Positions 1 to 64,000 of a stretch of 64,000 bases of DNA are shown here, in pieces; the stretch's first letter is position 1; the number at the start of each line of letters is the position of its first letter. The notes below the pieces were generated by a model. That model did not search any database, was not told the origin of the DNA, and saw only the letters and a program-made list of their open reading frames with translations. The position numbers and the translations under genes are program-made. Origin of the DNA: Mytilus galloprovincialis (Eukaryota > Mollusca > Bivalvia > Mytilida > Mytilidae); NCBI RefSeq assembly GCF_965363235.1, contig NC_134844.1:15978646-16042645 (forward strand), read 5' to 3'.

Positions 1-235
1 ATAAATTCCCACTATATAACATGGCAGCTGCTTACCCTTCCGGGCACCTGAGATCACCCCAGTTTTTATTGGGGTTCGTTTTGCTTAGTCTTTAGTTTTC
101 TATGTTGTGTCTTGTGTACTATAATTTGTCTATTTGTCTTTCTTTTTTTTAAATGGCGTTGTCAGTTAAGTTTCGATCTATGAGTTTGACTGTCCCTCTG
201 GTATCTTTCGAGCCTCTTTTCTTCGTGTTAACTAT
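1..235. repeat. Mussel interspersed repeat, family A
   Basis: The segment matches 17515-17740 almost word for word (for example CTTACCCTTCCGG, TTCTATGTTGTGTC and GAGTTTGACTGTCCCTCTGG occur in both). A shorter piece recurs near 43660-43700. I recognise this as a common mussel repeat. It has no coding potential and probably lies in intron 1 of the off-window paralogue that starts at 1192. Positions 236-520 hold nothing I can identify. Confidence 0.7.
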
Positions 236-524
236 AACAGTTTATGTTTTAAAATAACAAATTCATGAATAACTTCACAAATGTGTCGCTCTTCGGTATG
301 TCTTCAATACTATGATTTGATAAACTTTTCGAGAAAATTATCAGCAACTACGTTGTCGTTATTTTGGTACGATTAACTAGATTATAAAACATACCGCAAC
401 CATTGCATTTAGTTTTTTTTTTTTAAACCCAACCTTGGAATGATATTCCTTCTGTTTTTGTCATTGATGTGGGACATTATATACTGGAATACTTTTCCAA
501 GGTTTGGCTATGATTTACTTAATG

Positions 525-895
525 TAATTACTACCACTGGGTCGATGTCTCTGCTGGTGGACTGTTAGTCCCCGAGGGTATCACCAGCCCAGTAGCCATT
601 ACTTCGGTACTGGCATGAAAACACGGATTTGTTGTATTATTAAAATTTGCTGTTAAAAAATGTTACAAATGATTATAAATTAAGGAATGTATCTCCCTCA
701 TGCAAAGCTCTTATTCTTTTCACGGATTTGGCTATACTTTTTGGACCTTTTGGATTATATCTCTTCGTCTTTTATATAAGCTTTGGATTTCGAATATTTT
801 GGCTACGAGCATCACTGAAGAGACATGTATTGTCGAAATGTGCATATGGTGCAGGAAAATTGGTACCGTTCATGTTATTACTTGATTTTTGAACT
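525..895 (+). repeat. Mussel interspersed repeat, family B
   Basis: The block contains GTCGATGTCTCTGCTGGTGG, then CCCCGAGGGTATCACCAGCC, and ends with a stretch on an ATCACTGAAGAGACATGTAT motif. This is a familiar repeat of mussel genomes, and part of it is echoed at 9120-9215. The short open frames inside it (647-892, 700-885) are incidental. Positions 900-1150 hold only a short second repeat scrap and sequence shared with 11990-12115. Confidence 0.6.
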
Positions 896-1155
896 TTTGT
901 TAATAAAATTATGAGTTCTATTCCCTTTATATCTCTTTTCGAACAGCGGTGAACTGCTGTTGCAATTATTATTCAGCTGACATATGATATCAGGTATTCT
1001 GATGTTGGTATATGAACGAACGATAGGCTACTACACGTTCCCGGATGTGTAGACACTGACCCTTCCTGTAATACTGAAGTTATAGTGTATAAAGTGGTAC
1101 ATGTTGATTGTCTCTTTTTTCGATTAAACAATAATATGATCGTTACTGAACTCAC

Positions 1156-1192
1156 CTATGATAAAAAGTAAGACTAAAATCGCATTATACAT
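1156..1192 (-). CDS. First coding exon of a paralogous CYYR1/Shisa-like gene (partial gene)
   Basis: On the minus strand an ATG at 1192 opens a 37-nt coding exon, MYNAILVLLFII plus one base, followed by a GTGAGT donor at 1155. It is closely similar to exon 1 of the complete gene at 12117-12153 (MFNEILVFLFVI, same length, same phase-1 donor). The flanks match too: 1040-1290 is similar to 11990-12260. The hydrophobic string is the start of a signal peptide. The rest of this gene must lie left of position 1. An isolated duplicated first exon (a pseudogene fragment) is the alternative. Confidence 0.6.
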
Positions 1193-1300
1193 ATTGTCTG
1201 TTGAAATTCATGTAGATTATTCTCACTATCTCAATATTGGAATTCAATATAACTACTTGGAAACTACATAAATAATAACTGTGACGTATAGAAATACAAT
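1193..1300 (-). promoter_or_regulatory. Promoter/5'UTR region of the paralogue, conserved with 12154-12265
   Basis: Upstream of the ATG on the minus strand the sequence stays similar to the matching region of the complete gene (shared ACTACTTGGAAACT and ATAAATAATAAC in plus orientation). Conservation between two duplicates outside coding sequence suggests a shared promoter, but I see no clear core element. It may simply be a recent duplication. Confidence 0.35.
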
Positions 1301-2200
1301 GAAGCATTCAATTTTAACTATTTAAATATTACACATACATTTCGCAATAAGGTTGAATAGTTTAACACACTGTGTGACTTGCATCTTAAAATAAATAGTT
1401 GTGTAATATACAGGTTTTATATTTTTTGGCTTAAAAGAATTTTCATAATGTTTATTGTTCATTGGAACTAGTTTGACACCCAAAAGCGTGAAATATTTGT
1501 TTTTTTAAATACCATAATACTCAATCACCATTGTTGAAAATTAAAAGTCAATAAGATAAGCAAACTCAGTGGAATTATGCCAAAAAACTGTCAAAATGAA
1601 TACTGCAAATTTCTGTTATTATATTGAAATTGGTATGATGTAAGTTTTGTAACTGTTTTTTTTTAATTTTTATTTAAAGTGGGCAAAACGTCTCTGAAAT
1701 ACAAAAAAAAACAGACCATAATTTCATTCTCATACTCATAACATTATTGTTTTAGATCTGTTTGTATTTAAACGAGAGACACATGCACATGCTGTCTGTA
1801 TATAGTATGATCCATGATCATTAACATGACAATCCTATTAATTTTATTTTTTATAAATTTACGATAATCGTTTACCGAACTTTTTTTTACAAAAGTTTCT
1901 TGTAAATTAAAACATTCGTTAAGGGCATTATAGAGTTTCCGCACTGAAATAAATCAAAGGCTTGAACAAATAATACTTGTTGTTGCATACAAAGCATTTC
2001 ATTGTAATAATGAAGTACACTTGTCGCTAAAATAGAATATAAAGTAAATACAGAAACATTCATCAATATTTTCTTATAACAATACAAAATCGATAACGAA
2101 ACGTTATTAGTTAGTACTAACTATATACATTTGATTTAATGAGTAATAATATATAGAGTGCGCAAAAAAAACGCATTTCATTTGAACAATATTTTACATT

Positions 2201-2403
2201 TTACATGTTTGCACGTGGCAAATTGCCAAAGACTGGTTGGTTATAAACAGAACTGTATTGTGGTTGGGCAGGTGCACCGTACCCCTGTTGTACTCCAGGA
2301 GCCGACGGATAAGCTGGCGAAACCTGCTGTGTTTGTGGATACATCATTCCGTACGCTGGAGGAGGAGCAGAATAACCATATGGATTCATAGGCTGCAAAT
2401 ATC
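2201..2403 (-). CDS. CYYR1/Shisa-like gene, last coding exon
   Basis: Acceptor TTTCAG, then a frame beginning YLQPMNPYGYSAPPPAYG and ending NLPRANM-stop at 2201. It encodes 67 residues of P/Y/Q/G-rich cytoplasmic tail, with several PPxY-like patches (APPPAYG, SAPGVQQGYG) that could bind WW or SH3 domains (inference). The incoming phase 1 matches exon 3 or exon 3b. Confidence 0.75.
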
Positions 2404-5400
2404 CTGAAATATCGAAATAAAATATTGTACATGTTAATAAAACATTTACGGTGACCTATAGTTATTAACTTCTATGTTATTTAGTTTCTTGTGGAGAGTT
2501 GTTTCATTGGCAATTATATCTATATAAGACGTTTTTATTGAACCTCTTTTTACTGTGATAAAAACTGAAATGGTTACATTATTGTTTTATTATCACGTTA
2601 AATGATATAAGGGGTCAGATATATGGATATTAGTACTAGCCATAAAAACCTACCACTACAGGTAATATTATGTGATATCAATCGTGAGATGACTTGTAGC
2701 TAGCTAAACCTCTCACTTGTATTGTATGACAGTCGCATAAACTTCCATATTGACAACATTGTGTTTTAATCATAATTACTATAAAAACAAACAAATATGA
2801 TACAAAGAACATTATATGTCAAAATACGGTCTTTAACACGGAGCCTCGGCTCACAGCGAATAGCAAGCTATAAAGGCCCCCAATAATTACCAGTGTAAAA
2901 CCATTCAAACGGGAAAATAGTTTTTGTTGATCTGCAATATTAACTTCTATCCAAGTTTTATGATAGTCTCTGAAGGTTTTCAAATTTATCATGTAAAAAT
3001 GATAATCCCAGACCGTCTGATAATTGCTAAAAGATAAGTCCGTCTGTCAACTGAAAAATGAAAAAAAAACTACGTTCTGAATTTTTTTTAGACATTAATC
3101 ATTAAAAAAGCTTCTGCCAAAGATTCATAAAATTCAATGTAGGTTTGACAAAGCAATTGATGTGTAATAAACTTTTACCCTAGACTTTATCTACTTGTTA
3201 ATTTTAAATAGAAATTACTTTTTATCAGTAACTTACAAGAAAGTTTAAAGTATTATTTCATCACTGGTTCTTAATACTCTTTGAGTCTTTTGATCACAAA
3301 AAGCTTCTGTCCAACTTTCGTAAAATTTCACGAAGGTTTGCCAAAGTCAGAGATATTTTTAAAAAAATCTTGAACCAAATACTAAACCTAAATGGTGACG
3401 ACGCCAAAGAAATCTACGATCGCTTTGTCTCACTTGATCGCAACATAAATGGTTTAGGCTCCATAAAAATGCAAAACACATATCGAATCTCAGCAGATAA
3501 AGAAATGTATTAAACCAAAGGAAAGTTAGAAGAATTCATAGTAGATTCAGATTTTGACAGAAAATGAATAAATATAAAACACGGTACCATTTGATTGAAA
3601 AGTGAATGTCATCATTTTTATTCGCGATTAAAAGCTACTGCCTGAAGAAATATTTACAAGGCTGATGTGCTTCTACACAGTTCGTTTTTTAATTATTTAG
3701 ATTAAATTTTTTTTTTACCAAAATTCAAGTGTACGCCCGGGCGTTTTGACGTAAACGTATAACAGTAACAATGTTGAAACAAAACTACATGCTGAAAATA
3801 TGCATAACCAATAACCACTTAAGGTTATTTAAAAAGATTACATGAGTGACGGATTAAAATCAGGTTGAATTGTTGACTTGCAATTCAATAATACATTATC
3901 AATAGGTTTTTGTTAACTTCTTTTGTCAAAATTTAGTCATACTTCTGATGGCGAAATAGTTGTCCTAAATTCCTTATTAATATATATTTGAAACCAAAAA
4001 AATCATTATTTAAGTGTTGTGTCGAACTCGTTGGTAATGCATAATGCATCTTTGAAGAACTTTGATACTATTATATACTAGTCTACCGCTGTGCTCCGCA
4101 AGGTATCTGTTGTCAACCCGATTAATTCTTATAGAATATTAACTTATTTGATTGACATTTTATAAATAATAAGTCTACGGATAAGTCCAACAAAACATTT
4201 ATACATTGGATTGAGCAATTTATGAATATTTGATAGTTACAAAATGTAGGACAAAAGTACATGCAACTTGGTATTTAGAGATTACTAAAAACATATATAT
4301 CACAAAATACTTTCTGCCAAATCTTTTGGGGAACATGATTTTCGAATTAAGTATATATATCATTTAGAAGGGACAACAGTTTTATGTTGTGCCTTCTTAA
4401 TACACCAATTAAAACATAATTAATAAAATGTATACGGTACAGTGTATTAAAACAGATATCTATTTTTTGAAAAATATTACCTCTACAATGTTGTTCTTTT
4501 CAGTATGCAAAGCTTTGAGGGCATGGAACAAAAAGAAAGGCATCGTCGAAAAAGAAAGCCTAATGAACCAATCAAACCCCGACGTGGACATACCTCTGCG
4601 CAAGTACTTGTATACTAATCTTTTCGTCCCGTCCTCGCCATTCAAAACACGTCCCTTTTATAACTTATAAGAATACCGTCCAAATCATAATTTTACCTGT
4701 GTTATGACTGGTGTTTGTAACAGCCACATGTGTTCCTATGTCTGTACCTGTTGTTGTTACTACAAATCTGTATACCGTTCCTAATCAATATAATTACCTG
4801 GGTTATGACTGGTGTTTGTAACAGCTACATGTGTTCCTACGCCTCCACCTGTTGTTGTCATTACTCTGCCTGGTCTGCCTTTGTTACATCCTCCTTTTAT
4901 ACATATAACAACAATTACAACAAAAATAGCTCCTGTTACCAATACACCTATAATCAATCCCGCTATGCCACCTCCGGAACTGTGAAAAGTATTAAACATT
5001 TATTACATTTAAAACTAGAAGTTTGTTTCACATGTTCACGATATGAAAAATTTATCATAACTGTTAGAGTGTCATATTTGACAAAACAAGGGTAAGGAAG
5101 CTAAAATATATCCTCTACTTACTGGACATGGTTTAATGTATGCTGAAAGTCTTTGCGAAAAAGGTTACAAGTATATCTTCATAAAATGAAGATGTAAATA
5201 AAGGCAACAGTAGTTTACCGCTGTTAAAAATTTCATATATCGATTGAGAAAAAAACAAATCTGGGTTTCAAACTAAAACTGAGGGAAACATCAAACATAA
5301 GAGGAGAACTACGACACAACAGAAACACAACATTAAATTGTAACAGACACAGAAATGAACTATAATATAACAATGGCCATTTTCCTGACTTGATACAGGA

Positions 5401-8400
5401 CATTCTAATAAAACAAAATTGTGGGTTGAACCTGTTTTTTTGGCATGCCAAACCTGCTGCTTTTATGGCAATGTTAATTATAACATTAAAGTGACAACCT
5501 TACATGATAGGACTACAATACAAATAAATGGGAGAACATATAGGACAGAGAAACACACGAATAATAGCTAACAAAAGGTGACAGGTTTAAAATTTAATCC
5601 TCAAAAGACTAACCAGTGACGTTCTAATGAAAAATGTAGGATAATATACACCTTACAATAATTCTATATAGGTACCCGATACAAATAATACCTATTGCTT
5701 GGAGTTTTAGTGAAACCAACCTTTCCAAGAAAAAGAAACTTTTACTTATGAAAATGAAAATAGGTTTATGCTCTGACACAAAATATATTTTGATCAATTA
5801 TTTATAGAAATTTACTCATCAAGTAAGACAACGTTTACTTTTAAACAATAAAAAAGAGGCCAAGGTCAAACCTGCCAGACAGACATGTAGACTATTCAAT
5901 CATTGCATACGGTCAATTTAAGTTAAGAAGAACCTGTCAGACAGACATACACTATACAATCATTTCATACATCAAATATAGTTGACATGTTGCTTAAAGT
6001 GACCGAGAAAGAGTGTCATATTACCTACCATTAACCCATAAGGTTAAGAACCATGCAAACTAGATAATCTCTGCTAGACTGATATTTACAATTTAGTTTG
6101 CAACCCGGATTTGTTCTCTCAATCGATTTATGACTTTTGAACAGTGGTATACTACTGTTGCCTTTATTTACACCTTGCAATCATTCAAAGGACTTTACCA
6201 AGAAAACTTTTATACTGTGTATAGTATTAAAGATATGGACCTTACCACGAAAATTTAACGTTAATCGCATACTAGTATACAATAGGATGATATTGATGAT
6301 ATGGGAACGAACGTCATCCTTCTGACGGACTTTCAAGAATCCTTAATGAAAGGACAAATATGGTTATCCTTTTACTCATACTAAGTGTGAAATATTGCCA
6401 AACAGAATTTGATAGAAAAAATTTTCGCAACATAAGGTATCCCTGTACAAACTATGAATCATTGTTCAATAGTTTACGTCGTCGCCGCCACTGGACTGAA
6501 ATCTCTTTGTCTCTCATTCTAAAATATCCGTCGCTGTGGTGACAAAACACGACTTTTGCTTACTGGTTAAAGTTTCCTTACAAAGACAATAACAATCAAA
6601 ACCAAGGAGTAAACAAAGACTCACAAAACCGAAGGACATTTACATCAACAGTTATAAATAATAATTAAGAAACAACACGAACTCCACTAAAAACCGGGAG
6701 TGAAATCAGGTGCTCAGGAAGGGTAAGCATTTCCTGCACCGTATACGGCACCCGTCGTGTTATGTCTTTGTTTAGTTCGGTAATGATTGAAGGTTATTAT
6801 GACTGAGGAAAAATATCAGATATGATTTCTGACACACTTTTGTCATAGTGGCCAATCAGCTCATGATGGCGACCGTTAAATGTCTTGAGTGATGACCTTA
6901 ATTTGATTGATTCATAGCCTTGTATTAGCAACTTTTGAGAAAGCAGTATTCCTCGTGCAACAAAATCAACGTACTTTGAGCTAGCTCTAGAGTAACGTAT
7001 CAATTGAGACACATATACTCCATATGCTGGTGCCGCTGGGATGTTGCTACACAGAAATGGAAGGTTGACTATAGGAAAATTAAAATCATCGCGTTTGTCA
7101 TAAATTTTGGTATTCAACCTACCATCAGTAGTCATTTCGAGAAATTTATACATATCTGAATACGTCATAAGCTATATGACAAAAAAGAGACTTAAAATAG
7201 CAATGTTAATCTAAATGATAGATCAACCTAATTAGTCATTCAATAATTCCAACATTAAAATAGATTGTCTCTCGCTTTAACGTCGTGATGTAAGAAATTA
7301 AAATTGTGAGCTTTGTGGTTTGTTCTTCTGAAGGATGAGAAGAAATTATCCTTTCCAATTGTTTATTTTTTCATAATCAAACATGAGGTATATATTATAT
7401 ACAGTAAATTTATTAAATTTAACCACAAAGATAGGAATTCAACGAGGATGTATAATTCCACTTAATGAGACTGGCCGGTGCCAGAGAGCAACCCATATAA
7501 CAATACATACAAATTGCCGGCCTAAATCCTGTTGCGGCAAGTTTTTGTCTCGGAACCATAATAGTTTAATCGGCAAAAAGTATCTCTAATACAAGAAAGA
7601 TTGTAGATGCAGTTAGTATGCTATAATATCGTCGGCATTTATAAATTTGTCTGCTTGTTTTTTTTTATATTGGAAAAATAAGGTAGGGTATGATTGGAAA
7701 TGAGAAAACTCTCAAGCAGAGACCAAACGACATAGAAATTATTAGCTATAGGTCACCGTTCGGTGGGAAAGGCACTTTAAGATATAGGCGGGGTTAAATA
7801 TGTTTGCGGGTGCCAAACGCACAGTTAGCATTTGACAGTTGTGAAATTTCTGAACATCACAACATAAGACCACACTATAAAAATCAGTTGAAAAGCGCAT
7901 GACTTATCAGAAAAATAAAAAGCACAAAATCAACTACAAAAGCACAAAACACACATAGTCCAGATATGAGCATACTTGCAGTAACTCAAAGCTAGTTTAA
8001 AGCAAATTACAACTTATATAAATTTATGTATCTTAGACTTAAATATCAATCAATACACATCCACATTCTCATAAGTTTAGTGTAAAGACGTCTTTAACAG
8101 CCAGAGAAAAACATGACCTTGCGCATTTGCCAAAACATAGGCATCGACAGAATATAGGTCATTGATGGTACATATGTATAAACAATTAGAAGTATTTTTT
8201 TGTTTTGTTCCACCGCCTTTTAATGATTGATTTGGGTCATACTTACATAGCATGGTTTTCGTTGGAACAATATTGGCTTCCATGTAATCCGCTACAGTAT
8301 CCACTACAGTAGGTGCCATAATAAGACGTATGGCTGTGCGTGTAACACTTGGCACATAGTATTTCGTCTTCAAAATGAAATTTAAAAACAATATTCATAC

Positions 8401-11400
8401 AACACAATATTTTGCACGAAAGTTTGTTGAAAGCTGAACAGACTTGAAAGCGACACAAAAATTAAGAAACAAACAGGGTTTAAAATGCCACCAACGCAAC
8501 ATTATGAAAGTCCATTCGCAATATGTTATTGTTGTTCACTTACTGATTACGCCGGTAAATTATGACGGTGTGATTGGTTAAACTCCATCGCGTTGTGACC
8601 CCTATTGGTGCGTAGGGAGTTAGTAAATCGCATGAGGTCACATATACTGTTAATGGTGACGTCGTCTATTGATGTTGTTGCATTTCATTTTTTTGTTTAT
8701 TTCGTAAATTAGGTATATTCAACCAGTATAAATTTGTGTTTGTTTGAACAGTACGTACAACGATATGTTAATCTCCTAGTATGGCAATATTTTCCTGGCA
8801 AGGGATTAACATCCTTTTACCTTTTTATTGATATGCAGCTTTTTCATTGGTTGAAAAATGACGCAGTGTGTTTCAACATCAATGTCATCATAATCCGATT
8901 AAAAAATTATTTCCGAAAACTTATTTGTGTATAGGAGATTAACATCCTTGTGTGTTCATATAATTGTACAGCTTTTTCATTGGTCAAAATATGTGACAGA
9001 CGTCATACGTTCTTCATCGAATTGTATCATTATAAATATTTATGTGAGAGGAATTCCACGGTGGTCGCAATCTTGGGCCCTTGAACACTATGTTTTAAGG
9101 GTGCATACAAACCAACATTCCCTACTGTTTATTTGGGGGTCTTGGGCTTCTCAACTTTTATATTTAGTTTTAGATTTTCAAATATTTTGGTCCCAATCAT
9201 TGCTGAAAAGACATTGAATCTAATATCGTCGCTGGGCTTCTAAAATGTCGTATATGACTTTTTTGGCTAAAAATACTTTTTGACACCAATGGTCTGGGCG
9301 GCAGGAAATCTTTGGTATTACAAAATAGAATACAGTTAGACCAATCAAAATGTGTGAAATAAGACATATTACAAAATTGCCAATGTCAGTTGTTTGTAAA
9401 GTTTGCTTCCAAAATGTTGTATGAAAACTTAAAAATCGTTGTAGAATGGCTTTGGGAAAAAAAATAATTGTACATTTCTTTATTTCTGTGAAAATAGTAA
9501 AAGTTCTTGGATAATCCAGAAATGTCAAGGTTTTTATTTCACTGCTATTTACAAAAATGTTCAAGTTCACATACGACATTTTGGAAGCATGCATTTTGCC
9601 AAAAATTTCAAAGCCTGTTTGTGAGAATTCTTTTTATTGAAAAATTTGTAATTTACGACATTTTAGAAGCCCAGCGACGATATTATAATTTTGTCATAGT
9701 TGCACACATCTTAAAACCAGGTATATTCAAACTAACTCTCAATTTGTTCTTTACAGTGCTCGGCTCTCTTTTTTTGGCTGCGTAGGCGCCCCTATAGATT
9801 TCTATTTAGTATAAAGTTTATATCGAGGGAATAGCCTGGGGACATATAACTGTTCGATGGTTCACATGTCGACATGGATAACTTAGACAATGGAAATGAA
9901 TGTTTGTTTATTTGCCATTTTATTTTACCTTAAAATCCTGAGAGAAAAAAAAACCAGGCACATGTAATTTCCTATATTTTTTTTGATTTCACAATTGCAT
10001 GGCATAAACACTTAAGATGTTTATCTTGATAGTACTAAATACCCATTGCTTAAACATAAATGTTAAAAATGAGTTGCTCCTGTGTCAATCTGTTCAAATA
10101 CTATCCAGTGGATGGCTAATAGGTAAGCTATTTTTTTTAATGTATGACGATATAACTCCGACGCTTTTTTTCATCTATCTAATAAAAATTATTTTTGAAC
10201 ATTTTCCAAACTTTCTGATTTCGGAACAAATGATTTTCTAGATATGAATTGGATAGTTTCAATATTTTAGAATCAGATTTATGTTTTTAATCAAATATGT
10301 ACACAAGGAAATTTTACCCACACGAATTTTACATGAACTTAAATTTGAATTAATTGGAATCTCAGGTGAATATAAAAAAAGAAGATGAGGTATGATCGCC
10401 AATGAGACAACTCTCCACAAGAGACCAAAATGACACAGAAATTAACAACTATGGGTCACCGTACGGCCTTCAACAATGAGCAAAGCTTATACTGCATAGT
10501 CTGCTATAAAAGAATCCCGAAATGACAATGTAAAACAATTAAAACGAGAAAACTAACGGCTTTATTTATGTACAAAAAATTAACGAAAAACCAAATATAT
10601 AACACATAAACAAACCGTCGACAACCACTGAATTACAGGATCCTGAATTGGCCGACAGACACATACATACAGAATGTGGCAGGGTTAAACAAGGTAGCGG
10701 GATCCCAATCACCCCTAACCTAGAACGGTGGTATAGCAGTACAACATAAGAACGAACTATAAAAATCAGTTGAAAAAGGCTTAAATCAGCAGATGGACAA
10801 AAATACAAGTGGACTTGGCCGGGTTCTTGTACATCCCAACAACAAAAAACACACTAGGTACAGATCTGAGAGTACTGGCAGTTAACTGACAGCTAATTCA
10901 AAGCCACTAACAACTAAAAAAAAATGCATGCATCTAAGACTAAAATATCAATCCGTACACATCCAACATCCAATGGATTTAATGTAAAAACGTCATATAC
11001 AGTCAGAGAAAAACATTCACTTTAATTCACATGAAGTTAGCATGAACTAAAATGTGAACTCATGTGAATCTCCGGTGTATTTCACTTTAATTCACTTGAA
11101 TTTAACATGAACTAAAATTTGAATTCACGAATGTGAATCTCAGGTGATATTCACTTTAATTCACTTGAATTTCACCTCAACCGAACTGATATGTTTAACC
11201 CAGGTGAAATTAGTGCATGGGAGTGTCACGTGAATCCCATATGTGAATTGCACATGAATTAATTATAACTTTTAAAATTATTAATATAAAACATTAATGT
11301 AATTTATATAAATAACCTATTAATAATACACCAATAAACTTGTAAAAAATTCAAATACAAATTTGAGAAGAAAAAAACAATAAGTGTTGATCATGTTTGT

Positions 11401-12153
11401 AAGTACAAGTGTGATGAATTCAATTTGTCACTGCATCGGTTTTGATAAGATTAAAGGATAAAATCGGGTATTCTTGCTATAAACACATCGACTGTTCTTT
11501 ATTGATAAATCATTGTTGATAATCCGTCAAATTATAATTATTTACTTAGGAACATGAAAAGAAGACTAGATAAATAAATAATTAATCTAGATAAGTTGAT
11601 GATTTGCAAAATTCATTTAGAAAATAAGTGTAATTTATTTAAACAAACTTATGACTATCCTAAGACCATCGTGTAGTCCTATTAACTTAATGACCAACTT
11701 TAAGAGATGTCTTATTTTAGGGCCACTTTGTGAAACCCACTTAGGACTAAGATATGTCGTAAGACCATCCTAAGACATGTCTTAGTCCTAAGACATCCTC
11801 GTGAAACTGGCCCCTGTGACATAATATATTTCGCATGTTTAGTGTACCATTCGAAGATTTGACTATGTTTTACTTGATTGTTTTAATATAATTTGTAAAC
11901 AAAATGTTGAGTTATGTTTGATTTATTCTCTGTTCAGCCATAATCTAACATCAAGTATCCGGTTTATTGAATAGAAACGAAGTACTGGCAGTACAACACT
12001 TTCCGGAAGATGTCAACATTGACCCCTTTCTGTTATACTGTAATTATAGTGTATGAAGTAGTAGGTTTTCTCTTTTGCGATAAAACAATAAAACAAATCT
12101 TTATTACTTAACTCACCTATGACGAAAAGAAAGACTAAAATCTCATTGAACAT
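2201..12153 (-). CDS. CYYR1/Shisa-like small membrane protein, whole gene span (4 exons, 180 aa)
   Basis: Exons on the minus strand are 12117-12153, 8247-8367, 4798-4979 and 2201-2403. All have AG/GT borders and compatible phases (1, 2, 1). The predicted protein has a signal-peptide start (MFNEILVFLFVI), then a short ectodomain with six cysteines and many tyrosines, then a transmembrane segment of about 25 residues (GIAGLIIGVLVTGAIF onward), then CIKGGC, and a proline/tyrosine/glutamine-rich cytoplasmic tail. This architecture is that of the cysteine- and tyrosine-rich / Shisa-like family, thought to act as membrane adaptors; the exact function is unknown. An extra 51-nt in-frame mini-exon at 4697-4747 would give 197 aa. 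A possible polyadenylation signal (AATAAA on the minus strand) is at 1843-1848. A paralogue starts just downstream at 1192. Family placement is by composition and layout, not by alignment. Confidence 0.7.
2404..4696 (-). other. Intron of the CYYR1-like gene
   Basis: It holds scraps of mussel repeats: 2440-2515 (GTGACCTATAGTTATTAAC and GTTTCATTGGCAATTAT, family C) and 2820-2920 (CACGGAGCCTCGGCTCACAG, also partly at 22360-22380). The remainder is AT-rich sequence in which I see nothing. The open frames at 4428-4670 have no recognisable content. Confidence 0.5.
4697..4747 (-). CDS. Duplicated mini-exon 3b of the CYYR1-like gene
   Basis: This is a copy of the 3' end of exon 3 (4798-4848) lying about 100 bp downstream. 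With the acceptor ACAACAACAG it reads G|TDIGTHVAVTNTSHNTG and ends in a GTAAAA donor. It is exactly 51 nt and phase 1 to phase 1, so it can be included or skipped without changing the frame. In exon 3 the parallel text is GVGTHVAVTNTSHNPG. The duplicate has diverged (for example a synonymous GTA/GTG valine). Whether it is spliced in is unknown. Confidence 0.5.
4798..4979 (-). CDS. CYYR1/Shisa-like gene, exon 3 (transmembrane segment)
   Basis: Acceptor TTTTCACAG, 182 nt, donor GTAATT. It encodes ISGGGIAGLIIG, then a run of V/I/G/A/F forming one membrane helix, then CIKGGCNKGRPGR as the positively charged cytoplasmic border, then a Thr/Gly/Asn stretch. Incoming phase 2 and outgoing phase 1 fit exons 2 and 4. 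Confidence 0.8.
5235..5640 (+). repeat. Mussel interspersed repeat, family D
   Basis: A block I recognise as a common mussel dispersed repeat, with markers such as GAGAACTACGACACAACAG, GGCATGCCAAACCTGCTGC and AAACACACGAATAATAGC. It has no coding function. Confidence 0.55.
6680..7168 (-). mobile_element. Retroelement remnant: C-terminal piece of a reverse-transcriptase-type protein
   Basis: A 123-residue minus-strand frame (7168-6797) contains TKIYDKRDDFNFPIVNLPFL, then CSNIPAAPAYGVYVSQLIRY, then a GRHHELIGHYDKSVS stretch. This text is typical of the C-terminal end of reverse-transcriptase open frames that are abundant in bivalve, coral and amphioxus genomes. The frame starts without the upstream polymerase core, so it is a truncated, dead copy. 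The downstream GGAAGGGTAAGCA stretch near 6720 often accompanies it in mussel sequences. I cannot assign the retroelement clade from this piece. Confidence 0.65.
7680..8110 (+). repeat. Mussel interspersed repeat, family C
   Basis: It begins GGTATGATTGGAAATGAGAA and continues with a GGTCACCGTTCGGTGG variant, ACCACACTATAAAAATCAG and CAGAGAAAAACATGACCTT. This is the same family as the fuller copies at 10375-11015 and (inverted) 13010-13455. It has degraded over time. Confidence 0.65.
8247..8367 (-). CDS. CYYR1/Shisa-like gene, exon 2 (Cys/Tyr-rich ectodomain)
   Basis: Acceptor TTTTGAAG, 121 nt, strong GTAAGT donor. With the G carried from exon 1 it reads DEILCAKCYTHSHTSYYG, then TYCSGYCSGLHGSQYC, and ends in NENHA plus two bases. 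Six cysteines and six tyrosines in about 40 residues define the family-type ectodomain. Splicing to exon 3 gives HAISGGG in frame. Confidence 0.75.
9218..9695. mobile_element. Foldback (MITE-like) element
   Basis: The ends are inverted copies: CGTCGCTGGGCTTCTAAAAT near 9229 and its reverse complement ATTTTAGAAGCCCAGCGACG near 9658. A second inner inverted pair (GCTTCCAAAATGTTGTATG / CATACGACATTTTGGAAGC) sits at about 9408 and 9568. There is no transposase frame; the 124-aa frame inside it is not recognisable. It is probably a non-autonomous DNA element. Confidence 0.6.
10310..11230. repeat. Degenerate tandem repeat with GTGAATCTCAGGTGA-type unit
   Basis: Units of roughly 60-66 bp, built on TTCACTTTAATTCACTTGAA and GTGAATCTCAGGTGA, occur at 11015-11230. 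A partial unit at 10310-10370 lies left of the family-C repeat, which therefore inserted into the array. This array has no visible link to an exon. Confidence 0.5.
10375..11015 (+). repeat. Mussel interspersed repeat, family C (fullest copy)
   Basis: It runs from GAAGATGAGGTATGATCGCC through GAGACAACTCTCCACAAGAG and GTCACCGTACGGCCTTCAAC to ATCCGTACACATCC and CAGTCAGAGAAAAAC. Other copies or fragments are at 2440-2515, 7680-8110, 13010-13455, 18243-18280, 21080-21155, 22255-22300, 24565-24635, 34170-34640, 40190-40425, 45905-46020, 46850-47115 and 52040-52610. It is non-coding and very common in Mytilus. Confidence 0.7.
11715..11818. mobile_element. Short inverted-repeat element
   Basis: The ends GGGCCACTTTGTGAAACCCA and GTGAAACTGGCCC are inverted partners. 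The body carries alternating CTTAGGACTAAGA and CCTAAGACATG palindromes. This matches a small, abundant bivalve MITE type. Confidence 0.5.
12117..12153 (-). CDS. CYYR1/Shisa-like gene, exon 1 (signal peptide)
   Basis: ATG at 12153, MFNEILVFLFVI plus G, then a GTGAGT donor at 12116. The start is chosen because it is the only in-frame ATG, it opens a hydrophobic signal sequence, and the same exon structure is kept in the paralogue at 1156-1192. The hydrophobic core is short, so the signal peptide must continue into exon 2 or be weak. Confidence 0.65.
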
Positions 12154-12265
12154 TATCAGTCTAATTATTATATGTGGAAGTGCATGCAATTAATTCTAAC
12201 TGGAATTCAATACCACTACTTGGAAACTGCATAAATAATAACAGTGACGTATTAATCAAACAATT
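12154..12265 (-). promoter_or_regulatory. Promoter/5'UTR region of the CYYR1-like gene
   Basis: Upstream of the start codon this region is conserved with 1193-1300 in front of the paralogue, including the plus-strand motif ATAAATAATAAC and ACTTGGAAACTGC. No definite TATA box or initiator can be fixed. Confidence 0.35.
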
Positions 12266-13009
12266 AAGCATTCAAACATTACTGTTAAAATGATACATTT
12301 GTAAAAAGTTTCAATTGTATATGAAAATATTGGACCTGCACGGTAAAATCAATTATGAATTCAATTTCACTTTTATTTTGCATTATAGAATTTCTCATCT
12401 GGCAGATCGCCTACAGATACACGTATAAAGCAAATAAAATTATATCTGGATGAAATATGATCCGGCGGCAAAATATGTTACAGTAGTTGTTGTTATTTTT
12501 TTTAATCCGGAGGAAAATATTTCACTATGATATATTATCCATTGACGTGAAATTCTATCTGGAAAGGTAAAACATAGAATAGTTAATAAAAAAAAAACTT
12601 CATCATTGCAAATACTACGGAATATTAAGAGTGTATCTGAATATAAGCTAAATTAGTAAATAAAAAAACAAATAAATTGGAAATAATTTCAAAGATTATA
12701 ATTGAAAATAATATCCTGACAATCTCATTAAAATATAGATCTCTGATTACGTTATACTACATATGAGCTATGAGTATACCGTAACCATAGATCTATATTT
12801 TAATTAGATTGATATCCTGAAATATTAAAGTAAATATCATTCTTTTCAAAAGACAATTATCATGAAACATATGAAACTAAACCAGAAGTGATTTCACAGA
12901 TCTTAATTGTGAAATAATATCATGATCAATTTAATATATAAAATAAGGTAAGTGAAATGCAGGTATCTCAGATCTGTTCATTGCGTCTTTTTTTTGTCGG
13001 GATGTATAA

Positions 13010-13455
13010 GTACCCGGCTACGTCCACTTTTATTTTTGTCCATCTGATGAGTTGAGCCTTTTTCAACTGATTTTTATAGTTCGTTCTTGTGTTGAACTGT
13101 TATACCACTGTCCCAAGTTAGGGGGAGGGTTGGGATCCCGCTAACATGTTTAACCCCGCCACATAATTTATGTATGTGCCTGTCCCAAGTCAGGAGCCTG
13201 TAATTCAGTGGTTGTCGTTTGTTTATGGGTTACATATTTGTTTTTCGTTCATTTTTTTTACATAAATAAGGCCGTTAGTTTTCTCGTTTGAATTGTTTTA
13301 CATTGTCTTATCGGGGCCTATTATAGCTGACTATGCGGTATGGCCTTTGCTCATTGTTGAAGGCCGTACGGTGACCTATAGTTGTTAATGTCTGTGTCAT
13401 TTTGGTCTTTTGTGGATAGTTGTCTCATTGGCAATCATACCACGTCTTCTTTTTT
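13010..13455 (-). repeat. Mussel interspersed repeat, family C (inverted copy)
   Basis: It reads as the reverse complement of 10375-10830, for example TTCAACTGATTTTTATAGTT and GAAGGCCGTACGGTGACC. It ends CATACCACGTCTTC. Confidence 0.7.
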
Positions 13456-14176
13456 TTACATGTACCATTGAGTTGTTTTCAGATCTCAGTACAAAAAAGG
13501 GTAAAGGTAGAAACATAGTTGCATAACTAAAGTAAGCAGTAATGTCCCTATTCAAATGCATTGGTCGTCCGTACCCCCCTTCCCCCCTTGTGGACCCACC
13601 ACTGGATCTGCATAGCTGAACGATGTGACATCTACAAAAATTCTGTATAGAAAAAAAAAGTGTTTCCACAATATCATTTATGTAAATTATAGGAAGCAAG
13701 GGTCTGAGGACAGAGATGAAGTTGTTGATAATGTGGAAACCAGATGAATCATAGCATAACATTACATAAGAACAAAGCGTGAAAATTTCAACAGCTGGAT
13801 AGTATTTACCTGTGAAATATTTTCTAACTTATTAAATCATGTTTTAAGTCATCTGTTTATATAAATAATATAAAAAAATAAGAATAAAGGAAGAATTTCA
13901 CTATGAAATATATTCCGGAATATAATATCTTTAAAATTTAAATGGCTCATAATTACTTCCCTTTGATTAATAAATTATGCAAATATGTTCTACCTTGGTA
14001 AAACATTTATCAATATGGTCAGTGTGAAGTCACTGATGTTTTTAAATTGAAATAAACAATTAATTTCCCCCTAGGCGATAATCTTAGAGTAATTTGTACT
14101 TATCTCATCTCCCAAGCCTTTCACATTTCGACCAATCACTATCTCATATATAAACATTGATAAACAAAGGGATGCC

Positions 14177-14194
14177 CCCCCCCCCCCCCCCCCC
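14177..14194 (+). repeat. Poly-C homopolymer followed by A/C-rich tract
   Basis: About 18 consecutive C residues are followed by AAACAAAAC repeats up to about 14265. The length of such a tract is likely to be polymorphic or an assembly estimate. Confidence 0.85.
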
Positions 14195-14726
14195 AAAGAA
14201 AAAAAACAAAACAAAACAAAACAAAACCCAAAACAAACCAACAACAACAAAAAAACAACAACAGGGGAATCTAGATGGAAATTAGAAAGTAAATTTCAAT
14301 TTAATGTCGGCATTTTTGGTATATGTTATGTATACGTGTATGTATATGATAACAGCTTAAACTGACTATGATAAAAGTCTTATTTTCATGAGTAGACAAA
14401 AAATGAAGAAAAGAGTATACAAAGTAAGCATATCAAACTTGATTTCTCTCCAAAGTCATTGCCCCTAGGCAATCTCCTCTTTGCTCAAGACTCCATTAAG
14501 TATGATTTACAATAACATTAACTACCAAATAAATAAATTTGGTGTATTAACTGTCTTCTGATTGGTTAAAATAATTAGTTTTATTTTCAATGTTGTCAAT
14601 TTTCATGGCGACACGCCCACTCTGACGTTGTGTATTCATACGCCAACATGTGTGTACGTTGTTATTGTTAATATAAATAATATAAAAAGTTCTTTGAGCA
14701 TTATTTTTGATAGAAATTTATTTATA

Positions 14727-14882
14727 ATGAATGGCAATAATTTATTTTGAATTTATTGAACCATAAAATTAATTTTTGACTCTTTACATTTTACATAATC
14801 CGCTTCGCGGATTATTCAATGTGAAGAGTCAAAAATTAATTTTATGGTTCAATAAATTCAAAATAAATAATAGCCATTCATT
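14727..14882. mobile_element. Near-perfect hairpin (foldback) of about 155 bp
   Basis: Two arms of about 70 bp pair almost perfectly around the centre AATCCGCTTCGCGGATT near 14801-14817. The left arm has TTTATTTTGAATTTATTGAA and the right arm its complement TTCAATAAATTCAAAATAAA. It is likely a small foldback transposon copy. Confidence 0.7.
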
Positions 14883-15499
14883 AAATAAAGCGAATTAAAG
14901 TCAGTGAAAGCCTCGGTGATAACAGCTGTTCATGGAAACTGTTAAGCACTAGTGATAAAAAAAATAGCTATATATAGTCAGATAGTTATGCAGAATTGAA
15001 GGGGCAACGATCCAGAAAAAAAAGAAGAAACATCAGCCGTATGAGAGGCAGCTCTGCAAATTAGAAGAGACTGAACAGCAAATGATACCCGCGGTCTTTC
15101 CCTTCATTAACATTTCAAGTCCATCTGAACTTATTATTTTATTTTATTTTAGACAAAAACTATATGTAGGACATTCTTCCTGAACATGCATGAAATTTTG
15201 CTACTGGACGTTAAACAACCACTACAATCAATCAATATATAGGACATAGTATAAAGCTGGCATTTAAGGTAGCGCCTTCCTCATATTAATCCTTATGTCA
15301 AGTTAGGTTTTGTACTGCATTTTATGCTGAACATATATATAAGTTATTTTTTTGTGAACGGAAACGGTATATCTACCGTTATGTCACAATTAAGACTATT
15401 TACCGGATTTGTTATCACATAAGCAACACGTACGCATACCCAACTACATTTGTATATATATATATCAGTCCTATTCAGGACGGATAACTCTGTCGATAA

Positions 15500-16415
15500 A
15501 TATTGTCGTGTATATGTTCCAGACCGTAATGAGTATTTGGACCGTACGCGTACGGTCTGGACCGTATGCGTACTTTTTCAAAATACTCATACGGTCTGAC
15601 TAATATTAAGAAGTTGGTGAAGTTTATTAAATACAATTGCATATAACAAATCAACATAACGTAACTCTCAAATTGTTATAAAAAAGTGCAATTGTAACTG
15701 AAATAAAAACTTTATATTTTAACTATTTAACAGATTCACGCTATTTAAATCTGTTAATCTCTTGTATAAAGTATGTCAATCAGTAATAGTTAACATGAAT
15801 TGAATAAGATCACTGAAATTGAAGATATCGGAAGTAAACATAATGTGAGAGAACAACTGTTTTCGAATATTTAGCAACTTTACCAAAAAATGTAAATGAA
15901 AAGGAAAATGCATAAACTGCAAACATTTAAATTTAAAAAAATTACGTTACTTGTGGAAGCAAGCGTCACCTTGGGTGAGAGTCCCAAAATATATAGGATT
16001 CAGATATACCCGTTTCAGAATCTAAAGGACTATGGGTAATTTCATTGTTCGTACCCCAAAATGAAAAAAACGTCACGTCATTGGTTGAATTTCCATTGTT
16101 TAGGACGATTTTAACCAATCACGACGTTTTGGTGTACACTTTTGAAAATATTACCCAGAATGCAGTAGATTCTAAAACGGCGAATTGTAATAATAACAAT
16201 TTGTAAAACTAAAAAAAAAAAGATTGTGATAAACGTTTGTTTAAATTTAACCCATATGATGACATGTATGGTTAGCTCGTATTGGAACATACGCGTATAC
16301 CCATACGGTCCGACCGTACGCGTATGGTCGGACCGTACGAGTATACGTATGTGGTCCGGACCGTACGCGTACGGTCCAAATACTCATATGGTCTGGAACA
16401 TATACAATGTTGTTG
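15500..16415. mobile_element. Inverted-repeat element with CGTACG-rich ends
   Basis: The left end (ATATGTTCCAGACCGTAATG, then TTTGGACCGTACGCGTACGG) is mirrored at the right end (CCGTACGCGTACGGTCCAAA, then CATATGGTCTGGAACATAT). Both subterminal zones repeat CCGTACGCGTAYGGTC palindromes. The body holds a second inverted pair at 16012-16180 (TCTAAAGGACTATGGGTAAT / TTACCCAGAATGCAGTAGA). No transposase is visible. Confidence 0.55.
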
Positions 16416-17514
16416 GTTGAAATCAGAGCAATTGTATACTATAGTATATGTCTATGTTGAAATGTATACAAAAACAATTTTTTTTCTTCACAAGGTTAAC
16501 TTTATATCAATTTATTGAATGCCTTGATTTTCCTTAAAATATTAAATTTTAAAAAAAAATAATAAAATCATATTCAATGAATCTCGTTTAATGTTTCTAC
16601 TAAATAAAACAAATCCATTTAAATTAAAATTTGAATCAAAATATTTCTTTAAAATATATAATTATAGAAACATAAATAATAATTTGATTATCTTTCAAAG
16701 CAAAAAATATTTTTTTAAAGAAATTGTTTTATAATGTTCATATTTTCTTAAAATTTATTATGAGACATTCTTCTTCTGATTTGACACGGGGAAGAGAAGA
16801 TATATTTGTATGAAAACTTTTGTATATCACAAAATTCAAACTCTGGTAATACATGTATACACAGGATGTTTAATGTCACCTGGTTGCTTTTGGTTTGCAC
16901 GTCTACCTGACACTATATAAAATATATTTCTAAAAAAAAGATAAATTATACAGAAAACAGGAAAAACGCCTTTAAAAAAGCAGAGAAAATTTTATTTTTA
17001 ACTTTTCTCTGGTAACAGTATATCTTGGATATCTGTCAAAATAAAATGTTCCCGAAATATCACCAAAGAATATAACAGAAACATTAGAGATTCTACATGA
17101 AAAATTAAATTTAGTATTTTTCGCCAGATATACGTTTGAATATACTTAATCGATTTGCAAAATTTTACTTTCATTAACAGAATTTCTTAATTTGTTGTAC
17201 AAGTAGACATGGGTATCGGTACATTTAATAGCATTGAGTTAACGGAGAAATAACGAGAAAAAGTAATGTTTTTACGATTCTCATTTGACAGAACTTAATG
17301 AAAAATTAAACTGTTAGGACCAACATTGTTTGATAGAAATATGTTTGAATATCAAGGATTGATTTGCAAAAGTTAGAAAAAGGGTCAGGTTAATGAGAAA
17401 ATTAAACTTTATTGAAGCACCTATGTATTTTATATCTGGCAATATAATACAAAATGGCGGCTAGTATACGTCACAAAAGTCACGTGATGTCCGACTTAGT
17501 TGAATATGACGGCT

Positions 17515-17740
17515 GCCACATGTGGAGCAGGATTTGCTTACCCTTCCGGAGTACCTGCCGCAGATCACCCCTAGTTTTTGGTGGGGTTCGTGTTGTTTAT
17601 TCTTTAGTTTTCTATGTTGTGTCATGTGTATTGTTTGTCTGTTTGTCCTTTTTCCATTTTTAGCCATGGTGTTGTCAGTTTATTTTCGATTTATGAGTTT
17701 GACTGTCCCTCTGGTGTCTTTCAATTTGTCCCTCTTTTAG
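17515..17740 (+). repeat. Mussel interspersed repeat, family A
   Basis: A second copy of the repeat at 1-235. It ends about 240 bp upstream of the ORC2 start codon, so it may lie in or next to the ORC2 promoter. The overlapping frames between 17454 and 17826 are shadows of this repeat. Confidence 0.7.
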
Positions 17741-17965
17741 TAGGTTGGATAGGAAAATCGCAGATTGAGTTATGCACTAATATTTCTAGTATTATTGTCT
17801 TCAAATTTCGTGATAAAAAGTTATAACTTTTATCAAACACTTAATTGACTTAATATGTTTAGACGCTTTACATCTTTTTTCGTCACGTTAAAGAACGAAC
17901 CCGGAACATTTGTTAGGTTTTTATACTTTTTCCATTTGTGCCACTTTATTTTGAAGAGCTATTTT

Positions 17966-17973
17966 GCGGGAAA
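17966..17973 (+). promoter_or_regulatory. E2F-type site next to the ORC2 start codon
   Basis: GCGGGAAA inside TTTTGCGGGAAAG is a consensus E2F half-site, 8 nt before the ATG. Replication-initiation genes are commonly E2F-regulated, so the site fits the gene. A single 8-mer this close to the ATG could be chance. Confidence 0.4.
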
Positions 17974-17981
17974 GAAGAAAA

Positions 17982-18084
17982 ATGAACAGTCGTCCACGAA
18001 GAAAATGTGTATCTGTCAGTTTTGTTGCAGACGAAGACGTTATTCAGCATATAGTAGACGCACATGAAAAGTCTTCCAAAAAAG
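17982..18084 (+). CDS. ORC2: ORC2 exon 1 (aa 1-34)
   Basis: Starts [20 protein letters not shown], then [14 protein letters not shown], and ends phase 1 before a GTGAAG donor. The [14 protein letters not shown] segment corresponds to the conserved N-terminal strand/helix motif of animal ORC2. Confidence 0.85.
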
Positions 18085-21000
18085 GTGAAGATTTTTTTGG
18101 GGTCATGCTGTCCATACATGTATACATTGTCATTGTAGTCACGGGGATGAAAACAATCTATCACAGAAATTTATTAGGGTTCAGATATTATGGGAGATCG
18201 CATGATTTGTCACAAATTGTCCACTATATTTATATTAAGATTAGAAGATATGGTATGATAGCCAATTAGACGACTATCCACCAAAGTTAAAATAAAGTGG
18301 ATCTAAACAAATTTACAGCCTAGGCAAGCCAACCCTCTCCATGCTCTACATCTATAGTCGCTGTCAGCTGAAATTTGTAGCGGCTATCGGTATAAATAAT
18401 CTTAACTATCAACCACATTCACTCGTGATATAGTTTTTCACATTTCATTCATAAATCCCAAAAAGAAAAACCACTACTGACCTACCTTTAAAGTGATTGA
18501 ACTGTGATAATCCTGACTTTCACATTTTCCAAGACGATTTTGAATGGTGGAATCAGCCATTTTTTTAACCGGAAGTGTTTCTGTGGAGTTCAAGTTCAGG
18601 AAATAAGCATAAAGCGCTGGAAACTTTATCACATCAATGACAAGAATATTACAGGAAACTCCAAAGTGACACATGTCACATGTAAACAAGGATCCTCATA
18701 GAAACGAAGATGGCGGAATTACAATGGAAAACATTCTGGAAAATGTGAAGGTCAGGATTATTACAGTGCAATCACTTAAAAGGTAGGTCAGTAGTGGTTT
18801 TTCTTTTGACGATTTATGAATGGAATGCGAAAAACTTTATCTCGAGTGCCAACACGATTGATAGATTAGATTATTTTTACCGATAACCACTACAAATTTC
18901 AGCTGACCACGACTATACATCCTACGACGATCCATGTACCTAATCGCTATTTCTCCGCCATTACTGGATATCACATAGGTTCCCGTAAAATTATGACGTC
19001 AGAAAACAAACTAACTGATGCCACAATGGAATAGTGATTGTTGTATGATGTCAAAAGTTCAATTGGCCGGGTCAGCCGGGAATAGCGATAAAGTGTATTA
19101 GCACATTGATGACTATATGTTGGCGCATCGCAAAAAAGGCACTTATTTAAAGATAACAACTTTAAGCTACATGTAGCAATAATGAAAAATAATTTTGTGC
19201 AAAAATAAAAATAAACACATTTACATATGTATATGCAGGTATTTACAAACAGGGTAGTATTTAAATATACTGAATTTGGATCAATATTATAAACTTATAA
19301 TCTATAGCATCATATATTATAATCTATACCATTATATATTATATTATATATTATAATATATTATATTATATATTATAAACTTTACAGCTTTCAACAATAA
19401 GACAAACCCATACAGTATACAGGCTGCATATTTATCTTACTCATTTGTGAGAAAAGGCTGTATATGAGTTACAGCAAATAGAAATGCAACTAGATTTATT
19501 GAACGACAAATAAATTATAAATGGAAAAACTTTTGTTTAACAGTGTGGGAACAAACCTTCAACATGGTGTTTATACCTGTATAGATGGATAATCCTTCTA
19601 TAGAGCGGCGTTTTACATTTCTGGAATTGGCATTACTATTCCGGGGGAAAATACTTTTCCGTGAAAAAAAGTCTACTTTTCATCTTTTCTGGAAATAAAT
19701 ATCTCACTTTTCGGGGAAAATAATTTTCAAGAATGCCATGCAGAATTAATAACAAATGTACATTCTATATGGCTATAATCTATAGCATTATATATTTGTC
19801 ATTTATTGCACTTTACTAAAAAATTGGCATGCCCAGTTTTTCTGCTAAAGTGACAGAACTTGTAATCTTTTGTGTACCTATCTGAACATCTGATCAACAA
19901 CAAAAGGGACAGTCAACCTTTAAATTTTATGTTAAATCCTACAATCATGACAATAGAAATTCTGTTCATTGAGGCATAACTGAGTGGAATTTACCTGATC
20001 ATCACAGCTTTCAATTATGATAAACAATAGCTTGTATACTCAGTCAGTAAAGCAGTAAACGGGCCATATGCATATTAAATTAAGTTCATCAATTGGTGCA
20101 TCAAATGTTGCAGGTTACTGCCATAATAAGTAGAAAATGCTATTTTGGCCTATTTTGCTTTAAATCGAGTCTAAAAAAAAATATTCCTTTATAGAAGGAT
20201 AATTTTATCTCTTTACAGAAGGATTATCCCTCTATCATGTCTATACAGGTATAAACACCATATATAGAGGGTTTGTTCCCAACCTGTTTAATAAGATTGT
20301 GTGGAAATATTGTGTAAAGAGTGGGAATGTCAAAACTGTCAACGGTATCAAAAGGATCATCAAACATGTCAAAAGCATGTAATTTATCTAAAACATTCAA
20401 AGTTTTTTTTCTCTCCAAAAATGGTAAAGTCCACTATATTTATACATTGTATGTTCATCACAAAAATTATGATCAGTTCTTTGGTAACAAGTCAATTTGT
20501 ACCTTGGCATTTTGTACCTCTGCCATTTCATACCAAAAATCACATTTCGTTCTTAACTTTTACCATTTCATACCCATGATCAAAATCATTTTGTACCATA
20601 TGGACCAATAGACCACTTTTGAGTTTGTCTGTCTCCAGAAAAAACTCGTCAATTATGCACGCCTTTCTGACATCATTTATCAGATAGAGGGGATTGCCTG
20701 TATCCCTGCACTATTAACGTTCATCAAGCGTCTTGGTGATCATCATTGTGCAGGATAAACTAGAAATAATGTTTGTATTTTAAGTACTTAATCTCAATTC
20801 CCTAATGACAGCAGTGCTGATTGTCAATTATGAGATTTTAATTTGCTGAAAAATTTGTGCAATATAGCAATGTAGTTTTTAACCACTCACTCAACATTGG
20901 AATGGAAGTGATGATACCCCTCAACGCATGAATGATGTTCACTAAAACCAAAGTTTTTGACGGATATGCATCATTTGTGCATGGAACTAAAAAAAATTGT

Positions 21001-24000
21001 CTATTGCATTAACTATTTCGTACCTAATAGCCTAATTATTTATGTACAAAACATCGAACTAAAAAACATGTATTGAACACAGCAAAAAATGATGACCATT
21101 GAATTACAGGCTCCTGACTTAGGACAGGCACATACAGAATGTGCTGAGGTTAATCATTTTAGTCGGCACTCTACCATCAGGGACTAAACTTAACGGTCGC
21201 CCAACGCGACAAGATTTTCGGCTGGCGAATAATATTTATTATTCTGTTCGCCCAGCTGGTGGCTGATAATATTTAGCATGGAATCCCATTTCTATCCTTT
21301 CCCCCACAATAGTTTTCAAAGTTACCACAATAATATATATTCAAATAACTGTTCCCAAAAGGAAATATGATTGTCTAATTAAAGCAGGAAAATTGAGCAG
21401 AGGATTTCCAAAAACCAGTAAGGTCGTTTTAAAAAATTCAAATATTGTAATGTTATCACACATAAGGGACGACATCAAAAGTTCAATGAAGGATAAAAAA
21501 CTTAATTCAAATAGTTTGTTCACTGACCCCCCTACCCCCCTATTAACTTAGTTTGGGAAAAATTGATTGACCCATATGGATATATGTAAAAATCAATGTC
21601 GGATAACCAAATCTTGCAGCAGTTCAACCCCCCCCACCCCCAAACTATTTGAATTAAGTTTTTTATCTTACATTGATCTTTTGATGTCGTCCCTAATATC
21701 ATGAATATTTTCCAGACTCACACACTACATATAGGATTACATCATGTACATAGAAAGACTTTATTAGTTCATGAAAAGTACATTTAAGTTTTATTTTATT
21801 AGTATAAAAATTGGTTAATCCCCTAAATTTTCAACTGGGCCCCTAAAAAAATATGTTAGGGGCCCAGCTGGCCCCTGGAGAAAAAGAGTTAAGTTTAGTC
21901 CCTGTTACCCTATTTTAAAAAAAATGATGAGTCCACACTAGAATTTATCTCAGCAAGGAACCTGGATATCTTGTGTTTATCAATAATGACAATTATTTTG
22001 ATAGGAAAAAAAAGTAAATCCAATACTCCTAGTAAAGACAAATTGAGCTATAAAGAGGACCTGAGAGAAGACACCCCAGAGATCAGTGAGGATGAAGATG
22101 AAACACAAATCAAAGCACCAAGCAGTAAGTTAATTATCTAATATTTGCTGTCGTCGTGATCATTCTTTCTCTACATAGTATTTTCATTTAAAGTAAGTTT
22201 ACATCTTGATTAGATCAAGGACAATACAATGTATGTCTAGTTCAGCTATAGATATAAGAAGATGTGGTATGAGTGCAAATGAGACAACTCTCTATCCAAG
22301 TCACAGTTTATAAAAGTAAACCATTATTATCATGATTACATTGTATATAGTTCAAAGTACGGTCTTCAACACAGAGCCATGTTGGTAGGCAATGTGGATT
22401 TCTTTCTTCAAATATATTCATATGTATAAAAATAAATTATAACAATTTTAATTTTGATTTTTTTATTATAGCCCTTGAGGAAGGCAATGTATTGGTTGGA
22501 ACAGATTTATTTCAATTCAGAACACCAAAGAAATCAGGACAGATGGCTGCAAAGGGTAATACATGTAGTGATACTATACATAGTGCAAACTTCTTCAGTC
22601 ATTGTCAGTGGAATTTTAATTGTTAAATTACCAAGGCAATATGCAAAAATAATTTGTTTAATAGCTAATCAAAATGTACTTTGTTTCGAGCTATGCCTAT
22701 AGATATGATAAAAAAATAGTTGTACAGTTTACAATGTAGTATACTTTAAAAGGAATACACATATGAACCTGATGAATAGAAAGAACTCTTATACAAATGA
22801 ACTATATTTCTCTTTTTGCTATACAAAAAAAACCTTAATAACCTGAGTAGTCTCCCTTTTAAAGCAATATTTTTAAATTTTCTCAATCAAATAAATGTTT
22901 GTATATCCTGTCTATATTTTAATTTAAACTATTACCCTAAAATCATGAATATATAAGATTGCATAAAGTTCTGTTTTATGTACAAATTTTATGAAGATTA
23001 ACTTTTTTCTAAAGCTTCTGAGTCCAGAACACCAAAGTCAATCCTGAAAAAAGTCAAAGATCTCAATGAGAATGTGACACCAGGAAAAGGTAAAATATTA
23101 TTAAATGAGGGAGATACAAATATATTTGTGATTCATTGTATCATGAAATTTGGAATCAACATTCATGTACATGTGAACCTGCTGAAAGGTTTGATGAGTT
23201 TTGAAATCCAATGCTCATCAACTTTCTGTTATCTAAATACTTATACATGTTATACCAGGGGTATATTTAATAAAACATATGCATTATGTAGTTGTCTAAA
23301 TGTCCATGTGTGTAATGAACATACAAAAATAAAGGTACCAATGTCTCCATTGTTGTTTAGATTTTTGGTTGATGGGATATACTAAGATATGTTTTATTTT
23401 AACGATTTGATAGAACTTGTAACTTTTTAGAGATACAAATCTCAAGTATCAGAAGTATGAATATTACAGTAGAAGATTCGGTTGGAAATTTAGTAGATAA
23501 TACAAACTTGGTCATTTCAATAAAAGTCAAAACAAAGGGACAGCATATATTTACATCCAGATATTATATCTACTATTTCTGAATTACTTGATACACATTT
23601 CATGCATGTATACCTAGTAAAGCTCTCCATATTTGGCAGATAAAAAGACGCCAGTTAAAAGAAAGGGTAAAGTAAAACGCCCAGAAGCTACCACACCATA
23701 CAGACTGAGACAGAGGCAATTAGAAGGTATGAACTTATGAAGGTTATAATTATCACTTGATATACCTAAAAACATGCATTGTTTCATAGTTTATGGTATA
23801 GTACCTATTTGATTTAGATAAGATGAATTAATCCAAAATGGTTAAAAATGATACTGATACCTGCAGGGCTTTACATTGAATTAACCCTTTCGCCGACGAG
23901 TCCCGGTTTACCGGGATTCACGCTTCAGACAGCTGACGATGAGTCCCGTTTTACCGGGATCGGAATACCTCTTTTATGTTTCCCGCTCAAACAGTGCAAA

Positions 24001-27000
24001 CATGGGTTATCTTTCTTTGATGAGTAACCCGGATAAAAGTGAAAACATGGCGGTTCCGTTTGTTGAAAACCGTGTCAAAATCAGAGGAAATTTACGGAAT
24101 TTACGAGAATTTGAAATGAGGGAACATTTTTTTTGAAAGAATATGGAAGAATTGAAGCCAAACTAGTATAATTTTTTGACATAAAATGTCGTTTTATGTA
24201 CAAAACAGTTGGAATGGACATCGATCAGTGTGAGGAATTTGTACAGCCTCATAAAATTTTTCAAAATTTTGCCGTTTTGGGTTAAAAAATTACGATTTGG
24301 GGTGAAATAGTCGAATTTTGAGAATTTCACCTAGATAATGCCGAAAATTTGAAAATTTGAATATTTTATGAAGAAAAAAATGTCAAAACATGAACAAAAC
24401 TGTGAACATGGTGTTAGTGAATAAAAGAAATACACAAATAAGTATAAACAAGTTTTTATTGACATTTATTATGAATATCTCCCTCTTGAGTAATAGTAGC
24501 CAGGGAAGCCATCGTCTCAGAGTAGCTTCTGTCTGGGCAGCAATCGGTGAAAGGGTTAATGATAATAAAGATATAAAGATATGGAGATGGGTTATGTTGC
24601 CCATGAGACAACTGTCAACAAATTATCATATGTGATGTAGACGGATGTTGCCATATCTCCTAAAAAAATAGTGTTACACATATACTTCATGAAAAGCTGT
24701 AAAAGCCACAGGCATTACATGATGAAAAGAGTTTAAAAGAGAACTGATGACTATTTATGCTTTAAACATAAGGGAAATATTAATAGGACATACAACAACC
24801 AATGAATTATACATGTTATATATTTATAAATACTTACCCAAATATATATAAACAAAATTAAGGTTATATTTTAATCAATTTCTGGTAAAAAATATTTTTA
24901 TGCTTTTGTCAGTGGATGAGTAGATTAGTATTTTGTTTGTCTCCTGAAAGACTACCTTTGAAAGAAAAACCAAATAAAAACAATAATTGTAATCTATCAA
25001 TTGCAGCAATCTACATAAGTCATAAAAAATCAACAAAAAGTTAAACCTCATTTGTATTGAATTACATGGAATTGTCAATGTTATACAAATAGGGAAAAAA
25101 AATACCTATCTAGAGATTAAAGCAATGCTATGGATAAAAGATAACACATTATTGACAGCCATTAATATTGCCTAGATATATATCTATTCCATATGATACA
25201 CTTTCATATTTTACATGTATTTCCTATCTATATCAATGAAATAATATTTAGAATTGATCATTATAAACTTTTAACAAGTACATACAGTACATGATAAATA
25301 TATTGTATATAGATCTATGATATTCTTAATTTCAACAGTTTCTGATTCTGAAGAAAGTTTTTCATCAGGAGATAGTGAAGATGAATTGGACAGTGATGAA
25401 AATTCTACACCTAGTGGCAGAAATAAATCTATCACTTCAAGAACGCCATCTGGTGGCAGTAAACCATCTACACCAAAAACTCCATCTGGTGGTAGCAAAA
25501 CACCATCAAGTATAAAAAGGAATCGTCGACAGCATGAAGACACTGTTGATGTGGTAATCTTGAAATAAGTGATATTGTAAACATATAGACTTGTCAACAG
25601 CCCAATCATATGAGAGTTGATTTTTCTAACATAAATGATCACTTTTTTTCTGGAAATACAGTTTTCATTTGATATGTCCATATTGTAATAAACCTTTTAA
25701 AGTTTATAATCTTCTGATATCTTTTGTTTAAACAATTTATCTTCAGGAATGAACAGAGGGAGGAAAAAGTTAAGAAAGTGAACATTTTGAAATATTGATT
25801 GATCATGATTCAATTCTTTCAAACAAAACTCAAAAGTCATAAAATTGCTTTGTTTGAAGTGTTTGTGATAGTAGATTGGTCTAAAACTGTTTAAACAGGG
25901 CTTCAGATATCTTCAACTGGATTGTGACATCATGGACAATTGTGGAATATCAGAAAGTATCAGGATTGCAATAAATAGCCTATAGGTGTATAATATAGAT
26001 AGAGAGAAATGTAACGCTTAAAAAAATACCAGCAAAAATAAAAAGCAAGATAAGACCTACAAATAAGTTGCATAACTGGAATTGTCATTCTTTTCCTTAT
26101 AAAAGAGTGCTCTAAAATCACTTTTTTTTTGTTTTTTGTGCTTTGATAAAAAAATCATAGAAGATAAAGAGAAACTAGATCAAGAAATGGGTAGTTCACT
26201 TCTTATTGGATTTATTGTCCTAAATTGCCAGTATTGCTTAAAGGGAAACTTCGCAAAAAAATCAAAAATTGATATTATGTTCATTCTGTATAAAAATGCT
26301 CAAATTCATAGATATTAAAGTTTTATTCCGCTAGATAAGCGATCACCATCGATTTTAAATTTAGAGTATCAATTCTCTGCGATCCGCCATTTTGTCTTCT
26401 TTCCCGATTAATAAAAACGATATGTCTATAAACCACAAAGAAACAAAACTACAGTAACCGATGTAGTCGTAATCGCGTGTCGATATCTTGTCAATCGTAC
26501 GGTTGTTTTATCCGACTAACTAACTTGATACGAAAAATATTCTTACTTTTTTTAAATTACCATGGTCTGTTGTTTTTAAACTGTTAATATTGGAATTAGG
26601 TGAAAAGTCAAAGTTGAAATCATAAATAAGTGTTCCGTGAAAATTGTTTTCGAAAATCTAATTTGTTCATAATTCTTTAAAGTAATAAACAAATATATTT
26701 TGATCTTCCCTCATCTGATCACCAGCATGGCTAAAGGTATTACTTCCAAAGGTATTGTGAGGGGTGTGAGGTGACACGTCCAGGTATTCAATCGATTTCC
26801 TGTCGGGCTTGCAAGTTCATGCATCGTTTCATTTCTGCAGGTATTGATCAGTGTACACGACTGATAACTTATAACTTATAACTTTCCATTTTGAACTATC
26901 AGATGAATAATATACAACTCTGTATTACTTGTCATTACTAAACTCATACGCTTGTTTATAAATAACATTTCTGGTGTAAAGAATATAATTAATAAACATA

Positions 27001-30000
27001 TAAATAATACCCAAAAAATAAGATTTGATGAAATTAAAATCTATTTAAATATTTTTTCCAAGGGTGAATTTGGGAAAATGTAATATATAGTCATTGTCAA
27101 TAGTGAAGGACAGATTGGAACAGACCAGAAATATTGATTTAAAAAAATGTACGCACGTGCCGACGATTCGTTTATACGACTGGATAGAAAGTTACGGAAC
27201 TATAGCGCAATTTAAAATATATACATGTATACATTGAACATAAGAAAAAAACATATATTTTGAATAAATAGGGGTAAAAGTGTTGTAAATAGACTAGTCC
27301 ACGTATGCCAACAGTATGTAATCATCGAATGTCGATAGACTATTGTATACCAGAAGAAGAAGAGAACCAATTTGATTTAAATACAGGTCGATGTATAACT
27401 TTTGCTTTGGTTCATTGAAGCTGTGGACCTAGTAAAATCACAGATTTATATTTCAATAAGATTGTTCTCGAACAAAGGAAGTAATTCGTCATCACAATTG
27501 TTATATATGCCACTGGACGAACACTAATTATCCCCAGGGAATGTGAATATTTTGCTGGGAAACTTTTGAGTATCAAAGTTTCAAATTAATTTCGGGATTT
27601 ATTTTCTTTCTTGGTATTCAATAACAGAAAAAAGAATAAATTACTTGTTCGCTAAATAGGGGTATTCTTTTCAGATAAAAGACTTTTAGTTACATTTAAA
27701 AAATAGGGAAATATGACATTAAATTGGTTCTGTCTTTTTTTTTAAACATCGTTAAAAAGATGTGTGTCTAAGGTGAACGCCACAAGAACCCTGTAATACT
27801 AGTACGAGAGTATAGCATGTAAACATTCCTTCTCAATAATATGGTTGTATTGGAAATCTTTTCATACAGATTGACAACTCATTGTCCGATATGCATGTAA
27901 TATTTGCCACATGACGCCCATAGTTCTTTCTACCATCATCATCTTATTCTGTGATATTGCTGTAAACATCGATGGTTCACACCCAAACAAAATGGGAGTA
28001 ATGGACCTTCAGAGCTTCTCCGTGTTATACACTTGTGAAATATATAGACGAAATTTCTGTATTGAAATGAATCTACATCTCACAAACAGGATTTTCAAAT
28101 AACGATTGTGAGTAATCACCTTACAAACCAATATAAACGTATGGCAAGATATAACCACGAAGGAATTTAGTTTTTGTCAGACGCAAGAACTCATCACTAT
28201 ATATATCATAAACGTATACTTATATATATGCATACAGTTTCAAATATTAAGAACAAGCGGTCGATGTCGATAGTCTGTTTTCTAACTGTTCAGAGTTAGA
28301 CATGTCACTTGTTCATTCTTGGAAGCCTTCATATTCCCCGTCTAACGATGGGAACTCTTTCTGATTGTGTTGACTATAAATGCTTGTATGGTAATTCTGT
28401 CGTTTATCTGTACAAGCGGTTGCATTTCCTCTCCTTTCCCAACAAACAAACGAACGAAACGCCACTAGTCTGATTTCTCTGGAGCTCATCCTCAATGGCT
28501 CTTATGCGTCAGGAAACTTACATGTATACTAATAATGATTGTTTCAAGAACAACGATGTATGGACGAACTATTATAAATTCGTCAATATCAGTTATGCAT
28601 GACTAAAATATAACTTTTATTACAACTACTGTATTACTAATTTGGATTAATGACGGCTATCATGTTCAACATTGCACAAATATTATCATAGAATTTAAAA
28701 AAAAAATCCTCAAAAATCCTCAAAAGAAATAATGCCTTAGCTTAGATAATTGATATTCTTTTCACAAAAAGTTCGTGTAAATGATTGTCAAATGAATTTA
28801 AGTATGTAAGAATAAAATGTTAAAAAGAAACTAAAAAAAAATCATGCATGTTGTATGTTGTATTTTTTTGTGAATTAAAAACTTTAAAATTGCAATAGTT
28901 TTATTAGCATTTAAACACAGCCAGATTTGAATACAAGTTAAGAAATTCCGGTAAAGTCAATGATATCAAACAGATGTACAATGGTATATCAAATTGGGTT
29001 ATATTGCATTTAGTTTTTATAAAAGATTAAAACTACTATTTTTTGCTTCATATTTGAATCTTTACGCCAATTGCCGCTAAGAAAGTAATCAAAAAATGTT
29101 TCCTTTTATTTTTATACACTTTCGGAATTACGAATCTGAATTTTATTTTCAATTAATTTACACAATTTAATTATTGTATCTTTATTCTCATCGTGTATTA
29201 AATCTTAGTGTATTAACATCGTGACAGCATACTCTTTCTAATCCTTTCTGTTTATCCTTTCCAAATAACAACATTTATACCTGTGTACGCTTGAACTCAC
29301 ACCTGCGGCTAAATAGCTACAAGGTAAACGAATTGACCTCAAGCCGAGAAATATACAGTGACCTTTACAAAATAATATACACACTCTGCTAACACATTAG
29401 TTGCATTGAAATGATTATCAAAACAATAACGGTAAATAGAACTGAAATATTTTCAGTTCAATATCAGTAAAAATGTTCAATAAATATTTTATGAAAAAAA
29501 TCTCAACAATAATTAATTAAATTTATTCAAAAACATTTACTAGAGATAATTTTATAGGAGTTTAATTCAATCAATACAAAACGGTATATGCATATTCATT
29601 TTCGTTCATTCTTATATTGTGGTTCATAACTTCGACCATTCGTCAGCTGTGCGCTTTTAATTACGTATATTGTCGATAAGCTATAAGAGTTAAACAGATT
29701 TTATTTTTTCCCAGAATTCAATAAATCGGGCTAATACGTCACGACCCACTCGAGAATTCAACCAAAAAAGTTACAAATACTTGATTTTCTCCGTTATTAG
29801 AAGGAATATAAATTTAAAACTTTGCAAATGTGTTTTTTATGTTAAGATGAACATAATTAGATGATAAGTAAAAAATCGCGGAATTTCCCTTTAACATTTA
29901 TAAATCTAATAAAATTTGCAAAAAAGGAAACTAAAATGAATCTATTTAGAAATATTATTTCATTTGATTATTTCAGCCATCAATGGTCCAGGACTATTTT

Positions 30001-33000
30001 GATCTCCACTCAGAAGGACCTTGTGCTACCTCAGACAGGACATTGGCCAAATTAGGTACAAGTAAAATGGACCAGGAAACACTATCACAGTTATTGCATA
30101 AAATCCCCTCCAGTCATAGTAAAGAGTGTACACAGATGTATACAGAACATAGGAGCTTATTTAATCAGTGGATGTATCAAATGTGGTAGGTTCTTACTGA
30201 AAAGACAGACAGTCAGATACTATTGACCTTTCCACAATAGGGAGCAATGTCTTTAGATTTTAAGGATTGGCAGATTTCCTAGCATTGACAATGATTTTAT
30301 ATATAAAACTCATGTTGATCTTTTGTCCATGGAAATGTTTGAAGAATTTTTTCTGGAATGTGGGATAGTTGCCTACAATGGAAAAAAAGACAAAATGTAT
30401 ATAATCTTTTGAACTATAAGGAACATATTTACCAATCTTTCAATGGCCAATGAGATGAGGTTGACCCTTTATAGGTTTAAGGTCAACAATTTTTCCCCCG
30501 AATGATAGCATATGACTATAAACTTTCATCAGACATTGTTGGAAAATATTCCTAGGAAAAAAAACAAAGTTCCTAATGGCTTTTATGTCAATAGATAAAA
30601 AGTCAAGGTCATTGTACCTTTAAATAGACTGAAATTGTAGTTTCATGATGTGAAGTTTGTGGATAAAAATTTCAAGCATGATCTTGTATTGGACATGAAG
30701 GTTCTATAAAGCTTTTTCTCTAATTCTTCGTCAATTTACCTCTTTCTGCACCCATTGTATAAAAAAAATTAATAAACATGTGGTTCTTTTGATCCCAGTT
30801 CTTCATCGGTGAAAATCTGATTTTGATGTCAAATTTTCTTGTTTTCCTCTGAAGTTCCTATTGTGACGGCATGAAAAAATGCAACCATGCCTGATGACGT
30901 CACATGGAAAGAAAACATATTTTTGTAGATCAATCGTAAAGAAGCAATAGGTATGTCTGCATATTGTTTAAAAAATCATTAGAGAAACAGATTCCACCAC
31001 CAAGTCGTGTAATATGATATTTATCCACTTTCGACAATTAAATTTTAATTATTTAAAACGCTCAGCGAGCCTCACATTTAAAATTTGAAAATTAAACTGT
31101 CTAAGTGGATAAATATTGTATCACAATTGTTGCAGGGGTAGATATATTTATTTCATTTCTACTGAAATTATAAACTTTAGTTAATATATAGAATTTATTG
31201 TATATTTTGTAGCAATAATTTCAACATTCTGCTGCATGGTTTAGGATCAAAGAGAACCTTACTAGAAGATTTCAGGAAGACCATGTTATCAGAGTTATCA
31301 CATGTTGTTGTGAATGGTTATTTCCCTAGCCTGACAGTCAAACATGTAAGTTATCTCCCTCTACTTCCTCAACATAACTTATTAAAACATTACCTCCCCT
31401 TACTACCACAACATAACTTATTGAAACATTACCTCCCCTTACTACCTTAGCATAACTTATTAAAGCAATGGATATTTCGCTAGCCTGATAGTCAAACATG
31501 TAAATTATCTCCCCTTAATACCACACCATAACTGATTAAAGCAATGGATATTTCCCAAGCCTGACAGTCAAACATGTAAATTATCTCCCCTTAATACCAC
31601 ACCATAACTGATTAAAGCAATGGATATTTCCCAAGCCTGACAGTTAAACATGTAAGTTATCTCCCCTTAATACCACACCATAACTTATTAAAGCATTGGA
31701 TATTTCCCAAGCCTGACAGTCAAACAGGTAAATTATCTCCCCTTACTTCCACAACATAACTTATTAAAGTATTGGATATTTTCCTAGCCTGACAGTCAAA
31801 CATGTAAGTTATCTCCCCTTCCACAACATAACTTAAAGCATTGGATATTTTCCTAGCCTGACAGTCAAACATGTAAGTTACCTCCCCTTACTACCACAAC
31901 ATAACTTATTAAAGCATTGGATATTTTCCTAGCCTGACAGTCAAACATGTAAGTTATCTCCCCTTACTACCACACCATAACTTATTAAAGCAATAGATAT
32001 TTCCCAAGCCTGACAGTCAAACAGGTAAATTATCTCCCCTTACTTCCACAACATAACTTATTAAAGCAATGGATATTTCCCTAGCCTGACAGTCAAACAT
32101 GTAAGTTATCTCCCCTTCCTCAACATAACTTAAAGCATTGGATATTTTCCTAGCCTGACAGTCAAACATGTAAGTTATCTCCCTTTTCTTAAACAACACA
32201 ACTTAAAGTATAGTAGCAAGGAAGAGATCATCGGCAAGTAATTCTGTTATCACACACCTTGTTTAATAGCCTTTAGATTAAGATATATTATTTGGTCATG
32301 TTGTAAGTAAGTTTCTTATACAGCTTTGATGTTCTGGTACTAATTGTCATGTGTGAAGGCAATTATCCCTGAGGTACAATCTATTTATATAAATGCGGGA
32401 GGGTGAATTTTTATGCGAAATTAGAGTTTTTACCTCATTTTCAGTCTACTGACCATTGAAAATGAGTGTGAATGTGGCATTCTTTTGTTTTTTAATAATT
32501 TTTTAACATGTGTCTTCTATAATTGAATGTTTATATGATGTATGCAAAATTACTCCACACAAAGTATGTTGGTTTGTATTTTAGAGTGTTGGGTTTAAAC
32601 TTTTAAAGAAAACTTTCAATACATCAAAAGGATCCTTGAAATCTTGATAAATTTGAACTCTGACATCAGGGATGGGGTAATCGTAACCTGTAATCGTAAT
32701 CGATTGTAATTGATTACATTTTTTCAAGTAATCGACAGTAATCTGTAATCAAAGACATGTTCGATTACATGTAATCGTAATTTAATCGATTACAGCAAAA
32801 ATTTGGATGTAATCATCTATTACTTTTCAATTACATTTCGATTACTTTAGTAAAATAGTTTGATGAAAAATAACCTATTTCAGAGGAAAATATGTATGTT
32901 ATCACTTTGTAGTAAAGATAAAATATAATGCATCAACAATACTTAATTAAGTAATTGAGAGAGTTAAGCAACTGCCTTATTTCTATCTATTGTCTCTAGC

Positions 33001-36000
33001 TGCATTATGAGCAACCAGATCCCCTACCTAAATTTACTTTATATCTAGCTTTTGAAACAAATGAATGTATGTTCTTGTCAATAATTCAAGAGCTTTAATA
33101 TTAAAATCAGAAAATACATTTGAAATAATAAAATAGATCTTTATCATTTGTTAATTAAGAAATGTGTCTGTCTTTCATGAAGTTCTGTACTACATTTTTA
33201 AAAGTAGTATTAAGCTTCTTTGTATTAAATTTCCTGAAAACATCATTTTCAATCAGAGTTGAAATTAAAGCTTAGAATACATAAACAGTTGATTTCTTAA
33301 ATGTTATAATATACATGTATATAAATAAAATTAAAAAAGAACACAAAATCCTTTTAACAATGCGCCAATGGCAATGCATTGCAATTCTTTTTAGAAATAG
33401 ATACATGTATCCATTTGACACTATAAATATATTTTGTATATAATTTGATTGGAGAAGTTAACAAATCTTAACAACATTTGGTTTAGTCACGTTTCTCCAA
33501 CATTTGATAATTAGACTAAAACAACATAAGGGATTAGGGGGTCCTTATAAGGACTGGCATCGTGATAATTACCTGTAATTCACCTATATCAGGTCTTAAC
33601 TCAACTATTGTAAAAAGGGGGATATTGTTAAATAATATTTATGTCAAAACATTAACAAACCATATATTTTTGGTCGAGTATAACCAGAAACGGTTACGTA
33701 ATTATTTTCATCCGCCGTATTTGATTTACAAAATTAAAAAGGTTATTCAACAAAAAAATCCTTAAATAAACAAGGGAAATTCTAATCAAACTGAAAATTT
33801 CATAAAAAATTATGAAGAAATAATCTCGAAATTATTTTTTTTTTAAAGATTTTTTTTTATTTAAAGTAACATGTTCACTGACTGTACCTCATTTTAGTAA
33901 TTTATTCCATTACTTGATATATTTTTGTATTTCTGTTACATGCCGATGTTAAAATCTAAACCGATGCAAAACAGCCAAGTTTTATTTATGTAAAAAGTCA
34001 CCAAAAGCGATTGTCTTCTAGTGCGAAGAACCATATATCTATCTACCTAGTCGTTCTGTCTGTATATCACTAGAGCCGAAGCCAGTTTTCGTGGTATGCT
34101 TTCTTGGCAACATTGTAATCTATGATACATTATTATGAAAAATAGAGAACAAAATTATGAAAAAAAGCAAAAAATTGCTTCCGGCCGTACGGTAACGGAT
34201 ACTGGATGTGTAGTGATTGATAATTTAGTCTTAGATTATTTGTTGCTTGTGTATGTATGTTTTTGTACAGTTCTTTTATTGTTCTGTTGCACCAATGTCT
34301 CAAGATAAGGGGGAGTGTTGGAGCCTGTAATTCGGTGTTTGTCGTTGCTGTGTAATATATTCGTTTTTCGTTCATTATATTGTACATAAAAAAGGCCGTT
34401 ATATTTCTCGTTTGAATTGTTAAACATTTGTTTTCTCGGGTCCTTTTAAAGCTTACTATGCGGTTTGACTTTGCTCATTGTTAAAGGCCGTACGGTGATC
34501 TATATTTGTTAATGTTTGTGTCATTTGTTCTCTGGTGAATAGTTGTCTCATTGGCAATCATACCACATCTTCTTTTTTATGTATAATTGTTAACTTCTGT
34601 TTCATTTGGTCTCTTGTAGAGAGTTGCCTCATTGTCTATCATACCATGCACATATAAAATAAAAAATTACAACACTGTGTTAGACTATATGGACTTTTAC
34701 AATTTTGGGAGACTATTAAAAAATATATATTTCTTTAAAAAATATATACCTCTTTAACAATATTTTGGTCAAGAACAGGTGAATTACAGGTAGATATCAA
34801 GATCCAGTCCTTAAGAGGACCCCATAATCCCTAGTGTTGTTTTAGTCTAATTACTAAATGTTGGAGAAACGTGCCTTTACTAATGAGCTGATCAAAGTCT
34901 TCTAATCAGTAAGAAACATACTTTCATTGACTTTGTTTTTATTTCAATTATCTTATGTCTAATTAAGAAGGAAATTTACAATATTTAGCCCCAGGTTATA
35001 AATTGTACTCCAGTAGCAGTTAAATAATCTGTAATTAGGGTGGTTATCCAAACAAATAGTTTAAATCATGCATGTCATTATAAAAATAAATTTTGATCTT
35101 AAAAATCAGATGAACTAATTAATTATTGTACTTTTTTTATATTTCCTTAAACATTATAAATTAACTATGCTAAAATATTTTTTTTAAAGAGTAAAAACAA
35201 AAAGCTCAAGTAAGTCAGTAAGAAAGCAAAATTTTTGAAAAACAATTAGTTATGAATAAGTGATTGGTGCAATGCGATGACATCTTTCATTAATGTTGAA
35301 AGTCAAAATTTCAAGATTTTTTAAATATTTCTAATCTTCATTAAGAGATTTGATCTAAAAAAACAGCTATTTACTTATAATTTAGAAACAATGATTTAAA
35401 TGATGAATTTGGTAAAGTTCTTAATTTCCACTATACAAATGTTGAGCAATATAATTGTGTGTTACTCATGTTATTTTTTTGTTGAAATGTTGAAGCATGT
35501 AATTGACAGTAATCGAAAAGTAATGTAATTACTTTGGATAAAATAATCGATTGTAATCGATTACATAATAAAATTTGAGTAATCGATTATTAATCGATTG
35601 CACAAAAATCCTTCATGTAATCGATTATTAATCGATTACATTTGTTTGTAATCGTGCCCATCCCTGTCTGACATAATACCATTCTGACCATAAAAGTGTC
35701 AAAAGAATGTAATGTGATAATAGTTTTATGAAGTATTAAGTCTCCCTATTTTGGTCTATTTCTTTATTTGACAAGTATCTGCATAAAAAATTAGAACAGA
35801 AGAGGCAATACTGCCAGATACAGTAAATACATTCGAATTCAACTAGTATGTTTCAGTTATTGTATTTAATTTATTTTTTACAGATATTGAATTCAATAAC
35901 AGATGAAATATTGGAGAAAGAAGTTAGTTTTAAAGGACCGTTAGACCAAGTAGATTATATCAAATCAGAATTTGAATCAAAAGGTAGGTTTCAGAGTGTA

Positions 36001-39000
36001 CAGACATTGTTATAAAGGAGCTCTAGAAAAGAAAAATTGTAACAAAACAAATTTGATAATTTTATCCAAAAAAATTCCAGTTATAAAATGTTTGTCTGCT
36101 CTATGGTTATGGTTGTTGATGTTTTGACACATTCCCTATTTCCTTTATCAATTTTTTATGCCCCACCTACGATAGTAGAGGGGCATTATGTTTTCTGGTC
36201 CGTGTGTCCGTTCGTCCGTCCGTCCCTCCGACCGTCCGTCTGTTCGTCTGTCTGTCCCGCTTCAGGTTAAAGTTTTTGGTCAAGGTAGTTTTTGATGAAG
36301 TTGAAGTCCAATCAACTTGAAACTTAGTATACATGTTTCCTTTGATAAGATCAATCTAATTTTAATGCCAAATTAGAGAATTTATTCCAATTTCACGGTC
36401 CACTAAACATAGAAAATGATAGTGCGAGTGGGGCATCCGTGTACTGTGGACACATTCTTGTTTTAAAACAGTTATGGTATTTAAGGAATGACTGTAATAT
36501 TTAAGAAATAACATTAAAAATGGTGCACACTGAATAACAAGTGTAGCGGGTTATCTAACACTGCACCACATTTTATGCCCCATTTATGGGCATTATGTTT
36601 TCTAGTCTGTGCATTCATCCGTCCTATGTCCATCCGTCTGTCTGTACCTCCCGCTTCAGGTTAAAGTTTTTGGTTGAGGTAGTTTCTGATAGGTTGAAGT
36701 CCAATCAACATTAAACTTAGTACACATGTTCCCTATGATATGATCTTTCTAATTTTAATGCCAAATTAGAGATTTTCCCCCATTTTCACGGTCCACTGAA
36801 CTTAGAAAATGATAGGGCGGATGGGGCATCCTTGTACTGGGACACATTCTTGTTTATAATATTTCGAATATTACAGGGTTTTTTAATTTGTTTGTTTACG
36901 TATTTTCCCCATGAAAAAGTCGGGTCGGTCGGGGAAAAAAAAAGAAAAAAAATATCTTTCAAGACAGAAAAATATGCAAAATAAATATATATTTCACCTT
37001 TCTAACAATATGCTATTTATGTTATGCTATTTTGGCATAATTTCTTAAATTTTAGTTTGATGACATATTATTGCTCAGCTGTCATAAACATTGCATGACA
37101 TTGTCTAAAAATTTCTCGTAAAAAAAAGGGGGTGTGTACACAGCCAAAGACGAAATTAGATCTGCATTTCACAAACAAGAAAAACAGATTCGCGTAGCTC
37201 TTAATCAATTCCAGAAAACTTGGTGAATTCCTAATGATCTTCAAGCACAATAACTGATAAAAAAAAGAAATGTAAAATTTCATACGAAAATAAGTTTCAA
37301 CACACCTGTCAAAAACGTAATAGACTCGTCTACTGAAAAAACGAGAATATCGGGTTATTCTGTTGTCATGCATTCCTGTTTTTATCCAAATTGACGATAT
37401 TTTTTTATTATCTATGAAACAAGAAAATTCAAAATGATTTGTTAATATTCAGTACTTTAACTTGATGTCTTCCCCCTGTCCACATTTGGACAAGTCTATT
37501 TCTATGAGATGATGCATCTTACGGACTTATTGTGTAATTGGTTTTAAAAACAGGTTTCGTTCCGCAAAATTATTTGCGCAAACGTCATTTCAAGGTCAGT
37601 TATAATTAATTTGTCTATTTTTAGAAACATAACCTGGAAGTTTTATTTTTTCACAACAGAAAGTGTTATCAATTTTGTTAGTAATTAATGCATTTCATTT
37701 CATAAAAAAAGAACATTTTAATTATTTTTAAGGGAAAATGCATTTGTTAGGGTCGGCGGGAATAACAAGTGAAACTGCGAGCTACTGCTCACTGATGATA
37801 CCCCCGCCGCAAGTGGATAATATTAATAGTGTAAAAATATGCAAGTGTTCGGTAAACAGGAAGTTGTCGAGTGATGAATCTGAAAACGCATCACACGGTA
37901 TAGCTGACTTATAAAAATCCTGAAACCAAATTTCAGAAATCCTTGTATTGTAGTTCCTGAGAAAAATGTGACGAAAATTTTTAACTTGGTTATCATGTGT
38001 AGAATCATACAAGTGTTCGGTAAACAGGAAGTAGTCGAGTGATGAATCTGAAAACGCATCACACGGTATAGCTGACTTATATAAATCCTGAAACCAAATT
38101 TCAGAAATCCTTGTATTGTAGTTCCTGAGAAAAATGTGACGAAAATTTTCAACTTGGCTATCATGTGTAAAATCATACAAGTGTTCGGTAAACAGGAAGT
38201 TGTCGAGTGATGAATCTGAAAACGCATCACACGGTATAGCTGACTTATATAAATCCTGAAACCAAATTTCAGAAATCCTTGTATTGTAGTTCCTGAGAAA
38301 AATGTGACGAAAATTTTCAACTTGGCTATCATGTGTAAAATCAGACAAGTGTTCGGTAAACAGGAAGTTGTCAAGTGATGAATCTGAAAACGCATCACAC
38401 GGTGTGGCTGACTTATATAAATGTTGATACCAAATTACAGAAAGGGTGGATGTGTAGTTCCTGAGAAAAATGTGACGAAAGTTTCATGGGACGGACTGAC
38501 TGACGGACTGACTGACGGACTGACTGACGGACGGACGGACTGACAGACAGAGGTAAAACAGTATACCCCCCCTTTTTTAAAGCGGGGGTATAAAAAATCA
38601 TGAAAAGTCAATTTTATTTTTATTCTGGAAATCGGCAAAATTGGGTCGGCAAATCCGTAAACCAACAAATTAAAAAATCCTGGCTTGATAGTTTAATTCT
38701 AAATACCATTTTCAATAAGTGATTTGTAAAAAAAGGTTGATGAAGTCATGGTCACATGACACAATAATGTCTATGAGCTGATAAACAAAATTATATCTCA
38801 TATTGACATAAACATTTAAAAAAAAATCACTAAGAGTGATAATGCAAATGATTTCTACTCTTAACCATATTTTGTGTTTTTTCTTCAGATTACAGAGATT
38901 TTTATTTGGTAATGAATAATATAGATGGTATGATGTTACGAGGGGAGAAGACACAGAATATACTGAGTCTCTTAAGTCAGATCAGAGGGTTCCATGTTAT

Positions 39001-42000
39001 TGCTTCTATTGACCACATCAATGCCTCTCTAAGTAAGTAATGTACTCCTAAACTCAGATCAGAGGATTCCATGTCATTGCTTCTATTGACCACATCAATG
39101 CCTCTCTAAGTAAGTAATGTACTCCTAAACTCAGATCAGAGGGTTCCATGTCATTGCTTCTATTGACCACATCAATGCCTCTCTAAGTAAGTAATGTACT
39201 CCTCAACTCAGATCAGAGGATTCCATGTCATTGCTTCTATTGACCACATCAATGCCTCTCTAAGTAAGTAATGTACTCCTCAACTCAGATCAGAGGATTC
39301 CATGTCATTGCTTATATTGACCACATCAATGTCTCTCTAAGTAAGTAATGTACTCTCCTCAACTCAGATCAGAGGGTTCCATGTTATTGCTTCTATTGAC
39401 CACATCAATGCCTCTCTAAGTAAGTAATGTACTCCTCAACTCAGATCAGAGGGTTCCACGTTACTGCTATTGACCACATCAATGCCTCTCTAAGTAAGTA
39501 ATGTACTCTCCTCAACTCAGATCAGAGGATTCCATGTTATTGCTTCTATTGACCACATCAATGCCTCTCTAATACCCCAGTCCCACTAGGCCACGATCGC
39601 ACTACGATCTGTGAAAAAAATGAAAATTTTGACGATCGTAATGCGATCGTGCAGATTGTAGTAAGGTCGTAGTACGGTCGTGATGAGGTCTTGATGATCG
39701 TGATGAGCGTGGCCAACTTTGAACATGTTCAAAACAGTCGTGGTGCGGTCGTGGCGAAATCAGGTCGTAGTAGAAGCGTAGTAAGAGCGCAGTAAGATCG
39801 TGGTAAGATCGCATAGGTCGCTGTACCATCGTAGCGAGAGCGCAGCGAAAGCGTGAATCTATTCGGAGAGACTGCGCTACGATCTCACAGCGACGTTATT
39901 ACGACCTCACTACGACCATCACGTTCTCATCGCGACCCAACTACGATTCCACTACGACTATACTACGTTTACACCACACTGTTCAAGACCATAGTACGAT
40001 TCTAGCACGACCTTGTCGCCCTCATCGCGCTGTTCCTACGACCTGACTACGTTCATACTACGACTTTCATTCCTATTGTCATTTTCACATAAAATATATT
40101 AAATCTCTCCAGGTTTTGTTTGTCTATATGTAATAAGGACTTCTTGTCCATTTTTTCTAACTACTCAACCATGCCACATTATGTATGAATGTGCCTAACC
40201 CAAGTCAGGAGCCTTTAAATCAATGATTGTCGTTTGTTAATGTGACAAAAAGCAGTTAGTTTTCTCGTTTGAATTGTTTTAAATTGTCATTTCGAGGCCT
40301 ATGCGGAATGGGCTTTGCTCATTGTTGAAGGCCGTACGGTGAATTAAAGTTGTTAATTTCTGTGTCATGCTGGTCTCTTGTGGAGAATTGTCTCATTGGC
40401 AATCATACCACATCTTCTTTTTTTGTTATATTCACACATCTGTGTCATCTCTTCTATCTTTCACTAAAATATCGTCCTTTGAAATTGATGGACCAAAAAT
40501 AGGTTGTAAGTCAGGTTGTATTGGTCAATCCGAAATCTTTGCTTGATCAGAGTTCGTAACTATTAGAGCTCTCTCTGCCTCTGAATCAACCCCTACCACC
40601 AATCCCACGTGTTCTAGTAGATTTTGGTGGCATGACTGTATTGTTTCCGAGAAATCTACGTATTAATCAGAAATAGAAGGAATGGAACTGTATTGATATG
40701 GAACACGATTTTGATATTATTGCTGAGAACGTGTTAAGATCGGTATGAACGTAGTATAATAGTGGTAAAAACGTGCTATAATCGCAGTAGAAGCGTGGTA
40801 CGATCGTGTTGCAATCGGATAACTCGTGGTATGGTCGTAGTGACAACGTGATGAGCGTAGAACGATCTTGATATAAAGCGTAGTGATGTCGCAGAATAAG
40901 CGCGGTGAGAACGTGGTATAATCGTAGCGGGATCGTTGTAGAAGCGTAATGAGGACGTAGTATCATCGTGAAAGCAACGAAAATTTACATTTTCATGCCG
41001 CTCATACCGCGACCTCACCACGATATGAATTTATTTTAGATCGCGGTGAGCGTGGTGCGATCGTGGTCTAGTGGGACTGGGGCTTAAGTAAGTAATGTAC
41101 TCCTCAACTCAGATAAGAGGGTTCCATGTTATTGCTTCTATTGACCACATCAATGCCTCTCTAAGGAAGTAATGTACTCCTCAACTCAGATCAGAGGGTT
41201 CCACGTTACTGCTTCTATTGACCACATCAATGCCTCTCTTAGTAAGTAATGTACTCTCCTCAACTCAGATCAGAGGGTTCCATGTTATTGCTTCTATTGA
41301 CCACATCAATGCCTCTCTAAGTAAGTAATGAATTCCTCAACTCAGATCAGAGGGTTCCACGTTACTGCTTCTATTGACCACATCAATGCCTCTCTAAGTA
41401 AGTAATGTACTCTCCTCAACTCAGATCAGAGGGTTCCATGTTATTGCTTCTTTTGACCACATCAATGCCTCTCTAAGTAAGTAATGTACTCTCCTCAACT
41501 CAGATCAGAGGATTCCATGTCATTGCCTCTATTGACCACATCAATGCCTCTCTAAGTAAGTAATGTACTCCTCAACTCAGATCAGAGGATTCCATGTCAT
41601 TGCTTCTATTGACCACATCAATGCCTCTCTAAGTAAGTAATGTACTCCTCAACTCTGATCAGAGGATTCCATGTCATTGCTTCTATTGACCACATCAATG
41701 CCTCTCTAAGTAAGTAATGTACTCCTCAACTCAGATCAGAGGGTTCCATGTTATTGCTTCTATTGACCACATCAATGCCTCTCTAAGTAAGTAATGAATT
41801 CCTCAACTCAGATCAGAGGGTTCCACGTTACTGCTTCTATTGACCACATCAATGCCTCTCTAAGTAAGTAATGTACTCCTCAACTCAGATCAGAGGGTTC
41901 CATGTTATTGCTTCTATTGAACACATCAATGCCTCTCTAAGTAAGTAATGTACTCTCCTCAACTCAGATCAGAGGGTTCCATGTTATTGCTTCTATTGAC

Positions 42001-45000
42001 CACATCAATGCCTCTCTAAGTAAGTAATGTACTCCTCAACTCAGATCAGAGGGTTCCATGTTATTGCTTCTATTGACCACATCAATGCCTCTCTAAGTAA
42101 GTAATGTACTCTCCTCAACTCTAATCAGAGGGTTCCACGTTACTGCTTCTATTGACCACATCAATGCCTCTCTAAGTAAGTAATGTACCCTCCTCAACTC
42201 AGATCAGAGGGTTCCATGTTATTGCTTCTATTGACCACATCAATGCCTCTCTAAGTAAGTAATGTACTCTCCTCAACTCAGATCAGAGGGTTCCATGTTA
42301 TTGCTTCTATTGAACACATCAATGCCTCTCTAAGTAAGTAATGAATTCCTCAACTCAGATCAGAGGGTTCCATGTTATTGCTTCTATTGACCACATCAAT
42401 GCCTCTCTAAGTAAGTAATGTACTCTTCAACTCAGATAAAATCGTCTCCATTGATATATCAATGACTCTTTAAGCAAAGTTACTTTTAATTTTCAGTATG
42501 GGATCAGGGTAAATGTAGCAGATTTAATTGGTTGTGGTTTGATGTTACAACATATCTACCTTACACTGACGAGACATCATATGAGAATTCATTACTGGTA
42601 CAACAATCTGGTTCCTTAGCCCTCAGCTCTATGACACATGTCATGAAGAGTTTGACACCAAATGCAAAGAATATATTTATACTGCTGACTAAGCACCAGT
42701 TAGAGAACAAAGACAACAGTACTTACATAGGTATACATGATTTAGTATCAGTTCATATACAACAGTACTTACATAGGTATACATGATTTAGTATCAGTTT
42801 ATATACAACAGTACTTACATAGGTATACATGATTTAGTATCAGTTTATATACAACAGTACTTACATAGGTATACATGATTTAGTATCAGTTTATATACAA
42901 CAGTACTTACATAGGTATACATGATTTAGTATCAGTTTATATACAACAGTACTTACATAGGTATACATGATTTAGTATCAGTTTATATACAACAGTACTT
43001 ACATAGGTATACATGATTTATTCTAATGCAACAACGTTTGTAACGTTCATTTTGATTGGATAACGTCACTTTCTTACATGGCATCAATTGACAATTGATG
43101 CTATGGGATGTACGCGCAAGCGCAGACGGCATATGACATATTTTAAATACATGTTTTAACGTTGTTTTTTGTCAGTTTCATTAGAATGGAGATAACAATA
43201 TTGTATTTTAAGCTCCGACGGCATCAATTTGGGATTTGATGGTCGCAAATACCCGTTTACTGTCTCTGCTAACGCGTCGCCAGTAAACTTAATTTGCGAC
43301 CATCAAATCCCCAATTGATGCCGTCGGAGCTTAAAATACAATACAGTTATCTCCTAAGTATCAGTTTATATACAACAGTACTTACATAGGTATACATGAT
43401 AAAGTATCAGTTTATATACAAATCATACAATGACTAATATCTGATGAATTTTGAAAAGCATATAAATGTTATAAATAGATTTCTGACTTTACTTTTAGCA
43501 TTCGTTCCAATTGAAAATTGTCTTTCTGTGTGTTTGACCATAAAGCTAGAAATGAAAATTTTAAAATTAAGGCCTTTTGCAACTTATTCAATGAGTAAAC
43601 AAACATAAAAAAAAAATTCTAAAGGAACAATGCTAAATATTTTGTCAGAAATCAACCTTTTATGTCAGTTTGACTGTCCCTTTGGTATCTTTCATCCCTC
43701 TTTTAATGTTTATATTGAAAAGATTGATAATATATATTGAATGAATACAACATCACATGCAGTTTTGTGAGTTGGTGCATGCATTTTCATGTGCTTGAAA
43801 CTTTTGTTAACAGAAGGTAAATTAATCAATGAGTGAATATGTCTTAGAAGAAATTAAAGGACCCAAACACCACAGAGAACACAAGTCAATATTCAACAGG
43901 ACAAAAGAACTGGCAAAAGGTTAAATCAACAGGTAAACTGCAAATGATTCTATTCTATTCATTTCATTTGCAATAAAAGATACAATCATTTTGGCAGAAA
44001 ATGATTTACTTTAGTATTTTGTAGGTATGTCTATACAAGATTTATACCAGCGATGTAGAGAAGGTTTCTTAGTCAACAGTGATCTCACCTTGAGGGCACA
44101 ACTGGTTGAATTTAAAGATCACAAGTTGATTAAGAGTAAAAAGGTAACCATTTTAAAACAAGCATATGTAACATAAATCAAGTACATTCACTTTTCATCA
44201 ACATTTTTCTCTTTATAACAAGTCATCATATACAAGTACATTTTCTACAACCTTCCTACAAAGTTTCGTAGGTCTGTTTATCAATTTATCTTTCCATCTT
44301 TACAAAGCAACTTCTTTGTTTGGTCACTAAAAAAACTATATAATAGTATATTTTTGAAGAACAACAGGAAAAATTAATTTAACATTTTTTGCCTGTTTTG
44401 CCAAATACTAATGAATTATAACTTAAAAGCAGAAAAGCAACAATGAAGGGAAAAACATTCCTTTGAAAAAGTCTGATAAAATGAGACCACAAAAGGCTCT
44501 TGCCATCTCTGGTCCCTTGCTAACTATGATCTTTCTAATTTTAATGTTAAAGTTTTGATGCCAATTTCACTGTCCACTGAACATAGAAAATGATAGTGTG
44601 AATGTGGCATCTGTTTACTATGGACACATTCATGTTTAAATCTCTGTAAAAAAAAACCAACATGAAACATATTTTGTCTGTTTTGTTAAATACTAATGCA
44701 TTACATAAAAGCAGAAAAGCAACAATTTTGGGGAACAAATTTTCCTTTGAAGGTTTTAGAAAATGAGTCCGAAAAAAGCTCTTGTCAACGGATATCTCTG
44801 GTCCCTTGCTTTCACAATTTCTTATAAAATTTCCCAAAATTTACATTGTCATTAGTCAATCCCACCATTTTAATTTTCAAACAAATCCATAATTCAGGAA
44901 AAGGATTTTACACTGACCCTCATTAATTTAAAATTCTTTTTATTATTTACTTGATGTCTCATTCAAATATACTCCACATTTTCTTTTATTGGCATTATTC

Positions 45001-45161
45001 AAGTAAATATTTTTTAAATATGAAAGATGACATGGATGACAATGTGTGAACTTAATTTTCTATTTCTTTGTTTTCAGAGTTATGATGGAATAGAACATTT
45101 AATGATACCTATAGACAATGCTACATTAACAGAGTTTTTAGAACAACATGAAACTTCCTGA
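17982..45161 (+). CDS. ORC2: Origin recognition complex subunit 2, whole gene span (13 exons, 568 aa)
   Basis: The 13 exons are 17982-18084, 22005-22124, 22472-22555, 23015-23089, 23640-23726, 25339-25553, 29977-30185, 31213-31345, 35884-35983, 38889-39032, 42497-42730, 44025-44143 and 45078-45161. Every junction is GT-AG and in phase, giving 568 aa, close to the 577 of human ORC2. ORC2 is a core subunit of the ATP-dependent complex that marks replication origins and loads MCM helicase. Residues 1-228 are a disordered basic/acidic region with many Ser/Thr-Pro sites (TPKK, TPKS, TPSGGSK repeats; likely CDK targets) and a basic patch [11 protein letters not shown]. From about 229 on comes the conserved AAA+-like core: [10 protein letters not shown], a degenerate Walker-A-like GLGSKRT (307-313), [15 protein letters not shown] (382-396), [11 protein letters not shown], then the C-terminal winged-helix region. 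The start is the first in-frame ATG, followed by [15 protein letters not shown], which matches the family's N-terminal motif. Polyadenylation signals AATAAA lie at 45173 and, more plausibly, 45363. Three introns carry exon/donor arrays. Confidence 0.93.
18350..18930. repeat. Large imperfect palindrome in ORC2 intron 1, each arm with ATG, short frame and GTAGGT donor
   Basis: The arms 18350-18560 and 18710-18930 are inverted copies (for example TGACCTACCTTTAAAGTGAT against ATCACTTAAAAGGTAGGTCA, and CAGCTGAAATTTGTAG against CTACAAATTTCAGCTG). The left arm reads on the minus strand as a 25-codon open frame from ATG 18560 ([10 protein letters not shown]...) to a GTAGGT donor at 18485. The right arm's ATGGCGGA frame on the plus strand stops after 12 codons but keeps the donor. 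The loop holds ACCGGAAGTG (18568-18577, ETS/GABP consensus) and AAGATGGCGG (18707-18716, YY1 consensus). It could be an old inverted duplication of a first exon with a two-way promoter, or a foldback transposon. Confidence 0.5.
19310..19380. repeat. AT-only palindromic tract
   Basis: Tandem and inverted TATATTATA units, self-complementary over about 60 bp. It may extrude as a cruciform. There is no gene content. Confidence 0.6.
19545..20290. mobile_element. Inverted-repeat DNA element, about 740 bp
   Basis: The left end TGGGAACAAACCTTCAACAT, then GTGTTTATACCTGTATAGA and GGATAATCC, is mirrored on the right (GGATTATCC, TCTATACAGGTATAAACAC, GGTTTGTTCCCA). No transposase frame and no clear target-site duplication can be seen. 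Confidence 0.55.
21178..21905. mobile_element. CAGGGACTAAACTTAAC-ended element with a nested foldback
   Basis: The ends CAGGGACTAAACTTAAC and GTTAAGTTTAGTCCCTG are inverted partners. Inside, at about 21467-21692, a second inverted pair occurs (GGGACGACATCAAAAG / CTTTTGATGTCGTCCC with longer flanking arms), a type of short foldback element. CAGGG ends suggest hAT, but an 8-bp target duplication is not evident. Confidence 0.5.
22005..22124 (+). CDS. ORC2: ORC2 exon 2 (aa 35-74)
   Basis: Acceptor TTTTGATAG, donor GTAAGT, 120 nt, phase 1/1. It encodes [18 protein letters not shown], then an acidic stretch ending [15 protein letters not shown]. Disordered charged linker. Confidence 0.8.
22125..22471 (+). 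other. ORC2 intron 2
   Basis: It carries a short family-C fragment (GATGTGGTATGAGTGC at about 22262) and a scrap like 2820-2850 (GTACGGTCTTCAACACAGAG). Nothing else is seen. Confidence 0.5.
22472..22555 (+). CDS. ORC2: ORC2 exon 3 (aa 75-102)
   Basis: Acceptor TTATTATAG, donor GTAATA, 84 nt, phase 1/1. It encodes [20 protein letters not shown], then [19 protein letters not shown] is a basic Thr-Pro motif region and a candidate CDK site. Confidence 0.85.
22556..23014 (+). other. ORC2 intron 3
   Basis: AT-rich, no repeat or element recognised. Confidence 0.5.
23015..23089 (+). CDS. ORC2: ORC2 exon 4 (aa 103-127)
   Basis: Acceptor TTTCTAAAG, 75 nt, donor GTAAAA, phase 1/1. It encodes [20 protein letters not shown], then VTPGK. 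A second basic Thr-Pro motif. Confidence 0.85.
23090..23639 (+). other. ORC2 intron 4
   Basis: It contains a 103-aa read-through frame (23074-23385) extending out of exon 4, with no recognisable content. No repeats are identified. Confidence 0.5.
23640..23726 (+). CDS. ORC2: ORC2 exon 5 (aa 128-156)
   Basis: Acceptor TTTGGCAG, 87 nt, donor GTATGA, phase 1/1. It encodes [20 protein letters not shown], then YRLRQRQLE. The KRKGKVKRP basic patch is a likely nuclear localisation signal or DNA-contact segment. Confidence 0.85.
23727..25338 (+). other. ORC2 intron 5
   Basis: It contains the piggyBac-like element (23885-24555) followed directly by a family-C fragment (24565-24635). From 24640 to 25338 I see only AT-rich sequence. 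Confidence 0.5.
23885..24555. mobile_element. piggyBac-like non-autonomous element (671 bp) in TTAA
   Basis: TTAA at 23881-23884 and 24556-24559 flank an element beginning CCCTTTCGCCGACGAG and ending CAATCGGTGAAAGGG. A TTAA target and CCC..GGG ends are the hallmark of the piggyBac superfamily. Inside the left end, GTCCCGGTTTACCGGGAT and GTCCCGTTTTACCGGGAT form a tandem pair of palindromes. The short frames do not resemble a transposase. Confidence 0.7.
25339..25553 (+). CDS. ORC2: ORC2 exon 6 (aa 157-228)
   Basis: Acceptor ATTTCAACAG, 215 nt, phase 1 in, phase 0 out, donor GTAATC. It encodes a Ser/Asp/Glu-rich stretch ([20 protein letters not shown]), then a [11 protein letters not shown] repeat ([20 protein letters not shown]), then [14 protein letters not shown]. 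The small internal repeat of the protein has several Thr-Pro sites. Confidence 0.85.
25554..29976 (+). other. ORC2 intron 6
   Basis: Mostly made of one TTAA-flanked candidate element (26242-29890). The flanks 25554-26237 are AT-rich with nothing recognised. Confidence 0.5.
26242..29890. mobile_element. Candidate 3.65-kb DNA element flanked by TTAA
   Basis: TTAA (26238-26241) precedes AGGGAAACTTCGC, and the right end reads GCGGAATTTCCCT before TTAA (29891-29894). The termini are inverted partners with short gaps, and a little similarity continues inward (ATTATGTTCA near both ends). No transposase frame can be seen over 3.6 kb, so it would be non-autonomous or decayed. The match could be fortuitous given the AT-rich context. 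Confidence 0.4.
29977..30185 (+). CDS. ORC2: ORC2 exon 7 (aa 229-297)
   Basis: Acceptor TTATTTCAG, 209 nt, donor GTAGGT, phase 0/2. It encodes [20 protein letters not shown], then [20 protein letters not shown], then a helix-rich stretch ending FNQWMYQM. This is the start of the conserved ORC2 core: TSDRTL, LDQ-type and LF-W motifs. Confidence 0.92.
30186..31212 (+). other. ORC2 intron 7
   Basis: No gene. A small foldback lies at about 31010-31120 (ATATTTATCCACTT with AAGTGGATAAATATT, loop with CGCTCAGCGAGC). Otherwise no recognised repeat. Confidence 0.5.
31213..31345 (+). CDS. ORC2: ORC2 exon 8 (aa 298-342)
   Basis: Acceptor TTTTGTAG, 133 nt, donor GTAAGT, phase 2/0. It encodes [20 protein letters not shown], then [18 protein letters not shown], then [14 protein letters not shown] is the degenerate P-loop position of ORC2. 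The last 30 nt of this exon with the donor are the seed of the array that follows. Confidence 0.92.
31316..32215 (+). repeat. Exon-end/5' splice site minisatellite, ORC2 intron 8 (about 11 copies, 76 bp)
   Basis: Unit: the last about 30 nt of exon 8 (GGATATTTCCCTAGCCTGAC, then AGTCAAACAT), the donor GTAAGT or GTAAAT, then TATCTCCCCTTACTACCACA and ACATAACTTATTAAAGCA. The first copy is the real exon end (31316-31345). About ten further copies follow to 32190, two of them shortened to about 69 bp. Shared changes inside the exonic part include GGT>GGA, CCT>CCA and TTC>TTT, all synonymous, and CAT>CAG, which is not. Confidence 0.9.
32667..35666. mobile_element. hAT-like DNA element, 3.0 kb, with 8-bp target duplication
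   Basis: The ends CAGGGATGGGGTAATCG and CGTGCCCATCCCTG are inverted, flanked by a perfect 8-bp direct repeat TCTGACAT (32659-32666 and 35667-35674). CAGGGATG-type ends with 8-bp duplications define hAT elements. Both subterminal regions (32675-32850, 35495-35655) consist of many TAATCGATTAC-type palindromic motifs, likely transposase-binding sites. No transposase frame remains. Inside it is another inverted-repeat element (33480-34885), which carries a family-C repeat. Confidence 0.8.
33480..34885. mobile_element. Nested inverted-repeat element inside the hAT-like element
   Basis: The left part (CACGTTTCTCCAACATTTG, then ACTAAAACAAC, GGTCCTTATAAGGACTGG, GTAATTCACCT) is mirrored on the right (AGGTGAATTACAGGT, CCAGTCCTTAAGAGGACC, GTTGTTTTAGTC, CAAATGTTGGAGAAACGTG with a base change). 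A family-C repeat copy occupies 34170-34640 within it. Insertion order: hAT element first, this element next, then the repeat. Confidence 0.55.
35884..35983 (+). CDS. ORC2: ORC2 exon 9 (aa 343-375)
   Basis: Acceptor TTTTTTACAG, 100 nt, donor GTAGGT, phase 0/1. It encodes [20 protein letters not shown], then [13 protein letters not shown], matching the ITEE-L..LDQLD segment of animal ORC2. Confidence 0.92.
36159..36465 (+). repeat. Bivalve repeat family E (GGGGCAT type), copy 1
   Basis: Begins TATGCCCCACCTACGATAGT, continues with a CCGT/CCGTC-rich stretch, CGCTTCAGGTTAAAGTTTTT and GGTCCACTAAACATAGAAAA, and ends GGGGCATCCGTGTACTGTGG. This is a very common dispersed repeat of bivalves. Other copies: 36573-36855, 44515-44640 (partial), 62870-63145 (inverted). 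Confidence 0.7.
36573..36855 (+). repeat. Bivalve repeat family E, copy 2
   Basis: Direct repeat of 36159-36465 with small deletions, from TTTATGCCCCATTTATGGGC to GGACACATTCTTGTTT. Confidence 0.7.
36874..38682. mobile_element. Inverted-repeat DNA element (1.8 kb) with a second element inserted in it
   Basis: The left end CAGGGTTTTTTAATTTGTTT, then GTTTACG, is mirrored at the right (CGTAAACCAACAAATTAAAA, then AATCCTG). GGGTCGG motifs occur near both ends. The ends suggest hAT, but the 8-bp flanks have diverged. Only small frames are present (for example 37068-37373 on the minus strand) and none is recognisable. Confidence 0.5.
37801..38588. mobile_element. TA-flanked element with a 168-bp internal tandem repeat
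   Basis: TA, then CCCCCGC at the left, and GCGGGGG, then TA at the right, define short inverted ends and a TA target duplication as in Tc1/mariner-type elements. The body is about 3.5 direct copies of a 168-bp unit (starting CAAGTGTTCGGTAAACAGG at 37842, 38010, 38178, 38346), then a GACTGACGGACTGACTGACG microsatellite. Since 168 is divisible by 3, two minus-strand frames of about 190 codons stay open through the copies. I take these as by-products. Confidence 0.6.
38889..39032 (+). CDS. ORC2: ORC2 exon 10 (aa 376-423)
   Basis: Acceptor TTTCTTCAG, 144 nt, donor GTAAGT, phase 1/1. It encodes [20 protein letters not shown], then [20 protein letters not shown], then IDHINASL. This is the Walker-B-region strand (LVMNNIDG) and the ASIDHINA motif of ORC2. 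Its last 52 nt with the donor seed the array in intron 10. Confidence 0.93.
38981..42478 (+). repeat. Exon-end/5' splice site minisatellite, ORC2 intron 10 (about 25 copies, 77-79 bp)
   Basis: Unit: CTCAG, then the last 52 nt of exon 10 (ATCAGAGGGTTCCATGTTAT ... ATCAATGCCTCTCTAA), the donor GTAAGT, then AATGTACTCCTCAA. The first copy is the genuine exon end, about seven follow to 39572, and about seventeen come after a Harbinger-like insertion. A final degenerate copy (42430-42478) runs to within about 20 bp of the intron's acceptor. The intron is thus almost only array plus transposon. Each unit also has an acceptor-like TACTCCTCAACTCAG in front of the exonic part, so each could be read as a 52-nt exon. 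Confidence 0.93.
39573..41084. mobile_element. PIF/Harbinger-like element (1.5 kb) inserted in the ORC2 intron 10 array
   Basis: The inverted ends CCCCAGTCCCACTAGGCCAC (left) and GTGGTCTAGTGGGACTGGGG (right) are flanked by TAA on both sides (39570-39572, 41085-41087), matching the TWA target of PIF/Harbinger. Subterminal regions are packed with ACGATCGTAGTGCG-type inverted motifs. A family-C repeat lies inside at 40190-40425. No transposase remains; the small frames at 39602-41021 are fortuitous. It sits exactly at the donor of one array copy. Confidence 0.75.
42497..42730 (+). CDS. ORC2: ORC2 exon 11 (aa 424-501)
   Basis: Acceptor TTAATTTTCAG, 234 nt, donor GTATAC, phase 1/1. It encodes [20 protein letters not shown], then [20 protein letters not shown], then [20 protein letters not shown], then a stretch ending KDNSTYIG. 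This is the most conserved part of ORC2 ([25 protein letters not shown]). The last about 19 nt and the donor seed array C. Confidence 0.95.
42712..43430 (+). repeat. Exon-end/5' splice site minisatellite, ORC2 intron 11 (about 8 copies, 46 bp)
   Basis: Unit: CAACAGTACTTACATAG (the exon 11 end) plus donor GTATACATG, then ATTTAGTATCAGTTTATATA. Seven nearly identical copies run from 42712 to 43020, then a foldback insertion, then one and a half copies at 43355-43430. The near identity of copies points to recent amplification. The unit also contains TACTTACATA, which is a GTAAGTA donor on the opposite strand. Confidence 0.9.
43021..43353. mobile_element. Foldback insertion(s) inside the intron 11 array
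   Basis: The insertion splits a unit between GATTTA and GTATCAG. It consists of two inverted pairs: TTCTAATGCAACAACG with its partner ending in CATTAGAA (43021-43188), and GGAGATAAC...TTTAAGCTCCGACGGCATCAA with CCGTCGGAGCTTAAAATACA...GTTATCTCC (43190-43350). The second hairpin has long, nearly perfect arms. No coding capacity. Confidence 0.6.
43431..44024 (+). other. Rest of ORC2 intron 11
   Basis: It contains a small fragment of repeat family A (about 43660-43705). Nothing else is recognised. Confidence 0.5.
44025..44143 (+). CDS. ORC2: ORC2 exon 12 (aa 502-541)
   Basis: Acceptor TATTTTGTAG, 119 nt, donor GTAACC, phase 1/0. It encodes [20 protein letters not shown], then [20 protein letters not shown], the winged-helix segment near the C-terminus ([25 protein letters not shown]). 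Confidence 0.95.
44144..45077 (+). other. ORC2 intron 12
   Basis: It holds a diverged direct duplication of about 290 bp: 44370-44520 and 44660-44815 share AAGCAGAAAAGCAACAA, AATACTAATG and CTCTGGTCCCTTGCT. A partial family-E repeat lies between them (44515-44640). Confidence 0.55.
45078..45161 (+). CDS. ORC2: ORC2 exon 13, C-terminus and stop (aa 542-568)
   Basis: Acceptor TTGTTTTCAG, then [27 protein letters not shown], stop. It matches the [20 protein letters not shown] end of animal ORC2. Confidence 0.95.
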   Translation, partial: SYDGIEHLMIPIDNATLTEFLEQHETS

Positions 45162-45400
45162 TACTGTAGTAAAATAAAGAAACACAGGACTTAGACTATA
45201 GGTCATTTATCTGAGTTTAAAGAACAACAAGAAAGTTCAGTAGAGGATTGAAGAAACAAAAGACTGGGACTATGCCACCATAGGATGTATTCAAATATTT
45301 GTGATGTGCTCTAGGACAATGCCACCATATGATGTGTTCAAATATTTATATGTACTCTTTTCAATAAAATTGAATTGAAATAGAAATTTCTCTGTATGAC
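45162..45400 (+). terminator. ORC2 3'UTR with polyadenylation signals
   Basis: AATAAA at 45173-45178 is only 12 nt after the stop. AATAAA at 45363-45368 is the more plausible signal. The UTR contains a short duplicated stretch (TGCCACCATAGGATGTATTC near 45272 and TGCCACCATATGATGTGTTC near 45317). Confidence 0.55.
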
Positions 45401-48400
45401 AATACATTAGAAATAAACAAATGCAGATTAACAGATCAGCTGATGAAATTTAGACGCACATAATATTTTTGAAAAAAACATGATATATTATTTCAACAAT
45501 GAATTATGATTCTAGAGGAGGGATAGGACCTTTTTCGTGTTTTTAAGCCCGGGATTTCAGAATCATGACCACTCCTATCCCCCCTCATTCTATTTTAATG
45601 AATGAAAATAAAGCCAAGACTCTAAGGCTGAATTTACGAGCAAATCTTATGCAGATGTTAACAAACTGGTTCAATTCAATTTCAATTTTAGATGGGGAAA
45701 GCTGATTTAAAAATGACTGTCCAAACCAAGATGATGTTCCATATCATCTTGTCTCACAATTGTAATACATGATAATTATTCCATTATGAAGTCCGATATT
45801 ACCATGGTATCATATAGGCCTGAGTAGGACACTGGGAGGTGACAAATGTTTAAACAATAAAAAAAGAAATAAAAAAAGTGTTCATTCATTCTTCTGTAAT
45901 AAACAAACAAGTGCTATGTGGAATGTGTTTTGCTCATTATTGAAGGCTGTACAGTGACCTATAGTTGTTAATTTCTGTGTCATTCAATCTCTTGTGTAGT
46001 GTTGTCTCATTGGCATATTCTTATTTTTACAAGTAATTGTAGAAGGTTGACCAGACCATCCTTTGTTTTCTGAAGTGCACCATGATGGACACTACCAAAA
46101 TAGATGAAAAATATTATGAGACAAATTAGTCACATTATCTTTAAATCAGAGGTAGTTGAATACTTCTTTAGAAGTGTACATGAGCTTGCCTCAAGTTTGG
46201 AAGGTTATTAGTTCAATCACTGGAAGAAACATGTACTATGGTTTTATAATTATTCATTAAATACCAATTTTTCATGGATTTGGTTTGTACAGGTTACCCA
46301 CGAAATTAAACATTCAATATATTACAAATTTTCCATAGGCTTGTATGCAGACTTTGACCAAAACATGAAATTAAATATCCATGAACAGGTTTCCTTCATC
46401 CTTGAAAATAAAAGGAATCTACAGGATCCAGTTTGGTCTTTCTGCTGATGGTTACCTTCCAAAGGGCACAACTCCTGTAAAAATGGGAGAATCTGCACTG
46501 ACCATGCAACATGTTCAAGGCTTAATACCATCAAACTAAGTTGAAAATTTCATAAAAAAAAGGTTCTAAAGAGCCTGTGTTGCTCACCTTTGTATATGTG
46601 TATATTTAACAAAGGACACTCCAATATAATAGTCTAAATGAATAAAAATCATGATGAAAATCTGTTTTGTGGAATCTTACAATGCTGATCATTTATATAT
46701 AATTAGTCTGTCTAACTTCTGTTATAATTTTTTTCATACAAAGCTCAAAAAATCAAGAATTGTATGTCTGATATTGCTTACAATGCAATTTTAAATAAAC
46801 TTTATTTTTGAAAGGCATAAGTTGCCCCTGTTAAATTTTTTAAACTCGCTGAATTTGTATGCACCTGTCCTAAATAAGGAGCCTGTTGAAAAGAGATTGT
46901 CATTTGTTTGTGTGGTGCATAAGGGTTTCTTGTTTCTCATTTTTCATATGGTTTAGACTGTTGGTTTTCTTGTTTTAATCATTTGAACTAGTCATTTTGG
47001 GCCCATTATAGCTTGTTAAACCTCCATATTGAAGGCTGTACTTTGACCTATAATGGTTTACTTTTTATACATAGCGACTTGGATGGAGAGTTGTCTCATT
47101 TCTACTCATACCTCATACATTTTCCTATTTATATATACACCGCTGGTAATCTACACATGCATAACAATTGATTCTGCAATGAATACCGTGAGGGGATTTT
47201 CCGGTTGTGCTTGATTGGAGTAATTGTCACCACTGCAAAAGGTAAATCCTCTCACGGTTTTCACTGCAGAACAAATTGTTCTACGTGTGTAGATTACCAG
47301 CCCTGATATAGTTTGTTACAACAATAACTAACCAGCACTGAAAGTATCAACAATGTTATAGGCTATTTGCCAATTTCCGTAATTGACCCTTTTATTAGAG
47401 ATCCCTAATCAAAGAGCTGAAAAGCTCTGAGGGGAAAGACGGCCCTTGTTTCTATTTCATGTTTTTTTTGGGGGAGGGGGGGAGGGTTATCTTTTGATAG
47501 TCTTCATATAAAGAATGAAAAAAAAAACAGCTAGAACATGTGGAAGGTTGACACTATTGGAATCAATTGTTGTTTAATGTAATTTCGTTTCTTTAGTTTA
47601 GGATTCAATTTAGACCAATGGAAGAGATCTGCATCTTCTAAATCTAAACATTCAATTAAAGTTGATAGTTAATAATCTAAAATTCAACTAGTTGAATTCT
47701 GTCATTTAACAACAACTACAATTATTTTTGAAATCTTAATAGTGTATGACTGAACTGCAGGCTAGGGCCATTTTCCTTTTTTTGTGACAGTACAGATTTT
47801 TAATTTATTTCTTAAGAAAGTTAGGACTGAAAAATCTATTCAGTTTTAAATTTCCATTGATAAAGTTCCCAGTTACATCTCTCATCACAGGGATACAGGT
47901 ACTAATAAAAATAGCAATATGATTGATGTAAACTTTGTGAAGCTTGTTTCCAAATCCTACATTTTGAAATATTTGTAAAATTTCATGAATAAATAGGTTT
48001 AAACTACAAAATGCAACATTTGTAAATTTTTTTGTAACTATTACAATGATTATGTTGGAACACAAAATTTAGTTTTAATGATAGACTACTTATCATATAC
48101 TAAATGTCACATTTTAAGTGTTTATTTTAATAGATAATTAGCTCAAAAATTGAGGTGCTCCTGAATTGGAGGAAGATTCTCAAAACAGAGTTTTACAGAA
48201 AAAAATGGAAAAGATCGTTTCTCTCCCCGATCTCATGTAGCCCCTCGGACTTCCTGTTTACTTTGAAAGTTGTTGACCTACAAATTAAAGTATTGCATGT
48301 TGATGTTTGAATCATCTACAGCAAACATCATTATGTTTAAATTTAACAAATAATATTTTTTAATAAGTGCACAATCTTTGAGAATGATTTAAATAACCAG

Positions 48401-51400
48401 TGAAGGATATCCCTGCTTATGCGTAGTGTGGCATTCCAACAATGACGTCACTATAAAATATAATGTAGGTTTGATATATTTAGAATATCTCGTCATACTG
48501 ATTTTTCCGGATTGTAAAAGAAACGTAAATAGTGTAAAGGAGAGCTCAATATACGATAATTTTGAGAGAAACAGAAGGGAAATGTGTAAAAAATTGTTTA
48601 AAGTCAATTTATTCATTTGTGTCTCCCCATCTCATCATTCTCAGTAAGATTTGTTGAATGATGTGAGGGAATGTCACTCTGGTCAACCCCATTGGGGATT
48701 GACAGCTTGAAGCCGTCTTCCCCAAAAAAGTTGTCTCTCTTATGAGGGACATTAATATTTATTTACAATGAAGAGCTAGCAGAAAAAGCAAATCTACCTG
48801 TGCGTAATGTAAGTAATTTATAAGTTTTTCAAATCGGAATCAAATAGGTAATTGACAAATGGACTATTGCTGATACAAACCAATTTTCAATAAAGATTTG
48901 ATTTTTTGGTTTTTGGTGAAAACCACTGATCTTCGATAGGAAAACTGACCATCCTAGTCAATTAAGATTGGAGAAGAGTGCACCCGCATGAATGGTGTTG
49001 ACTGGCTAGTGATTACAGTAGTAACTACCTTGACCTCTCGGCCACCGAGGCACCTATTCAATGAAGATCAGACAAGAATTAGAGGCCTCGAGAGCACTTA
49101 AGATTTTCCATACAATTTACATTCCCAAGGGACATAACTCGATAAAATAGTTGATCAATGCCGATTATCAAAGTTGCCTGATACATAACTAATTTAAACC
49201 TTGATGTAAATTTCATCAAAATCATGCGATAAATGAAGACTTAAGCATTTGAGAGCACTTACAATCCAAATTTCAACATAATTTAAATACTGAAGGGCAT
49301 AACTGCTTTAAAATAGACAGTCAGCACTGATTATAGAAAATGTCTAATAAAATAAATTGAGAATGAAAATGGGGAATGTGTCAAAGAGACAATAACCCAA
49401 CCAAAAAGCAGAAAACAGCCAAAGACCACCAATGGGTCTTCAAGAATGTTTTGACATAAACCTTAAATATAAATTCTATATAAACCATATCTGTATACCT
49501 CATTATATCGATACAGTTAATAATAAAACAAAACTCAACAAATAATCTGTTTATTTGTAACTATGCATTGATTGCAGACATTGAACAATATTTGTGAAAG
49601 TTAATTTATTTGTTCAACAAAAATACAAAAACACAATCCTAATGTAAATCCTAATGTAAATCTTAAATATTAAGAACATGTAGAAAACATATTCATAAGA
49701 ATAAATTAATCACTCAGTTTCAAATTGACATTAAATGTCTAGCCTGTTTACCAGAAATTTCATTTTTAATAATTTTAAAAATGCACTCCTATTCTAGATT
49801 TAAGGTAAAAAAACATGCGACTTGGACAGTTATTCCTATTAATAAATTCACATTAAAACTTTCAGCTGTCTTTTTGTTATACAACTTTTATGAAGAAGGT
49901 TATTAGAAATATTTGTAACAAATTTAAATAATTTGAACTTTCCTGTAGAGACTTGTGAAAACAGCATGGAAACTGAGTTCATAAATTATTGGCAAAAATT
50001 GGCTGACATGGTTTTATCACAAGAGAGTCAAGCAAAATTTGATTGAGGACAAGATATACAGGTATTTGTCAATTTTATTAAAAAGTAAACCCTATGTTTG
50101 TCCTGCTGCTGTTCAAGGCATGAGAAAAACTAAGGTTAAATTGTAGAATTAAAAATAATAATTAATCAAAATTAAAAGTTAAAACAACTGCAAACTTTGA
50201 AATATTAACACACTAACAAATTAAACCCACACTTCAATTGTAAATATTTAAAAAAAAAAAAAAATCCAGTATGTGTATGCCTTGTATCAATAAAGTTTTT
50301 ATTTTTTATTTTACAGTATTAGAAATCATAGATTTGCAATATTAGGCATCTGAGCTTTTACAAACTCCAGGTGATCACTTATAATTCAAAAATATAAGTA
50401 CAAATGTATAACAACTGTAAACTTTTGAACTCTTAGGAAGACTTGGAAATATTTCAGGATATGTGTATATCCGAATTCAACTTGACCAGCTAAAACTATG
50501 TATTATTGAAAAATATCTCTAGTTTTTTCTTTGTAGTACAGATAAGATGACTTCATCTTGTATTTTTAAAAGTCTACTGCTTGTTGATAATTCCTTCAAG
50601 AAAACATATGGAAAACATAATGATCCTACTTACGACTTAGAATGAACTTAGAGAAGATTTAAACTTGCAGGGTAGAACAAAATAATTAAACTTTTATTAA
50701 GAAGTTTTAAGATAGCACTATAAAATCAGTACCTGCCTATTTCACTGTAGTGCTGTTCTAAATGGCACTCATTGGCTCTTAGCACATGTGGCAGAAATAA
50801 CAACTTCAACTGTAGGACAGAAATGACAACCTATATCATGTATATACAATTATTGAGTTCATTCTACATCTATTGGTTTTTAATATTGACTCTACATGTA
50901 CTAGATCTGTTAAATAAATTAATACTTTCTGTAAAGTAAAAATATCATTTAAATAAAATATGCCCTATATATATGCTAAATACTTTTTTTCTCTTATGAA
51001 AAAATCATAACTACTGTAATGTATAACCTGTGTTGTTTTTTTGGTTGTCCTTATCCTTGAATAAAAAAAACATCCAAGAAATACTTTTTGTTTTGTCACA
51101 TTTTATAAGCTACGTAAATAACCCAAGAAAACAAAATTTTGATAGCTTGGCTTATTGAGTATAGCATGACAAATTGATAAAATAATTTGCTGGATTTTAA
51201 AACTGGTAAATGTGAGTGTCTCCAATCCCCAATGCACCCAAGACCAGCCCTAAGATACTCTGATTATAAAATTGATACAGATATATTGATGATTTAATTT
51301 TGAAAACCTTACGGTTAAATCATACAATGTATTCAGAATTTACTCTTTATAGTTTATATTTTCTTGAAGTGTATAACTAATTTTCATCTTAAGATGTTAT

Positions 51401-51541
51401 TCATATGATTGTAAATATTTGAGTAGATTTTCCTCAATAAACAAATATGCATATTTCTAACAGTTCTAAAGTTACATAACATGTATCAAACAATCTTTCA
51501 AAATAGTTATAATAAATCCTTCTTGAGAAAATAGATTTGAT
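45401..51541. other. Intergenic region between convergent ORC2 and PLPBP genes
   Basis: No exon can be supported. Contents: family-C fragments (45905-46020, 46850-47115), a repeat also seen at 51785-51995 (46225-46400, CACGAAATTAAA and CATGAAATTAAAT), a foldback element (47145-47320), a GGGGGAGGGGGGAGGG tract (47470-47487), and a repeat shared with 61533-61612 (49360-49450, GGGGAATGTGTCAAAGAGAC). From about 49500 to 51541 it is AT-rich and probably includes the PLPBP 3'UTR; I see nothing else. Confidence 0.5.
47145..47320. mobile_element. Foldback element
   Basis: The ends CTGGTAATCTACACATG and GTGTGTAGATTACCAG are inverted. Inner pairs ATACCGTGAGGGGATTT and AATCCTCTCACGGTTTT continue the stem. 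Small MITE-like hairpin. Confidence 0.6.
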
Positions 51542-51757
51542 TTAGATAGCTAGTTCCTGAAGTCTTGCTGTATCGTTCTCTAAAACCTCCTCCTGATCTG
51601 TTGCCTTGGTAATGTGTTGTGAATCATTGTTTTCCTGATGTTGTTGGCTTTCTTCCTCTTTTTCTTGTATAACTTCCTGGTTTTGTGACTGTTTAGGAGG
51701 ATCTCTGGCTCCAAATATTGTACTCCCTACTCTAACATTGGTACTGCCAAGCTCAAT
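51542..51757 (-). CDS. PLPBP: PLPBP last exon, with long C-terminal tail
   Basis: Acceptor TTTCAAACAG, then IELGSTNVRVGSTIFGARDP and a hydrophilic tail (QEKEEESQQHQENNDSQH, later EEVLENDTARLQELAI), stop at 51542-51544. 71 residues. GSTNVRxGSTIFG is the conserved phosphate-binding motif. The tail after it is low in complexity and has no known domain. Incoming phase 0. Confidence 0.92.
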   Translation of the reverse strand: MELGSTNVRVGSTIFGARDPPKQSQNQEVIQEKEEESQQHQENNDSQHITKATDQEEVLENDTARLQELAI

Positions 51758-54700
51758 CTGTTTGAAAGAAAAGCATATACTGTAAAAGCAGAAATTCTCG
51801 TGGAGGATCCGATTTAATTTGGTTTGTTTCGTGTAAAGAATATATCCACGAAATTAAAAACCACACGAAAATTTAACCTACATATAATATCACTTTCATT
51901 TACTGGAAACCATGAAATTAAATCCCCATGAAATCTTATATAGAGACAAATCAACGAAATTTTAACCCCACAAAAATTAATGTTTCTACAGTATATATGG
52001 TAGTTTTGTGTAGAACTGTAAATGTTTGCCATTGATTTCATGGGTTAGGCCCTTTTCAACTGATTTTTATAGTTTGTTCTAATGTTGTACTTTTAAACAG
52101 TCCCAGAAAGTGGTGCCTTCAAAAATGTTTAACCCCATCACATTATATATGTGCCTGTCCTAAGTCAGGAGCCTCTAATTAAGTCTTAGTTGTGTGTCTA
52201 GTTTCTCATATTTGTTTATCATTTATTGTTTTAAGTAGTATGTTCTAATGTTGTGCCTTTACAACACTGTCCAAGGTTTCGGGAGTGTTGACACCTTCAA
52301 AAATGTTTAACCCCATCACTAGTGCCTGTCATAAGTCAGGAAACCTGTAGTTCAGTAGTCGTTGTTGGTTCAGATACATGACTGACATATTTGTTTTTTC
52401 ATGAATGACTGTGTTATATATTAGTTTGTTAATTTTCTCAATAGAATTGTTTCCTATTTTTCATGTCAGGGCCTTTTATAGCTGACTATACAGTATGATT
52501 TTTTCTCATTGTTGAAATCCACACTGTTGCCTGTAATTGCTTTCCTCAATGTCATTTGAACTTTGGTGAATATTTTTCTCATTGGCAATCATACCACATC
52601 TCCATATTTATATCATAAAAGAAGGTATGAAAATATTTTCCGACTTTTTTAAACAATCCTCTTAACTTACCACTAAATACTTGCAGCATGTTCGTAGTCA
52701 TGCGACAGCCCAATACTGAGCTCTATATCCTCTACCAATAAATACTTACAGCATGTTCGTAGTCATGTGACATCCCCATACTGAGTTCTATATCTTCTAC
52801 CAATAAATACTTACAGCATGTTCGTAGTCAAGGCAGATTCCAAATAAGAAAGTTGAAAAGTTCCCAAAAATATATTTAACAAAATCAGCTTCAATGAAGT
52901 TCTGTTTTGGAATACATGTTATACTTATATAAGTAAACACTTTTTGACAAAAAGTAGATCTATTCGCATTATATTTTTTAAATAAAGAACACCTTAAAAA
53001 AATGTTGCTATCATAACAAAATTGACAGACATTTTGACGGAAAATTTTTATGTTAGCAACACAAAAAATCCTGATATTTTCAGTATTATCAAGGTTTGGA
53101 TGTATATCTTGATTTTATATGAAAGGCAAATTGGAATAAAACATTTCTGAACATCTGCACCAATAAAAAAGGAATTGTAATAACTTTAAAAAAGGATTAT
53201 CTTTGAGTTGCTAACATAAGATTTGACAGACATGAACAATGCTGCTAACATAAAATTTGACAGAAATTAAGTTGTTGCTAACATAAAAATTGACAGACTT
53301 TTTTGTTGCTAACATAACATTTGACGGACTTTTTTGTTGCTAACATAACATTTGACAGACTATTTGTTGCTAACATAATATTTGACGGACTTTTTTGTTG
53401 CTAACATAAGATTTGACGGACATTATTGTTGCTAACATAAAATTTGACGGACTAAAATGTGTTGCTAACATAAGATATTGACGGACTTGTTGCTAACATA
53501 AGATTGTGCTAACATAAATAAATTTGACAGACAATATATATTTGACATTTTTAACCAACATTGGAGATTTTATCCTAGTTGAAAGTCATATTAAGAACTC
53601 CTGCAAAATACCGCTGCCTGAAATTTAAAAAGATTTCAACCCAGGACAGATATCTCTAATTTGTAGCACGACCAAATGTTGCTAACATAAAATGTCAAGT
53701 TTGACAGAAATTATGTTAGCAACAGAATTGATAAAACTATTGATTAAATAAAGTAAATTGAAAGATCCAAAATGTGTATGTTTAATGTACATTATGAAAT
53801 ACAATTTTAACAGGCTTATATAAGTACCTACAATGATGTGGCAAGATTTTATGAACCTGTTGCTATCATAAAATTTATTGACAGACGAGCATCTAATAAG
53901 TAAGGTATTTGAAATTGAAAAAAATATATATCACAGATGTTTTTAACAAAAGAAAAGCAAAAGATTTAGAAACAGGGATGTTTGAATAATCAAACTACAC
54001 TAATAAAAACCATTATACCAGTGTCAACTTAAAGCATCGTAAAACATGAACCTTGTGTCAAAAAATGGGAAGTAATTTCCGTCAAACAGTTCACATTTTT
54101 CATCTTGTTTGGATCATTTCTACTTTTAATGGAAACAATCATATCCAATAATTGGTTTTCTTGCTTTATATAACATTCTTATTCAATATAACATTCACAC
54201 ATTATCATTCAAATAACAGTTAGTATTATTTATCTTAATTTGTTCTTTTTGACGGAATTTTTCATTTCTTTTTGGAATCTGCCTCATGTGACATCCCCAT
54301 ACTGAGTTCTATATCTTCTACCAATATATACTTACAGCATGTTCGTAGTCATGTGACATCCCCATACTGAGTTCTATATCTTCTACCAATATATACTTAC
54401 AGCATGTTCGTAGTCATGTGACATCCCCATACTGAGTTCTATATCTTCTACCAATATATACTTACAGCATGCTCGTAGTCATGTGACATCCCCATACTGA
54501 GTTCTATATCCTCTACCAATAAATACTTACAGCATGTTCGTAGTCATGTGACATCCCCATACTGAGTTCTATATCTTCTACCAATATATACTTACAGCAT
54601 GTTCGTAGTCATGTGACATCCCCATACTGAGTTCTATATCCTCTACCAATAAATACTTACAGCATGTTCGTAGTCATGTGACATTCCCATACTGAGTTCT

Positions 54701-57700
54701 ATATCTTCTACCAATATATACTTACAGCATGTTTGTAGTCATGTGACATCCCCATACTGAGTTCTATATCTTCTACCAATATATACTTACAGCATGTTCG
54801 TAGTCATGTGACATCCCCATACTGAGTTCTATATCTTCTACCAATAAATACTTACAGCATGTTCGTAGTCATGTGACATCCCCATACTGAGCTCTATATC
54901 TTCTACCAATATATACTTACAGCATGTTCGTAGTCATGTGACATCCCCATACTGAGTTCTATATCTTCTACCAATATATACTTACAGCATGTTCGTAGTC
55001 ATGTGACATCCCCATACTGAGCTCTATATCCTCTACCAATATATACTTACAGCATGTTCGTAGTCATGTGACATCCCCATACTGAGCTCTATATCTTCTA
55101 CCAATATATACTTACAGCATGTTTGTAGTCATGTGACATCCCCATACTTAGTTCTATATCCTCTACCAATAAATACTTACAGCATGTTCGTAGTCATGTG
55201 ACATCCCCATACTGAGTTCTATATCTTCTACCAATAAATACTTACAGCATGTTCATAGTCATGTGACATCCCCATACTGAGTTCTATATCTTCTACCAAT
55301 ATATACTTACAGCATGTTCGTAGTCATGCGACATTCCCATACTGAGTTCTATATCTTCTACCAATATATACTTACAGCATGTTCGTAGTCATGCGACATT
55401 CCCATACTGAGTTCTATATCTTCTACCAATATATACTTACAGCATGTTCGTAGTCATGCGACATCCCCATACTGAGTTCTATATCTTCTACCAATAAATA
55501 CTTACAGCATGTTCGTAGTCATGTGACATCCCCATACTGAGTTCTATATCTTCTACCAATAAATACTTACAGCATGTTCATAGTCATGCGACATCCCAAT
55601 ACTGAGTTCTATATCTTCTACCAATATATACTTACAGCATGTTCGTAGTCATGCGACATCCCCATACTGAGTTCTATATCTTCTACCAATATATACTTAC
55701 AGCATGTTCGTAGTCATGTGACATCCCCATACTGAGTTCTATATCTTCTACCAATATATACTTACAGCATGTTCGTAGTCATGTGACATCCCCATACTGA
55801 GTTCTATATCTTCTACCAATAAATACTTACAGCATGTTCGTAGTCATGCGACATACTGAGTTCTATATCTTCTACCAATAAATACTTACAGCATGTTCGT
55901 AGTCATGTGACATCCCCATACTGAGTTCTATATCTTCTACCAATAAATACTTACAGCATGTTCGTAGTCATGCGACATTCCCATACTGACTTCTATATCT
56001 TCTACCAATATATACTTACAGCATGTTCCTAGTCGTGTGACATCCCCATACTGAGTTCTATATCTTCTAACAATATATACTTACAGCATGTTCGTAGTCA
56101 TGTGACATCCCCATACTGAGTTCTATATCTTCTACCAATAAATACTTACAGCATGTTCGTAGTCATGCGACATTCCCATACTGAGTTCTATATCTTCTAC
56201 CAATAAATACTTACAGCATGTTCATAGTCATGTGACATCCCCATACTGAGTTCTATATCTTCTACCACTAAATACTTACAGCATGTTCGTAGTCATGTGA
56301 CATCCCCATACTGAGTTCTATATCTTCTACCAATATATACTTACAGCATGTTCGTAGTCATGTGACATCCCCATACTGAGTTCTATATCCTCTACCAATA
56401 AATACTTACAGCATGTTTGTAGTCATGCGACATTCCCATACTGAGTTCTATATCTTCTACCAATATATACTTACAGCATGTTCGTAGTCATGTGACATCC
56501 CCATACTGAGTTCTATATCTTCTACCAATAAATACTTAAGCATGTTTGTAGTCATGTGACATCCCCATACTGAGCTCTATATCTTCTACCAATATATACT
56601 TACAGCATGTTCATAGTCATGTGACATCCCCATACTGAGTTCTATATCTTCTACCAATATATACTTACAGCATGTTCGTAGTCATGCGACATCCCCATAC
56701 CAATATATACTTACAGCATGTTCATAGTCATGTGACATCCCCATACTGAGTTCTATATCTTCTACCAATATATACTTACAGCATGTTCGTAGTCATGCGA
56801 CATCCCCATACTGTAGTCATGTGACATCCCCATACTGAGTTCTATATCTTCTACCAATAAATACTTACAGCATGTTTGTAGTCATGTGACATCCCCATAC
56901 TGAGTTCTATATCCTCTACCAATAAATACTTACAGCATGTTTGTAGTCATGTGACATCCCCATACTGAGTTCTATATCTTCTACAAATATATACTTACAG
57001 CATGTTCGTAGTCATGTGACATCCCCATACTGAGTTCTATATCTTCTACCAATAAATACTTACAGCATGTTCGTAGTCATGTGACATCCCCATACTGAGT
57101 TCTATATCTTCTACCAATAAATACTTACAGCATGTTCGTAGTCATGTGACATCCCCATACTGAGTTCTATATCCTCTACCAATGTATACTTACAGCATAT
57201 TTGTAGTCATGTGACATCCCCATACTGAGTTCTATATCCTCTACCAATAAATACTTACAGCATGTTTGTAGTCATGTGACATCCCCATACTGAGTTCTAT
57301 ATCTTCTACCAATATATACTTACAGCATGTTTGTAGTCATGTGACATCCCCATACTGAGTTCTATATCTTCTACAAATATATACTTACAGCATGTTCGTA
57401 GTCATGTGACATCCCCATACTGAGTTCTATATCCTCTACCAATAAATACTTACAGCATGTTATTAGTCATGTGACATCCCCATACTGAGTTCTATATCTT
57501 CTACCAATAAATACTTACAGCATGTTCGTAGTCATGTGACATCCCATACTGAGTTCTATATCTTCTACCAATAAATACTTACAGCATGTTCGTAGTCATG
57601 TGACATCCCCATACTGAGTTCTATATCTTCTACCAATAAATACTTACAGCATGTTCGTAGTCATGTGACATCCCCATACTGAGTTCTATATCCTCTACCA

Positions 57701-60700
57701 ATGTATACTTACAGCATGTTTGTAGTCATGTGACATTCCCATACTGAGTTCTATATCTTCTACCAATATATACTTACAGCATGTTCGTAGTCATGTGACA
57801 TCCCATACTGAGTTCTATATCTTCTACCAATAAATACTTACAGCATGTTCGTAGTCATGTGACATCCCCATACTGAGTTCTATATCCTCTACCAATAAAT
57901 ACTTACAGCATGTTTGTAGTCATGTGACATCCCCATACTGAGTTCTATATCTTCTACCAATATATACTTACAGCATGTTCGTAGTCATGTGACATCCCCA
58001 TACTGAGTTCTATATCTTCTACCAATAAATACTTACAGCATGTTCGTAGTCATGTGACATCCCCATACTGAGTTCTATATCTTCTACCAATATATACTTA
58101 CAGCATGTTCATAGTCATGCGACATCCCCATACTGAGCTCTATATCTTCTACCAATAAATACTTACAGCATGTTCGTAGTCATGTGACATCCCCATACTG
58201 AGTTCTATATCCTCTACCAATGTATACTTACAGCATGTTTGTAGTCATGTGACATTCCCATACTGAGTTCTATATCTTCTACCAATATATACTTACAGCA
58301 TGTTCATAGTCATGCGACATCCCCATACTGAGCTCTATATCCTCTACCAATAAATACTTACAGCATGTTCGTAGTCATGTGACATCCCCATACTGAGTTC
58401 TATATCTTCTACCAATATATACTTACAGCATGTTCGTAGTCATGTGACATCCCCATACTGAGTTCTATATCTTCTACCAATATATACTTACAGCATGTTC
58501 ATAGTCATGTGACATCCCCATACTGAGTTCTATATCCTCTACCAATAAATACTTACAGCATGTTCATAGTCATGTGACATCCCCATACTGAGTTCTATAT
58601 CTTCTACCACTAAATACTTACAGCATGTTCGTAGTCATGTGACATCCCCATACTGAGTTCTATATCTTCTACCAATAAATACTTACAGCATGTTCGTAGT
58701 CATGTGACATCTCCATACTGAGTTCTATATCCTCTACCAATAAATACTTAAGCATGTTTGTAGTTATGTGACATCCCCATACTGAGCTCTATATCTTCTA
58801 CCAATATATACTTACAGCATGTTCGTAGTCATGTGACATCCCCATACTGAGTTCTATATCCTCTACCAATATATACTTACAGCATGTTCGTAGTCATGTG
58901 ACATCCCCATACTGAGCTCTATATCTTCTACCAATATATACTTACAGCATGTTCGTAGTCATGTGACATCCCCATACTGAGTTCTATATCCTCTACCAAT
59001 ATATACTTACAGCATGTTCGTAGTCATGTGACATTCCCATACTGAGTTCTATATCTTCTACCAATATATACTTACAGCATGTTCGTAGTCATGTGACATC
59101 CCCATACTGAGTTCTATATCTTCTACCAATAAATACTTACAGCATGTTCGTAGTCATTTGACATCCCCATACTGAGTTCTATATCTTCTACCACTAAATA
59201 CTTACAGCATGTTCGTAGTCATGTGACATCCCCATACTGAGTTCTATATCCTCTACCAATAAATACTTACAGCATGTTCGAAGTCATGTGACATCCCCAT
59301 ACTGAGTTCTATATCTTCTACCAATAAATACTTACAGCATGTTCGTAGTCATGTGACATCCCCATACTGAGTTTTATATCCTCTACCAATAAATACTTAC
59401 AGCATGTTCGTAGTCATGTGACATCCCCATACTGAGTTCTATATCTTCTACCAATAAATACTTACAGCATGTTCGTAGTCATGTGACATCCCCATACTGA
59501 GTTCTATATCTTCTACCAATATATACTTACAGCATGTTCGTAGTCATGTGACATCCCCATACTGAGTTCTATATCTTCTACCAATAAATACTTACAGCAT
59601 GTTCGTAGTCATGTGACATCCCCATACTGAGCTCTATATCTTCTACCAATAAATACTTACAGCATGTTCGTAGTCATGTGACATCCCCATACTGAGTTCT
59701 ATATCTTCTACCAATAAATACTTACAGCATGTTCGTAGTCATGTGACATCCCCATACGGAGCTCTATATCTTCTACCAATATATACTTACAGCATGTTCG
59801 TAGTCATGTGACATCCCCATACTGAGTTCTATATCTTCTACCAATATATACTTACAGCATGTTCCTAATCATGTGACATCCCCATACTGAGTTCTATATC
59901 TTCTACCAATATATACTTACAGCATGTTCCTAATCATGTGACATCCCCATACTGAGTTCTATATCTTCTACCAATATATACTTACATGTACAGCATGTTC
60001 GTAGTCATGTGACATTCATACTGAGTTCTATATCTTCTACCAATATATACTTACAGCATGTTCGTAGTCATGTGACATCCCCATACTGAGTTCTATATCT
60101 TCTACCAATAAATACTTACAGCATGTTCATAGTCATGTGACATCCCCATACTGAGTTCTATATCTTCTACCAATAAATACTTACAGCATGTTCGTAGTCA
60201 TGTGACATCCCCATACTGAGTTCTATATTTTCTACCAATATATACTTACAGCATGTTCGTAGTCATGTGACATCCCCATACTGAGTTCTATATCTTCTAC
60301 CAATATATACTTACATGTACAGCATGTTCGTAGTCATGTGACATTCATACTGAGTTCTATATCTTCTACCAATATATACTTACAGCATGTTCGTAGTCAT
60401 GTGACATCCCCATACTGAGTTCTATATCTTCTACCAATAAATACTTACAGCATGTTCATAGTCATGTGACATCCCCATACTGAGTTCTATATCTTCTACC
60501 AATAAATACTTACAGCATGTTCGTAGTCATGTGACATCCCCATACTGAGTTCTATATCTTCTACCAATATATACTTACAGCATGTTCGTAGTCATGTGAC
60601 ATCCCCATACTGAGTTCTATATCTTCTACCAATATATACTTACAGCATGTTCCTAGTCATGTGACATCCCCATACTGAGTTCTATATCTTCTACCAATAT

Positions 60701-63700
60701 ATACTTACAGCATGTTCATAGTCATGTGACATTCCCATACTGAGTTCTATATCTTCTACCAATATATACTTACAGCATGTTCGTAGTCATGTGACATCCC
60801 CATACTGAGTTCTATATCTTCTACCAATAAATACTTACAGCATGTTCATAGTCATGTGACATCCCCATACTGAGTTCTATATCTTCTACCAATAAATACT
60901 TACAGCATGTTCGTAGTCATGTGACATCCCCATACTGAGTTCTATATCTTCTACCAATATCTACTTACAGCATGTTCATAGTCATGTGACATCCCCATAC
61001 TGAGTTCTATATCTTCTACCAATATCTACTTACAGCATGTTATTAGTCGTGTGACATCCCAATACTGAGTTCTATATCTTCTACCAATAAATACTTACAG
61101 CATGTTCGTAGTCATGTGACATCCCCATACTGAGTTCTATATCTTCTACCAATATATACTTACAGCATGTTCGTAGTCATGTGACATCCCCATACTGAGT
61201 TCTATATCCTCTACCAATAAATACTTACAGCATGTTTGTAGTCATGCGACATTCCCATACTGAGTTCTATATCTTCTACCAATATATACTTACAGCATGT
61301 TCGTAGTCATGTGACATCCCCATACTGAGTTCTATATCCTCTACCAATATATACTTACAGCATGTTCGTAGTCATGTGACATCCCCATACTGAGTTCTAT
61401 ATCTTCTACCTTCAGGTTACATCTTCTACAAACGTCATCTCTACATTTTAATAATTTCTGAAATAAACATTGGTTCCGTTTATTGCTTGCCAAGTAATAT
61501 ATCAAGAACTTTAAACATCTTTAAAATGAGATTGGAAATGGGGAATGTGCCAAAGAGACAACAACCTGACCAAAGAGCAGGCAACAGCTGAAGGCCACCA
61601 ATTTGTATGTATTCAATTTAAACCTAACTAGAGTTTACATTTTGAAATTTTAATCATAGCCATGATAACAAATTTGAATAAATCTTTTATTTTTGTATCG
61701 TATCTGACAGCAAACAGGTATAAAATATGTGTTATTGCAAGCCATTGTTTTAAAAGGTAAATATCAGCAATATTGCAGAGGTAAGTACATGTATATGCAA
61801 TGTAATTCAAATACATTATCAACTTCTGTAGACTGATTTTTTTAACAAATGTTGGGAAATCAAACACCTATTTATTTATTAGGTATTAGATTTACGAAAA
61901 ATAATTTTAGGATTTTTCTATAACAGTAATTACTTAATTTAGTTATAATTTCTCTATGTTTTACAAGAGTCTATTTTTTTTTGTATGGTTATAGGTCCCA
62001 GGTTCTCCTGTCTAGTTCACCTATTTTGTATGAATTAAATCAACAATTTTTTCAGAAAATAAGATTATATTTTTTATTTTTAGTTATCTTTTTACAGGTT
62101 TAAGCAGCAAAAGTTGTATGCCAAATTAGATCTACAGAATTAAAAATTGCTGGTTTTAAGAACAATGAGACAACAATACTAAAACATGTGGAGTTTGAAA
62201 AAGTTTACAATCCAATATGTCGCTTTTTAATTGTTGCAGGTAGGAAAGTTCAGTAACTAACTTACAACGAAATCTGGGTTGACACCATCAGCTAAACTGT
62301 GGTCAAATGAACCAATGGTCATTAATCCTTTGAACTCTAACTCAGTACATTTGGTACGGATAAGATTGACTAGATCAGAAACCTTTGATGTTGATACACC
62401 ATTCTTATCTGAAAAATACCATTGAGATCATTGCATGTACATCATATTGGTTGTTGTATTTGTAATTTGTCTAGCATACCCCACCCTTCCCTACTTGTAA
62501 TTTAAAGTATTGAAACACAGAAAGTATGTTTCTCTCTAACACTACAAATCTGAAAAGTACTCATACTTTGCAATTCATCACTGTAAATCTACTGACCACA
62601 TATAAAGTCATTCTGTATAGTTGTTCCTGGAAAAAGTGTGACAGAAATATATGTTTCCATTCAATATATAGAATAAATAAGAGTTGCAGGATTATACCTA
62701 AGCTGATATGAAAAGGACACTTTTTAAGCTATACAAATACCTGATCTGGCAATACTGTACACGCTATATGGGTTTATCTTTTTGAATCATTGGCTGATCA
62801 AAGAGAACAATACATTATCATTGACAAGCTGCTCCTAAACTTGGAAAACTAAATTGAGAAATAATTTGAACAAGAACGTGTCCACAGTACATGAATGACC
62901 CACTCGCACTATAATTTTTTATGTTCAGTGGACCTTGCAATTAGGGTCAAAACTCTATTTTAGCATTAAAATTAGAAAGATCATATCACAGGAAACATGT
63001 GTACTGAGTTTCAAGTTGATTGTACTTCAACTTCATCAAAAACTACCTTGACCAAAAACTTAAACCTGAAGCGGGACAGACGGGCAAACAAACACACAGA
63101 CCAGGAAACATAATGCACCTCTACTATTGTAGGTGGGGCATAAAAAATCTTTGACGTCCGTGCACAGTATAATCACCTAGTCATATTGTTGCCTCATTTA
63201 AACAAAACTTACTTTCTTCTCTACTCGTATTGACTTGAACAAGTACTTTTAACTTTTCTGTTTTTCCTGCTTTTTCTAATTCTTTGTTTAACTTCTTTGC
63301 TAGCTTCTCAGAGTGAACAGTTTCACACATATAAAGGTTTGGAATGGCTTTAAAAGATATGAAGAAAAGATATTAGTTAGTATACATGTAATTAAATGAT
63401 ATAAAATAACAGAGTTCCAATGTCTCTTGCATTGTACATACATATTTTATCTATTCAAGGTACAATGGCAATAACTTAATAAAACATTTTTTTTTGTAAT
63501 GCTAACAAGACCATTTTCCATAAATTAAATGTTTCAACCATTTTTCACGTATAAATTTCAATAGCCCAATGCTTCATAACAGTTCTTCTAGCTTTTTTGA
63601 GTTATATATATATATATTCAGAAATCCGGAAAATCAACAATTTTCAGTGAATAAATTCCCATAATTTGGAAATGCAAAATCTAAACTTTATGCAAATTTA

Positions 63701-64000
63701 AATGGAACTTATAATTATTTCAATAGATATAAACCATCATGAACCATGTAAACAATTCACAAAAGTCTCATGAAAATTTTTGAAAAGCATTTTTGAGTTA
63801 CCATGGTTACTGTCTAAATTGTTGACAAAGAAAGAAGAGACCATAATACTTCCCAGCTTTAAAGATAAAAACCTGACATCTTCAACATGCAGTATAAATA
63901 TACCATATTTTTCATTGTTTGATTAAACTTACCTGCTAGATTTTTAGCCTTATTGGTTTGTACATGCCCAATGAAATGCCATTTAATTTCTCTGCAGATG
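51542..64000 (-). CDS. PLPBP: Pyridoxal phosphate homeostasis protein, partial gene (last 5 exons)
   Basis: Minus-strand exons are 63933-64000 (continuing beyond the edge), 63213-63347, 62266-62408, 61359-61457 and 51542-51757, all GT-AG with matching phases. The protein is the YggS/PROSC family: a PLP-binding, catalytically silent alanine-racemase-fold TIM barrel that controls free PLP and amino-acid balance in cytosol and mitochondria. Diagnostic text: EIKWHFIGHVQTNKAKNL, IPNLYMCETVHSEKLAKKLN, LKVLVQVNTSREE, FKGLMTIGSFDHS, VEDIELSMGMSHDYEHA, and IELGSTNVRVGSTIFGARD. MGMS, GSTNVRxGS and FG-R form the phosphate-binding end of the barrel. The PLP-binding lysine lies in N-terminal exons outside the window. 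After FGARD there is an acidic Gln/Glu-rich tail of about 50 residues, longer than in vertebrates. The last intron holds the giant exon/donor array. Confidence 0.92.
51758..52671 (-). other. PLPBP last intron, 3' part
   Basis: It holds a repeat of the ACGAAATTAAAAACCAC type (51785-51995, related to 46225-46400) and family-C fragments in tandem (52040-52610). No exon. Confidence 0.55.
52831..54284. mobile_element. Inverted-repeat DNA element (1.45 kb) inserted in the PLPBP array
   Basis: The ends AGGCAGATTCCAAA and TTTGGAATCTGCCT are inverted, and similarity continues a few bases (AAGAAA / TTTCTT). Removing the element and one copy of the flanking CA restores a normal array unit (GTAGT-CA-TGTGAC), so the insertion came after the array formed. 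The interior carries its own short tandem repeat (53215-53520) and inverted GTTAGCAAC / GTTGCTAAC motifs. No transposase frame. Confidence 0.75.
53215..53520 (+). repeat. Short tandem repeat inside the element
   Basis: About ten irregular units of 25-33 bp, each with GTTGCTAACATAA then TTTGACRGAC. Single copies in both orientations lie elsewhere in the element (about 52990-53060, 53670-53725, 53860-53885). Confidence 0.75.
61359..61457 (-). CDS. PLPBP: PLPBP penultimate exon
   Basis: Acceptor TTTATTTCAG, 99 nt, phase 0/0, donor GTAAGTAT. It encodes KLLKCRDDVCRRCNLK, then VEDIELSMGMSHDYEHA. ELSMGMSxDxxHA is the family signature around the PLP phosphate. The second half of this exon is the array seed. 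The next exon resumes IELGSTN, as in other animals. Confidence 0.93.
61458..62265 (-). other. PLPBP intron
   Basis: It contains a repeat shared with 49360-49450 (61533-61612, GGGGAATGTGCCAAAGAGAC). The rest is AT-rich with nothing recognised, including the 79-aa frame at 61628-61867. Confidence 0.55.
62266..62408 (-). CDS. PLPBP: PLPBP exon (NTS-EE to NPDF segment)
   Basis: Acceptor TATTTTTCAG, 143 nt, donor GTAAGT, phase 1/0. It encodes NKNGVSTSKVSDLVNLIRTK, then CTELEFKGLMTIGSFDHSLA, then DGVNPDFV. LEFxGLMTIG is a hallmark barrel strand of the family. Confidence 0.93.
62409..63212 (-). other. PLPBP intron with an inverted family-E repeat
   Basis: 62870-63145 is the reverse complement of repeat family E (ACCTTGACCAAAAACTTAAA, CCTGAAGCGGGACAGACGGG, TGTAGGTGGGGCATAAAA). 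The rest is unremarkable. Confidence 0.65.
63213..63347 (-). CDS. PLPBP: PLPBP exon (IPNLYMCETVHS to NTSREE)
   Basis: Acceptor CTTTTAAAG, 135 nt, donor GTAAGT, phase 1/1. It encodes AIPNLYMCETVHSEKLAKKL, then NKELEKAGKTEKLKVLVQVN, then TSREE. Confidence 0.93.
63348..63932 (-). other. PLPBP intron
   Basis: AT-rich, with a short (AT)n tract at about 63605-63618. Nothing else is seen. Confidence 0.5.
63933..64000 (-). CDS. PLPBP: PLPBP exon, cut by the window edge
   Basis: Reads ICREIKWHFIGHVQTNKAKN, then LA plus G, before a GTAAGT donor. EIKWHFIGHxQ is the family's second signature. The exon's 5' end and the PLP-lysine exons lie beyond position 64000. Confidence 0.93.

Follow-up and report, generated by a model that had tools for sequence, protein, structure and literature searches.

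Arrays across splice junctions of ORC2 and PLPBP

The window, i.e., the whole 64,000-nucleotide stretch of Mytilus galloprovincialis DNA analysed here, carries the gene for ORC2 on the + strand, which was rebuilt as a model of 13 exons (17982-45161), and the gene for PLPBP on the - strand, with five exons inside the window. A 412-residue stretch of the ORC2 protein is 99% identical to Mytilus trossulus record P0001, and the counterpart of PLPBP is M. trossulus P0121. The Pfam search gave no name for any of three other peptides of the window.

By use of Tandem Repeats Finder, four arrays with units of 76, 77, 46 and 65 bp, in about 12, 25, 8 and 112 copies, were found to start at the 3' ends of ORC2 exons 8, 10 and 11 and of the penultimate exon of PLPBP, respectively (Table 1). 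Every unit of all four arrays consists of an exon end, the donor and the start of the intron. All the arrays of the original prediction were thus recovered at the predicted sites, its exon numbers were correct on the rebuilt gene models, and the presence of junction-spanning arrays at four donors is confirmed. The donor of the first PLPBP exon in the window is without an array.

Table 1. Positions of the array-bearing exons, the arrays and the inserted elements within the window
Feature	Position	Strand	Description
ORC2 exon 8	31213..31345	+	last 33 nt are array copy 1
ORC2 exon 8 array	31313..32205	+	76 bp, about 12 copies; 33 nt exon end, 43 nt intron
ORC2 exon 10	38889..39032	+	last 56 nt are array copy 1
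ORC2 exon 10 array, part 1	38977..39572	+	77 bp, 7.7 copies; 56 nt exon end, 21 nt intron
Element in mid exon 10 array	39573..41084		35-bp inverted ends (91%), TAA duplication
ORC2 exon 10 array, part 2	41085..42437	+	77 bp, 17.4 copies
ORC2 exon 11	42497..42730	+	last 18 nt lie within array copy 1
ORC2 exon 11 array	42713..43020	+	46 bp, 6.7 copies; 18 nt exon end, 28 nt intron
Insert in exon 11 array	43021..43357 (borders approximate)		inverted repeats
Exon 11 unit beyond insert	to about 43420		one further copy
PLPBP array, final part	52668..52830	-	2.5 copies
Element in PLPBP array	52831..54284		14-bp perfect inverted ends AGGCAGATTCCAAA
PLPBP array, main part	54284..61410	-	65 bp, 109.6 copies; 52 nt exon end, 13 nt intron
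PLPBP penultimate exon	61359..61457	-	last 52 nt are array copy 1

Each array is contained in an intron for which the exon on the far side was also identified. All four consensus units have a length not divisible by 3, and reading through the PLPBP donor leads to a stop after five codons. In the predicted ORC2 and PLPBP proteins of M. trossulus, the joints fit use of the first donor at all four junctions. In M. edulis, the PLPBP record likewise lacks an insert at the array joint, where one residue is changed; both comparisons are of predicted proteins. From these joints we infer that the first donor is probably used in this animal as well.

The exon 8 array is the most diverged of the four, with an average identity between neighbours of 0.86; the copies of the exon 11 array are almost identical to each other. 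Three of the four arrays (exon 10, exon 11 and PLPBP) are split by an inserted element. That of the exon 10 array is tentatively taken to be PIF/Harbinger-like, and that of the PLPBP array contains a 31-bp repeat of its own. Tandem arrays are difficult to assemble and the copy numbers come from one assembly, but 56 different unit versions are present among the 114 PLPBP copies (partial copies counted), and these versions, together with the insertions, make an assembly artefact hardly credible. As expected for a mussel gene, 26 bases taken from the PLPBP unit had no exact match in bacterial, archaeal or viral contigs.

Variation among copies and the surplus donors

A retained function of the extra donors had been proposed; they might serve, for instance, as additional U1 binding sites or as splicing insurance. 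With copy 1 counted, 151 of the 156 copies have kept the GT, and from copy 2 onward the donor 9-mers fall into 8 distinct variants, whereas 9-mers drawn at random from these units give 16.0 (P = 0.03). In none of the four arrays, however, was GT retained more often than the median dinucleotide of its unit, and in the most diverged array the G at +5 was lost from 5 of 12 donors. The presence of arrays at acceptors elsewhere in the genome (see below) is also against this proposal. Donor conservation was accordingly rejected as proof of function, the 9-mer being just slightly less variable and the GT itself unremarkable. By sequence, the extra donors appear to have no clear function, and we regard their retention for one as very improbable.

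The exonic part of the copies was also analysed for the type of variation. Three of the window arrays show variation, and of their 14 common exonic variants 11 were synonymous; the corresponding values were 2/14 and 1/13 in the wrong frames, and 12/46 for rare variants. When copy 1 served as reference, 3 common nonsynonymous variants were observed per 109 sites, compared with 11 per 59 sites in the intron (P = 0.001); when the majority of copies was taken as reference, the latter value was 6 per 59 intron sites (P = 0.054). Such a pattern would be given by repeated seeding of copies from the coding exon end, the array then being an archive of tolerated exon alleles. In toy models, shares above 0.4 were obtained only with exon-side growth, under some settings and with few variants. 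These models are crude, however, and no gradient was detected on moving away from the exon. In two other donor arrays, only 1 of 13 common variants was synonymous, with stop codons included, and the window set differs from these two at P = 0.0003. As a general rule, exon seeding was therefore discarded, since the pattern was present in three window arrays and failed in two others; we consider this explanation unlikely.

Splice junctions with arrays in the window and in the genome

The rebuilt junctions were scanned for copies in the intron, which were counted if their score exceeded the maximum obtained with 40 shuffled queries by more than 4. Such copies were found for 4 of 16 donors and for 0 of 16 acceptors (Fisher two-sided P = 0.10); with a score of 31 and a highest shuffled score of 30, the exon 2 acceptor was left uncounted. 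After random placement of the 10 window arrays (period at least 20; Tandem Repeats Finder rows merged by hand), at least four fell on donors in a fraction of 1.5e-5 of 200,000 trials, a figure that is post hoc because the finding had been chosen for its donor arrays.

For the search of donor arrays in the whole genome, AGGTAAGT repeated three times was used, with the backward pattern as control; 872 matches were obtained, against 505 for the control. Acceptor arrays were searched for with TTTTCAGG three times in the same way, giving 289 matches against 121. In C1 plus C2:1-18.37 Mb, the AGGTAAGT matches represent 17 distinct arrays and those of the control 7 (P = 0.03), a modest excess over the single listed control. 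Sequence was inspected for 9 of the 17, partly chosen by eye among the matches listed: eight begin at an open exon preceded by an acceptor, and for the ninth the exon side lies outside the sequence reached. Of eight acceptor candidates fetched among the matches listed, seven lead into an open exon at its start, those named being RPP30, MEMO1, a protein kinase and IFT172 (E 0.00015). In total, 15 more exon borders with this anatomy were found, i.e., these seven acceptors and eight donor exon ends on two other contigs, the latter including MCM6, a member of the prostaglandin reductase family and UBR4. The 8-mer AGGTAAGT is present at 1 of 16 window donors, and crude extrapolation from 17 arrays per 151.5 Mb gives about 155 such arrays genome-wide.

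These observations altogether lend partial support to the first interpretation of the arrays. Independent amplification of junctions in unrelated genes stands, being above random placement in the window. The restriction to donors does not, as acceptor arrays exist elsewhere even though none was found in the window, and a local process within 30 kb is contradicted by the donor arrays on other contigs.

Tandem duplication may have genuine hot spots at junctions, donors and acceptors alike, for example through breakage or polymerase switching at junctions that are transcribed. The proportion of array-bearing donors in the window and the excess of both splice-site patterns over their backward controls point in this direction; the match counts, however, are non-independent, since a single array yields many, and no DNA feature common to the units was found with respect to folding or base skew. 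Secondary structure of the unit was rejected as the cause because folding was no better than that of shuffles (z = 0.09, -1.06, 0.21 and -0.06). G-richness or R-loop formation was likewise rejected as a common cause, the coding-strand skew being opposite between PLPBP (G-rich) and ORC2 around exons 8 and 10 (C-rich). We consider junction hot spots quite possible, though short of probable.

Alternatively, junctions may not be preferred at all: in a minisatellite-rich genome, splicing would hide those arrays that happen to cross a junction, and the window would be a local cluster. The matches and arrays yielded by the backward control agree with this explanation. In addition, the 200 kb around the window contain five more arrays of period at least 20 and at least four copies (periods 74, 22, 160, 21 and 169), none of which was shown to touch an exon; no exon could be linked to the 74-bp array. 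The random-placement result argues against chance, as does the location of eight of the nine inspected AGGTAAGT arrays at exon ends, partly eye-picked as these were. Absence of any preference is a possible explanation, though less likely than not.

Origin of the arrays and relation to known systems

Microhomology of 6, 4 and 4 nt was detected at the ends of three of the four window arrays. The exon 10 array ends with TCAGAT and the PLPBP array with GGTA, 6 and 4 nt, respectively, in common with the unit start; the ORC2 exon 8 array showed no clear microhomology. When an exon point and an intron point are paired at random, microhomology of at least 4 nt occurs at a frequency of 0.0054. A short segment across the junction was probably duplicated, with microhomology of 4-6 nt in these three arrays, and then enlarged through unequal exchange or slippage. 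The real exon border is copy 1 in donor arrays and the last copy in acceptor arrays. If the first donor, or the last acceptor, remains in use, the other copies would be removed with the intron and gene function would be kept, the surplus splice sites being by-products rather than working parts. Growth of the arrays into the intron, as originally claimed, carries no additional weight, because every duplication over a donor would have this outcome provided that the first donor stays in use.

Repeated, independent amplification of donor junctions in a 30-kb region had been presented as not known to be described, but arrays of this anatomy are preceded by the amphioxus 'mirages' and, to judge from its title, by a human IFI6 minisatellite. 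In passages of PMC3087553 and PMC3902484, mirages are described for Adh3, the globins BflGb6 and BflGb9, PGBD5 and others as minisatellite-like repeats across the exon-intron boundary, 5' or 3', with splice signals in many copies and reportedly without interference in regular splicing. The four window arrays agree with them in a unit made of exon end, splice site and intron start, and with the fetched acceptor arrays both 5' and 3' intron boundaries are represented genome-wide. Mirages are further characterised by length polymorphism and somatic instability; the mussel arrays come from a single assembly. The mirage units in these passages are 10-160 bp long, BflGb6 having 3 and 6 units in two haplotypes; those of the mussel are 46-77 bp, in up to 112 copies. 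The mussel arrays differ in the presence of three within one gene, in the mollusc host and in the further borders genome-wide. We therefore consider it about 80% probable that the mussel arrays are junction-spanning minisatellites of the mirage type known from amphioxus, formed by tandem duplication across splice junctions with subsequent expansion, and tolerated.

The splice-donor minisatellite of human IFI6 (6-16) (Turri et al. 1995) likewise supplies several donors; by its title these are provided to the transcript, whereas the predicted proteins of related mussels favour the first donor alone. Tandem duplication over a splice-signal motif is also the basis of the intron gain from AG/GT proto-splice sites that a passage of PMC3087553 cites from Rogers. 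In contrast, the mussel array lies inside an existing intron with the coding sequence unchanged; no new intron in a former exon was detected, the proteins being gapless relative to those of relatives at the array junctions. Human introns within tandem repeats, such as UBC, have splice sites repeated along with the unit (part of PMC10809524), but there the repeats are coding and the repeated site is dual-specific, serving as donor and acceptor. Among the literature matches listed, at the level of titles and abstracts and with few subscription papers, no junction-spanning arrays were found for Mytilus or other molluscs.

As far as the passages cited go, the amphioxus arrays are reported gene by gene, while those of the mussel are present on several contigs in conserved genes (ORC2, MCM6, RPP30). 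The copies bear genuine exon ends and splice signals, which calls for caution in gene annotation. The mussel arrays make testable at scale the choice of the spliceosome among dozens of near-identical sites, and also a possible transcription-linked duplication of junctions and a possible contribution of arrays to intron growth or gain. Tentatively, and on the basis of the crude extrapolation above, junctions of Mytilus may be birthplaces of minisatellites genome-wide, with self-seeded donor or acceptor arrays in roughly a thousand introns, if not more; if so, a large share of Mytilus minisatellites would descend from exon borders.

Anatomy of the window arrays and their genes

Both genes were rebuilt from the window (see table). 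The solved ORC2 structures matched the core of the rebuilt ORC2, to which a M. trossulus record was 99% identical over 412 residues; PLPBP was matched by M. trossulus and M. edulis records and, more distantly, by solved relatives. By Tandem Repeats Finder, the four arrays of the original prediction were recovered as described. The repeat unit was found to consist of the last 33 nt of the exon and 43 nt of intron for ORC2 exon 8, 56 and 21 nt for exon 10, 18 and 28 nt for exon 11, and 52 and 13 nt for the penultimate exon of PLPBP. In each array, copy 1 was the genuine end of the exon and carried the genuine donor. Mean identity between neighbouring copies was 0.86 (exon 8), 0.955 (exon 10), 0.996 (exon 11) and 0.953 (PLPBP), and no drop of neighbour identity with distance was detected within the PLPBP and exon 10 arrays. 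All four arrays (31313-61410) are located in the 3' parts of the two genes, which converge on each other, and occupy introns 8, 10 and 11 of the 12 in ORC2 and the last intron of PLPBP.

Features rebuilt or detected in the window
Feature	Position	Strand	Description
ORC2	17982-45161	+	13 exons, rebuilt
PLPBP	five exons in window	-	rebuilt; unbroken translation
1.5-kb element in ORC2 exon 10 array	39573-41084		35-bp inverted ends, TAA duplication, many internal inverted repeats
Inverted-repeat insert	within ORC2 exon 11 array		
1.45-kb element in PLPBP array	52831-54284		14-bp perfect inverted ends, internal 31-bp tandem repeat

Later insertions interrupt three of the four arrays (exon 10, exon 11 and PLPBP), and the 1.5-kb element serves as a relative-age marker for the exon 10 array. 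The 1.45-kb element carries its 31-bp tandem repeat, with additional copies in the other orientation. ORC2 intron 9 carries about 4 copies of a 168-bp repeat followed by a GACT/GACG simple repeat (37829-38548), perhaps part of a mobile element, and a 47-bp duplication (45267-45358), probably within the 3' untranslated region, immediately follows the stop codon of ORC2.

Donor and acceptor arrays in the genome

Within 200 kb around the window, one further array of period 40-100 and at least 4 copies was detected. It lies about 100 kb upstream, has a 74-bp unit with donor-like CAGCAG/GTGATG and TATAA/GTAAAG, and covers about 4.9 kb, or some 65 unit lengths, of two fetched loci (L049:1-2000 and L009:1-2855); no exon was found beside it, the array extending beyond the fetched edge. 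The same 200 kb also holds four arrays with periods of 21, 22, 160 and 169.

In the whole 1.385-Gb assembly, the donor pattern AGGTAAGT, sought three times in a row at 30-60 nt spacing, gave 872 matches versus 505 for the backward pattern. Since matches cluster in arrays, distinct arrays are the preferable unit of count. A hand count of contig C1 plus contig C2 up to 18.37 Mb gave 17 donor, 7 backward control and 9 acceptor arrays among the matches listed (17 versus 7, binomial P 0.03); among the 7 controls, the one at C2:3036930 carries donor-like words on the opposite strand. Sequence was viewed for 9 of the 17 donor arrays, two delivered with the search and eight selected and fetched, with one overlapping. 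Copy 1 was the end of an open exon behind an acceptor in 8 of these 9; for the ninth (locus L042), the fetched sequence ends short of the exon side. Solved structures or Pfam gave firm names to MCM6, a prostaglandin reductase family member and UBR4, and a fourth gene gave a weak choline transporter match below the cut-off (E 0.0012).

The original prediction noted no array starting from an acceptor. The acceptor pattern TTTTCAGG, also sought three times in a row, gave 289 matches versus 121 backwards. Eight of at least 18 distinct arrays were picked by eye and their exon side was fetched; in 7 of the 8, the last copy leads into an open exon that has a GT donor behind it, the fetched sequence of the eighth (L054) ending short of the exon side. 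Genes assigned by Pfam or solved structures were RNase P subunit p30, a protein kinase and MEMO1, with IFT172 in addition (E 0.00015); the matches to CAND6/7 (E 0.0019) and to a sodium/hydrogen exchanger (E 0.074) count as no more than hints, and one gene had no match. As acceptor arrays exist, the donor-only claim fails; because arrays were picked by eye, these counts do not show how donor and acceptor arrays compare in number.

Among the rebuilt junctions of the window, 4 of the 16 donors had copies in the neighbouring intron and none of the 16 acceptors did (Fisher two-sided P 0.10). A copy was counted only if it scored more than 4 above the highest-scoring of 40 shuffled queries, and the exon 2 acceptor (31 versus a shuffle maximum of 30) was left out. 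When the 10 window arrays of period at least 20 were placed at random, one unit per array and with hits in coding sequence allowed only at its borders, at least four donor hits arose in 1.5e-5 of 200,000 trials, a post hoc figure.

Function and origin of the copies

A retained function of the extra donors had also been proposed. The consensus units of the window arrays shift the reading frame, and predicted proteins of related mussels lack any inserted copy. GT was intact in 151 of 156 copies, and other dinucleotides of the unit were likewise kept. Donor 9-mers showed 8 distinct variants versus 16.0 expected (P 0.03), and the +5 G was lost from 5 of 12 donors in the most diverged array. No firm sign of function was obtained.

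Three of the window arrays show variation; in these, 11 of 14 common exonic variants were silent in the exon frame, versus 2/14 and 1/13 in the other frames; among rare exonic variants 12 of 46 were silent. With copy 1 as reference, common nonsynonymous variants numbered 3 per 109 sites versus 11 per 59 intron sites (P 0.001); when the majority of copies served as the reference instead, the figures were 3 per 109 versus 6 per 59 (P 0.054). Rare nonsynonymous variants showed no depletion (P 0.36 and 0.77). Mostly silent common variants are expected if the copies descend from the coding copy. Two additional donor arrays gave 13 common variants, of which 1 was silent and which included stop codons; the five arrays pooled gave 12 of 27 (P 0.004), and the two sets differ (P 0.0003). 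Descent from the coding copy is offered as a lead only.

Past the last full unit, the unit start recurs in three of the four arrays, for 6 nt (TCAGAT), 4 nt (ACAA) and 4 nt (GGTA); when exon and intron points were paired at random for these 16 donors, 0.54% of 26,840 pairs shared at least 4 nt. The arrays may have been born by duplication through microhomology, which would leave such shared ends behind. No clear microhomology was detected at the end of the ORC2 exon 8 array, and the units showed no unusual folding.

In amphioxus, minisatellites that span exon-intron boundaries go by the name of 'mirages' (PMC3087553, PMC3902484). A human minisatellite with several donors has reportedly been described. 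Titles and abstract openings among the literature matches listed mention no junction-spanning arrays in molluscs. The features that seem new here are the phylum, an array size of 112 copies, the occurrence of three arrays within a single gene and the genome-wide spread.
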